Assembly: GCA_020746875.1 (NCBI GenBank)
Contig: JAGTJL010000001.1
Location: 2,294,001-2,358,000 of the forward strand
Direction of reading: 5' to 3'
Source: Rhexocercosporidium sp. MPI-PUGE-AT-0058
Lineage: Eukaryota; Ascomycota; Leotiomycetes; Helotiales
DNA: 64,000 nucleotides
Part shown: in pieces, positions 1 to 64,000 of the stretch
How positions within the stretch are numbered: the stretch's first letter is position 1
Layout of the letters: every line of letters begins with the position of its first letter
Made by a program: the position numbers and the translations under genes
The notes under the pieces: generated by a model
What the model saw: only the letters and a program-made list of their open reading frames with translations
What the model was told of the DNA's origin: nothing
Databases searched by the model: none

Positions 1-1299
1 TAGCCAATCTGCAGAGCCTAAATCATCCATGGATTACCCCGGAGAAGAAAAGCGAGAGAATCGCTCCGAACATACTAGGACAGAAACAGCACGCAAAGTT
101 CTCCACGCTACGAAGCATCAAACGGAAACCAGTGGCCGGGGAGCCGCATATTTACCCGGTTTGGCTTGACATATACATGTTTCGAACGCCAACCGATTAT
201 GACTAACGAACATTATCTGATTGACCTTTCGACCGGTGGTGGGTGTGAGACCTTCTCATGCCCCAGAGCTGTAATGTCTTTGGAGTGTGTGAAGCAGATG
301 AAGCGGATGTAGCCGCTGTGAATCTGAATCGAGTCCCTCATCTATTGCCATCTGCCGGTAGCTGGGAATAGAACCGGAATATGTTTGTGGGGAGATCTGT
401 GTCAATATTGAAAGTACTTAAGCCCATACCAGAAGCCACCCTATTTCGAATTCAGACTGGCAATTCTCTGAAGTCGTCTGGATGGGCCAGCGAAGAATTT
501 ACCCCCGAAATAAGAGAAGGCGGGAGAGACTATAACTGTGCCTGAGAACGAAACAAAGCCTGGTTTCGACTTTCATTTTATACAAGGCCTCGTGTACGGC
601 TGTTTTTTTAGGACTTAATAGTCGCGAAAACTCGAAAGTTAAAAAGGTAAAATATAAAATGTGAAGTTACTTATAAAGTAGGAGATTAGTTATTAAAGCG
701 GATGTGACGGTTTAGAGCTCAAAGCCTTATTTCTAGTCTCGGCTACTCACTTCGTATTTAAGAAGTAACTGAAATTAAACGAGCCTTTATAAAGTCTTGC
801 TGGATTTTTCTCTCGTCTCACCTTGTTTGCCACGCGGGATTTCAAATTTATCTAGGGCAACTTGTGGTCTGTGGTGATGATTCATGTGAAGTTCCTGATA
901 TCAAAAACGATGCGCTAAGAGATCATGCATGTGAAGAAGCCGAGGTCGGCGCTAGAGCTTGGTGGAGATCTGCCCAATACTCTTAGGGATTCATTGGCTG
1001 AGTTTATTTGTGTTGAGGGTACCTAGAAACGAGTGATTTCTGACCCTGGATTTGGTTAGTCGACAAACCTTAAACAAATTTTTCGCACTTTTAACTCCGT
1101 TGTTCTGTTTCTCTTGGAAGACCTCTGCCTCGGACGCCTAACATGTATATTAAAAAGCCTGTGGCAAAGAATTGCACTCACGTTACGGACGCCCCAGAAC
1201 GGTGAAAGTTAGGTCTTCCGCGAATGCTATCTGCTAAATTTATGATCCTAGGTAGGAATGCCCTAGGATCCTGTGGTTCTTTGTCAATAGCCGACCCAA
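1..1299. other. Gene-free left edge
   Basis: No open frame with a recognisable family or plausible splice structure was found here on either strand. The stretch around 600-800 is AT-rich with many short stop-broken frames, as in decayed intergenic DNA. It probably holds the distal promoter of the flavoprotein gene that starts at 1482. An unseen gene could end to the left of the window. Confidence 0.5.
1244..1270. repeat. Perfect inverted repeat, 9-bp arms
   Basis: GATCCTAGG at 1244-1252 is mirrored by CCTAGGATC at 1262-1270 with a 9-nt spacer. It lies about 210 bp upstream of the flavoprotein start. Related CCTAGGA-type palindromes occur at 4249-4266 and 44221-44232. Function is unknown; a protein-binding site or a transposon relic are both possible. 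Confidence 0.6.
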
Positions 1300-1402
1300 C
1301 CTAAACGTGGTGCCACCTATACATCCCGTATCCTACCACCCAGCCACCTTTATATTGTCGTCCCTTGTAGCCCACGTAAGTGTACAATATCGTACCACCA
1401 AC
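1300..1402. repeat. Diverged promoter repeat, copy A
   Basis: This segment aligns with 44321-44423 over about 100 bp, by eye roughly three quarters identical with a few small gaps. Many of the differences are transitions. Shared blocks include CGTGCCACCTATACATCCC-like and TATCGTACCACC-like stretches. Copy A ends about 80 bp before the flavoprotein ATG, so it forms the proximal promoter. Copy B lies about 1 kb upstream of the ABC transporter gene. Confidence 0.7.
1306..1317. promoter_or_regulatory. Candidate cluster operator (CGTGGTGCCACC)
   Basis: One mismatch from the GGTGG-YR-CCACC palindrome seen at the other cluster promoters. It lies about 165 bp upstream of the flavoprotein ATG, inside the repeat at 1300-1402. 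Further CCACC half-sites follow at about 1335-1350 and 1393-1399. Binding is inferred from recurrence only. Confidence 0.5.
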
Positions 1403-1481
1403 TTACAATTATATAATTTTAAACCGGCACCGCCGTGGCTATCTCCTCAGAAAGCCAACGTGACAGCCGACTGTTCGAACC

Positions 1482-2549
1482 ATGCCGTCTGTTTCATCAA
1501 AGTTGTACGATTGCATTGTCGTTGGAGGGGGCCCGGCTGGACTTGCCGTGGCCTCGACTCTCGGCCGTCTAAATCTTTCAGCCCTCGTCTTTGACTCTGG
1601 CGTCTACCGCAATGCAGCGGCACAGTATCTCCACAACGTCCCAGGGTGGGATCACACACCTGCCGCCAAGCTGCGGGAGAGGGTGAGGGACGACCTGACC
1701 TCACGGTATTCCTTGATCGAACTGAGTGACGTGAGCATAACCACCGTGAGCAAGTTGCCTTCGGGCCACTTCGAGGCAGTCGACTCCAAGGAGAACAGCT
1801 CCACCGGCCGGACGTTGGTGTTGGCGACCGGTATCCGAGATGTTATGGTAGAAATAGATGGATATGCCGAGTGCTGGGCTCGGGGCATGTAAGTTCTTGT
1901 GCTGGGCATCAATTGCATTGGAGGAGCAAAACTGATGCCAGTCCCAAGTTTCCATTGCCTCATATGCCATGGCTTTGAAGAACGCGGTGCTCCGTCAATC
2001 GGCGTCCTTGCTGTTGGTACTACAGCCAACCCACGTGTGACAGCACAAACATCACGCTTGGCATCGCAGTTCGGAAGCATCATCACAGTTTATACTCACG
2101 GCGACGAGAAGCTTGTCCCTACATTGCAGGAGGCCCTGGGAAACAACACGCAACGAGTCGTTTACGAACACCGAAAGATAATGAGTATCCGGATGGAAGG
2201 CCCCAAGTCTAGCGGTGTTATTGTCGTCCTTGAGGACGGGACTGAAAGATCAGAAGGGTTTTTGGCAAGTCTCCATCTTCCAGATCAAGCTTTACTAAGC
2301 GTCTAATATAATTCTTAGGCCCACTCGCCGGGTTTTGAAATAAACGGCCCGTTTGTTGCACAACTTGGTTTGGATGTTACTGAAGCTGGGTACATCAAAA
2401 CAACAGAGCCATTTGGTGAAACCTCTGTGCCGGGTGTTTTCGCTGCTGGGGATACTATGACTTCAGTCCATTTTATTACCAATGCAGCGCTCAATGGCGG
2501 AACCACTGGTGCTGGTATTGCTTATATGCTAGCGGGCGCGAGCCTGTAG
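1482..2549 (+). CDS. Thioredoxin reductase-like FAD oxidoreductase (GliT family)
   Basis: Exons 1482-1888, 1949-2264 and 2319-2549 give 317 residues. The N-terminus has the FAD dinucleotide fold (IVVGGGPAGLAVA, about residues 12-24), the centre has the redox pair C-L-I-C followed by HGFEERG, and the C-terminus has the second FAD motif PGVFAAGDT. This is the layout of GliT/HlmI-type dithiol oxidases (GliT is about 334 residues) rather than housekeeping thioredoxin reductase. Intron 1 is GT-AG; intron 2 (2265-2318) appears to be a GC-AG intron with donor GCAAGT, the only choice that keeps the GFL-AHSPGFEINGPF junction in frame. It is the leftmost cluster gene and carries a degenerate copy of the cluster motif. 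Likely roles are dithiol/disulfide redox chemistry on the product, self-protection, or an oxidation step in tailoring. No other sulfur-handling gene is nearby, so the substrate is open. Confidence 0.88.
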
Positions 2550-3216
2550 AAAGTAGTTTCGTTGACTTGTGCCATGTGTATATTACTACTGTCGATTCTA
2601 CTTCTGTTGTAGTAGAATTCCTCCAGAGGGTTTCTAATTATAATCGAGTCATGCATAGGCGTGGTTACATCTCTGCACGCCTAACGCTTACATATATACC
2701 CAGTTCTCTGACCACCTTCAGAGATCAGAGATTAGTTCTAAATCATACCTAAAGGCCCTAAACCTTCTACGAATCTTTGCCTACCATGACGCCCAGCCCT
2801 TAAAACTTGGAACACGACCGCCGCTCAAACAGGCTAGTAGCATTAAGCAACTAAGTTTCATGATAATACTCTAGAAACTTTATTCACCAACTACTAGTGT
2901 TTTCGCCATAAGTCATCTTCGTTACTCTGTAACCGTCCCCGCAGAACTTCACGGAGAGCCACCCCTCCCCTGACTGGAGCTTCTAAACGGAGTCATCCGT
3001 CAGACAAAAAACTGGACTCTATTCCCCGAATCCTATGTTCTGAGGTAGATGACTTGGTGTTTAGATTTGGAAATCATTTTTCGCGTCTTTCGCTCAACTT
3101 TAATTCTTCTCGAAACAACAACATTTCCTCAATTTTCAATTCAGTACCAACACAGCACTTCTCCGCGTCCCGACGAACGCCTGGCACATCAAAAACCTTC
3201 CCTCTCCTCCTTTACA

Positions 3217-3408
3217 ATGACACTACGACGCGGCAAGAGCTCGAAGTCCAAACCATACACCATCGATCTTGACCCTATGATTCGCCCGACGGACAAGAAC
3301 GAAGCATTCGCTGGTCTCTTGAAGCCCTTGTTCCTTCACAAGGGTCAATCCGCGTCCATACTTGGAACTCTCTCTCCGTGTGCTGTATTCTCGGAATGCG
3401 TTTGCTAA
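3217..3408 (+). pseudogene. Possible truncated gene start, unknown product
   Basis: A pyrimidine-rich leader of typical fungal 5'-UTR look (about 3100-3216) precedes an ATG and 63 codons, beginning MTLRRGKSSKSKPYTID. The first 45 or so residues look like a genuine basic N-terminus; the rest loses coding character, and no continuing exon with recognisable content was found. It matches no family I know. It may be the stub of a decayed gene, or the first exon of a small one. Confidence 0.22.
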
Positions 3409-4248
3409 ATCCGTCGCTATGAATAGTTCCCTATCCTCGATTATCACAAAATACTTCTCCAGCACATCTGCACATGTCTCAAGCTAGCATGAAATTTACC
3501 CTACTACATATCTCAAACTCCGTCTAGTAGGGAAAGGCTGGCTATTGCAAGACCAGCCAAGAATGTGCGGAGAAGTTGTGTTGGTGCTCGGCTTTTTAAT
3601 CTGGACAAGCAGTAGTCACAGAATTTGAAGCTGCAAAGAGAGAACGAGCTGGTAAAATGAACGCTAAAAAGCAGTAGAAGCACTAGAAATTTTGGAATAA
3701 ACTTTGGTATGAGAAAGAGAAGGAGTGTCCTGCGTGTTCGTGGCAGGGGATGGAACTAAGCCATCGGCTTGCTTTTGATTGGTGGGGAAGGAGGAGATCA
3801 GGACGTTTAAGTTCGCAGAATGAGCTTTCGTGAGAATGAGTATCTATCAATTTGAAGTATGGAGAATGAGATCGTTCTGTTGTGCTTTCCTGGAAAAGCT
3901 TTCTCCAGAATGCGTCCTCGTGATCCCTTTGTGTCAAGACATCTGTCATAACTGTATGCAAGAATTGGTCGCTGGGAATCGCATCTACATACGCAAAGAG
4001 ATTGATAAAGAAGGGGAGGAGAGCGATACTTGAGTAGAGAAAATAGTGCTGTGCTGTTGTGCTGTCCTAATAGAAGTCTTAAAAAGAAACGATGAGGGAA
4101 AAAATAGATTTTTTTCTTTAAAACTTATACTCTCGTAAAATAGTGTAGTGTAGACTTACGAGGTTAGAATATTTTTATCCTACTACCTATAACTATCTGA
4201 TGACTAAAGAGATCCTGAGTGAACAGTTCTACTAGGAGAAATTGTCCC

Positions 4249-4300
4249 CTAGGAGGTTCCTCCTAGTGACGGTTCCCTCGTAGGAGAGAGCTCCTACGAG
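4249..4300. repeat. Two adjacent hairpins downstream of FAS alpha
   Basis: CTAGGAGG-TT-CCTCCTAG at 4249-4266 is a perfect 8-bp-arm hairpin. At 4277-4300 a 10-bp-arm hairpin, CTCGTAGGAG with CTCCTACGAG, follows. They lie 120-170 bp past the FAS alpha stop codon on its 3' side. They could act in 3'-end formation of that transcript or be mobile-element debris. Confidence 0.55.
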
Positions 4301-4423
4301 CAATAACTCTCGCCTTGAGCCGATGGTCCCCTCACCCCCCTTTCCTATTAACTGAGCTCTGCCGGGAGGGATCTCCCCAGAGGTCCCGCAATGCGTTCGT
4401 AACACGTGCACAGTATACGTTCA

Positions 4424-7400
4424 CTAGCACTGTAGCCGAGCATTGACATCGAGGAGAAAAGTCTCTTCTTGCGCATCCTCGTACGGAGCCTTCTCCTTCG
4501 CGGAAAATAAGGTGTTAGTTGCGATTCCTTTTTGAAAAAACCTGTTGGCCTTCTTTGCCCTGATGAGTGCTTTCCCTCTATAGCATTCATACTCGTCTTC
4601 GGCCAGAGTAGCCAATAAATAGCGTGGGTGAACCAAGATAGCCTGTGCGTTCTTCTGACCGAAGCCAAACGACGTGACGGAGAGAGCGGTGACTCCCGTC
4701 GTGTGAATGGCTTGATTTGGAAAGAAAACGAGATGGTTGAATTCTAAATCGCTATCAATATTGTCTGCATTCCGGTTGCCGGGCACGATGCCTGTCTCGA
4801 GAATTTGCAATCCGCCATTGACCATCCACGCTCCTGCACCACCTTTCGAATGGCCAGTGAGATATTTCTGGCAGACTGCCATGATTGGATTCCCGGGATG
4901 GCGACCCATATGCGAGAGTTGCTGTTGAAGCACCGTCGTCTCATTGATGTCGTTAGCCACAGTGGAGGTTCCGTGGAGACTGGCAACTTCGAGATGGTTT
5001 GCATTCAAATGCCAGACTGCCAGCGCGGAGGCCACGCGGTGGGTATTTGCCAACAGCCCTTTTCCTGGAGCTGGCACAGACCGACCAATCTTGTCGCTGG
5101 CTGTGGCGACCGTGGCCACGATGGCGCGAATAGGAAGACCCATATCAAGTGCAAGTCGCGCGGTCGTGAGCACCTGAACACCAGCACCCTGCGACTCGAC
5201 AAACCCAGCCCTCGAGCTTGTCATGGGCCGGGAGCTTTCAGACGAAGGACGACCCCTCCGTGCCTCATCGTCAGTGCTGACAGTCGCCTTCATAGAGGCA
5301 AACTCGAATGCCGTCACTTCGCTGATATCGTCGACTCCTCCGACAAGACAGAATTTGGCTTTCCCGCTGACGACAGTCTCGAAGCCTAATTCCAAAGACT
5401 CGACACCAGTCGCGCAAGCTCCGACGGGAGTGCGAATGGGCCCAGATGCAGACATCAGGAGCATGTTGATCCAAGCCGGCATCGTGTTTATGAATGTTTC
5501 TTGAAGGGTGTCATGTGGAATGTCCCTATCGAGGTGTCGATGCCCATATGCAGACCTCAACGATTGCATGCCCCCCGCCCCCGAGCCAATACAGTTCCCC
5601 ACCTCGGAGACGTGGATGTATTGATACAGCTCGTATGCATCCACAATACCTGACGATAGAAGTGCCTCAACAGTACTGATAAGTGCGAACAGCGTAATTC
5701 GGTCCACTTGTGAAATCAACCACTCGGGGATCCCATACCGGCGGGCATCCCACCCAGAAGGGACCTGACCAGCGATGTCACGGTCAAACCTCAGAGCCTT
5801 GGGAACTTTCAATACTGCCCCCTTCAGGAGTGACACATAGCATTCGTTGACATCCTTCTCTATTATATCTGCCTTGTCGCCATGCTCAAGTCGAAACTGT
5901 TCCGCAGCATCCTTTGATGCCGCAAAAGCAGGCAAGTCCGCCTCGAGGACGATTTCGTGGAGAAATTGTTTTTTGTTGGGGTCGTACCCATGATCCATAT
6001 CAGCATTCACCAACCTGATGCCAGTGTGATCAAGGATGTGCTGCTCATACTGCGCCTTTATTTCAGAGTCGTGGACTGGATTGCCTGTCCTCGAGTCAAC
6101 CCATCCGATGTGGTATCCGCCGTCTGCAAGATTCCCTTCGTGGTACTTGATCAATCCCATTACCCACGCCAACTCCAGACAGCCTTCCAGAGAGAATTCC
6201 CCGGTGGCCTCCATCTCCCAGCGAGTACGCGCGCTGCCAAAAGGGCCAACTTCACCCATACCAGTGATAACCACGATTTTCTCGAGATCGACCGCGCCTC
6301 GAGGAATCTCCTGGGATCGTCTGGCCCATTTGAACTCAGAGAGTCTTGGGAAGGAGAGACCCATCTTGGCAAGGCGCGGAAGATGCGTCGAGACCTTGGG
6401 TACCTGCGAAACATTAATCTCATCGCCGTATTCCCGATTAGCCCGTGCTTTGTCGCTCTCTTTCTTCAAGGCGAGAGCTATGTCGCTTTCTTGCTGGTTC
6501 TCGAGGCGAATATCGTTAATCGCCGCCCGAAGATCCGGCAGCGTGGCCAGCCCCCCACACAAGTCTGCGTAAACGGGTTCATTCTCGTTGAGTTGAGCAA
6601 AAGGCTCGCTCATGAGAACCAAGAGTTGAGAAGCCATCTCTGCCGTGGTAAAGGTACGAACACCACGCTGCTCCAGACCGTCGGCGAACGCCTCGGAACG
6701 AGCCATGAGGCCAGTTCCTCGCACCCAGCCAATGATGGCACCACACACAGAGAGATATGGAGCCCAGCTCTCCGAATACCACTTTGTCATGAACATTTCC
6801 AGCCCAATTTTTGATTCGGAATACATGCCATCCTTTCCGAAGGTTCCGTGGTTCGGAGAAAGGGGAAGGATAACTTGTGCCGGGCCAGAGGAAAAGTGTC
6901 CAGCGCCAGCCTGCTTCTGTTTCTTGACCGCGCCCAGAAGGCGGATCAAGTTCGTCAGCATCAGCCTGTGGGCCAGTTCGGATTCTGCTCCAAGGCTGTC
7001 CATCTCAGCTTCCTCAGCTACCGCAGCAAAGGGAACGAGGTGATCCAACTCCCAGCCAAGGTCGATGCATACATAGTCGACGAGACTCTCAACATCCTGG
7101 CGACTTCCCTGGTTAAAAGGCACCACAACCAGCTCCGAATCCCTCGCACCGTATGACATGTACAGCTCCTGGTACTGCCTGTAGACTTCAGTCGACGGAC
7201 GACTTGTTGTCACAAGCACTTGCGCTCCCCCAGCGAGTAAGCCTCGCACAAGATCAAATGCGATAGATCCACGACTAGCACCCGTCACTAGAACGGTCTT
7301 GTTCTTGAAAGATAGGCTGTGTGATCTCTCCTGCGTTCGCAGGCGCTCAAAAGTGGTTGTAAGAGCTTCATTGAGTGACCATTCATTTGCCTTCTTCGTT

Positions 7401-9160
7401 CGCATCTCCCGTGGATAGTTATATTGGTTCGCGGACCGCTCAACTTCTTCTGTCGTCACGCGGCCACTTTTGTCGATAAACGTGTGAGGTGCCATCATTT
7501 CGCTAGCTCGAAATGGTGATGTAAATAAAGAGCTGGATCTGCCTTCGCAATTGTCTAGAAGCTCCTGCAAGAGGTTTGCAAGCCCAATGTGAGCAATCGT
7601 CTTGCAGAAGTGCCGTACAGCGTGGATGAAACGGGCTGTCGCACGATTCAGCATCTGTGAGCAACGATGTCTCATCGAGATATCTGTAGTTTGTATCTTT
7701 CCAAGCAGAACGTCGTTCACCAGAAGATATAAATCCTGTAGTACCCAATTCCAGGACGAGTTATAAATGCGGGCCTTTCGTTTCGACATGATGGGTCGAA
7801 CGCCATCAAGGAAACGATGCCCCATCTCCCTAGTCAGGGCATCCAAGTCTTCTTGTAGACTGGCAGTGGCAGCTTGCTTTACTTCGGCGTCATTTTTTAG
7901 TTGTCGAATGAGCTTGGAGTCAGCGCCGGGAGCTTGCTGTTCCAATAACTGACCTCTTCCGTGCTCTGAAGGAGTGGAGACTACATGCGGTGTTGAAAGT
8001 GCATCTGCTACCATGTTGCTCGTTGGGTAGGCATTTTGAGTCTTGATCTCAATGTCGATGCCAGTTCTCTTAGCATAATCCCCGACAATATCATCTATGA
8101 AGCCTTTCGACGCCTCGGGGTTAGTAAATCGGGACTCAAGTTGCATTGTGCTAGCGCAAAGGAGAACGGCATCCTGTCTCCCCGGCCCAAGACCCCATCG
8201 ATCTTCCATATAGCGCCGAGCACTAGCCATGTTGAAACCAGCGGGCATCTTGGTAGAGAAGAGTCTGGAAGTGAGATTTACACAGCATTTGCTAAGCAGT
8301 GCTGGTGAAGGTTTCGCCATGTCGATCTGATGGTGGAGTTCTTCGATTGCCATTTCTTCTGCTCTCTCGGGAAGATTTGGAAACATGCTATGCAAATTAC
8401 CAACAATTTCATTTTCAGCCGTCGAACGTCCTACTTTTGTCAGCCTTGAAGGAATTTCAGGAGGATGAATCATGACCACCAACCTCCTGCAAGTTGCTTG
8501 ATTGTCTTGTCTTTGGACACTTCTCCGAACCGCTTACGCAATATATGTGCAATTATGGTGGTTACAATGTCGCCAGAGTTCAGAGGAATATCAGGAATTG
8601 CCGCGGTGTTTTGTCTCTGGGTAGAGGTATTCGACATTACCACTGTCGTTGATGTTGATATTGTTGGCGTTGTCGTCACATGTGACTCGTGAGTAGTCGG
8701 GCACGGATGCCCGGATTTATGAGGTCTCTCATCCTCCTCCTCTTCTTCCTCCTCGTCTTCAGTGTGATCAAAGTAAATTTGGGCCCTGTCTTTCTCGTAT
8801 TGGAGTAGTTGTCGTGGTCGCTCACGACGCGCTGCCTCGTTCATTTGATAGATCGAGGCAATCGTCTTTTCAGCCATCGACACTAATGTACCAGAGGGCC
8901 CAATCTCAACAAGGCGATCGGCATCTTGCTGTCGTATGAGCAGATCCTGTGTTTCGATCCTGGCAATCCATGCTTGTGAGCTTCTACGTGAGCTCTTTGG
9001 GTGCGCACAGGACGACACTCACCATTGCACCGGCTTCGCAATTTGGTAACTTGTTATATGTTAGTCAACATGCAGATAACTGTTCAGAGCACTGGTTTAA
9101 TTACGCTAGAAGCTCGGTCAAAAGAAGGTGCCCAAGCTGCTGATGAACCTCGGGCAACAT
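4424..9160 (-). CDS. Dedicated fatty acid synthase alpha subunit, no PPT domain
   Basis: Exons, in transcript order, are 9160-9105, 9049-9023, 8959-8484 and 8430-4424, giving 1,521 residues. The first two exons are tiny but rebuild the conserved start MLPEVHQQLGHLLLTELLA and the QWIETQ block. Order seen: C-terminal part of the malonyl/palmitoyl transferase (about 1-100), an acidic Glu/Asp-rich linker, ACP with 4'-phosphopantetheine Ser near 189 in AGGRSTAENEIVG, ketoreductase (VLVTGASRGSI near 565), and ketosynthase with Cys near 1191 (GACATGVES), HGTST and LTGHSKGGAGAW. The protein stops at NARLQC, where housekeeping alpha subunits (about 1,860-1,890 residues) continue into a phosphopantetheinyl transferase domain. 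That domain is absent, so ACP activation must come from another enzyme. It pairs with the beta subunit at 32227-38722. Presumed role: a medium-chain acyl precursor for the NRPS product, as with HexA, ToxH and AtnF. Confidence 0.93.
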
Positions 9161-9331
9161 TGTCCAAATCGGTGCTCAATCAATTCTGACTACCGAGAAA
9201 AATGATATCCTGCAACAAATTTGCAATAGGGCTACCACAACACTATACTAAGCAACAACCTTTTTCATGTCACTAGATACCCCTCTGAACCAGGTCCTTT
9301 TTTCACTTTAAAATTTTCACATTTCAATTGT

Positions 9332-9371
9332 GGTGCGCACCTAAGGGTGTGACACCACTGGTGGCACCACT
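9332..9371. promoter_or_regulatory. Candidate operator in the FAS alpha/P450 divergent promoter
   Basis: GGTGGCACCACT at 9360-9371 matches the GGTGG-YR-CCACC palindrome at 11 of 12 positions. A second palindrome, GGTGCGCACC, lies at 9332-9341. They sit about 200 bp upstream of the FAS alpha ATG and about 230 bp upstream of the P450 ATG, so one site could serve both genes. Confidence 0.55.
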
Positions 9372-9601
9372 GGGATCGTGACACCAACAATTCTCGAAAA
9401 CCCACGTCGTGGGCTCATCACATTTTTATCCGTGAATGGAATTCTGTTTCTCTTATTTTCAATTCCTATGTCATAGTCATTCCTGAATTCTTTAGATTCT
9501 CACTATCCTAGATTCCTACGCACTTTTGCTACCGATACATCCCAACACATTATCTTCGTTCAATCAAATAATCTATAGTGGCCTAAATCGCCCAGCAAAC
9601 G

Positions 9602-11413
9602 ATGTCAAGCTTTCTGGAACAGCTCCCTCTAAGATCGCTCTTGCTATGGCTCACCGTGTTGCTTTTACTAAGCATCTACGTACGTGCCAGTGCATCCAAT
9701 TGTCATTCGCTATTGAGAACAACTTATCAACTCTTATTTAGGTTTTTGCTATAGGTGCGTACCGCTTATGGTTCCACCCTCTTGCGAAGTATCCCGGGCC
9801 ATTTCTCGCTAGACTAACAACTCTCTACTCTGGCTACCACGCTTGGAAAGGAGACCTTCACATAGACATGTGGCGATGTTGTGAAAAATACGGTTAGCAC
9901 AATATCTCTCCAAATTTCGCACAAGAGTTGTCTTCTAAGGATGCCCCGATAGGTCCCTATACTCGATATGCCCCCGACAGACTCCTAGTCAATACAAATA
10001 CAGGTCTTCGAGGTAAGTCTTCCTCGATTTTACAGGCGACATAACTATAAATTAATATAAAACGGGAAGAAATTTACAGTCACTCTAAGCAGCTGGGAAA
10101 GGCACCTTGCTACGGCGCTATGGTGCACCGGGCCCCAAATGTTCTAACGCTCTTAGACAAGACGGCCCATGGTAAAAGAAGACGCATCCTTAGTCAAGGA
10201 CTCTCAGATTCATCGTTTCGGTCATACGAACCTAATATCCTGAAACACATTGGCCGGCTTTGCAGTCAGTTGGATCCTCTTCCAGGATCGGAGTGGTCTG
10301 AGAACAAAGACATGTCCGATTGGAGTAAATTCTTTACCAATGAGACCAGGGTACGCATGACTTCTGACATTGGCAATAGGTGGATATTTCACATTCGACG
10401 TCATGTCAGACATTGTGTTTGGGGAGGAGTATGGTCTTCTTGACAAGGAAGACAAAAGGCCGATACTAGCGGCCATCGAAGCCTCCAATGTCCGCATAAG
10501 TGTGCTCCTTCAAGCCGCTTCCCTATCATTCTGTCGTATCGACCGCCGACTGTTTCCCGAGGCCATACAAGGCCGCAATATATTCGTCAACTTTGTCAAG
10601 GAGTTATTGTCGCGGCGCGTTAAGGCTGACCCTTTAATACGTGGGGATGTCTTCTCATACCTGCTTAAGGCGCGAGACTCGCAGACTAAAGAGGGCCTCG
10701 ATCAGGATGAGATATGTGCTGAAAGTACAACCATGATTGTAGCCGGTGCGTACTTGTATAATAGTGCCCATCTCTCCGTGCGCTAACTATTTGTTTTCTA
10801 AGGCTCTGACACTTCATCGACTGTAATCTGTGCTGTACTCCATTACTTAATGCATAATCCAGAAACGTACGAAAAGGCAGTAAAAGAAGTGCGCGGTGTG
10901 TTTGCTGGGCCAGACGACATTCATGTGGGCAAATGCCTCAATTCGTGCACATACCTCCGCGCCTGCCTTGACGAGAGTATGAGGCTCTCGCCGCCAGTTG
11001 GTTCGTCCCTATGGCGGCGTATTCTCACCGACGACTTTGTGGTCGACGGCCAGGTTATACCAGCAGGCTACGAGGTGGGCACGTCTATCTATAGCATTCA
11101 CCACAATCCCGCCTATTACCCTGAACCCTTTGCCTTCCGACCGGACCGCTGGCTAGGAGATAATGAAAAGACCCAACTCGCTGTGAGCGCCTTTAATCCA
11201 TTCTCCCTCGGTCCGCGGGGCTGTATTGGCAAGGGTCTGGCCTTGATCGAACTCACTCTGGCCATGGCTACTCTTTTGGTCTCCTATGACATCCGCATGG
11301 CTGGCTTTGGTGATGAAGAAGGTTTTGTGGAATTTCCAGAGTTCCGATGTTACGATCACGTCACTGCGGCTAAGAAGGGCCCAGTGCTAAACTTCCGAAG
11401 ACGAGTTGAGTGA
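9602..11413 (+). CDS. Cytochrome P450 monooxygenase
   Basis: Exons 9602-9679, 9742-9892, 9953-10012, 10070-10324, 10380-10745 and 10803-11413 encode 506 residues, normal for a microsomal P450. The N-terminus is a hydrophobic leucine-rich anchor followed by a proline-containing hinge ([12 protein letters not shown]). Key motifs: I-helix VAGSDTSST, K-helix ExxR (ESMR), the FRPDRW region, and the haem loop [12 protein letters not shown] with the Cys ligand. The NRLLINTNTG-like block is typical of the fungal Tri13/benzoate-hydroxylase-like P450s common in clusters. It diverges from FAS alpha. In related pathways a P450 oxidises the FAS-derived chain; here alpha-hydroxylation ahead of transamination is the likely job, but a distal or late tailoring role cannot be excluded. 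Confidence 0.92.
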
Positions 11414-11985
11414 GCATTGGTAAATCATGCAAGGGTCCACTCCGTAATAGTGTTGCAATGTAGAATGGGGTACTTGTGACGGACTGGTTTCACTCATCGT
11501 CGCACTAAGATGACCTCTCCCTATTAAAGGACGTATTTCCTTTAGAACTAGCAAAATTTTGAAGTCGTCTAATGACATTTTGCTCTCTGAACTCCAAGCC
11601 TCGACTTTTGCCTTGAATGTGCCGTCACAGTACTGAACTCTCCTGTGTTACTCCATTGTTCAGCTACCTCTACTCTAAGGTGCTTTCCTTAACTTACTAT
11701 GCATACTTCACCCAAAACCTATTTTCACTCTTTTTGCGAACCGATAACAAAGCTTCATTAATTAACTCCGGTTACTCCTTAACTTCAATAATTGGGAATG
11801 CTAAGAACTTATCATTCTAAGTGCAGAATGTAGATTTTATGGAGTTCGCCCAAGAGCGCTGGAATGCTTTACCATACAGGACGCTCCTCGAGCGTTGACT
11901 ATCTAGGATCAAGTAGCCGGCAAGCTATGGCCATATATCTATCCAGCGTACTAAGCTAAAATAATTCATGAAGATTAGCTTTAAG
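11414..11985. other. Convergent 3' intergenic region
   Basis: Lies between the 3' ends of the P450 and thioesterase genes. I see no coding frame, repeat or strong structure. It is moderately AT-rich and presumably holds both polyadenylation regions. Confidence 0.55.
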
Positions 11986-12823
11986 TCAAAACGTGAACCC
12001 CTTGTGACTTACATTTTGTTCTTCAAATATGGAATAATGATGACCCTTAATATCGAACACAAACTTGATAAAATTCTTCTCATAGTCGGCCCAACCAAGC
12101 GTCCGTTGATCTCGATAGTGATCGACGCTGTTCACCCCTTCCTTCTCAGTTTCAGGCGCCGTGCTACGGTCACCAGCACGCAGGAGTATCGTGGGTGGTT
12201 GGCGGCAGAGCAAGGACAAGCCTTGGGTCTTCTTCCATGATGGAGGTGTCCATACCTGTAGCATGGCTTGGCTTTGAGCTATGTTGCGCGCAATTAAAAA
12301 GCTCTTGTCATTTGTAGGTTTGTCTTCATATTGGATTCGAATATTGTGACCAAACTCCTCTGCCCGTAGGGATGGTGATGGGAAGACGGTATCAATGAAG
12401 ATAATGCCTTGTACATGAAGGCCAGTGTCGCCACTCTCGTGTATTAGATGGGCAATTTCAAGGGACACAATACCACCCAGAGACCAGCCTGGGTTTCAAC
12501 CATTTAGCATTTGTAATATAAAACTTGTTTCAGAAAGTTCAAATACACATAGAATTCCATAGCATACCTCCAATTAGAATATTCCCCGAATATTGCAACG
12601 AGCGAATTAACCGCAGGTACTCGGAGGCCATCTGGCGGATGCCACCTTCACATACCTCACCGGACTCGAATCGACTATTGTAAATACCCCAAATGGGTCG
12701 GCCCAGCGGCTGAAGCAGGAAGTAGTTGAAGATGGTGCCCCCACCGTCATGAATAAGGAACAACGGAGCTTGAGAAGAGCCTGGACTGCCTTTTTGGATC
12801 GGAGTGGGGTTGGGTAGATACAT
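11986..12823 (-). CDS. Free-standing thioesterase (alpha/beta hydrolase)
   Basis: Two exons, 12823-12568 and 12488-11986, with a 79-bp intron, give 252 residues. The oxyanion region is LFLIHDGGGTIFNY near residue 25. The nucleophile elbow GWSLGG is rebuilt exactly across the splice junction. The catalytic His lies in GHHYSIF near the C-terminus. This is the type I thioesterase fold normally found at the end of PKS and NRPS proteins, here as a separate protein. The NRPS has no integrated thioesterase or reductase domain, so this enzyme may release the product, cyclise it, unload the FAS chain as a free acid, or edit mischarged carriers. Its upstream region carries a perfect copy of the cluster palindrome at 12933. 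Confidence 0.85.
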
Positions 12824-12932
12824 GATGATTACCTAGGCACTCACCTTCAGCTGCAGTGATCTCTGATGCATAGTATCCGAAGTTGGGGTGAATGTTTTAT
12901 ATGGCCTGCTATTGGAGCAAGCTTGGCGCCTG

Positions 12933-12944
12933 GGTGGCACCACC
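12933..12944. promoter_or_regulatory. Candidate operator upstream of thioesterase (GGTGGCACCACC)
   Basis: Full match to GGTGG-YR-CCACC, about 110 bp upstream of the thioesterase ATG and just past the aminotransferase 3' end. Since only the thioesterase promoter lies here, this copy points to that gene as a target. Confidence 0.6.
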
Positions 12945-13076
12945 TTTGCAGGTTCCTGACACGTGCGAAGACATCGCTTGTCAATAGTGGGAACATAACA
13001 CCGGGATTATTTAGGGAACATCAAATTGGGTTCGAAGTGGTACGTTTCTACTAGTCCAATCTAGAGAGGATACTGC

Positions 13077-14603
13077 TTAACCACAGCTGTGACGAAGCGG
13101 GGAAATCAATGCCAGAGGGTACCCAGATTTCCGATCAGCAATATGTGGTTTCTCTTCCACTTTCAGGACTAGTTCAGAAACTCCGTCGATTTGCACAAGC
13201 CATCCAAAAGATTTAGCTGCTCTACCGTGCATAGTGCTATCTAGAAGTTGTGACAGAATCTGACAATTCTTGCCCACTCCTTCACTAGGTGCCAGATAGG
13301 TAAACACTTGCTCGGTGGACTTGCGGGTAATGGATCGCACGGAGACAAGACTCGCAGCAGTTCCAGCGGCCATAACCTCGGAGAAGTCCGCGAGTTCAGC
13401 GTACTTGACCTGGAGCTAATTAGCCACATCCATAAGCAATTTATCAACAATGGAACTCACCGGCCTCTTCTCTACATGCCAACCCAACGATCTAGCCAAG
13501 ACCATGCATGAGGAACTAGTAACGCTGTCGATAATAGATGGGCTATCAGGAACTACCAGAGTTATGAAGCCACTCTCTCGATCTTCCTTGATGGCCAAGA
13601 ATGCAGAGGTTGAGAACTCGTCGATTTCGTTGCGGGTTTGGCTGTCAAGATGGAGAGTGAGCCCAAAGCCTTGTGCCTTTGCAGCCTCACTCCAGCGAAT
13701 AACTGGGGCATAATTGCCACCAACTTTAGTGGCGCCGGTGCCACGAGGCGCTGCACGGTCAAACTCATCGACGACAAGTGCGTCGAGTGGTTGCACCCCA
13801 TGGTACGCAAAGACTGGCTTCACAAACACGCAAAACACGGCTTCTGGCGGAGCACCGAGTCCAAGACTCTCTCCAGATCCATATGCCATTGGTCGGATAT
13901 CTGAAAGATAAATAAAAAATGTTAGCTTTCAAAGGACTGGTAACCACTTCATGGCTTGCTCGTCACGTACACAATGCTGCAGACGAGTCATGCGGCGGAA
14001 CGAAGGCAGCATTTGCACGCACTGCTAACAATACGCAAGTGACAAAATGCTCCTCTGGTACAAGTGGGAGGAATACTGTTTCGCAGGATCGCACAAACCG
14101 GGCTGCATGTCTATATGGCCTGAAAACGGCAATCTTGTTCTCTGGTGTACGATGGGCTAAGTGTACTATGTATCAGCGAATCCTCCTAGTCTAATTCATG
14201 AATTTACGGCGTGAATAAGTACCTTTTAATCCCTCGTAACACTGTTGTCCTGCGTTTTCAAGTTAGCTTTGATTTGTAAGCGCTCGTCACTCCAAATTAC
14301 CATAGTGAAGCCCTGATGAGAGTCCATGAATCTTTAGGACCGGATCCGTGACGAATTTCGGAACACTCCATTGCCCAGACACCCTATCGTATCGTGACTC
14401 AATATGACCAGCAACTGATCAATTCATGTTAGCCAGGACTATTGTTTGAGAAACTATGACTATGAGCTCACCCCGGGTTAGAATCAGAGCCGGACTACTC
14501 CAATCTAATGTAAAGCATCGACTTAGTCAGATAACTTCACACTAGGATAATTGACGACGAGACTCTTACCAAGGGAGCTCAAAGGGGGAGGAATGTCGGA
14601 CAT
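13077..14603 (-). CDS. Branched-chain-type aminotransferase (PLP fold type IV)
   Basis: Seven exons: 14603-14570, 14504-14472, 14414-14301, 14249-14223, 14156-13971, 13900-13461 and 13415-13077, together 390 residues in one frame. Family marks in order: [56 protein letters not shown], the PLP-lysine region [10 protein letters not shown] (Lys near 190), and the late block [19 protein letters not shown]. Such enzymes move an amino group between glutamate and 2-keto acids. Homologues sit in the HC-toxin (ToxF), apicidin (Aps4) and aspercryptin clusters, where they are linked to the 2-amino fatty acid. It is transcribed away from the NRPS, with a shared 455-bp promoter that holds a perfect cluster palindrome. 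The C-terminal tail after FGWLVQI is longer than usual and may hide a last intron. Confidence 0.92.
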
Positions 14604-14792
14604 TTAATTTTCTGTTCGGATTAGGTACTCAAAGCGGTATCAATATTTTCTGTGACTAGGAACACGGTAGAAGAAGCTATAGGGGGACTTTGACTTTAAC
14701 AAAATTTAAAGTCAGCTATATCGTATTAACCTAATGCGTCATGATGCCACTAATTAGTTGGCCACTACATCTCAGTGTGGCTCACCCAAACT

Positions 14793-14804
14793 GGTGGTAC
14801 CACC
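14793..14804. promoter_or_regulatory. Candidate operator between aminotransferase and NRPS (GGTGGTACCACC)
   Basis: A perfect 12-bp palindrome placed 190 bp upstream of the aminotransferase ATG and 255 bp upstream of the NRPS ATG. It is the most symmetrical copy in the window and is well placed to control both genes. Confidence 0.62.
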
Positions 14805-15058
14805 CGCAACAAACCACGATCCCGGCCCAGTCATCCAGGGAAAATCAACACGCGCTCGGGATTAGCTTTATGTTCACCTACCTACCTTTTACATGCATTT
14901 CACACGTCAAATTTCATCGAAGAGTGTGCTACTTATAATGCTTTGACCCAAAACCTATTGCTCATTGTTTGAACTCGGTTTTCAACCAGCCGCTCTCTGC
15001 TCGTACTTCTTTCATCTTGTCGAACAATACCAACAACAAGAACACCTCTTGTGACAGA

Positions 15059-18000
15059 ATGGGTTCATACGGAATTGCGTTTCATGAGGACGGTGCAATA
15101 GAGGATGCAGTAGGTTCTTTCTGGACCGGGATCGATGGAGCGGAAAGGGGAGTAGTACCAGCACTCGCGAAAATGTCGAGGATCGGCCGACGGGAAGCGG
15201 AGGACAAACCCCGAGTTCAAGATGTCCACATCCACAGCATCCATCTCGAGCACGTGATTGCCACTGCCCCCCTCTCGGTTATGATCCAGGCAGCTTGGAG
15301 TATCTTGAACAGCAAATGCATGATAACTGACCATGTCGTCAACGGATTGGCCGTTGGGGGCCCAGATGCGTGCCTGGATGAGATGCTCCAGAATGTCCAT
15401 TCCGTACACGCATCACTTAAACCGTCTACGTGTGTCGCTGGCTTGGTGCGAGATGCTGCCTCACTATGGGACAAGATCACCTCGGGCGAAATGGACTCGA
15501 CCACGACTACTGCGAAAGCAGTGCGCCATCTTCTTATTATCCGCCATCCACATTCCAAGACGGCCTTGATCAGCGGCGCTGACATTTTGTCGACTTATTC
15601 TGGACTTGAGCTGGTGATCGAGTGTATCATACAGGACGACTATCTTCATTTTCACACGGCTTACGATGCTGCTGTGATAAGCGAAAATCAGATGGCTCTG
15701 ATCACTGTCCAACTTCAGCATCTATTGGAGCAGTTATGGTGCCAAGACAGTAACACTGCTATGGTCGTTGCAGACCTGACCATGAGTGGTTACACGGACA
15801 GGTATCCTGCGACAGAGTTCCAAGCCGACGTCATGGCAATTTCGATCAAGCACCCAGGATCATTCACTTCGCAGTACGTTCAGCATCTTGACCGAGGGAC
15901 TGATGCTCAGCAACTCCGCGCAGCATGGAATCGCGTAGCTCAAAGAAATGCAATCCTCCGTAGCTGCTTGGTTAATGCCGACGAAGCATTGTATCAGGTT
16001 GTTGCTCCCGATATCAAGTGGCGAGTACTGAATGATACCGGCCTAGACTTGTTTCTTGATCAGGACAGAGCTATGCCTATCGGCATTGGGGATAGCTTGA
16101 CAAGATACGCAATTGTTCATGACCCGATTACGAACAAGTCCTCATTTGTGTGGACTGCACACCACGCTGCCTACGATCGCCGGTCCCTTTCCTTGCTAGT
16201 CAACGACGTCGAACGGGCCTATTATGCCCAGGCCATGACCGACCTACCGTCACGACCCGACTTCAGCCTCTTCGTTGAGTTGGAAACTAAGCCGTATGGG
16301 GAAGATTGGGAGCCATTCTGGCGCAAGGAATTGATCGATGCTCCATCGCCGTCATTTCCGGCAGGACCACTTACAGTGCCAGACAAATTCATTTCCAGAC
16401 AAATCAGTTACCAACAATTGCCACCAACCGGCATCACCATGGATACGCTCATCAAGGCGACTTGGTCTTTGGTTCTGTCGCAGTATGAAAGCTCCGCTGA
16501 TATTGTGTTTGGAACAGTTGTCAGTGGACGTGCCGCGCATCTTGCCTGGGACTTGGACGCTGTCATAGGTCCAACCATGTCTACTGTTCCATTGCGAGTC
16601 AAACTGAATTCCAACGCAACTGTCGACGTTCTTCTCAGCCAGATCCAGAGTCAGACTCGAGCTATGGCTTCTTTCGAGCAAACGGGCCTTCGTAACATTC
16701 GCACAGTTAGCGATGACGCCAAATTCGCTTGCTCATTTCGCAACCTACTTATAGTTCAGGAACAGCCTCACGAGTCGAACCATCGCTTCAACCTCAACAC
16801 CGTTGGAAATCAATATCACAATCTCATATCACATCCATTGACAATTGAGTTCACCCCGGGAGTCAACCGAACGCTCGATGTTAATGCAGCATATCAATCC
16901 TCTTGTATTAGTACAGAGATGATGAATATCCTAATGCAACAATTTGATTATGTTCTTCGACAAATCCTCGAAGCCAATGGAGACACCAATGTGGGGGATA
17001 TCACTTGTCTCACTCCCGAGCATGAAATTTTGATCCAGACCTGGAACCCACCCTTGGAGCCTGCAGTATCACAATGCCTCCCAGAGCTCTTGAGCCAGAG
17101 GTCTATATCTGTACATCCCCAGCGCCCGGCCATTTCATCTTGGGACGGAGATCTCAGCTATGGGGAGCTCGACCAGCTCGCTGGACGACTTGCCGTGGCT
17201 CTGGTTTCTCGTGGTATTGGTCCCGAATGCTTCGTACCCATTTGCTTTGAGAAATCTATGTGGGCTGTAGTCGCGATGCTTGGTATATTAAAAGCTGGGG
17301 GAGCAGTCGTTGTCATTGACCCTACCTATCCATTAGCTCGCCGGCGGGCTATTCTGAATCAAATCTCGCCCAAGGTGGCTTTGAGCTCGATCCAGAAGGC
17401 AGGAGCCTTTCAAGATCTAGTCGAAGAAACCCTGGTCGTATCCGAGCAAGCGATGTACTCTCTGCCGCAGCCCACGGGCTCTGAAAGCCCAACCCAAAAG
17501 CTTCTAGCGCAAAACGCCGCCTTTGTCCTATTTACTTCTGGAACAACAGGTCAACCAAAGGGCATTCTATTTGACCACGCGGCTCTTTGTACTAGCCTAC
17601 TCGCCAATGGCTCATTCATGAAGTTCGGCCCGGAATCGCGGGTGTGCCAATTCGCTGCTTACACATTTGATATCAGCATTAGTGACATCTTCACTACTCT
17701 TTTATTTGGAGGTCTAGTGTGCATCATATCTGATAAGGATCGCCATGACAACCTGGCTGGGGCAATGCGGTCTCTTCACGTCAACAAAGCTAATCTCACA
17801 CCAACGGTGGCCAGCCTGATCGAGCCAGCCGACGTTCCTGAGCTCAAAAGTCTCACTGTTGCCGGCGAAATGGCTACAAGACAGGTCATAGAAACGTGGG
17901 CTGACCATGTCGAGCTGATGAATGTCTATGGGCCAGCAGAAGCCTCCATCTGTGCCGGCTTGGCTGGAATGGTGCGAACCAGCGAACCAACTTGCGTCGG

Positions 18001-21000
18001 TCAAGGCATCGCGTCTTCACTCTGGATTGCCGACATAGAAGATCACCGAAAGCGCGCTCCAATAGGCGTTATAGGAGAATTGCTGATCGAGGGGCCTCTC
18101 TTGGCATGTGGGTACTTGAACGACCCAGCTAAAACGGCCAAGTCTTTCATTACGAATTTACCATGGGCGCTGGGCAATAATCGTCGTTTCTACAAGAGCG
18201 GCGATCTGGCAAAGTACTCAGCTGATGGCCAAGTCCACATCATGGGACGAATTGACACACAAATCAAAGTCCGTGGGCAGCGCACCGAGATTGGCGAGGT
18301 CGAAGAGCTACTGCAACGCTGTCTCCCTCGTGGCAGGCATGCGATCGTGGAGCTGGTTCAGCCAAAGGACGGCTCTAATATGCTCGTAGCATTCATTGCT
18401 TACGGCGAAGGCGGGGAGCAGCAAGATAGGATTCCATACGACCTACAATCTGTATTACAGGAGACCTTACCAAGCTACATGGTGCCATCCCATTTCATAC
18501 CAATACCCACCATTCCGCTCTCTGCATCGGGCAAGATAGACCGGAAAAAGTTGCGAGAAATGGTGTCTCGGCTGTCTTTGGGCGAGCTTTTGTCCGTTTC
18601 TGCGACGATCACTGAAGGACGACCTCCAGCGGGTATTCAAGAGCTGCGTATGCAAGATCTGTGGTCCAGTGTCCTCAATGCTTCAGGGCGTCCGATCTCA
18701 GCCGAAGACAGCTTTTTTAACCTAGGGGGCGACTCGATAACTGCTATGAGACTTGTCGCAGTCGGACTAAAGGCAGGTCTCAAAATCTCGGTAGCCGAAA
18801 TATTTACCCATCCGATACTCAGCGACATGGCTCTGGTCGCTGTAGAGGTGTCATCCGAGAATATCTTGCTGGAATCCCCACCACCATTCTCACTTCTTGG
18901 CCGTGACATTCATGACGAGAATCTGCTTCACCAGGCTGCCGAGAAATGCGGCGTCGCTGGGAACAAGATAGTCGACATGTACCCTTGCACGCCACTTCAA
19001 GAAGGTCTTATGGCCCTATCGGCCACGGATCCGGGTTCGTATCTCGGGCAGTTCGTCTTTTCTTTACCGGATACCTTGCACCCTGATCAATTCGCCCATG
19101 CCTGGAATCGACTAATCGATGAAACGCCGATAATGCGGAGTTGTATTATAAGCACCTCGTCCCGCAGATTCTTACAAGTGGTGATGGGAGAAGACGTCGT
19201 CCGCTGCCACCGAGTCTCGGCGGCATTTGGCAAGTTTTTTGAGGGCGAGAATCAGGTGTCGATAGGTCTTGGAGATCCTCTGATGAGATATTCCCTTGTT
19301 CAAGATCCCGAGACTGGTGGGACCCATTTCTTTTGGACAGCTCATCACTCCTCATATGACGCTCACTCGCTGCGTCAAACGCTCCTGGCGTTTGAAGGCA
19401 TCTACATGAACCTTCCCCTACCCAAACCAACCCAATACAATACCTTTATCCAGCACATTATACAATCGAGATCCAAGAACATGACGGAGTTCTGGCAAAC
19501 CCAGCTCGAAAATGCCCCAGTACCGTGGTTTCCTGCACTCCCTGAATCCAGTTATAGAGCGGTTTCGACCGAATCCGTTGGACACCTGATCAAATTTTCA
19601 AAGCCCAAGAACTGTCATGTCACTCCGGCTACCCTTTTGCGAGCATCTTGGGCTCTTCTGTTGTCTAGATATGAAAATGCAGAAGACGTCGTTTTTGCCG
19701 CCGTCGTCAATGGACGAAATCATCCTGTAGCGGGCATCGAGACGATGATAGCACCAACATTTGCAACACTGCCAGTACGCGTTCGCACACAGAGCAATCA
19801 GTCAGTCAAGGCATATCTGGCGCAGGTGCAGCAACAAGCCGTAGACATGATGCTATATGAGCAGACAGGGCTTCAAGCAATCGCAGATATCAGCCCTGAA
19901 ATTCGGTCAAGCTGCACTCTTAGGACTCTGATGCTTGTCCAGGCAGCTGAGGGACTTGACGAAGCCCTCTCGGATGTCAGTCTCGGTCTAGAAAAGGTGT
20001 GGGAACGCCAGAACGATTTTTTAACTTATCCCTTGGGTGTGGAGTGCACACTCGGTCATAACGACACGGTCCACATAAATGTCACATTTGACCCTGTTGT
20101 GGTGACCGAGACTGAAGCTTCACGTCTGGCCTCACAGCTAGGGCATATCCTACGACATATTTCTGCTAATAGTAGCTCGGACATCAACCTATCTCAACTC
20201 GAAATGATCGGCACTGATGACCTTACCGTGATCCGCGATTGGAACTCACACTTGCCAAATGTAGTGAACGATGTCTTGCACGGCCGTTTCTCTCATAATG
20301 CTAAAATTCACCCTAACAAATCAGCAATATGTTCGCCCGAAGGTGAAATGACTTACCACGAGCTCGCTCATCTATCGACACTACTTGGATCCTACCTGCG
20401 GGAACGGGGAGTAGGGGCTGGAGTTGGTGTTCCAGTATGCTTTGAGAAGTCGCCCTTTGCAATCATTTCCATGCTAGGCACACTGAAGGCTGGTGGTTAC
20501 TTTATTCCAATGGATCCTTCACAACCGCAAGCGAGGCTAAGAGATATTTGCACCCTCATCGACCCCTCGATTATTCTCGCATCACCACAGACGGCTGTGA
20601 TCTTCCAAGCTTCGCCACTATGTACCGTCATCACCATTACAGACTCCTGGCTCAAGTCTCTTTCTCCTACATGCGCTGCAACCACTGATGAACCTGCTCC
20701 TAGCAGTCTAGCTTACACAATATTTACCTCTGGAACCCAGGGAATCCCAAAAGGCGTTTCCGTTGAGCATTTAGCGATCTGCTCCAGCATTCGTGCACAC
20801 GAACAGCCACTTGGATTCTCCGGTACAACGAGAATGTTGCAATTCGCCTCCTTTGCATTTGATGTCGCTATTGCTGAGGTTTTCACAACCTTGTCAGTCG
20901 GCGGATGCATCTGCTTGCCATCGGATGCCCAGAGACAGAATGATATCGTAGGGGCGATGCAGGAATTCAAGGTTACCTCTGCGTGCTTCACACCTTCAAT

Positions 21001-24000
21001 GATCCAAGGGCTTCGTCTCGATCAGGTTCCAACGCTGCAAACCTTGATCGCAGGTGGGGAAAAAATTACCAAGAGTATCATTGAAGGCTGGTCTGGGAAG
21101 CTGAAATTGATTAATGGTTACGGCCCCACAGAAGCTTCGGTACTGGCTTTGTCACACCATATCGACTCGGCGGATTCCCGTCCAGGGGTAATTGGCAAGA
21201 CATGCGGGTGTACCTCGTGGATTGTTGAGCCTACTAACGCCTCCCGACTTGTCCCAATCGGTGCGATCGGTGAGCTCTTACTCGAAGGCCCTATTCTCGC
21301 TCGCGGATATCTAGACGACTTGGAAAAGACACGCGCTGCCTTTGTGACCCAACCATCCTTCATCGCCGGTCCCGAGCAACTGCAAGAACGATTTTATAAG
21401 ACAGGCGATCTTGTCCGATACATGCCTGATGGTTCACTTGAGTTTATCGGCCGTAAGGATAGTCAAGTTAAGATCAGGGGTCAAAGAGTCGAAATGGGGG
21501 AGATCGAAGCTCGTGTTCGTGCCGCTGCTGATGCTAGAATCAGTAGCATTGCTGTTGAGGTAGTCTCTCACAAAGATCGCGCTGACAGCCAGGCAGTTGC
21601 TGTGTACCTATGCTACCCTACTCCTATGTCTGATTCAATCGATTTCCGGCCTTTGACTTTGGACCAGCGCCTTCGCGATGAGCTAGAGACGCTGAAGAGA
21701 GATCTTTCCAGAGTTCTGCCATCATACATGGTTCCCTCCATTTTCATCCCCCTTCGCAAATTGCCGTATAGTACCGCCGGCAAGGTGGACTCCAAAGCTC
21801 TACATCGCATTCTAAATCGAATGTCCCTTGAGGAATTGACGGTTTATTCGTTGGTGAGCGATACTAAACAGCCTGTCTCAAACGCCATGGAAAGCCATCT
21901 CCAAAAGCTTTGGGCGGCTACGCTGAACCTCAAAATCGAGGCGATCGGTGCAAACGACAGCTTCTTTCAGCTCGGCGGAGACAGCATCACGAGCACGCAC
22001 CTCGCGGCTATGGCCCTCGAAGAAAACATTAATCTGTCTGTCCAGGATATTTTCAAACACCCCACACTTTCTGCCATGTCATCGGTAGCCACGGGTTCAA
22101 CAGGAATTAGACATCAAGTCATAGAGCCCCTGAGTCTTATTCCACTCAACTTGGATAAAAATCAGCTCGTGAAGGAAGCTGCCGCTCAATGCGCTATCGA
22201 CGTTGACGATGTGGAGGACATGTTCCCCTGCACGGCTCTCCAAGACGGCTTTATGACCCTTTCCGTCAAAGAAGCGGGATATGGAGCGGCCCAGTTTGTT
22301 TGGTTATTACCTGAGTCGCTAGACGTGTCCAGATTTCAATCAGCTTGGGATACCGTCGATACCAATACGCCTATTCTTAGATCGCGCATCACACAGACAA
22401 CTTCCGCTCCCGCCATGATGCAAGTCGTGGTTAGGTCCTCTTGTAAATCTCTACGGTGGACATCTGAACTCGGACTCAATTCATACCTTGCAAAAGACCA
22501 AGCGGACCTTATGGTTATAGGTAGGCGGCTGGTCAGACACGCCCTAGTCCAAGACGAACAGGACGGGGATCGACGCCTTTACTTTGTCTTGACGATTCAC
22601 CATAGTGTATACGACGGCTGGATGCTAGATTTGGTGATGCGAGATGTTGAAAAGGTCTACAAAGGCGGCCAAATAACACCTGCGCCCGCGCAGTTTAACG
22701 CCTTCATCAAGCATTTGGAAAACCTTGACTCCAGCGCATCCAAGGACTATTGGACCAGACAACTTGACGGAGCGCTACCACCAGTTTTCCCTGAGTTACC
22801 TCCCATGACATATCGACCCCTGCCAGACCAAAACATGATGCAGACAGTTGCAGCGCCCGCTGGCTCAACTCGTGGATCCGACATCACTATTTCCACCAAA
22901 ATTCGTGCTGCATGGGCGCTGATCGTCTCAAGGTACTCCGATGAAGACGATGTAGTTTTTGCCAGCACACTCAACGGCCGAACAGCACAAGTTCCTTTCA
23001 TTGACATGATTGTTGGACCGACTGTCACCACAGTTCCCGTCAGGATTCGCATTGACCCGCAGAAGACAGTCGGAGAGATGTTAAACGCCGTTCAAGAACA
23101 AGCCGTTGATATGATGGCTCATGAACAGTTTGGCCATCAGAATATCCGTCGCATCAGCTCCGACTGCAATACAGCATGTCAATTTCGCTCTCTCTTGCTC
23201 ATCCAAAGCCCGCACGAAGCTGAAGAGACATCTGAAGCTGGTTTGGGTCTCCAAAGCGTGGAGCGTGGCTCTGCAAAGTTTCATACGTACCCTCTGACAA
23301 TAGAGTGCACAATCAGGAGAGATGAGTTTGATCTCCTGGCACTGTATGATAGCCAGGTTATAGATCCGCGACAAATGAGTCGAATTCTGCATCAGTTCGC
23401 CTTTATATTCGGCCAGCTGGACAAGTTCGAGACCACTCTGCGGGATTTAGACTGGATGAGCCTACATGATCTCGAGGAATTGGCCAAATGGAACCCAGAT
23501 GCACCTAAGCCCACCGAGAGATGTGTGCATGACCTCGTGCAGGAGAGAATCCTCGACCAGCCCGACGAGCCAGCTCTTTGTTCATGGGAAGGCGAGCTCA
23601 CGTTTAGGCAATTGGATGACTTCTCGGCCCGATTGGCATGCCAACTGAGATTAAGGGGAGTTCGTGCCGGTGTATTGGTGCCGCTTCTATTCGAAAAGTC
23701 CATCTGGGGTGCCATTACCATGCTCGCAGTTTTACGAGCAGGTGGTGCCAATGTGGCACTGGATCCTGCGCATCCCGAGGAACGTCTCCGAGGAATTCTC
23801 AATGATGTTGAAGGACATATTATCATATCCGATCTGGCTTGCGCTGATAAGGCAAGGAGTCTGCTTGGCAACGTTCTTATAGTCGACAGGCCCATGCTCC
23901 AATCACTTGCGTTGCCAACTCCACCTTCCCCCGGGCATCAACAAGCTTCACCGAGTAGTCCGGCTTTCATTCTCTTCACTAGTGGGTCAACCGGGCGACC

Positions 24001-27000
24001 AAAGGGCATTATCATTACTCACTCAGCTTTCTCCAGTAGTATGCGTGGGCATGCTGAGGCATTACGGTATCGCAAGGGCTCCCGCAATCTGCAGTTTACG
24101 GCATACACGTCCGATGTCAGTATTGGTGAGATATTTACGTCTCTGTCTGTGGGCGCTTGTGTATGTGTCCCTTCCGACTATGAACGGATGAATGGTATCG
24201 CCGCGGCGATGGAACGAATGCGTGTTGACTGGGCCTTCTTCACGCCCAGCGTGGCGTTGCTCCTCAACCCGGATGATGTCCCGAGCCTAAAGGTTCTTCT
24301 GTACGGCGGAGAAACAGCAACACCAGAGAACATTTTCATGTGGGCTGACAGGCTTTATCTGATCAACAGCTTTGGCCCGGCTGAATGCTCCATTTGGACG
24401 CACTGCAATCCCGGATGTAGCGTGTCTGATATCGGGTCCAACATTGGCTACGCGATCGGCTGCGTGACATGGATTGTTGATGCCGACGACTTCCACAAGC
24501 TCGCGCCCATTGGCACTGTTGGGGAACTGCTGATTGAAGGGCCCAATGTTGCTCAGGGGTATTTGAAGAACGAGACCAAAACTGCGGAATCCTTCATCGA
24601 AAATCCAGCTTGGATGCCGAAAGATGGACGTCGAAGACGTCTGTATCGCCTAGGAGATCTTGCTCGTTATCTACCTGACGGAAAAGTTCAGTTCATAGGA
24701 CGGCGCGATGCTCAAGTCAAGTTACGCGGGCAGCGCATAGAACTTGGCGAGATCGAACATCAACTTCGAGAGTTGATACCCGAGCTGAAGGAGTGCGCCG
24801 TCGAAATGGTCAAGCTGGCGGGTCCCCGTTCAACCAACATGCTAGCCGCTTTCATGAGTCTCGATATAGCCGGGGATTCATTGTCTTCATCGACATCACC
24901 AGAAACCACCATCGCCGCTTCGCCTGAGCACATCAAGGTATTCCAAGAAATGACGAGAGGGCTGGATGCGGAGCTAGCACTCCGAATCCCAAACCACATG
25001 ATTCCCACTTTGTACATCCCCTTGCTGCAGATGCCATTAACGGCATCGGCAAAAACAGATCGGAAAAAGCTGAAGCAGGTGGCATCACTCATTTCCGCAC
25101 AAGAAATGGACCGTTTCACGCTGACTCGGCGTGCCCGGGTGCCTGTGTCGACCGATGTGGAGCGGCAGCTACAACGTCTCTGGGCCGAAACACTGGAAGT
25201 TGAGCCTGATTCATTCAGTGCCAGTGACAGCTTCCTTGCTGTGGGTGGTGACTCACTTGGTGCTATGCGCCTGGTGGCACTGGCTGGTGGTGCTGGTTGG
25301 AGTCTTTCTGTGCGCACCATATTTCAGCATCCGATTCTGATGGATATGGCCTTGGTGATGCAGCCTCTGGACAATGATTCCTACAGCGTCACCGATCAGC
25401 CTCCCTTCTCACTGCTTCCCCAGCCGGCCGTCCCGGAGATTGTGGCCGAGCTTGCAGAACTGTGCGGAATAGAAGACTCTCGCATCCAAGATGCGTATCC
25501 ATGCACGCCCCTTCAAGACGGGATGATTGCTATATCTACACGAGATCGAAACACATATGTAGGACAGTTTGTTTTCTCCATCCCCCCGTCCACGGACGTG
25601 GATCGGTTCAAGCGTGCTTTCAATGCGTTCTACCAGCAGAATCCTATGATGCGAACGCGCATTGCCTGGCCGACTTCAGCAAGTGGCATGGTCCAGGTGG
25701 TCGTGGCAGAAGAGCCTCAGTGGCTCACTTCGAATTCGCTGCCGGAATACCTTGAACGGGATATTAAAGACATCATGGCACTGGGTACACCTCTGACACG
25801 AGTCGCGCTATTGGATGACCCCGTTGAAGGTCCAATGTTCGTCCTTTCGGCGCACCACGCACTTTTTGATCACTACTCGATGCTCATGTTTTATGACAGC
25901 ATGCGGTTGAACTATGATGCACTAGGCTCTCCGTCAACACCACCACCTCCTCCGCCTCCTGGATTCAATCGATTCATCAAGCACATCCAAGCGCAGGATC
26001 AAGATGCTGCCAGAGAGTTCTGGCTCAAAGAACTCGAGGGAGCGCCTCGGGAAACTTTTCCCACCATACCAAAGAACAGAAACATTGATAGTCGAGCACA
26101 TTACGCACAGAGGATACAGTTCCCGGTGCCCGGATACGCACCGCCAGGTATCACGATTCCAACAATCATCACGGCGGCGCTATCATTAGCACAGGCATCC
26201 TACCTAGATTCTACCGATATTGTCTTTGGTACCACCATCAGCGGGCGTGGAGTGGCGGTCCAGGGGATTGAGTCAATGCCGGGTCCCACCATCACCACCA
26301 TGCCCGTGCGAATTATGTTCAACAAATCCGACCGCATCATCGATTTCCTCACCAGCATCCAGGCCAAGTATGCACAGATTACCGAGTTTGAGAGCTTCGG
26401 CCTGCAGAACATCAGGCGCCTGTCTCCGGACACCAAGGCTGCCTGTGACTTCCAGAACATGCTCTTTAACCAGACTCAAGGCGATCCTCCCCGGGAATCC
26501 GAGTTTCTGGGCTTCAGACGTCTTCTCGGCACGCCTATGGCCTTTGGGAGCATTCCGCTAATGATCGAGACCGATCTTTCGAGTGATCATATAGAAATCT
26601 ACATGGCCGCGCATCCTAATATGTTTTCCGAATTGCAGGCAAACCGACTAATGCATCTGCTAAAGTCTCTCACCATTCAGCTTTTCCAGGCACACCCAGA
26701 AATGGATATCCGACAGCTCGAGCTTCTGACGCCACTTGCGCATGACGAGCTCGTTGTCTGGAACGGCCAGTCTGCAACTGAACCACCGACTACGGTTGCT
26801 GTGCATCATGCCATTGAATCCCAGATGTCCTCTCGGCCCACCGCACCTGCAATCACCTCTCCAGACACATGCCTCACCTATGCAGAACTTGACAAATTTT
26901 CTGGGGCGATTGCGCAACGTCTTCAACAAGAAGGAGTCGATGTTGGTATGACTGTAGCGCTATGCTCCGAGAAGTCGGTCTGTGCCGTGGTGTCTAGGCT

Positions 27001-30000
27001 GGCCGTTTTAAGGGCCGGAGCCGCCTTGGTGTGCCTAGGTCCAGAACAAACCAAGAGCCAACGCGACGAAATTCTCATGATGTGCTCTCCGAGAATCCTG
27101 CTCGTATCACGTCAGACAGAGCACCTGTTTGAGGATCTACAACATACTACCGTTATGGTAGTGATGGACCAATTGCTCCACTATCTAGCAAGCGAGATAA
27201 GACCATTCAAGCCAGCTCTCATGGGCGCAGCTGATTTGGCCTGCTTCATGTCCACATCGGCGGATCACGGGGAGGAAGCACAATTGGTCGCCGTGGAGCA
27301 CGGCCAGCTTTGCACTTCCTTACAGACTAGTGCATCAGTACTGGAGATTAATGGCAAAACAAAGATGTTGCACTTCACCCCGGATACCTTCTATACATCC
27401 TGCATAGAAATATTCGCAACTTTGATGCAAGGAGGTTGCGTATGTATCTCATCGCCGAAGGAGACGGATGTGGCAGGCGCCATCTCGCAATGCGGTGCCA
27501 ACGCCGCCATTCTTGAGGCCTCCACTATCGTCACCTTGCAACCGCAGCAAGTTCTCAGCCTTGAGACGCTAGTTGTCGTGGGTAAAGGCTCTAGGGCTGA
27601 CATCGTTGACACATGGCGCGGTGGGGTGTGTCTCTTCAGCGCCTATGGATCGCCCGAGACCACGGGATTTTCGCTCATTCATCGTGTCCAAAGCGACGAA
27701 GACAGCCATGCTGCCATACTCGGACAGCCACTTGGCTGCTCGGCCTGGGTAGTGGATCCGGATGACCACGAAAAGCTTGTTCCCATTGGGGCTGTCGGGG
27801 AACTCTTGATCCAAGGATCGGCTGTGGCAGGTGGGTACTTGAGCGCCGTCGAGGATGACTGCACTGCCTTCATCTCAGATTTAAGGTTCGGCCATAGGAG
27901 TGGGTCTCCATCACATGGTTTCAAAACAGGAGATCTGGTTCGTTACAATGTGAATGGAGATTTGGAGTTTATTCGACCAAAGAACGCTCGATCTATCCTC
28001 CACGCCAGGACTGCAACGCCCGACGATGTTAAGCGGGAGATCCGATCGTGGCTGCTGGGCATCGCGACCGATTGTGCCGTAGACGAGATTGTCCATGGCG
28101 GACAGGCCACCCTCGCTGCATTCATATTGCTCGATAAGCAAAGTTATGTGACGAGTGATGACACAGGACTCTTGGAGATGACAGCCAGCATCCGATCTCA
28201 ATTCGAGCAGCTTGGGGATCATCTCTTCAGGACACTTCCACCATCTGCTGTTCCTTCGATGTACATTCCCATGAAATTTTTGCCCTGCATTTCGAAGCGC
28301 CTCCATTTGGTGCAATCCGTGGCCCTTGAAACGCTACAGAGTTGGCTGTTGGGAAATGGTGACAGGAAGACAATGCCGGTGACAGAAGACGAGGAAAAAT
28401 TGCAGGATTTGTGGGCAAAAGTCTTCGGGCGGCCGACAGAGGAGATTGGCGCTGAAGACAACTTCTTCCACCTTGGTGGTGATTCAATAGGTAAGAGCGA
28501 CCCATGCAGTATGATGGGTACCTTTCGTAACTAACCTTGTATATCAGACGCCATGTCACTCGCGGTGCATTCCCAGCGCTCAAAGTTACCGGTGACTGTC
28601 CAGATGATCTACCTATATCCAGTTCTACGTGAAATGGCATCCGCCGCAGCCAGGGAAATCACTAGAAATGCCGACCTTGATAGGCAGGTCAAGCCATTCG
28701 AGCTCATAACAAGTTTTGGAGATGTTGATGAGCTTTCAAAGGAAGTTGCAGCGAAGTGTGGCATCGATCCTCTTTGCGTTGAGGACATTCTGCCATGCCT
28801 ACCAAGCCAGGAAACCTACGTCAAGTCGAACGTAACGGTGGCGGGAACAACAACAGTCCAGCAGATCATGGTTATCTCTCCCGAACTAGACCTGGATCGC
28901 GTGTGTACGGCATGGGAGGCTACAGTAGCATCCCTTACTATCCTTCGCACTCGTATTGTCCTGCTCGACTCGGGGACACCCGTTCAAGTGGTGTCCACAA
29001 TGGTTGAGCCAGCACACAGGAGCGATGCGCACCTTGAAGAATACCTCACGAGTGACGCCCAAGATAACATGGTGTACGGCAGTGCTCTAAGTCGAGCAGC
29101 CGTTGCCCAGGACAGGGCGGGGCAGTGGTATTTCGTGTGGACTTCCAATCACGCCATCTACGATGGCTGGTCCGCAGGTCTTCTCATGGCTAGGCTCTGG
29201 CGGGCATACGAGAAAGAAGAGGATGCTACAAACGCACAAGTTGAAGATGGTAGTTTCAAGAAGTTGATCAGGTACATAGTTGAGCAAGACGCCGAAGAAG
29301 CAGCAAGTTACTGGCAGCAGCAGTTCCATGGGATTCAGGACGGGAAACTCTTCGACATATTAAGCCTAGGATCGAGCCAAAAGACCCAGGTAGACACGAT
29401 GCTGGAATTTACGGCATATGCAGACGGTCTACAATCGCAGCTGATACCTGGCGTCACTGCTGCGACGCTCATTCACGCCGCGTGGGGCGTTGTCTTGGGC
29501 CACTGGCAACAGTCTACTGATGTCGTGCTCAATATACCGGTTACCGGCCGCTCCGCTCCGGTGCCGGGTCTCAACAACCTTGCGGCACCTACTATTGCAC
29601 GAATACCTGTAAGGGTTCATCTGAATCGAGAAGAAAACAGCGGCAGCCTCGAGCAATTCGTTGCTGCACTGCAGGACAAGCTTAACAGCATGATACCATA
29701 CGAACAGACAGGCATGCGTCTGATCAGCCAATCCAGCCCAGAAGCAAAAGCCGCATGCACAGCTGCTATTCACCTGGCCGTCCATCCAAATCGCACGTCC
29801 GTGCAATCCCAGTTCAAGTCGCGTCTTCACCACCACTCCACCACCCAGTTGGCTTTGAGAGCAGCCCCTATTTCTCCTGAGTGCTTTATCTCGAGCGATG
29901 ACTCTGTTGACGTCATTCTCCATGTTGACAGTCGTTGCGTAAACCTCAAAGATAGCGAAATTCTTGGTCACCGGTTCCAATATGTTCTTGCACAACTCTG

Positions 30001-30196
30001 TAAGCCAGACCCAGAAAAGCGTCTGCATGATCTATTTAGCGACATGGATTCTACCGCCTCAGCGACAAGCATTATCATCAAGAAGCATCAGTTTGCGAGT
30101 GGCAGAGTGACTTTCTTGTTAGATAAAGGAGCTTTGGACACGCAAAATATCCTCAACTCGCAGTCTGTAATCACGTCGCGAGCGCAGTTCATGTAG
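15059..30196 (+). CDS. Four-module nonribosomal peptide synthetase with dead fourth A domain
   Basis: Exons 15059-28490 and 28548-30196 encode about 5,026 residues; the frame opens further left but has no earlier ATG. Layout by residue: C-terminal half of a condensation domain (about 20-230), C1 (HHAAYDR 367), A1 (FTSGTTGQPKG 824), T1 (GGDSI 1223), C2 (HHSSYDA 1429), A2 (1889), T2 (2305), C3 (HHSVYDG 2514), A3 (2973), T3 (3396), C4 (HHALFDH 3599), A4* (4063), T4 (4472, rebuilt across the intron) and terminal C5 (NHAIYDG 4678). A1-A3 keep core motifs; eye-read pocket codes are DISNTAVICK, DVACIGGVLK and DVGFLGSIWK, which I cannot assign. A4 has lost its P-loop, the substrate-binding Asp (now Tyr) and core A8. 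No epimerase, methyltransferase, reductase or thioesterase domain is seen. Release is likely by the last C domain or the separate thioesterase. Confidence 0.95.
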
Positions 30197-32226
30197 AGTA
30201 AATTGAAAAAGAAAGGTCAAAAGGGTTATTTTTTTTTATCGAAAGCAAGTTAGATAATTAGCTATTAATCTCCAACATTTGTATTTAACATCTGAAACCC
30301 ATAGCTTTCACGTACGCGAATATTATTTTGAAAACCGCAACAGAAGACGGCTACGTGCCGTCAATCTACTGTTATGGTACTAGAAACTTGGGACATTGTT
30401 TACTCGCTGGCTTCACTAAGGGGCTAGCTAGCCGAGAGTTAACTGTACACAGGGGCCTAGTTTTTCAACTATTTCTATCTTCTTCTTCTTCTTCTTCTTC
30501 TTCTTCTTCTTCTCTCTCTAGATTTACTGTGGTATTAGAATCAGAATATCAGCAGTAACTAAGGTACAACCTAGATGATCATTTTTCTTGGGTACAAAAT
30601 ATATTAGTAAACATACCCAACAGCCCCCGTGGCCACAGGTGTTCCCGCACTAGCGGTACAGCTAAAATGATGGTACGATAACTTAGCGCGAACGGTTTTT
30701 CTCAACGATAAAGCAGCAACACTCATAGAGATATGATGCAATCCGTTTCATTTCATCTTATATCAAGCATACCAGCTCAGCGCTAGTTACACTTTCTTAG
30801 AAGACTAAGCAGCACGTGCTATGGTAACTCCAGAATTCCTAGACGATGAGCGGTTCAATCGGGGCTTTATCTTACCTACCGGAGAAAACCAAGAGCAATC
30901 GCTGCAAGTCACACATAGTGATTATACGAACCAGGCAACACAATTGCCCGAGGCACCTCCTTAGTCCAACCTTTCCGTCCCTAATGTAAATCCTCCATCC
31001 TTCTACATTCGACCTCTTCAAGTCGCTAAAGATGAGCTCACTCGCGCGCATTACTAAAATTGAACGCCTGGGTTTCGGCGGCACTACTGAGATTGAAGCC
31101 TCGAATGGATTCCGCGCGTGGCTCGAGATAGTGCCAACATCGTGTGCAACGCTTGCCTCCCCGGATCAGTTATTATTCCCAACGACGAAGACACAACTAC
31201 GGTCGACCTCAAAGACCAGCTCCGGCCTTACGTGATTAGCCGAGTATTTCATGACAATGTCCAGGGTCTTAATTAGGAAGGTCTGCTGCTACTAAGCCGA
31301 ACCCCGAGCCCGAATGGGCTGCTGGGGCTTATAGGTAGATGTGGATTACGACGGACCCATCCTGCTTCTCGCTAATGTTGGAAATACCCCACCGGGTCCG
31401 TCGTTGAGAGTGAATTTCTTTTATGCGGAATACGACATTATGATTGGCACTGGCACTGGTCCAGAGTGGTTTGACGAATTTTGGGAGCAGCGGGGACACA
31501 ACGTCCAGTTTAATAGATGAGTCGTTCCTGGAGTAGACCACGATAAAATGTTAGATCTTAAGTGCGGCGTTACTGAACACATCTTGCAACTTGTTGCTGG
31601 GTAGAATAATAGGCAAACGTAAGAGAAAATAAATTAAACAGTGATATCCAAATAAATACAATACCGCCGAGCACTTTCCTAGTACCATTCTTCGTGTAGT
31701 TCACAAGTACAGTATTTGATATCTGGTGGAGATTCGCTGCTCTTGCTGCTAGGTGACGCGAAGGCCAGAAAGTAATAAGCCGCCTATATATACATTCATA
31801 TGCGCCCAATCTATGACTCGAAACCATTATCCCTTCGTCCGTTGAGCCGTTACCTGTTGGTATAATGTCACATGACTAGGTCAACACTTGTCCCTTCTAG
31901 CTGTTTCATGAACTAAGGGGTAAGAGGTTCCACTATGGTATAGTATCTAGTAGAATAGTTGCTCCCTCCTTAAGGGGGCATGCAATCAATCTTTCATTCT
32001 AATTTATCACTTGTTCACCGAAGTCGTGATATCACCCCGACTAGAGAAACCAACTTTACTTAAAGGTAGTAATTCGAGGGTTGAGCGATAGGCTAAGTCG
32101 GAAGTAGGTAAATGTCAATTTGGGTGAGCCTCGTCTTCTGGCAAATTAAAGCGTCTTGTTTAGCCCCGCTAGCTTCGGATATTGTCTTAGCAGACGAAAG
32201 GATGCTCCAATGACTACCTACCTTAC
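30197..32226. other. Convergent 2-kb intergenic region
   Basis: Lies between the NRPS and FAS beta 3' ends. It holds a TCT microsatellite and AT-rich sequence. A short gene-like frame starts at 31032 (MSSLARITKIERLGFGGTT, 67 codons), preceded by a pyrimidine-rich leader. It has no recognisable family or clear continuation and may be a relic of a lost cluster gene. No other coding signal is supported. Confidence 0.45.
30478..30519. repeat. TCT microsatellite
   Basis: About twelve tandem TCT units followed by CTCTCT, 280 bp downstream of the NRPS stop codon. It is a simple sequence repeat in non-coding DNA and is probably length-variable between strains. Confidence 0.9.
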
Positions 32227-35200
32227 CTACGGCTTTGCTGTTGTCCCGAGCTGTCGCGCCAGCTTTGCCAATGCTAGGCTCCCAGATCGATCATCGGAAA
32301 GATCATCCCACTAGCATCCATCGTCAGCCATGGCACGAGTTGGGAATGCATCACGGGCTAACTTACAAGTTCCAGAACTATCCTAGCTACAGTCGACCTC
32401 GTCCTTTGGTAGACATCCTCGAAGCAGGCGCGCGTCACGTCAAAGGGCCGTGCCGTAAGATTGGGCACGTATCTGCCCGTCAGTTTTCCGATGTCTAGCG
32501 TTACGAGTGGGATGTGCGATCGAAGAAAGGCACGGAATGCTGGGACGGCGGCTGCGAGGTACGATGAATGAAATGGCACGTCTATGCCGTCGAGTGGGAT
32601 CGTTGCCCTCCCACGCCGGAGCGCAGGTGGACGGCTGAGGCGAGGAATACGTGCGCACTCCATCTGAGTTGTTGCCAACATATTATCCAGCGATGATGCC
32701 TCATGAATAGTATCCAGAACATTGGTGAGGCAGCATAGCGCCCGGGTCTGCGTGACATGTGAGTAAGTTTACTTCCAAGGATAAGACAGCGTATTGTTAC
32801 TAACATCTCCAGCACAGACATACTGCCTTCCCGCCACATTGTAATTGACTATCTCCAGAAGCCATGTGGTCTTGCGCGCTATTTCATCGACGATGCGGCC
32901 GAGAGTCTTCACGTCAAAAGCTAAGCATCCGTCAGAAGAGAACATTGCACCATGGGTAGGAACGAACGCACCTTCAGAGACACGACTAGGATCGACAGCA
33001 CACATGCTGTAATCGGAGTGGTCTGGTGAAACACGATCGACTACGCAGTGCATAACCATGCCGCGGTAGAAGACAGATTCTATAGCGCTCTGCAGCGACA
33101 TTATGCCACCGATGCTTATCAAAGCACCAAATTCACCCAGCGAGTGACCAGCATACATGCTGCGAGGCGAGACTAAGCCACGGGCTGCTAGATCCGCGAA
33201 TATGGCTCTTTCCATTAGAATCAGTGCGGGCTGGGTGAATTGCGTCGATGATAAGAGTCCCTTTTCGCATTTGAATGTGTAAAAGGGGGCCTTCTCATCA
33301 ATCTGGGGCAAGCATGGCCTCTCTATACTAGAACCATCATCTGAAACTGTGCTATACGTCAAAGCCATATAGTTGGAGCGCACGCGCCTACCATGCGAGC
33401 CTTGGAAGGATATTTTCATCGATTTAGGATTGTTCCGTATTATGTCTGTGATGTTGAAGCCTTCGCCCATGATTTCGTGTTAGCAAAACAAACTAGCGTG
33501 GTGTCTGGTTCAGAGGGAAACACACCGTATTGTTGGAGAAAATAAGCATCAGCTTGATCCCAAACTTCCCGCGCCGCAGCACTGGTAGTGTAAAGCTCCA
33601 TGCCCATCCCCTTGACCTGGCTTCCCTGACCAGTGAAGACATAGACGGTATGGCCTGGCTCGACATCACACTCCCCCTTCAAGATGGTGTCTTGCGTATC
33701 GCGGTCAATTACCTCGACACGGACGATCTTTCTCCCCTCTAACATTCCAACATGATGAAAAGTTACCTCTAAGATGCTGCCTGGAAGAACCATTCCGGTG
33801 AAGTTACAGCGGAATCTTCTGAACAGGCCACCATCAGAGCCACATAGTCGTTCTTCGGCCAGTGCCCGAACCCTGGTACTAATGTGCATACCATGAACGA
33901 TGGGACCCGAATTCCTAGCGAGGTGGGCAAAGAGGCTAGACACATGTATAGGATTGTAATCACCTGACGCGGCGGCATATTGCTCATTGTCTTCTGGTGC
34001 TTTGATCGTCATCGTTTCTCTCGAGAATAGCAGAATGGGTTTTTTGAGCAGTTGTGGTGCTTCGAGAATACGTCCGTGGCGACTTAGATAACCCATCACG
34101 GGATTGGTAGTACCCTCACTGGCAGACTTCCAACAGCAGGTACCGATATCAACGGCTCCTCTTCCCGGTACCTGGATTGCCACAGATCCAAATGTCTCAG
34201 TACGGTGAGTCGTGCCTCCAACCAACCCTGTTGAAAGTGATTCCACGCGGAATATGACCGTCTTCCCAAGCAAATCGCTCTCCGAATCGTCCAGCGATAG
34301 CCAGGACTTAGAAATTAGGATCGCTACATCAGCTGTGGTTTTCAGCACCACCTCGGTCGGTGGCTCAACCTTTCGCTCGAAGGTATGTTCAAGGTCACAG
34401 TGACCATCACGGAACAGAAACTGACTGGAAATTTTGACAACTGGCTGACCATCCCTCATGATCTCGGCTCTCACGTCCACTAGTATTCCAGATTTGCGAT
34501 TTATGACAGCCCAAACCTTGGACTCACATGTGAGAATATCCCCCTCCCTAATTGTCTGCACGTTTGTGAACTGGTTTGACAGATGTAAGAGACGTAGGAA
34601 GTCCACGTCGATCTCTGCAGCAAACAGTGGTTGGATGAGTGCTTTCCATCCGATAACGATAGCAAAGTCTAGTGGCGCTATCAGCTTGTCGCAAGCAGAG
34701 TTGTAGGACGACCGTTTCTTCTCTGTCTCAGTTGATCTCCTCCATGCATCAATGGCATCTCGTGTCACATTGTATGGCTCCGAAATGTATTGTTCATGGA
34801 TGGACCGGTGGGACTGTGGTGGTTTGCCAAACCAGATTTGGTGAAAGAATTCCCGGATTCTGGCATTTTTCCCGAGATCTAGCTCCTGTATGGGCGCGAA
34901 AGCTTTGCAGGCATCGTATGAGAACTCTAACTTTAAGACAACGTCTTGTCCTGTGAAGCTTCGGTTCTCAAATACCTCCAGCAGAATATTTCCACCCTGA
35001 TGTGAGCAAGGGCTCAACCTCAGCACTCGAACGTCGCCTCGCCTTTTGCGTCGCTCGAAGAGGCACGCAGAAGCATCGTTCTCAATGCTATATGCAACGC
35101 TGGGCGATCTTTGGTTCATGTTATTGATCAATTGATGGACAGGATTCGCTATTCCGCTGGTTTTTGTTTCAAGGGACAAACATTCGAATAGAACAGCTAC

Positions 35201-38200
35201 CATTTGGCTGTGCTTGGATGCTGAAAGAGCATCCAGCCACTGGTTCAAGCTGCAAATCTGACTGCTCTGAATATTAAGTCCACCGTTTGACTTGCCAGAA
35301 CTGTTAGGTTCTGCAACTCGTCGAGGAGTATCGTCGCCAAGGTACCACCAATCCTCGAAGGCTTGGGGTTGAACCTTGTTGGGTTCTCCATACTTTGATT
35401 GCAATAAAATTTCAGCATGCCCGTTGTGAATGGAATCGAGAATCTGTTTAATTGGCTCATTGGCCACAGTAGAATGTCGAACAGCAACAGGTCCTTGAAG
35501 TATACACACGCGACCTGGGTCTTGACCAAAAACAGCTCCGATATCCTCGGACTGCCACAAAGAGTCCTTCTTGAACCACACCTCAAAGTCCTCGTCGATG
35601 ATGGGTATGAAAGGCACCGGTTTCTGGCCCTTTCTCCCGCACAACCAAATAAAATAGCGGATGTCTTCAAAGTTCATTAATGTGTCTTGAGCCTCGGGGC
35701 ATACGGCAAAGAGACTTGATAGAGCGCTCTGGGGACTTTCCAAGCTCTCCAATGCCGGCAATGTTGAAATTGGTTCCGTCGCCAAGCGTGCCATTATTCG
35801 AAGACTGAAGTCATGGGCGAGTGTTCTCCAGGAAGGATGGACCCAGCGTCGCTCATCTGAAACATAAGTTAGATCGACCAGTCTCCTCAGTACATCAGCA
35901 TATGTCATATCTTCTAGGTCAACGGGCTCCCCATTCGATCGGTCTTGTCCAAACCAGACTTTCTGGAAGTCGGCATTCAGTTTTGTGATAATATACTGAC
36001 GCTTTTGCTGTATTTTCTTTGCCCTCTTTTCCTTTCCAAGGCTGAAAATGTCGCGATCGAACTCGGCCCAAAGTCTAACGCCTCGTGTTGCAATTTTGTG
36101 AATAGCCTCTCCCATTTCCGAAGTAACATTGACGATACCACCGGAGGGTCCAGCAAACGTACGCTCCCAGTCGGTGTTGTCTAGACCCAGCGTCTGCACA
36201 ATAATGTCCTTTACGACTGTACTTGTCTTCGCTTCCTTTGCGACCATGACGCGACTGCCCAAGAGAATGCCGTCAAAGGGCATTGGCGAAATACCACGCT
36301 CGAGGGACCAAGTGCCGGTTAAATATGGCAATGTGTCTAGCACACCGCCGAAGCCACTTCCGGCGACCAAAATAATATTTGCATAGCGCCTGATGTCCGC
36401 GTAAGTTTGGAGGATGGGCTGGTGAAAATCTTCCCGGGAATGGTGGCCACCGCCGCGCCCGCCAGTCCACTGAAGTATGATGGGGACGTCGGGGAGAGCT
36501 TTGGCGATTTGGAGAACGTCATGGATGCCTTGGACAGACCCCGGCTTGAGTGATATGTGCTTGAGCTGGAGGCTGTCTACATAACCCTTGATAATATCCG
36601 CTGATGGTATCCCGGCCCCGATAGAAAGCCCCTCTATGGGAAGTTTCTCGACTTGTCGCAAGCGTTGCAAAGTCTGCATGATCCACGCCAACGATCTGGG
36701 ACTGGCGTAAATAACGTTGCAGGTAATGCCGCGACCCTTTTCAATGTGGTTTGCAATATGGCCGATAGCTTCGGAAAGAGTCTCTGGGTCATAAAAGCCG
36801 CCTGTCGCAAGCTCAGCATGGTAACCGGCTTTCATGATGGCAACCACGAATTCCCATGATGATGTTGTGGGCGTCATGCCCGCTACCATCAAATGTGGCA
36901 GGCCGAGCAGACGGCTGAGTTTTGTACTCACCACAATCTTCTCTGGCGCCAATCTAACCAGAGCAGGTGCGTATTGCTGTCCCCATGACAGGTGTCGTGA
37001 CGGGTACTGCGTGAAGAGCTCCGGCTGGTAGCCGATATCTTGACTCGGCCCATCAAGGATGGATGCCATAATAACTCGGACACCGCTACCATCCTTGATA
37101 TGACTAACCAGCGAACCCACTCCGGACAGGCCCCCGGGCCCAAAGTCGACAACATGCGTGGCTCCCGGAAATCGGATTGCTCTTGGCCAATTCAGCGTTT
37201 CATGAGTAATGAGGCGAATCAGATGAGGTACGATATTTGTGATTTGTGGATATTGAGCAAGGTCCGTCCCATCACTAGTCGAATACACAGGTATCAAGAG
37301 ACTACCAGCCAGTATCTCAATATTGGCACAGTCCTTTTGGATAAGCGTCGACACTTCGGTCAGACATGAATTGTGAAAGGGAACGGAGACGGGAAGGAAT
37401 CGGTGGGAGATTCCTGGTCGTCGTTTGCCGAATGAAACCCTGACCTGGCTATCCTTAGCCACCAAAGAGTCAAGCACCATGGCGAGACCACTTAAAGAGC
37501 ACGGAGGCCCGGTTGCAACGACATTTTGCGCATCATTGAAGAGAGAAAGCTCCAGGCGGGCCCTCTTTGGGAGTGCCTTGTTGAACTCAGAAACAACTCG
37601 GTCCACTTCCTCTCTCTCACTGGTGCGAATAGAGAGCATTGGCGTTGGTGCCGAATCCTTCTTGCCTTCTTCTGATCTCGATTGATTTCCAAAGATGATA
37701 CCGGTTGAAGCCTGGCTTCTGACACCTATGTAGAAGAGAATGCTCAAAGCTTTAACTGCCAAAGAATCAAATGTTGACCACGAGGTGGCGGCCGCAGCTA
37801 CCGCCGCAACAACGAGCCCTTGAGAATGACCCGTCACCCCAGCCAGTAACTCATGCATTTCGCGGGGTCCACAGCCCATGAGAATACTGGTGACCTTATA
37901 GTGCATCAACTGAAGGAGGCCAATGAGCGGTAGGCTCAATGGGGCATTGAGTAAGCATGCATCGGAAGGCCGTGAGTCTGGGTTATCAAGCCAGGCCAGG
38001 GGGTCAATACCACTTTGAAAGTGAATCGAAAACTCATCGCGGCTAGATAGTTCCCGAAGGGTCAAGGCCAATGTTTCAACAAGGCTGCCAACCATAGGCT
38101 GATATGTTTTGAAAGTTTGGGCTAGGTCGTCGAAATAGAATCGGTCGCTTCCCTGGCCTCCGAATACACCATAGACTTTGATATCACTGCTGGCCTTAGC

Positions 38201-38722
38201 AGCCTGCAAAAACGGCGAAGGTGTAAAAGATGCTTGAGATTCCATATCAAAGCCTACAATGCTACGGGCACTGAGGTATATGCGAATGATTTCAAGCTTG
38301 GCTGCATGTGGTATGGCAAGGGAAGTGACGGCCGTGTGTATGGAGCCATTTTCGAGGAAGTCATCCTTCATTTGGTTCAGGACATGGCTAATAACCTCCA
38401 TAATATCGTCGTCCTTACGCTTACCCTCGCAAACAAAGGCGAGAAACAGAGAGAGCAGGTGGACCGGACGACGACAGTCGACAGAACAGAACCCAGATAA
38501 AAACTCGTCCTTGAGGCAGATTGCTGTCGCGTACAAGGAATTCGGCAGCGTAATAGTACATTGCACAGTATTCTTGCCCTCTTCGATGGCAATTTTGAGA
38601 GATCTCGAGCGCATCGGCGAGCCCATATCAGAGCAGGTCTTTTTCAGTACGCTGAAGCTCTCGCTCGTCGACGAACTCCCACACTCAAGGGCTGAGACAT
38701 GACTGTATGGAGTTGATGTCAT
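32227..38722 (-). CDS. Dedicated fatty acid synthase beta subunit
   Basis: Exons 38722-33526, 33460-32805, 32747-32367 and 32310-32227 give 2,105 residues; without the last, likely intron (donor GTAAGT at 32366) it would stop at 32358 with 2,080. Domains follow fungal FAS beta order. Acetyltransferase has GHSQG (Ser near 300); enoyl reductase has VAGMTPTTSSWEF near 612 and the GGRGGGHHS flavin region. Dehydratase has SGDYNPIHVS near 1587 and HGMHIS. Malonyl/palmitoyl transferase has FTGQGSQ and GHSLGEF (Ser near 1836), ending PNLTARPFDVT. All catalytic motifs look intact. The frame extends left of 38722 only through a non-ATG codon, so MTSTPYSH is taken as the start. It should form a cluster-specific FAS with the alpha subunit, like HexA/HexB or ToxH/ToxC. 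The beta transferase normally sets chain release, but length cannot be read from sequence. Confidence 0.94.
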
Positions 38723-39804
38723 GGCGTGTAACGTGGGTGTGGTAAGGACGTCTTGGTAAATCAAAAGAATAAAAGCGACGCGAGTACGAGTTGGTCGAGT
38801 AGCAGAACTTTCGGGGTCTCAGGATTTCATAATGCCAAGGCCAAATATCAAATGTCTTTGAAGTTGTTGGAGTCGAAAGGCTGCAGCTAGGAAGTTACTA
38901 ATATAAAACAGATGATTCTCACTCTTAAGGCATACTGAATCGCGATGAAGTCTCGCAAGGGTGGTGGTGCCACCTCGAAGTACCACCAGGAGGTGGGATG
39001 CAGCTTGAAGACCCACCCAAGCAACTGGAAAGTCACTTGCAACCATCAAATGCGCCGCGCTATTCGTTTTTTAACAGCGCCAAGTTCGGAGAAGCTATGA
39101 AGCTTAGCCAGGTTGATCTCAAGGACCGACAGGTGCATGATAGGACTCTTTCTTTGTTCTTTTCGTCCGGCGTTTCTCCTTCTTTGGTATTAGGGATTTA
39201 TGGTTTATCACGGTTAAGATTTTATCCTGAAGGATCTATTGCCATTACTTTCTTTCAGAAAGAGAGTTTGGTTACGATTTACTATTCCCCCCCCCCCCGT
39301 ATAATGTTAAATCTAAAGAATCCTGGGTCGGATCCAGGAAACAGCACCTCTGACTGGCTAGAGAGCCTTGTCAGAGCCTTGCTAGGGGCTTTGCACACGC
39401 CAAAATTTGGTCTGTTATCACGTCAAGGGGTGCAAGTAGGATCTTCTAGAGCCGAAAGCAGTTAATTTCACTGGTCAAACACCCTTGCCAGCTACCCACA
39501 CATCTCCGCCAAATAACATTATACAAGGGGGGGGATAGTATGAAGTAATTCATTTTTGTCAAATAAGGTTTATAGCTTGTATCACGTGGGAAGATTTGTA
39601 GAGGAAGATTTAAGCTTAGAAACCTAGATATACTTCGAGGACGTATTGACTCTCCTTCCTTTAGAATACGACATTGACTGTGGTGTGGTTCATTCTTCTG
39701 ATATATGAGAAAGTCGTGAGTAGTACCTTTAAACCCAAAGGTAAATACATTTAAAGAATAACTTATACTCTTCCGACGTCGATACACCTCAGCCTGCCAC
39801 CACC
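38723..39804. promoter_or_regulatory. Divergent promoter region, FAS beta / bHLH
   Basis: About 1.1 kb separates the two start codons. The FAS beta side holds the operator-like sites at 38963-38996. A run of twelve C residues lies at 39287-39298 and a G-run at about 39528-39535. No gene is seen; the frames here lack family signals and splice logic. Confidence 0.55.
38963..38996. promoter_or_regulatory. Candidate operator upstream of FAS beta (GGTGGTGCCACC)
   Basis: Full match to GGTGG-YR-CCACC at 38963-38974, about 240 bp upstream of the FAS beta ATG. A pair of everted half-sites, CCACC-AGGA-GGTGG, follows at 38983-38996. The bHLH regulator starts 830 bp on the other side and could share the site. 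Confidence 0.62.
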
Positions 39805-40490
39805 ATGGCGCAATATCGAGGTCACATTCCGCGTTCCTTAGGCGCTCCTTCTGACGCCGCCGATCATTCCTTAGTGCCATCCTGCTTCAAAGATCTTTAT
39901 ATGTCAATGAAGTCGCCAGGTGCGTTTGTTGATGTCAGCACGGAAAAGTTGCTTGTTGACAGTCGCGAGCAGATTTATCCTATACCACCGAGAATCCATA
40001 TCCCGATGACCAGCTCATGGTTGACGACGCGCCCGATGAGGATTGGGTCCAAGGGTCTGATGTCCAGTATAACGACAACAATGGAAGAATTCCACGATCT
40101 TGCACCACTAGCGAGATTCACGCTAGCACGCATACCAAGGATGATCGCCGCCGCGGCGCACGTCCCCACCAACGCCCACACTACGCCATCGAGAAACGGT
40201 ACCGCGCCAACATCAATAGCAACTTCGAGGAGCTGCGCCAGTGTCTAGTCGATGCAAGATCATTCTTGGATCTCGAATCTACGTCAGAGAGAGGTAGCGG
40301 AAGCAGCAGCAGCGAGTACAGCCGTTCCGATGAGCAGCAGCAGGAGGCAATGAAGATGAGCAAGACCAAAGTGCTGAGCGAGGCCGTTGACTATATTCAC
40401 TTCTTAGAAGCACTGAACGACCGCGCCACGGAGCATATCCAGCTTCTGGAGAACCAACTTGGCGTTTGTCAAAAAGAGAGCCTTCGCTAG
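39805..40490 (+). CDS. SREBP-type bHLH transcription factor
   Basis: Exons 39805-39919 and 39973-40490 join through a 53-bp intron to give 210 residues. The bHLH domain runs from about residue 107: basic region HYAIEKRYRANIN, helix 1 NFEELRQCLVDAR, a long Ser/Gly-rich loop, and helix 2 MSKTKVLSEAVDYIHFLEAL. The Tyr in EKRYR marks the SREBP-like subclass, which can bind both E-box and non-palindromic sterol-regulatory sites. No membrane segment follows, so this is a short soluble regulator, not a sterol-sensing SREBP. It sits inside the cluster next to a second regulator of a different family. It is inferred to be pathway-specific; zinc-cluster regulators, usual in such clusters, are absent here. 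Confidence 0.88.
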
Positions 40491-41290
40491 ATCTCAGAGT
40501 TGGGCGGGCGCAAACGCGTAAGGGACGTAGATTTATGGTGATAGGGTATGCAAGCAGCTACTATCTTAAGAAAGGGGCATTTTAATAGAGCTCCTGATAT
40601 CTGTTCTCCAATTTCTTTGTCATCGTCTGTATCCTTCCGCTCCTCTTGTGTGTGACGGCGCTAAACCAAGGCGCACGACGAATAGGGAATAGCTTTACTA
40701 TTCGGCCAGCTAACCCAAAACGGTACTAGAATAGAGTAGCCTCTATTCTGCTAGTCGACTATATACGTATGAGTCACGTGATCTCTAAGTCTAGCTAGGG
40801 CGTGACGTCATATTGTGTAGGTTCCTGGGAATAATTACTCCTATGCAATTTTACAGGATAGGTATAACGCTTGCTCTAGAAAAGACGTTAATTACGTGTA
40901 GTTAGCGCCTTGCATTTTGCGGAACGATATCTAAAAATAACAAGAATCTTTTAAATTCTATAATTACGTAGGAAAGAAAGTAAAGATAAGGAAGTTATAT
41001 ATAAAAGAGGAATTTTTAAATAAAAAATAAGTAGTCTGACGACAAGCCGTTGCATACATAGTTACACAGAGAGCAAGTGGTGACATACTTAGAATATTAA
41101 GGTGTAGAACCTGAATGGTTCTGCGAGAGGCTATATATATACAGGAATAGGGGGTAGCGGCCCGAGGCATACAAGGCAAGAGTGCGAGTCGTCACAAATA
41201 GTCGAGATTAAAAATAAAACTTCAAGAGCTTTAAATTATTATATTACTTCTTCTTTTAAAAAGCTCGTTCTTAAGCGGTAGTTTATTTCC
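40491..41290. other. Convergent AT-rich intergenic region between regulators
   Basis: About 800 bp between the 3' ends of the bHLH and bANK genes. It is AT-rich, with frames broken by many stops. TGACGTCA at about 40803-40810 is a CRE-type octamer, but it lies at gene ends and is probably incidental. No gene is supported. Confidence 0.5.
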
Positions 41291-42363
41291 TTATTTGGCG
41301 GACTCTCTTCCGTCCTGACCATCCTGGCCGTCCTGTGCATCAACTCGGGCACCCTTCGATATTAACAATTGAGCAGCAGCTATGTGACCATGTATCGCAG
41401 TAATATGCAGAGGCCTTTCCCCAGCTTTATCCTGCGCCTCTATGTCTGCGCCTGCATCAAGAAGAGCACTCAATATATCAACGCGGCCTCTGCCTGCAGC
41501 CAAATGCAGTGGAGTCCTTCCATCATGATTGCGGACCTCCGGATTTGCACCGCTCTCAAGCAGCAGCCGGACCATATTCGCGTGTCCATACATGGCCCCT
41601 TTGTGTAGAGCTGTAAAGCCTGATGAGAGGGTTATGGAGTTAAATATCTAATAATAACAGGTTTCAGTTATTCAGAATGTTCAAGTAGCGACGAGGAGGG
41701 TTGCCCACGCTTAGTTCCGCCCTTCCCTTACACATATCCAGTTGCATCAGAGAGGACTCAAATGGCGCATATAATTGTTCTTCAAGTTCGGCGCCTTCTC
41801 CAACGACATTATGGTTTTCTACTTCGTTGCAGCTGCTATGCGAGGGTTCGTGCTCTCCAGACGCATCTTTGTCAAAAGCAGCCGTATTTTGTTCAAGGTC
41901 AAAGAGTGTCATTTCGTCCACAAGTGACGTACTGAACCACTCCGGCATGTCGGGCGAGGATGGTGCCAGAAGGTTGGACGAAGTTGATGTCAACTCGGTC
42001 GCCTCTAATGCCTCAAGGGAGGTATTCCTTTCGTGAGACGATGATTTAACATTTATCGAAACGGCCAGGTCAGTCTCAGTGGCCATCGAGACGAATTGAC
42101 CGGTTTGCTCCCAAGCAGCGGAGTCGACGTAAATATGTGCGACATCTTCACGACCGTGCTTAGTGGCCTCATATTGGCCCTCGTCTGCGGATGATGGTGT
42201 GTTAGCGAATGCGATGGCATCATATCTTGTATAAGTGGTGGGTGCCTATACGCTGCTTCCGTCGGGCCATGCGGTTCTGTCGCCAACGTCGCTCTGCAGC
42301 CTCTGGAAGGCTGTTCCATCTCGTGTCCCGACCTATCGAAGAAGATGAGCTTGGATTTGACAT
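41291..42363 (-). CDS. bANK regulator: basic DNA-binding region plus ankyrin repeats (ToxE/Aps2 type)
   Basis: Exons 42363-42252, 42184-41709 and 41647-41291 give 314 residues. Near the N-terminus is a bZIP-like basic region, ERRWRQNRMARRKQ (about residues 24-37), with no leucine zipper after it. A Ser/Glu-rich middle follows, then three or so ankyrin repeats (GFTALHKGAMYGHANMVRLLLESGA, GRTPLHLAAGRGRVDILSALLDAGA and ERPLHITAIHGHIAAAQLLISKGA). Basic region plus ankyrins without a zipper defines the bANK family, known from ToxE (HC-toxin) and Aps2 (apicidin), which switch on FAS-NRPS clusters. The 3' intron choice (41708-41648) is the least certain part. The tail has a short QDG repeat. A weak copy of the cluster motif lies 70 bp upstream of the ATG, so self-regulation is possible. 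Confidence 0.85.
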
Positions 42364-42431
42364 AGTCGTTGACTTGTTGCCTTAAACTTTTGTCAAATCT
42401 GAGCTGGACTAAAAGACTGTAAGGCGCGACA

Positions 42432-42443
42432 GGAGGTGCAACT
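42432..42443. promoter_or_regulatory. Weak operator-like site upstream of bANK (GGAGGTGCAACT)
   Basis: Three mismatches from the GGTGG-YR-CCACC consensus, but only one from GGTGGTGCAACT at 44800 before the ABC gene, which suggests a variant class of site. It lies about 70 bp upstream of the bANK ATG. Confidence 0.3.
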
Positions 42444-42987
42444 TGCTATATGGATGAAACATACGCTCGGTAGTTTTCTTGCCCGCAGAATGCCTCTCTA
42501 AACAGAAGAAAGTACAAAACTACACAATCCTGTACTTCGTAGTTTACATTACCGTCGGGAATGGGTCTGGAGACATACGACTGACTCAACTTGCATCTTC
42601 GTACATCTTGAAACAATTCATTCAACCTGGAGCGTCTGTGCAGATTACGAGAAGATCGTACTTTGCAAGGGAATTCAACCAGTGAGCCAATTCCCTTCGT
42701 TATTTCCTTTCTGGGACCAATAAAATCTAGGTGACTTGACACAGATGGTAAAGGTTGAAATATTGTGGCATGTACGGAGTACAGCTGCAGTGGAAAGACA
42801 CTTGCTGTAGCGTGGGGGTGAGAAACCCAAACATCGGAAGATGACCGAGTAAACAAACTACATCGGAAAGTTGGCCGAGTCAAGTAACCGAGGTACAACT
42901 AGGTCTAGGTAGCTGTGCGTTGTCCGATTAGCCTAACCCCCTTTATTTCCCATTCTAAACTTTATCTGCCATCTCTTCGTTTCGGTG

Positions 42988-43121
42988 AGACATTACCTAC
43001 CGCTAGCAAGGGGCATAAATAAGGAGCTGTTATTCGCTAGAGGATAAGGCTTAGTTGGTATCTACTTTTTGGGCCAACCAGAATCCTTACTTTGCTACCT
43101 TGCTAGCGGTAGGTAATGTCT
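42988..43121. repeat. Perfect 24-bp inverted repeat flanking 86 bp
   Basis: The arms at 42988-43011 and 43098-43121 are exact reverse complements (AGACATTACCTACCGCTAGC then AAGG). Similarity continues outward for a few bases (CGGTG versus CGGTC). The short unit with long arms looks like a tiny MITE or a solo inverted repeat. It sits just left of the two larger elements. Confidence 0.75.
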
Positions 43122-43141
43122 GACCGGAGGAAGGGATAACA

Positions 43142-43335
43142 TTTACAGAGGTACAGCAGTGAAGTGTTGTAAGAGGGGCCTCTGCTCCACAAGCACTTGC
43201 CTGTAAGGAGTAATAGCTTAAGTTCACAAAGAGAGCCTCTGATAAACGTACTCTCTGTTGAAGGCAAGTGTCGCGACAACAAGGGTAACCCCTTGCCGCC
43301 CCTCTTACAACACTTAACCGCTGTACCTCTGTAAA
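43142..43335. mobile_element. MITE-like element 1 (194 bp)
   Basis: Terminal inverted repeats of 38 bp at 43142-43179 and 43298-43335 match at 36 positions. Each starts TTTACAGAGGTACAGC and continues to GTGTTGTAAGAGGGGC. The interior has no coding capacity. Size, long TIRs and TA-rich ends fit a non-autonomous DNA transposon. Its TIR core is shared with the element at 43922-44160, so both derive from one family. Confidence 0.72.
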
Positions 43336-43336
43336 G

Positions 43337-43775
43337 CTAGTAACATCGACGGGCTTGCTAAAGCTTAACTATTTCTTGGCTTATCTTAGTTCTGTACTAA
43401 AGGACCCAAGCTTTGTCACACATCTAATCTTTGACACCTGCCAAGGTAGGTTTCCGTGGCTAATCAAACCTTCATTATACTTTTGATTCGCGAGTCCTAC
43501 TGAAAGCGGTAGCAATAAAATTAATAAGCTACACCCTTTATTTACTGTACTACTCTAAACTTTATTTATTATAATCTTTATATCTAGTAACATCGACGGG
43601 CTCACGGCGCGCCCGCGCTTTACTAAAACCTTAATTATTACCTACTAAAGAACCCAAGCTTTATCATACATCTGATCTTTGCCACTTACTAAAGTAAGTT
43701 ACCGTGGCTAATCAAACCTTCATTATACTTTTGATTCGCAAGACGTGCTGAAAGCGGCAGCAACGGAAATAATAG
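43337..43775. repeat. Diverged direct duplication, two ~190-bp copies
   Basis: Copies at about 43337-43526 and 43584-43775 share blocks such as CTAGTAACATCGACGGGCT, CCCAAGCTTTRTCAYACATC and CTTCATTATACTTTTGATTC in the same order. Differences are dominated by C/T and G/A transitions, as expected after repeat-induced point mutation. Copy 2 also carries a short GC-rich insert (CACGGCGCGCCCGCG). No coding content is seen. Confidence 0.68.
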
Positions 43776-43921
43776 GCGGACCAGCGCAACAACGGCCCTA
43801 AATTTCGGCCCTTTCACCTGAACGCATCTCACGACGCTGCGTGACTCGAGTACTGCCGACTTTGTTGGCTGGTAAATCACGCGACTTATCGCGAGACTCG
43901 GGGGCCTACACTACGATGGAT

Positions 43922-44160
43922 GGTACAGCGGTTAAGTGTGGTAATAGCACTAGCAGGGGTCTTGAACAACCCCCCTGCAACGCAACAACAACGCACAAAA
44001 AAAAACATGAAAAGGTAACTACATGTACAGATTCTTTTAAAGACTATTCTATCGTTGGAATGGATTTTTTTGAATACGTGGTTGTAAAGTTACGAAGTGT
44101 TGAAATCTGTGGGCAGGGGACCCCCCTGCTAGTGCTATTACCACACTTAACCGTTGTACC
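43922..44160. mobile_element. MITE-like element 2 (239 bp)
   Basis: 38-bp terminal inverted repeats at 43922-43959 and 44123-44160 match at 37 positions. They begin GGTACARCGGTTAAGTGTGG and run into TAATAGCACTAGCAGGGG. The core GGTACARYGGTTAAGTGT is shared with element 1, while the inner part of the TIR differs. The interior is AT-rich and non-coding, with an A-run. No transposase is in the window, so an autonomous partner must lie elsewhere or be extinct. Confidence 0.75.
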
Positions 44161-44220
44161 TCCGTACAGTAAATCACAAGGCCAAAATTACATAGTAAAT
44201 GGGAGTACCGCGGTACACTG

Positions 44221-44232
44221 GGTCCTAGGACC
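44221..44232. repeat. Perfect 12-bp palindrome GGTCCTAGGACC
   Basis: Self-complementary over all 12 bases. It lies about 90 bp left of promoter repeat copy B, much as the CCTAGG hairpin at 1244 lies left of copy A, so the two repeat copies may share a wider ancestral context. Confidence 0.5.
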
Positions 44233-44320
44233 AGTCAGTGCTGCTTCTAGGAGCTACTGGGTTCCCAGGACACTTCCTCCTGGGTCCCGGGAGCGCCCGT
44301 CCCCACGTTCGTGATACTAA

Positions 44321-44423
44321 CCTGAACGTCGTGCCACCTATACATCCCATTCCGTACCTTATTATCTTGATATCGTCCTCACTTCGAGCCCACACAAGTA
44401 TATAGTATCGTACCACCCACTCA
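44321..44423. repeat. Diverged promoter repeat, copy B
   Basis: Partner of the segment at 1300-1402, in the same orientation and 43 kb away. It includes a degenerate cluster motif (CGTCGTGCCACC at 44327-44338) and a TACCACCCACT block. It precedes the ABC transporter gene by about 1 kb, with no gene between. Confidence 0.68.
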
Positions 44424-45395
44424 TGTTGAGCTAGGGACTAGCTAAATTGACATGTCCTGCAAAAAGCATATCTCTAGTGATTAACCGTACTAACTGGTAT
44501 GGTTCTGTGGCCAACGAACTCCTCACTTTTGGCACGAGGGCTGCGTTTAGTGGGGCATGTTAGCAAAAGTGGCGCGACGACTTAGCTAGCCACATAATCC
44601 GTAAGATAGAACGGTGTCCTCTCCGTACTGAATCCCTATCCCCAGAAGGCTCCGTAGTTTAATGTCATTAAGGGGGTTAGTTGCGAGGAAACTCTATAAG
44701 CGAGGAAACTCTACAAACGAGGATTTGGGTGTTCATCCAGGTGAGTATGTGGCTGATAGAGTAATGGGATGGCTGTCGGATATGTGTTATCGTACTCGTG
44801 GTGGTGCAACTGGTAGGATTTGGTGGTGCGTGCTGACCCTCCAACAGAACCCCCACCCTCAAACTAGGGTCGGACCCCAACCCTAAAACTCCCTGTCGAA
44901 CCCTTTCTACGGATTCCCACCTTGGAAGCATGTTAGATTAGAGATACTAACTGTATACTGCAGGTAGTGATGGCGGCCGCATTATCTACGCAGCCATAGG
45001 ATCGTGCCACTCTGATACGGCACAGACGAAACCACTCTTGGCCTCTTTGTGGAGCCCTGGGGCAGATAGGGTGTGGTGCGTCTTGGTTCTATTAAGGCTC
45101 CCTCAAAATTTTGGGGACGTTAAATTCTCCTACTCATAATTCTTCATCTCCCCTTCTCTATCGGTTCCGATTAGTTGCCATATACCCATCTCTTCACTCG
45201 TTCTCCCCACGTGTGGTCCTCATTCTACTTCATTTACTTGAACGTAGCAACAAGATCACTAAGCATCCGTGTCTAACACGGCCCAATACGGAGACTCAAC
45301 TAGTGCGGAATATACAGATGTAAGAGGAGGCTTGTGAACGACACAGGAACCACAGTTTGATCACGCATAGGAAAGCCAAATCTCGGATCTCAGCA
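44424..45395. promoter_or_regulatory. Upstream region of the ABC transporter gene
   Basis: No gene is seen in this stretch. At 44800-44811 GGTGGTGCAACT resembles the left half and centre of the cluster palindrome, with a nearby GGTGGTGCGTGC at 44823-44834. A tandem echo, GCGAGGAAACTCTA with one variation, occurs at 44686-44713. The last 300 bp are pyrimidine-rich, as expected of a promoter and leader. Confidence 0.4.
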
Positions 45396-48300
45396 ATGTC
45401 ATTCTCTACTGGAGAGGGGGGCTTACTTCAACTAAACCAGACCGGCTTTGACTTTAGCCTCCAGTTCGAGCAACTGTTCTTCTCCATCATCCCGTCGGCT
45501 TTGTTTATCGTAATATCCATATGGAGAACGATTCCTCAGGCCCGGAAACCCATTGTGGTCCACGCACCCCTTTTGAAGCTTATCAAACTTGTATGCTGCC
45601 ACATCCTCCGTAATCATCTGCTGATGACTCCGCTTTAGGGTGCTATTGCGACTTATGTTAGCCTGGAACTTGCGCTTCTGATCCTCGTCGCAGTTGGGCC
45701 TTTCAATGTGACCAAGGTATTCATAGCTTCATCGGTGCTGAAAATGGCGTCCGCGTTGCTTATGATGATGCTGAGCGTGGTAGACCACAGCAAGAGTCCG
45801 AGGCCATCGATTATACTGAGCGTGTATCTGTTTTTCACATTACTTCTTGACTCAGTCCAAGTAAGAACACTCTTTCTATCCTCGACTAAACGGCCGGAGT
45901 TCAGTTACAGTAGCGTCTTCAGCGCTACCATCGCTCTCAAGGTCGGAATACTGCTACTCGAAGCCCAGCGGAAAACAAAATGGGTCAGCTGGAACCAGAA
46001 GGAGCATAGCCCGGAGGAGACAAGTGGCATTTTCTCCCTCAGCCTTTTCTTCTGGCTGAATAGGGTATTCTGGGACGGATACAAGAAGATTCTGTCTGTC
46101 AAGGATCTCTATCCACTGGATAGCTCATTGAGTGCTCAGTTACTCCATGAGAGGTTCGCAAAGAACACGAGTTACACCAGACTCAAGGGCAAAAGACTTG
46201 GGAAATTTGGTCTTTTGAAGGTACTCGTCACGACTCTTCGGGTGCCTCTCCTGCTTCCCATTCTACCACGTCTAGCGCTGCTGGGCTTCACTTTCTGCCA
46301 GCCATTTTTCATCAACACACTTCTGGAGCATCTGTCCCAGCCGGAGATCGATGCAAACGTGGGTTATGGTTTCATCGGTGCGAGTGTTCTGATATACAGT
46401 GGGATCGCTGTATCGACAGCTCTCTACTGGTATGACTTATTCCTCAGCATTGTTCACGTCTTCGTGGCTGATTTAAAACGACAGGTATTTCCACCTGCGA
46501 ATGCTTACTATGGCACGATCCATTCTCGTCACGGAGATTTTCATCCACGCGACTGAGGCTCGAATCGAAGCACGAGATGACACCGCTACTTTGACTTTGA
46601 TGAGTACCGACATAGAACGCATCAATTCGGGCTTCAGATCTCTTCACGAGTTTTGGGCAAGTTTCATCCAGGTTGCTATTGCTAGTTGGATGTTGTATAA
46701 TCAGCTCGGTGTTGTCTTCATTGTCCCAATCGTGGTTGTGACTATCTGTATTGTCGTATTGGCGATCCTTATGAGTTTGACAGGAGACTCCCAAAGGGCC
46801 TGGATGGCTGGAGTTCAGAAGCGCGTCGGTCTTACTGCCACAGTCATTACGCGTATGAAAAACCTCAAGGCGTCCGGGCTTTCCACCGTTATTGGTGGCT
46901 TTGTGCAACACCTTCGGGTCGAGGAACTCGCAAAGGGAAACCGGTTCCGTAAGATCGAGGTTTGTGCGGCTGTTATGGCTTTTACCCCCTTGATGATCGG
47001 CCCGCCATTAACCTTCGCGTTTGCTCAGCGAGCTTTGGATGCCGCTCGAATATTCACCAGTCTTTCGTACCTCATGCTTTTGACGAACCCCCTTTCTCTG
47101 ATATTCCAAGTGCTCCCCGGATTTATGTCTGGGCTAGCTTGTCTAGGTCGAATCCAGGCATTCTTAGAATGCGAGGCACGCCACGACTTCCGTCTACTCG
47201 CTCCGGATACAAGAGATAATTTGTCAGGCTCAGAAGCAGCACCAATGACCCACATCACCATCACTGAAGGAAATTTCGGCTGGGAAGCTAATAAGTTTGT
47301 GTTGCACGATATCAATGTTGTGTTTCCAAAGTCATCGCTCACAGTCGTCGTCGGACCAGTCGCGTCTGGAAAGTCAACACTCTGCAAGGCACTGTTGGGA
47401 GAGGTACCAGTTAGCAAAGGCAAGTTGGCTTTGGACACGGGATTATCTCGCATAGGATTCTGTGACCAGACACCATTCCTTCTTAACAAGTCGATCCGAG
47501 ACAACATTGTGGGATTCTCTCCATTCGATGTCGAGAGATACGACGAGGTCATCAAGGCCACCGCTCTAGACTTTGATATAGATACTATGGGATTGGGCGA
47601 CAACGTCATTGGATCAGCCGGCATCACCTTATCTGGTGGTCAAAAGCAGCGGGTATCTCTCGCAAGAGCTTTATATCTGCAGACAGACTTGCTGATACTG
47701 GACGATATCTTCAGTGGGTTGGATGCGGATACCGAAAACCAGATTTTCCGGCAAGTTTTTGGACCAGACGGCCTGCTCAAACGACGCCTGTCAACAGTGG
47801 TCCTATGTACGCACAGTATCAGGCATTTACCGTCGGCAGACCACATCGTCGCTCTTGGGGGTGGTTTCATCGTGGAGCAAGGCACATTCGATGAACTAAT
47901 GACCCACCAAGGATATGTGAAAAGCCTAGCATTTCGGGGTCCTTCAAACAGTGACCTATCGTCTGAGGAAATGGCGGCGAATAACAGTATGCCAAAATCT
48001 GAGCCAAAATTACTTCGCGCACTAGCCGCGGTTTCTTCGATTGGTCCAGACTCGAATCCATCGCGACAACTCGGCGACCGAACCGTGTACATGCATTACT
48101 TCAAGAGCGCGGGGTTGCTCCTGGCAGTATCTAGCCTCCTCTGTGCTGCTCTCTTCGGCTTCTGCATGAGTTTCCCAACTATCTGTAAGTTGACTTCCGG
48201 TTCTTAAGCACGACCCCAACATCGCTTTAAAAGCTGCAGTTCAGTCAGCGTAACTTAATGCTAGCTTCAGACTAATCTTTGGCAACCGTAGGGCTCAAAT

Positions 48301-50350
48301 ACTGGTCGGATAACGCGTACTCGAAGCATCCGGCTCACAGTTATGCCTTCTATGCTGGCATCTACAGTTTTCTCCAGGTTGGTGCGATGGTATGGCTTGG
48401 ACTTCTCGGTGTTTTATTATTCATTATCTCTGTCCCACGAGTTGGTGCCAGTCTTCACCAGGAAGCACTTCAAACTTTACTCCGAGCACCACCACGGTTT
48501 TTTACCAAAACAGATACCGGTATCGTTATCAATCTATTTTCTCAAGATCTGAATCTCATCGATACGGAGTTGCCAGAAGCCCTCCTGAACACGCTCTATG
48601 CAGTAAGTTGATTGAGATCAACCGACAATTTCTCTCAAAATCTTTCCAAGTTTCCTCGAAGATTAATGCACAGAGGCCAGACTGACACAAATTCCTCCAG
48701 GTCTTTACTGCTATTGGCCAAGCAGCAGTAATGCTTTCATCATCTCCGTACATAGCTATAAGCTATCCGTTCCTGCTCGCTTTGATGTGGATTCTGCAAA
48801 GATTCTATCTTCGTACTTCCAGGCAGTTGAGATTGCTAGATCTCGAAGCTAAGAGTCCCTTGTAGTAAGCCCCCTTCACAATAATTTCTAGCTTTACAAT
48901 TCTACCCCCTATTCGAAGTATAAAATGCTAACGAGGGTTCATCTAGCACGCACTTTCTCGACACGGTTAAGGGAATTACGACTCTGCGGGCATTTGGTAA
49001 GTATATTCAACTCTTCTAGCTGCACCTGGAGGTCTTGTCATGAAATTCCAAATCACATCTTTCGTCTCCCTTAGGTGCGACGTTAGATTTTGTTATAGAA
49101 TTTCCATTTCATTGGTACTGGTGGACTTGTTACTGATGACGTCGGTGGGTAGGCTTCGTTCCCAACGACATTAAGAAGAACGCCTCTTTGATAAATTTTA
49201 GCCAACGGCCTGCATACCTTCTGTTTATGATTCAACAATGGCTGACGCTCGTCCTTAATATGGTTGTTATGGTGCTGGCTACCGTTCTCACCTCCCTCGC
49301 CGTCAAGATCCAAACGAACTCGGGATTCACCGGCGCATCCTTGGTCACGCTCATGGGTTTCGGGAATATCCTGTCCGGCATTGTGATGTTCTACACTACG
49401 CTTGAGACTTCTATTGGGGCGATAGCAAGACTTAAGACATTCAACGAGACAGTAAAGCCGGAGGACAAGGACGAGGAGGACAATATCCCCGCCGAGGATT
49501 GGCCTCAGAAAGGGGTGATCGAGCTAAAAGATGTATCGGCGAGTTACGAGTGAGAAGCATTTTGAGTTCGGACAATATCCATAATCATACTAACAATTGA
49601 TTTAGTACCGAGAACCAAGTCGACGGTGCGCCAGATCTAGCTCTTCGAGATATTGATCTAACCATCAATGGGGGCGAGAAGGTCGCTATCTGTGGGCGTA
49701 CAGGGAGCGGCAAATCAAGCGTGATCGCTCTGCTTCTCAAGCTCTTGGAACCTTTACCGGGCATCGCGGCAACTGCCATGATCGATAACATACCGCTTGA
49801 CCGAATAGAACGTTCCACACTGCGCGAACGGATAATCGTAGTTCCCCAGGAGGCAGTGTTCCTACCGGAGGGGTCGACTTTCCAAGAGAACCTGGATCCT
49901 TTCCATGCTGCTACTGCGGAGGAGTGCAAAAATATTCTCAAAGTTATGGATTCATGGTCGTTTGTCGAGAAGCGAGGCGGCTTGGAGGCCGAGATGGGTG
50001 CAGACACGTTGAGCCAAGGCCAACAACAGCTCATATCCCTAGGCCGCGCGCTCCTAAAACGCCGCATCCGTGCACGTATTCCGGGTGCCAACGGTGGTAT
50101 TCTTCTCCTAGACGAGGTGAGCTCAAGCGTGGATGACAAGACGGAGAGGATAATGCAGGAGATTATAAGGAGTGACTTCAAGGATTACACGGTAGTGGCG
50201 ATTAGTCACCGCCTAGAGATGATCATGGACTTTGATAGGGTTATAGTTATGGATTCAGGCAAGATTGTCGAAGATGGGAACCCGAAGATCTTGGCTGCTG
50301 AAGGGACAGCGACTCGGTTCGGGGAGCTGGTGCGAGCTGGGGCTTTGTAG
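45396..50350 (+). CDS. ABCC-type (MRP-like) full ABC transporter
   Basis: Eight exons: 45396-45590, 45639-46429, 46485-48184, 48292-48602, 48701-48864, 48947-48996, 49153-49549 and 49606-50350, together 1,450 residues. Order: N-terminal membrane block (TMD0-like), first six-helix domain, NBD1, second membrane domain, NBD2. NBD1 has Walker A GPVASGKST near 619, signature LSGGQKQR and Walker B LLILDDIFSGLD, with Asp where the catalytic Glu is usual. NBD2 has GRTGSGKSS near 1233, signature LSQGQQQ and Walker B ILLLDEVSSSVD with Glu. This asymmetry is common in ABCC pumps. It is likely a plasma- or vacuolar-membrane exporter of the pathway product, hence self-resistance. It is the right end of the cluster, set apart from the regulators by 3 kb of repeats; membership is inferred from position, product type and motif-like sites upstream. 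Confidence 0.9.
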
Positions 50351-51868
50351 GTGGATCTGGTGGGCAGTAGACGACAATAGCCACCGATGGTTATTATAGA
50401 GGTTGATCAAATCCTATATGCATTCAAACACCCTTGTCCATCCTCCCCTGATCTATTGAACAAGCCACAACTTGCTTTGAAGAATGTTAGGAAACATTGA
50501 CGAGAGAGAGAACTCGAATACACAGAAGGACCCGTTGAGCAACCCGTACCTGTCAGGTTCAGGCTGGGTTCGGGTTCACAAAATACGTCAGAACCCGGAC
50601 AGCTCTCTGAGTTAATGAAGCTTATGGAGTTAAGAGCACAACCATTTCGCCACGAGGGCGCATTTATTTAAAAATGAAAAGAGAACTATTAGAAACAAGC
50701 TAAAATGTAACGTAAAATAACACTTTGATTGTAACCGCATCTGGTGAAGCCTAATGGAAGCCTCAAAGCGTGACTTCTGTGTTCGCAAAGTGGATGGCAA
50801 GATAATTTACTGGCTGCAACGTCGAACAAGAACTTTCCAAAGTTCTCTCTCTGTAGTTCTTACAGTCGCAGTCATTCAATATAACTCAGTACAAGAGATC
50901 ACTTGATCATGGATGTGGAGCTCGCTTCAGAAATTGGGTCGCTCCAATCTTAGAATTGGAGAAAACCCAGGGGCACAAAACTGGTAACACACGAGCAAAC
51001 CAAAACAAAGACAAATATTTGAAGCTTGGTGGTATGGCTTCACTCGCCAAAGGGCATGCGGGCTGTCCTTTTGGAAACTGATCTCTTATGTTATGCCTTC
51101 CTTGAATCCGCTTTATTACGCGTCATTAAAATACGGGCTACAGATGCCTAAAGCCAGTTACCATGCTAGGAAAGGGATCTTTGACTGGCCGAGATACACT
51201 GTCGCGTCGGAGTACTTGGGACTGTTGAATACGCTAGACAGTTACCATCATCTTCTAAAAGCTGACAATTAGTTAATCTCATTTATCAAATTCTCTTCCA
51301 GAATCTGATTCAGCTTTCTACGGCGAGGATTGTAAGGCTGGCGGCATTGTCATAGACTTTTAAGGATACAAGCGGATTAGGGATGTGGGCCGCCGAACTA
51401 GTGGCTATCGAACTATAGATGTATTATATGACTACTCGCGTTAATCATTCAGTCGTTCGAGCTTATTATAATAATTCTCTTTTATATCTTGCCCAGTCTC
51501 GCGCTGATTGCTCACGTCTCCAACGTAATTCACGATCTTTGAGCGACTGTTGCTCTGACGCTGTAATTCCGCTCGGCTGGCCTGTCGAGACGAGGCAGTC
51601 TCGCGCTTCGGCCGGCCATACCGTGTACTTCTTCATGATGGTGGAATAGAATGTGGGATGACTGGTGCCTAGTCGGGTAATGTCGAGCGGGTATTTCTTG
51701 GTCGCGAGATCAGCTTGCTCAAGCCACTGGCTTAAGAGGGATTTTGAATGTGCGAGGACACAGAAGACAAACGACGAGCACCATACTGGAAACTTCAATT
51801 ATTGGAAACTGTAGATTTTGTTGTGTACTAAGACAGAATAATTAATTTTGGGGAAAGGGAACTCGCCA
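50351..51868. other. Intergenic region at the right cluster border
   Basis: About 1.5 kb between the ABC gene and the coiled-coil gene. A 110-codon frame on the minus strand (51466-51798) ends in a charged, helix-like sequence, but opens with a TTG and has no visible upstream exon; I do not call it. A RIP-like or AT-rich signature is not marked here. Confidence 0.45.
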
Positions 51869-53299
51869 TCAAACACATTTTCGAACCTTCAGAACATCTT
51901 TGAACATGATTTTCCAATAGTGCATCGCCAAAACATTACCTGAGATATCAGCATATCTTGTCATCCCTTCCTCATCAAAGGGCTGGGTTGATTGCCGCAC
52001 GATGCAAACATCACCCCAAACCCCAGCTTCGAAGTGTTGATTTGGCAATAGGTTGTTCTCAGCCTTGGTTTTGAGAATGTAATAAACGGCATTGATGTCC
52101 TGGGTAGCTAGATCGCGGTCGCCGAAGATGGTCTGGATGACTTCACGACCGAACCAACCTTCATTGCCCCATAGAGATCTCATGTCGGGAAGGCGTCCGA
52201 GATTTGCGTCTTCCTTTTCCTCAGACTGGACATTGGTCACTGGAAGACTGATAATTTTTGGCGGTGTACCATTGGCAGGAATATGCAGAACTTTGACGTG
52301 AGTTGAAATGCTTTTGGCGGCAATGAGAGCTTGGTCGAGAATAAACTGGTGTTCAGGTTGAGAGCCAGCTTCGCCACGCTGGCCCTCAGACGCGAAGTCG
52401 GCACTCTCAAGGGTTCCCTGAGCTTGGTGCCGCAGTGTATTGATAGTCTTATGAAGTTTCTCTTGTCCGTTTTTGAGGGTCTCAATTTCTCGCTTCTGAA
52501 CGTCGTGTTCTTTGGTCTGAGTCTCGACCTGTAGCTGGAGTATTGCAACCCTCTCTCCCAAACGAGCGATAGATTCGACTAATTCCCCATAGCTCATATC
52601 TGCAGGTTGCTCGTCATCCGAGAAGCTTAACATCGACAGCGGACGCCTTCGTTTTCTGCGAGAACCCCATCTTCTAGTGGTATATAAGGGACTAGGTAAG
52701 CCATCCGCATCATCGTCACGGGTCGGCCGAGTTTGCGAGGACTGAGCCTTTCCTAGGTCACCTGGTTTGTTGCGCGGCTCAGCCATGGGACTGAGACGAG
52801 GGCTGGGAACAATTTCGCCATATTCAGCGGGTTGCCCTCCGAGGGAAGCTGGCTGATCAAATACTTTTGTGCTGTTGCTGATAGAGGCACCAGTTCCGAC
52901 TCTCAAGGCACGACTCTGGGGACTATCATAGGGGACATTGCCATTTCGCAAGTGGTGTGGAGACATTGATGCTTGAACTGCATCAGGGTTTGGATCAAAG
53001 GCTTGTTGCTGTGGACCAGCCATTTGATAGCCTGGGTGATTGATAGTGTTCCCGGTCATAGAGGCTCGCAGATCTTGCGTGTTACTGGTTCGGGCTCTGT
53101 CGAACCCAGCTATTGCAGCATGTCCTTGAGCGGGCACCGGGTTCGAACTTTCAGATGCAGTGTAGCCGGGAGGAAGAGAGTGTATATATTGATACTGCCG
53201 TTGGCCGTAATTCGGTTGTTGAGGATATAACGGCTCTCGTTGATCGATGGGATTAAGTTGCTGGCGAGGATAGATCGCGAATTGTTGCTGGCGATCCAT
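51869..53299 (-). CDS. Gln/Pro-rich coiled-coil protein of unknown function
   Basis: A single exon of 476 residues from an ATG in good context. I do not recognise the family. The first 200 residues are low-complexity and rich in Gln, Pro, Ser and Asn, as in fungal nuclear proteins. A basic cluster RRWGSRRKRRRP near 210 looks like a nuclear localisation signal. A heptad-like coiled coil follows, from about residue 235 to 295. The C-terminal 150 residues look folded (RSLWGNEGWFGREVIQTIFGDRDL...) and end VLKVRKCV. It could be a nuclear regulator or scaffold. It lies outside the motif-marked cluster and is probably ordinary genome context. Confidence 0.72.
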   Translation of the reverse strand: MDRQQQFAIYPRQQLNPIDQREPLYPQQPNYGQRQYQYIHSLPPGYTASESSNPVPAQGHAAIAGFDRARTSNTQDLRASMTGNTINHPGYQMAGPQQQAFDPNPDAVQASMSPHHLRNGNVPYDSPQSRALRVGTGASISNSTKVFDQPASLGGQPAEYGEIVPSPRLSPMAEPRNKPGDLGKAQSSQTRPTRDDDADGLPSPLYTTRRWGSRRKRRRPLSMLSFSDDEQPADMSYGELVESIARLGERVAILQLQVETQTKEHDVQKREIETLKNGQEKLHKTINTLRHQAQGTLESADFASEGQRGEAGSQPEHQFILDQALIAAKSISTHVKVLHIPANGTPPKIISLPVTNVQSEEKEDANLGRLPDMRSLWGNEGWFGREVIQTIFGDRDLATQDINAVYYILKTKAENNLLPNQHFEAGVWGDVCIVRQSTQPFDEEGMTRYADISGNVLAMHYWKIMFKDVLKVRKCV

Positions 53300-54474
53300 G
53301 GAAGCGATATCTGGGAAACCTTAGAGGAGAAAGATGCTGGAGAATTATCAAAGCTCATACGAGCTATTGAGCGTTATATGTACCGTACACTATTTGTTCC
53401 TCGGTCAAAAAATAGGCGATGGTCAGTGGTTGCCAGCGCTTCTGACTGACCGGCTCATGCATCGTAAAAATAACGATCCACGGAACTCTATGAAAGAGCG
53501 AGCTACAACAATGCCTTTTCATAACGGCGCCTTGAGAAGAGCCATAATTGGCTTCGTGGGTTACCATGTGTGAATGGGGTGCATGTCACATGCCAAGATA
53601 TGCACCAACAACCTGGTTAACCATCCACAATCGAGACCGTTATCACCGACCCAGACTGTCGGGACGAGGGATTTAGCTCTAATTGGATCAATGAATGAAT
53701 TTATTCATGTTCGAGAATAGAAACAGAGAACAGCCCTTGAGGAATGGGACGATGCGGAATAATTCCGGACATTGACTATGGCGAGAAAATGTTGGAAGAC
53801 TCCCTGGATCTTCGCTGGCCATTGCTGATTCTATTACCAATTTTCCTCGGGCTTCAGGTAAAACGAGGTCTCTCCAAGGGATGAGAAACACCTCGCCTAG
53901 ATCTGAGAGATGGTAGCGGTCGGTGTTGATTCCTCTAGTCGTAAGAATCTGATGGTAAGATCCTCTTTTGCAACGAACCCTCCAAAGTTTCTTGGCGATG
54001 TAGCTCTGCAGCTAACCCAAACAAGGTTCCGGTAACCAACAAGTTGGAAGAAATGTGCATGAGCTTCTGTAGAGCATTGAGGGCCTCTCGAGTTCTCGTT
54101 GAAGACGTTGATTGAAAGTGCTGCTGTGTGTTTTTGAATACTTTGCCAAGAGGAGACTTGCTGATGCTCTCTTCCAACTCTGTGAAGCTGCGCAGCTCCG
54201 GAATCCAAGGATCATGATACAGCCTCCGACATGTTGCCCTTCAGTTATGAAGTCGGGGACATATTTGAGCTGAGTGACGATGGCTCTTGATGGTTGTGGA
54301 AGCCATACTTTAAAGCCCAGCGCCGCTTGTCATCATGTGACATAAGGATCACGTGCCAAGAACCTCACTCTCTTCACAGCCAAAGCCAGTTCATCAAAAC
54401 CAGTGACCAACGGCTCATTCGATATTTCAATATATAGAATACCAGGTGGCACTCTCCACTCACTCAAATAAAGC
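53300..54474. other. Intergenic region with one unassigned open stretch
   Basis: On the minus strand an open stretch of about 100 codons (54240-53935) reads like protein (HDPWIPELRSF, then ELEESISKSPLGKVFKN, then LMHISSNLLVTGTLFGLAAEL). It has no ATG and follows a stop codon, so it would need an upstream exon I cannot find. It may be a gene remnant. The rest is probably promoter sequence for the gene at 51869-53299. Confidence 0.35.
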
Positions 54475-56176
54475 TTACAAAGTGTATCTAAAGCCCTCCT
54501 GTCCCTCAATAGCCTTCCCGCCCCTCTCTACCCGCTTGTTCGCCAGATGGAACTTCAGCGTCATCAGGCACGTAATGACAATAACCAACCCGCTGCTGAT
54601 CATAGTTGTCATTATGCCTGGGTGGTATCTATAAAGCTGCGAGTCAGTATGCTTCTTCTGGGAGGGGGGAAGTCTCAGAGTGATATCTGCGTTGTAGAGG
54701 GAAGTCACTAGGAGCAATGTGTACTTACGACGGTGCATCCTGATCTCGGAACACGGTACTGCCAACAATGCCACCAATTCCACCGAAGCCCACCAGCGTA
54801 GCAGAGCACAAGGCACGCTTCCACTGTCCTCGGATGTTATTCGCCTGATACGTTAGCACAGCAGGAATGTTGGCATTGCATGCGATAGTAGCGAGGAAGA
54901 CTCCGAAATAACGGACTCCATTGTTAGAAGCGTATCCGAGAAGGGGAAGACCAATGAGCCCAAGACATGCGTTGCCGATAATGATAGGTGCGCGGATATG
55001 GTATTTATCTCCCAGCGCTGCACAACCAAACATGACAATAGCAGCAGCCACATAAGGAGGAGCAACGAGACACTGAGCCTTAGCGATGGAGAAGCCCATT
55101 CCAAGACGAAGAATCACGGGGAGGAAGTAAGCTATGGCGTAAGTGTTGACGGTAGTCAGGCCGAAGAGACAAGCGAATCCCCAGACCTTGGAGTCGAGTG
55201 CATTGCTTAGGTAGGACTTTATCGAGAAGGGCTCAAGCACGGCGTCATGGCGGTCGATCTCGATGCGTGCGACGATGAAGTCAGACTCGGCCTTTGTGAG
55301 GAATTTCCAGGAAGTAGCAGCGTGTTCCGGGAAATCGACGATAAGGAAGTAGCCGACTATACCGAGGACGCAGGTTAGGAGGCCTTCGATCTGGGGAGCT
55401 GTTAGTTAGGACCTTTGAGTGTGGTGGGGAGAGTGCTGGAGGTAAACATACAATGAAGATCCATCTCCAACCAGATAAGTCAGCAAGGCCATTCATTTGC
55501 ATGATGCCGTAAGCGAGGATACCGGAGCAGGCTGATGCCATGCTGCCAATGAGATAGAAGACGGCATTGCGCTTTTGGAGCTCATAACGTGTGTACCAGG
55601 TCGACAGGAGGTAGGCACATCCAGGGAAGAATCCAGCTTCGAGAACACCCAGTATAACACGGAGACCAACCATCTGATCCCATTTTTTGACGAAGCCAAA
55701 TCCCTGCTCGAGTTAGACGGGTTGCTAGTATGGAGCTTCTGATTACTCACGATCATACAGCCACCCCAAAGAATCACGATAGCCGTGAGAAAGTGGCGAG
55801 GTCCCACCTTCCGCAGTATGACAGTGGCGGGGGGTTGGAAGAGTACGTATGGAATGAAGAATATGAGCACAATCAAGCTGTATTGTGTACCGTGTAGTTT
55901 GAGGGCTTTTGACATGCTGACAATAACATCAGTAAGATCCTAAAGAGGAAAGTGGCACAAGAAATACCCCGCAATGTTCACTGCTCCGAGATTGGTTCTA
56001 TCCATAAGACTGCAAGCATAGAGAGCACCAAGTGTGGTCACAAGACGTCGGTCAACTCGATGGATGATTTTTCTTTGCTCCGCTGGACTGAATTGGGCAA
56101 TTCGAGCATCGTTGGACTCCTGTGAGAGGGATCGCTCGACCTGCTCGAGGGTAACCTTCTCTGGGTCGGAAGTCAT
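54475..56176 (-). CDS. MFS permease, anion:cation symporter (Dal5/Tna1-like) family
   Basis: Exons 56176-55968, 55916-55751, 55703-55452, 55390-54729 and 54628-54475 encode 480 residues with about 12 membrane segments. Typical of the family are the cytosolic N-terminus, LDRTNLG-like motif (SLMDRTNLGAVNIAG) after helix 1, GVLEAGFFPGCAYLLSTWY in helices 4-5, and GSMASACSGILAYGI. Such permeases take up organic anions such as allantoate, nicotinate, pantothenate or plant-derived acids with protons. The protein is an importer type, not the drug-exporter DHA class, so it is unlikely to export the NRPS product. The last intron (54728-54629) is longer than the others but splices cleanly to PSYHPGIMTTM. 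Confidence 0.9.
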
Positions 56177-57812
56177 GATTGCGGTTTGTGACTTTTAAAC
56201 TTCTTGCACACAGAAAATAGCACTGATGTGAAAAGAATAGAGAGGTTTGAAGAGATGCAGAATAAGCAAGGGAGGGGGACGATGGTATAAATATATGTAA
56301 CATCAGATGCGGGGAAGCACAGAAGATAACAGCTGTGGATTCTCCTACCCCAGTTCCCCATGCTGAACAATGCATGCCAAGAATAGCGGATTCCAGGCTT
56401 CAGGATATCATGATCACTAGATCCAACACAAAATTACAAAGATTCCAGGGTCGCACGAGGCAGAGACTTGGCAGTCGATTGTAACGAATGAAATTTGTGA
56501 CATTGTCCACTACTCTGCAACTAGAAAAATGTCCGAGATTCTGGACACGAGTTTTGAGGCCCGCTAATGCTGGAGTTCCCAGGGAGAGAAGGTATAGCTT
56601 CGTTATTGCGGGTTCTCCTAAGAATGTGGAGGCGGAAAGAGGGGAAACCCGAAGAAGGTTGAGGGCGTCTCGGACAGATGACCGAGGCGTTGCCGGGCTC
56701 GACTTCTGGCGCCGAGGCGCCGTCTCCCACAGGAACTCTATCTCAAGCTCCCGTCCACAAGAGATTGGTGCATATCTTAAACAAGTTAAGAACTGTTCCG
56801 AAAGCTTGACATGAAAGAAATGCTTTATCTCAGGTCCTTGGGTCTGGACTTCCAAATCGAATGGCTGGAGTTGAAGGCGATCGATAAGCAAGGTGGAAAA
56901 CATTGTACTGTAGGGCCAAGTTAGGCGCTTCGCATTACGGATGGAGCTGTCATACCTATCCGATGGCATTAGCATGGTACCGGCAGGGGAGACGCTGATC
57001 GCAAGGCATTGAAATTGACTGGTCAGCAAAAGTCTACTATCGCCATCAACCGGTCTCTGACGGCCCAACTTCCTCTTTTAGAAGAGTTTCGAATACCTCT
57101 GGAATTGCCGGAATTGCCCCCCCCCCCGGCCCCCCCCCCCCGGCCCCCCAACCAGTTGCGTCCAATTGAAAGTTGGCGGATATCTGGGGAAACACCAGTC
57201 AGGCTATGGCGAAGAAGTGTGGAGGTCGAGAAGTTAGTGCTATGCGGGGGCGGGTTTGTGAGTAGGGATATGGGATTTCTCGTTTCAAGTTTCTCATCGG
57301 GAGTTGAGATCGGCAAGACTTTTCGACAGCTAATAATGTGTCAAACTTCCTGACAAGTGTCAGGACGGTTTCTAGAAAAATTGAGGGAAGCCTTGAGGTA
57401 AAGATTTGCATTAAACCTTTCGATATCACAGAATGGAACAGATCTCGGAGTTACGCGACGAGAAAATGCACTCACGGAGAGTATGTCCTATTTCGTCGAC
57501 GTCGAGTCAAGATATTGCGAAGGATCATTGACCGAGGCTTCCGCCACGCGATGGCTGAAAAGCCAAATAGACAAAAGACTTTGCCAAGTACAGAGATCTT
57601 GAGTCGGCACCCTTGCTGCGTTAAGATGAGCCAATACGATTTTTCAGAATTGCCCGGATCGCCGAGGTAACTTCTTGAAAAGGAGCGGGGTATCGCCAAT
57701 GTAAACGCCACCAAATATGCCAATAATCCTCTTAACGCCAATTACAATGCTTGTCTTCACATCCTCAGCCATGTCCTGGTAATCGAAAAGTCGCTTCCAA
57801 GATGGTCTGATA
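56177..57812. other. Intergenic region with long C-runs
   Basis: No gene is supported on either strand. Overlapping frames near 56400-57070 (minus) and 57009-57353 (plus) lack family signal, start context and splice logic. Two C-rich runs broken by GG occupy 57117-57149. The first part presumably contains the permease promoter. Confidence 0.5.
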
Positions 57813-59085
57813 TCATTCGATGCTTTCCTTTTCCAACCTTTCCTTTCTCTCTTTCCATTCGCGACGAAGCTCGAAGCCAACTTCCACTGCGATGAGGATA
57901 ATGATAATCCACTCGAGGTGGATGCTGTGCTTCTCGCTCATGGTTTGGCGAAGAATAGAAGCGATTTCTTGGGCGTAATCCATCTTCTCGTTCAACGCCT
58001 TGATTCGAACCCCAACATCAAGAGCTCTTCCTACTTGGTCATAATATCCTTCCAGTCCCAATTCGTGTTTACTATCCCAAAACAAATCCGGAAGCGAATC
58101 AGTAAGTTCAGAATAATGATTCAGCTGAGCCCGCAGTTCCAGCAATTCGCCGGTCTTTTGCATCATGAACCGTCGATTGAAAGGTAGCTTCGAGCCACGA
58201 GAGAGTGTGGTTGGTATGGCTCGGGTGGATTCGACATATTTCCCCAACATTGTTTCCAGTACTGCAAGCTTAGTCGATCGAGCAAGACCTGAAGAGAAAG
58301 CAATCTTTGCGAGCGTGGTATCGACTCGTGAGCTGGTCCAAGTTAGCCACATTACCGGCGACGAGGAATGGAAGGCCATACCCCGGATTCTCGTCTGGGG
58401 AGCTCGCTTTGGTCCCTAAGGTAATTAAGTCTCCCTTCACATGGCTATTCTCTCGTTTGGGATCCTCTGCATATTCTAAATCTTCCATTTCGACTTGTCC
58501 AGTATGCGGAGTGACAGCTGCTGGCAGCAGAGTCTTTATTGCCAAATCCGACACGACATCCTCGGGCAGTGACCAGGCCACCACAGTTCCAGAAGGAAAG
58601 ACAAATAGATCTCCATTATTGACGCCCCTGGTATGTATGACTTGGTCCATCTCAAATCCAGTTGCGTCTGGATCGATGGGAAATCCGTGTGATCGCAGGA
58701 TGCTGGCAACGGCGTCCATGTCGAATTGATCCGCAACTGATATCGCCGTGACCCTATTGCTTCCCTCTCCATCTGCAGCTATACTTTGCCGTCGAGTGGT
58801 GTTCTCTCGAGATCTCTGCGCTTCAACAGCTACTCGCCGTAGGGATGTCTTTCCAGCAGGAGATCGCACGGGCTTTCGCTTCTGTGCGGGTGGCAGATTA
58901 TCTGATGACCCATTCGAGCTTGCCTCCTGCTGGAGGGTGGCATTGGAGGAGAAAAAGCTTCGTTTTCGAGGAGTTTGTCCTACTGCTGTTATATGTCGAC
59001 ATCTCAAGGGTTGTGGCCGTAGATTGCCATTGTTAAGAAGTTGGCGTACATTGGGAGAACAAAACTGTTTCCCAAAGCTTTGCAT
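57813..59085 (-). CDS. RMND1/Rmd1 family (DUF155) mitochondrial protein
   Basis: Exons 59085-58382 and 58332-57813 join across a 49-bp intron to give 407 residues. The N-terminus is rich in Arg, Ser and Gln without acidic residues, as in a mitochondrial presequence. The DUF155 core begins near residue 120. It includes LFVFPSGTVVAWSLPED and KIAFSSGLARSTKLAVLE, then LPDLFWDSKHELGLEGYYDQVGRALDV and the late block KMDYAQEIASILRQTMSEKHSIHLEW. A single membrane helix (IIIILIAVEVGF) and a charged tail close it. Human RMND1 and yeast relatives support mitochondrial translation and anchor at the inner membrane; a similar role is expected. It is divergent from VPS41 across 243 bp. Confidence 0.9.
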
Positions 59086-59328
59086 ATTCCAGGCAGACGA
59101 TCAAAAGAATCGTAGAGGCGGGGAGGGGAATGTCGTTGAAATATACAATTCCATGGTGTTGTGATTAATAAACTTTCATTCCACATAAAATCGTGGCGGC
59201 TTGCCGAGCTTCAAATGTTCGGCTAAGCTCAAGCTCCAGGGCGGGTCCGCCAGGCCAGGTTGACGTCGACGACCCCAAGCCCAGCGCCTTGCTCCCACCA
59301 CCAGATGTAATCAACACAGTGCGCCGCC
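59086..59328. promoter_or_regulatory. Bidirectional promoter, RMND1-like / VPS41
   Basis: The two start codons are only 243 bp apart and point away from each other, so the segment must hold both promoters and leaders. No TATA-like element or cluster palindrome is seen, in keeping with constitutive housekeeping genes. Confidence 0.6.
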
Positions 59329-62300
59329 ATGGCCGACGAGTCTACGGATCAGGGCGACACTGGATCGTCAAAGAGGGAGGAGGAAAATCGCGATGGGGGA
59401 GATTCGGGCGAGGGGGAAGATACAGTGCAGGAGAGCGAGGAGGAGACCGATGACGATGATGAGGACGAAGAAGAGGACGAGCCCAAGCTGAAATACGCCC
59501 GAATGACCAGCCAGTTGGCGTCGGTATACAGAAATGGAGATGCTACAAGCTCATTCCTGGTGGGAGGGGACAAGATGGTAGGTTCAGCAGAGGACGGTCT
59601 TGGAATTATACTGAACGATGAAATGTCTAGATCATTGGAACACATAATGGAAACATTGTAAGTTGACGATCCGTTGACAACATAGGGATTGGAACTTCGT
59701 ACTAAGTGTTGGCTGCAGCATGTCTTGTCATTGCCATCCTTCCAACCTTTGCGAGTCTACCATGCTCATACAGCATCTACCTCGAGCATATCGATATCCC
59801 CGTTTCCTCCACCAATGAGCATTCCTGTCCCAGAAGGAGTCAATAGAGTTGTGTCGCAAGCTCAAACGCCCAGAGGAAGTCCTTCTATAACATCTGAAGC
59901 ATCAACAGCGTCTCCTCGTACACCTCGAATACATCTAGTCCCTAACAACCCATCGAACGCTATCTATATTGCAACATCGTCGATTGATGGCAACGTATGT
60001 GTCCAGTCGTTGATAGATGCAAAGGACGTACAATTACGGAATTTTGGACGACCAGTGCAGGCTGTTGCCCTCTCGCCAGACTACAAGAATGACCGAACAT
60101 ATATATCCGGTGGTCTGGCGGGGAACCTGGTTCTTACGGTTGGTGGTAAAGCTCCTGGCGCCTCTCAATCAACGACTACCGGAACAGCGGCGGCTACGGC
60201 ATCAGGCTGGCTGGGTGCAATCGGACTAGGGGGCAATGCTGGAAAGGATTCGGTCCTCCATTCGGGAGAGGGCACCATCAGCACCATCAAATGGTCATTG
60301 TCAGGCAAATACGTTGTTTGGATCAACGAGCAGGGGGTGAAGATCATGCGGTCCCATTTGCATCTGGATAGTTCCGATCTCGAGTCCGCGTGGAAGCGAA
60401 TCGGTCATGTCGACCGACCCCAGGACAATGGATGGGAGGAAATGGCTGGTGTTTGGAAGGGCAGAGCAGAATGGATTGATGAGAGGAGTCTCGAGACAGA
60501 CGAAGACGATAAGGCACGAGAAACATCCGTTGCGTCACCCGCGACCGCAAAATTGAAACAGCAGGCATCGAAAAGTAGCCAAAGAATTGAGAAGCTCGTG
60601 GTTGGATGGGGAGGAACTATTTGGATCATTAACGTGCATCCAGGTGGTGTTGGCGTTGGTAAACATGTGGGGGAAAGATCAGTCGGGAAGCCCGAGATCA
60701 TTAAAATGTGAGTAGTCTTGTCCTTCAACCTTTTGTTACTAACATGTTAGTTTACGCATGGATTGCATTATTTCTGGATTGTCGTTATATACCCCAACTT
60801 TGCTTCTCGTACTTGCTTACATTACACCGGATGAACATGATGAAGAGGAACAGCCAAAGGGCCACAAGTCGAAGGCATCGACAGCATCTTCTAGCAGTGA
60901 GCCTCGAGGTGGCATACGGCGACGGCTCAATGCTAAGTCACCAGAGCTTCGTCTTATCGATCTAAACTCCTCCCAAGAAGTCGATACCGATACCCTGACT
61001 GTCAGCCGGTTTGAACGATTGTCAGCGACTGACTACCATTTAGGAGTCCTGCCAGCGGCACGTACTCCACCTGTTTCCCAATCATCACGTGGCACACTGG
61101 AGACATTGGCGGGCATGGGAAGTGGGATGTGGAATGCTACGATCAACGCAACTACTCTCCTCAGCTCCAGTGCTAGCACTCGCAGTAATGGAAGCAAAGG
61201 ATCCGATGCGAAGCAAAGTGTTGCCAGCAGTGCCCGAACCAAACCTGGTCAACGATCACCTGCTGCCCATCCACACATTGCTGTGCCCGGGATGAAGATC
61301 TTCATGCACAGCCCATACGACTGCATTTTGGCGACCAAACGAGATCTTTCGGATCATCTTTCATGGCTTCTGGAGCACGAGAAGAACCAGGAAGCATGGG
61401 AACTAATTGATGAGCACCCAGAAGTGATTTCAGCGTCACCAGAGAAGCTTGCTGAGATTGGGCCTGGTACACCGGACCAAGTTCAAGGTAGCAGTGATGA
61501 TTTCTATGACGATGCTTCCACGGTAAACTCTGCGAGTAAGCTCATCAATTCTGCAGTTGAGAAAGAAAAGCGGCGGGTGGGTGAGCTTTGGATTCAGCAA
61601 TTGATCAAGGCAGGTGACTGGGCCAGTGCTGGTAAAGTGTGCGGTAAAGTTCTCGGCACCGCACAGCAGTGGGAGGAATATGTCTACACTTTCGTTGGGG
61701 CTGGCAAGTTTGATGAGATTGCAAACTACATCCCAACGACACAGTTGCGACCACCGCTCAAATCTGAAATCTACGAAGTCATATTGGGCCATTACGCTGC
61801 CCGTAATCGGCCAAGGATAAGGGAGCTCCTCGATCAGTGGCCATCAGACCTCTTTGACATAAAAAGTGTGACGACAGTGTTAGAAAACCAGCTCAAGTAC
61901 CGCGATGTTCGCGAAGACAGCATTGAGGATGGTGAAGTTGGAAGAGACTGGCGAATAGTCATGGAAAGCTTAGGGAAGCTTCATGTCGCTGCTGGAAGAT
62001 CTCGAGAAGCGTTGAAGTGCTATATTCAACTCCAAGATGCAGACACTGCTATGGCCTTGATCAAAGAACATCATTTGGTCGATGCTGTTGCAGATGATAT
62101 TCCTGGGTTAATTATGCTTCGTGTTTCGAAGGAACAAAAGCGAAGCGCCCCAATTGCTGAGCTTCGGGAATTGACTTCCGAAGCTATTTCACTGCTGGTG
62201 GACGAAGCTCAGCATGGACTTGTCAGTCCCCAAGTTGTTGTGTCGCAGTTGCAGGAGAAGAACATGACTCTTTATCTATTCTTCTATGTGAGTTCGCTTT

Positions 62301-63358
62301 GGAAAGGCGACGGCATTGAAGAGCACCAAGGCGAATCCAGAGAAAGGCTTGTCGCAGAAAGCAAATCGCTCGTGGATGATTTGGCCGATCTCGCTGTACA
62401 TCTTTTTGCTCTGTACGATCGAGAATTATTGATGGACTTCTTGAAGTCCTCAACCTTCTATACTTTCGAAAAGGTAAGTTCTCTGTCTCCGGTTACTTGG
62501 CTCCACTGACACAACCAGGCCACGCAAGAATGCGAAGACAGAGATTACATCCCCGAACTAGTCTACCTTTACTCCAAGACCGGACAAACCAAGCGTGCCC
62601 TCACTTTAATTATCGACCGACTCCGCGATGTCTCCCAAGCAATCGCCTTCGCCAAATCTCAAGATGACACCGAGCTCTGGAATGATTTGCTTGACTACTC
62701 AATGGACAAACCTCGCTTCATCCGCGGCCTTCTAGAAGAAGTAGGGACTGCCATCAATCCCATCACACTGGTACGCCGCATCCCCGAAGGACTCGAGATC
62801 GAAGGTCTTCGTGAAGGCCTCTCGCGTATGATCAAAGAATACGAAATTCAGCACAGCATCTCCTCGGGTGTAGCCCGTGTACTGCGAGGCGAAGTGGCTC
62901 TCGCCCAAACAACCCTAGGCTCAGGACAGCGTAAAGGTGTCAAATTCGACGTAGTCCGCAAACCGAATCATCACATCGACGTCGAAACATCCGATATACC
63001 GACCACCACCGACGGAGCAGCCGCCTCCGAACTCGCGAAGGAATTCACTGAGAACGCTCTCGAGCCCGCGCCTCCAGAGCCTGGTCACTGTGTTGGCTGC
63101 CGTCAACCATTCTCCGATCATGAGATGGAGACGCTGGTGGGGTTCGCGTGTGGTCATGTTTTTCATTTAAGTCACTTATTGAATTTTGGTGAGGAGGGTG
63201 ATGGTACCATCACACCACCGGAGGTGGAATTAGATGAGAACGGGGAGTGGAGTGCTACACATAGTGTTGGTGCGAAGGTTACGCATGCGAGGCTGTTAAG
63301 GGATCGGATTAGAGATGGGTGTCCTGTCTGCACTAGGGGAAAAGAGGCATTGTCGTAG
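59329..63358 (+). CDS. vps41: Vacuolar protein sorting protein 41 (HOPS subunit)
   Basis: Exons 59329-59577, 59631-59657, 59719-60707, 60751-62473 and 62519-63358 encode 1,275 residues. The 27-bp second exon rebuilds the conserved IIGTHNGNI strand. After an acidic N-terminus comes a WD40-like beta-propeller (TSQLASVYRNGDATSSFLVGGDKM onward). A Ser-rich insert follows, then a clathrin-repeat helical region (about 650-1050). The C-terminus has a RING-H2 finger, CVGC...CGHVFH...CPVC, from about 1186 to the end. Vps41 is the Rab7/Ypt7-binding subunit of HOPS and drives vacuole fusion and AP-3 transport. Low-complexity inserts near 500-560 are usual in filamentous fungi. Confidence 0.95.
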
Positions 63359-63680
63359 GTGCTGGCTAAGGAATAAAGTTTAGGGCCAGGAGATGAGGCC
63401 CTGGTGTTGGTCAATGTGATGGGTGAAGACAAGGGGGGATTGTATTTTGGCATAGGTAGCGCACCCCGTATCAGATCACATCACTGCGTTACATTGCATA
63501 GGTAGCTCCTGGATATGAAGGAGCTCCGCACTAGAAAATGTAGGTCATACAGGTAGAGTTCAAAGATCTAAATTTCTCACCAACTTTCCACTCCCCTCGT
63601 TCTCCTCTGATGCATGCCGCTTCACTCAGTCTTCCTCTGCTCCATCGCCATTCTCCAGCACTCACTAGACGAACTCCAAT

Positions 63681-64000
63681 CTAGATAGTAGCCATCCTCG
63701 CAATCCCCACATCTGTCTCGTCCATCTTCGGACTCTTCCCATTAACATACATCCACAACCGACTCAAATCCTTAACCCTAAACCTCATTCTCTCACCCCC
63801 GACATCCACCCCCTCACCCCTCTTCTTCTCATCACCATCACCATCACCATTAACCTCCTTCCCACCCAGCCTCTCCAAAGAAGTCATGCCCAAACGTGCC
63901 CTCTTCATCGTCCCCGGACTGATGGCTATCGGACTCATATCCCTAACCAACACCTCCCTCTCCCCATCCTCAAGCGGCTCCCCATGCGCGCCTAGATATG
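63681..64000 (-). CDS. 3' end of an unrecognised gene, cut by the window edge
   Basis: The frame is open from the right edge to a TAG at 63681, at least 106 codons. Visible residues include a Gly/Glu-rich stretch, VRDMSPIAISPGTMKRARLG, a Gly-Asp repeat (NGDGDGDEKK) and a C-terminal RFRVKDLSRLWMYVNGKSPKMDE. I do not recognise the family. The 322 bp between this stop and the VPS41 stop are convergent 3' sequence with nothing notable. Confidence 0.45.
   Translation of the reverse strand, partial: YLGAHGEPLEDGEREVLVRDMSPIAISPGTMKRARLGMTSLERLGGKEVNGDGDGDEKKRGEGVDVGGERMRFRVKDLSRLWMYVNGKSPKMDETDVGIARMATI

What the first reader, a model, noticed from the sequence alone, without database searches (positions are those of the whole stretch)
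1300..50350. Uncharacterised-looking FAS-NRPS-aminotransferase cluster, probably making a 2-amino fatty acid peptide
FAS alpha and beta, a BCAT-type aminotransferase, a P450, an NRPS and a bANK regulator recall HC-toxin, apicidin and aspercryptin pathways. This cluster differs: it has a GliT-like flavoprotein, a bHLH regulator, a free thioesterase and an ABCC pump, and lacks an alanine racemase, pyrroline reductase, epimerase and MFS pump. The combination suggests a related but distinct lipoamino-acid peptide. Gene calls are read from sequence; the product class is inference.
Basis: partly seen in the sequence, partly recalled or inferred. Interest (0 to 1): 0.85.

Follow-up and report, generated by a model that had tools for sequence, protein, structure and literature searches.

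The report
Gramillin-type lipopeptide cluster, shortened synthetase
A fungus carries a gene cluster closely related to the one that makes gramillins in Fusarium, but its main enzyme has lost or disabled modules, so it probably makes a smaller, undescribed fatty peptide containing cysteine.

Summary
In detail: all ten gene classes lie at 1,482-50,350, on a contig of Rhexocercosporidium sp. MPI-PUGE-AT-0058 (Helotiales). (1) The palindrome GTGGtgCCAC, published as the gramillin-cluster promoter motif, occurs five times, at cluster promoters (0.09 expected from genome density). (2) Adenylation domain A3 has the pocket code of gramillin-type Cys domains and sits in their clade (100/100); A2 groups with the gramillin-type 2-aminodecanoate domain. 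(3) The aminotransferase groups with F. graminearum and F. culmorum proteins (100/98 in a 33-row tree). (4) Both clusters have a bHLH regulator. It is not a gramillin cluster: four modules instead of seven, one Cys module instead of two, a first adenylation-carrier pair lost, and the last adenylation domain dead although its carrier is intact. Best reading: a short X-(2-amino fatty acid)-Cys lipopeptide, perhaps with a second 2-amino fatty acid loaded onto the last carrier by A2. The product is untested. New variant of a known kind.

The parts
1482..2549 (+). GliT-like flavin disulfide oxidoreductase, 317 aa, CLIC redox pair
   Evidence: Model identical to public P0241; Pyr_redox_2
4424..9160 (-). 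FAS alpha subunit; ACP, KR and KS (PVGACATG) present, last 170 residues of solved FAS alpha chains not matched
   Evidence: start codon from gene finder
9602..11413 (+). Cytochrome P450, heme motif FSLGPRGCIG; N-terminal exons and start are a guess
11986..12871 (-). Free thioesterase (GWSLGG); start from gene finder
   Evidence: profile hit below Pfam cut-off
13077..14327 (-). BCAT-type (class IV) aminotransferase, KVGGNY lysine present; start approximate
   Evidence: P0121 99% identical; trees
15059..30196 (+). NRPS, 5026 aa, half C-C1-A1-T1-C2-A2-T2-C3-A3-T3-C4-A4(dead)-T4-C5; intron 28491-28547
17108..18550 (+). A1 (aa 684-1164), code DISTTAVI-K, residue unknown
20300..21796 (+). A2 (aa 1748-2246), code DVASIGGVLK, groups with gramillin-type 2-aminodecanoate domain
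23552..25069 (+). A3 (aa 2832-3337), code DVGSLGSIWK, Cys clade
26825..28297 (+). A4 (aa 3923-4413), degenerate: core motif and active-site Lys lost
32358..38722 (-). FAS beta subunit; end and start approximate
39745..40490 (+). bHLH regulator; exon borders approximate
41291..42319 (-). bANK regulator (basic region plus ankyrin repeats)
44764..50350 (+). ABC exporter with TMD0 and two nucleotide-binding domains; the gene finder split it in two, exon borders approximate
1307..1316 (.). Palindrome GTGGTGCCAC, 165 bp before the GliT-like ATG
9361..9370 (.). Palindrome GTGGCACCAC between FAS alpha and P450 (divergent)
12934..12943 (.). Palindrome GTGGCACCAC, about 60 bp before the thioesterase ATG
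14794..14803 (.). Palindrome GTGGTACCAC between BCAT and NRPS (divergent)
38964..38973 (.). Palindrome GTGGTGCCAC between FAS beta and the bHLH gene (divergent)

Best explanation
This is a gramillin-type lipopeptide cluster with a shortened synthetase. Shown by sequence: the genes, the shared promoter palindrome, the gene kinships, the Cys-type A3, the 2-amino-fatty-acid-type A2, the dead A4 and the missing first A-T pair. Inferred: the dedicated FAS makes a medium-chain acyl chain; P450 (and an enzyme not found here) oxidises it to a 2-oxo acid; the BCAT aminates it; A2 loads it; A3 loads Cys; C5 and/or the free thioesterase release the peptide X-(2-amino fatty acid)-Cys-; the GliT-like enzyme oxidises the Cys thiol; the ABC pump exports it; the bHLH regulator acts at GTGGYRCCAC. 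The last carrier T4, whose own A domain is dead, is probably charged by A2, because ancestral A4 seems to have belonged to the same substrate group, which would give X-(2-amino fatty acid)-Cys-(2-amino fatty acid). Likelihoods: gramillin-type family about 0.8; one 2-amino fatty acid plus Cys about 0.65; A2 serving T4 about 0.35.
For: Palindrome: 5 exact sites, all at cluster promoters; 122 GTGGYRCCAC sites in the 62.7-Mb genome predict 0.09 in 50 kb, Poisson P about 6e-8; same motif in 12 genes of F. graminearum cluster C02, by the text of PMC4198257, which is the gramillin cluster. A3 code DVGSLGSIWK equals A6 of the Fusarium seven-module synthetases P0003/P0005 and differs by one letter from their A7; Cys clade of 11 rows, 100/100. 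A2 code DVASIGGVLK versus their A5 DVGTVGGVLK (7 of 10); they share an 8-row set, 99/88. Gramillin order ends 2-aminodecanoate-Cys-Cys (PMC10967133). BCAT clade with F. graminearum, F. culmorum, F. oxysporum, Monosporascus, Rhypophila, 100/98 against 27 others. GRA2 is a bHLH protein (PMC10056406). A4 is dead in the closest relative P0002 too; T4 keeps LGGDSI. P0006 A5 has exactly the window's A2 code.
Against: The NRPS has four modules, not seven, and one Cys module, not two. No 2-oxoglutarate oxygenase (PF03171) match lies in the window, so the alpha-oxidation step is incomplete. The 7-row 2-amino-fatty-acid group alone is not the best tree (an Exophiala domain falls inside), though not rejected, AU p 0.24; the same test with the dead domains did not finish. 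A1's code is odd with one gap; grouping it with Ser domains is not supported (p 0.098, not rejected). P0003/P0005 are taken as gramillin synthetases by layout and genus; their loci were not seen. The 120-row BCAT tree gave only 89 support with long branches flagged; the 33-row tree left the longest out. No exact palindrome before the ABC or bANK genes. The gene finder's overlong bHLH model and a spurious antisense model overlap the palindromes at 38964 and 12934; I dropped both models.
Confidence: 0.7

Rival explanations
1. HC-toxin/apicidin-type cyclic tetrapeptide cluster: four modules, bANK regulator, FAS and aminotransferase make a cyclic tetrapeptide HDAC inhibitor.
For: Four modules, bANK, FAS and BCAT are shared (PMC3729494 and PMC4109984, passages). 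Api-box TGACGTGA occurs 8 times against 2.0 expected, above all 100 shuffles.
Against: Only three intact A domains. No HTS1-type epimerase motif. Seven of the 8 Api-boxes lie inside coding sequence, only 39418 does not; tox-box 1 against 2.4 expected. The A domains group with gramillin-type ones; HTS1 and APS1 themselves were not in the tree.
Confidence: 0.08
2. Iterative version: T4 is a waiting site; two X-(2-amino fatty acid)-Cys units are joined and cyclised by C5, and the GliT-like enzyme closes a disulfide, giving a gramillin-like bicycle from a half-size enzyme.
For: Dead A4 with intact T4 and terminal C (NHAIYDG); a GliT-like gene suggests a disulfide although only one Cys module exists.
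Against: No twin carriers; C4 still has the catalytic His; nothing here tests iteration.
Confidence: 0.15
3. Decaying cluster that makes nothing: loss of the first A-T pair, dead A4 and the odd A1 code are steps of pseudogenisation.
For: A4 dead, A1 has a gap at a pocket position.
Against: 5026-aa frame without a break other than one intron, FAS, P450 and BCAT catalytic residues kept, promoter motif kept, and relative P0002 shares the dead A4 at 51% identity while A3 is 81%.
Confidence: 0.1

Closest known systems
Gramillin cluster (GRA1/NRPS8, C02) of Fusarium graminearum
   Same: FAS alpha and beta, BCAT, multidrug-type pump, P450 next to the NRPS gene, NRPS with adjacent 2-amino-fatty-acid and Cys domains, bHLH regulator, promoter palindrome GTGGtgCCAC; by recall also thioesterase and thioredoxin-type reductase
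   Different: NRPS of four modules (three intact A domains) instead of seven; one Cys domain; no FGSG_00048-like oxygenase in the window; has a bANK gene (gramillin counterpart not checked)
HC-toxin (TOX2) and apicidin (APS/APF) clusters
   Same: FAS, BCAT-type aminotransferase, bANK regulator, four NRPS modules
   Different: No epimerase motif, no promoter boxes of their kind at the promoters, ABC instead of MFS pump, dead fourth A domain, Cys domain
Aspercryptin cluster (atn)
   Same: FAS-supplied 2-amino fatty unit (recalled)
   Different: Six modules and amino-alcohol release are recalled from memory; the window has four modules and a terminal C domain
Five-module relative P0006 (unnamed source)
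   Same: 46% identity; A2-A5 correspond to window A1-A4; final condensation domain with NHAVYDA
   Different: Keeps the first A-T pair and an intact last A domain

Membership tests
Gramillin pathway | Dedicated FAS alpha and beta plus BCAT | tested here: met
   BCAT clade 100/98; F. graminearum gene list
Gramillin pathway | Promoter palindrome GTGGtgCCAC | tested here: met
   5 sites at cluster promoters
Gramillin pathway | bHLH regulator (Gra2) | tested here: met
   bHLH domain; Gra2 class; orthology not tested
Gramillin pathway | 2-aminodecanoate-type A domain followed by Cys-type A domain | tested here: met
   Cys strong, 2-aminodecanoate weaker
Gramillin pathway | Seven-module NRPS with two Cys modules | tested here: not met
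Gramillin pathway | FGSG_00048-type (flavonol synthase-like) oxygenase in the cluster | tested here: not met
   no PF03171 match in the window among 24 in the genome; that FGSG_00048 is of this family is inferred from its name
Gramillin pathway | Product with anhydride ring and disulfide | not testable with these tools
   needs chemistry
HC-toxin / apicidin | Four-module NRPS with one epimerase domain | tested here: not met
   motif absent; fourth A dead
HC-toxin / apicidin | bANK regulator with tox-box or Api-box promoters | tested here: not met
   bANK present, boxes not at promoters except one Api-box at 39418
HC-toxin / apicidin | MFS exporter inside the cluster | tested here: not met
   ABC exporter instead; nearest MFS gene found, at 54475, lies beyond the pump and has no exact palindrome
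Aspercryptin | Six-module NRPS with reductive amino-alcohol release | tested here: not met
   four modules, terminal C domain; the defining feature is recalled

The most novel reading that the evidence does not exclude
A gramillin-type synthetase has been cut down: its first A-T pair was lost and its last A domain died without loss of function, because A2, which shares the dead domain's apparent ancestral substrate, also charges the last carrier T4 (or T4 serves as a waiting site for dimer formation). The product would be a new short cysteine lipopeptide class with two 2-amino fatty acids or a disulfide-closed dimer.
Probability: 0.35. Interest if true: 0.65.

Novelty: new variant of a known kind. 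Interest (0 to 1): 0.5.

Why it matters
The gramillin passages seen here concern Fusarium, apart from a 17% match listed in a Penicillium table (PMC11766614). This cluster puts the same promoter palindrome and the same kinds of building-block domains in a Helotiales fungus with a different synthetase, so the motif can serve as a search key for related clusters. The dead domain over an intact carrier makes A-domain sharing in a fungal peptide synthetase directly testable.

Tried and rejected
HC-toxin/apicidin reading: rejected on motif, promoter and A-domain evidence. In-frame stop at 28532 as a broken gene: rejected, it lies in a 57-base intron with GTAAGA, CTAAC and CAG. First-domain reading as a lipid starter C domain: left open; the HHxxxDR motif is shared with P0006 and P0016, which still have a first module, so it says nothing. 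My first reading that T1 of P0006 and P0016 is dead was wrong: the Ser is there in ADS. Structure of A4: mean pLDDT 46.7 with four rows, uninformative, not searched further. P0009/P0204 and P0034/P0161 share contig lengths, but those BCATs fall outside the gramillin-type clade, so not used as support. Monosporascus P0079/P0123 share a contig length and neighbouring locus tags, but P0079 has no Cys code. One-mismatch palindromes (21 in the window) were not used. No curated cluster collection or fungal synteny tool was available.
Full report
What was checked. The window is G000:C1:2294001-2358000 of a 62.7-Mb, 60-contig fungal assembly. Its NRPS, aminotransferase and GliT-like protein match public proteins of Rhexocercosporidium sp. 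MPI-PUGE-AT-0058 (P0001, P0121, P0241), whose contig has the same length as C1 (5,139,631). The genus is in Helotiales, Leotiomycetes. The flanking ORFs scanned hold ordinary genes.

The synthetase. The gene runs 15059-30196 with one intron at 28491-28547. Domain models built here from its own C, A and T domains and 120 database hits give half C-C1-A1-T1-C2-A2-T2-C3-A3-T3-C4-A4-T4-C5. The public gene call starts 241 residues later and omits the half C domain. Domain-by-domain comparison shows that window A1-A4 correspond to A2-A5 of the five-module relative P0006 and A1-A3 to A2-A4 of P0016; the first A-T pair kept by P0006 and P0016 is missing. The closest hit other than the protein itself, P0002 (63%), also starts with a full C domain; its record ends at the start of T4, so T4 and C5 cannot be compared fully. 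A4 has lost the core motif (TSADHGEAQ in place of TSGTTGxPKG), the FD of the next motif and the active-site lysine; P0002 A4 is likewise degenerate and P0016 A5 looks so in the part present. T4 keeps LGGDSI. Identity to P0002 is 66, 67, 81 and 51% for A1 to A4, so A4 changes fastest of the four but has not been deleted.

Substrates. Two hits were named GRA1 by their sources (P0019, P0075), which led me to gramillin. Pocket positions were read from an alignment with PheA numbering recalled from memory (A domains of 24 of the 121 proteins held). A3 is DVGSLGSIWK. The seven-module Fusarium synthetases P0003 (F. austroafricanum) and P0005 (F. nygamai) have DVGSLGSIWK in A6 and DVGSVGSIWK in A7, and A6-A7 are the most alike pair in P0003 (48%; the other 20 pairs at most 39%). 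That fits the gramillin order Glu/2-aminoadipate, Leu, Ser, hydroxy-Gln, 2-aminodecanoate, Cys, Cys with its two conserved adjacent domains (PMC10967133, passages). In a careful tree of 53 A domains from 11 proteins, the two dead domains left out, the 11 domains with these two codes form one clade, 100/100. A2 (DVASIGGVLK) and the Fusarium A5 (DVGTVGGVLK) fall in an 8-row set, 99/88, which also holds P0019 A4 (DIVSVGAVCK); the 7 rows without it are not the best tree but are not rejected (p-AU 0.244). With the dead domains added (55 rows), A4 falls in a 10-row set, 98/90, with P0006 A3 and A5 nearest of the intact domains; the clade tests for that case did not finish. A quick tree of 75 domains agrees on the Cys group (14 rows, 99) and puts A2, A4 and the Fusarium A5 in one 10-row group with support 81. 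A1 sits with its orthologues; holding it with the Ser domains is neither supported nor rejected (p 0.098), so its substrate is unknown.

The promoter motif. PMC4198257 (passages) reports GTGGtgCCAC as the promoter motif of F. graminearum cluster C02, in 12 genes by its text, among them FAS alpha, FAS beta, the multidrug protein FGSG_00046, FGSG_00047, FGSG_00048 and the aminotransferase FGSG_00049 (there GTGGtaCCAC). C02 is the gramillin cluster (PMC10512235, PMC9605136, passages), with NRPS FGSG_15673 = GRA1 (PMC10455296, passage); that NRPS and P450 FGSG_15680 are listed as neighbours just outside the predicted C02 in the motif paper, without a motif. In the window GTGGNNCCAC occurs 5 times, 0.61 expected from shuffles, 0 of 100 shuffles reaching 5. 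Genome-wide GTGGYRCCAC occurs 122 times (reversed control 94), so 0.09 are expected in 50 kb, P about 6e-8; the reversed control has none in the window. Of 66 GTGGTGCCAC sites in the genome, four lie within 38 kb here; elsewhere the closest pair is about 13 kb apart on C2, and no group of three lies within 50 kb. The five window sites stand before or between cluster genes: GliT-like, FAS alpha/P450, thioesterase, BCAT/NRPS (GTGGTACCAC), FAS beta/bHLH; none overlaps the coding models that I kept. Two models of my gene finder that do overlap sites were dropped as wrong: an overlong bHLH model (38930-39186 exon, no Pfam hit for that ORF) and an antisense model at 12874-12951. Seven of seven enzyme genes thus have a site at their 5' side, three of the sites being shared by divergent pairs; the ABC and bANK genes have no exact site. 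Comparison boxes: tox-box 1 against 2.4 expected; Api-box 8 against 2.0 expected, above all 100 shuffles, but 7 of 8 lie in coding sequence. Why the Api-box is over-represented there is unexplained. Gramillin's Gra2 is a bHLH protein (PMC10056406, passage), and the window has a bHLH gene; that it binds the palindrome is inference.

The aminotransferase. A quick tree of all 120 listed hits puts the window protein with Rhypophila, Monosporascus, F. graminearum, F. culmorum, F. oxysporum and Exophiala, 7 rows against 113, support 89, with long branches flagged. A careful tree of 33 chosen rows of those 120 (Exophiala and several other long branches left out) gives 100/98 for the six others against 27. 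A protein named TOXF in Phlyctema falls outside; TOXF of C. carbonum itself was not in the set. That the F. graminearum row is FGSG_00049 is inference.

How it most likely works. See the best explanation. The step from fatty acid to 2-oxo acid is incomplete: no match to 2-oxoglutarate oxygenase family PF03171 lies in the window (24 in the genome), so P450 alone or an enzyme elsewhere would serve.

Known or new. Of the ten gene classes, six (FAS alpha, FAS beta, BCAT, multidrug-type pump, NRPS, bHLH) are named for the gramillin cluster in passages read here, and a P450 is listed beside its NRPS; two (thioesterase, thioredoxin-type reductase) rest on recall; bANK was not checked. The seven-module layout and the second Cys module were tested and not met, so this is not filed as a gramillin cluster but as a variant of that kind. 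Paper searches found 23 papers with the word gramillin, 22 listed, titles and abstract starts seen; 2 with Rhexocercosporidium and biosynthetic gene cluster, one of which (PMC11376311, passages) reports diphenyl ether polyketides from strain Dzf14; and none of the 10 rows shown of 135 for a Leotiomycetes query held the word gramillin. PMC11766614 lists a 17% gramillin match in Penicillium (passage). The original gramillin paper is not held.

Limits. No expression, chemistry, curated cluster collection or fungal synteny was available. GRA1 of F. graminearum was not among the 120 hits listed (of 1174), perhaps because the search admits only proteins up to 1.75 times the query length. Exon borders of FAS, P450, thioesterase, bHLH and ABC genes come from a gene finder trained on this window and are approximate.

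Noticed in passing
window 15059-15781: The public NRPS gene call (P0001) starts at residue 242 and leaves out an in-frame stretch holding half a condensation domain; the palindrome at 14794 fits the upstream start better.
   Followed up: partly
window 1727, 11356, 17776, 27107, 32435, 32909, 39418, 52294: TGACGTGA (apicidin Api-box) occurs 8 times against 2 expected, 7 of them inside coding sequence; unexplained.
   Followed up: partly
window 4424-4770: FAS alpha matches a solved chain only to residue 1695 of 1865; the missing end is, by recall, the phosphopantetheinyl transferase part, so the ACP may need another enzyme for activation.
   Followed up: partly
window 42983-43126 and 43395-43777: Inverted repeat of 43-base arms and an 84% direct repeat of 135 bases between the bANK and ABC genes.
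   Followed up: no
P0122, P0242: Closest other aminotransferase is from Rhypophila (72%, Sordariales) and closest other GliT-like protein from Amphichorda felina (63%, Hypocreales), suggesting a patchy spread of the cluster.
   Followed up: no
P0009: Aspergillus turcosus has a synthetase with two Cys-type codes and the Fusarium 2-aminodecanoate-type code.
   Followed up: partly
G000:C59:453844-455187: An NRPS condensation domain elsewhere in this genome matches through two in-frame TAA codons.
   Followed up: no
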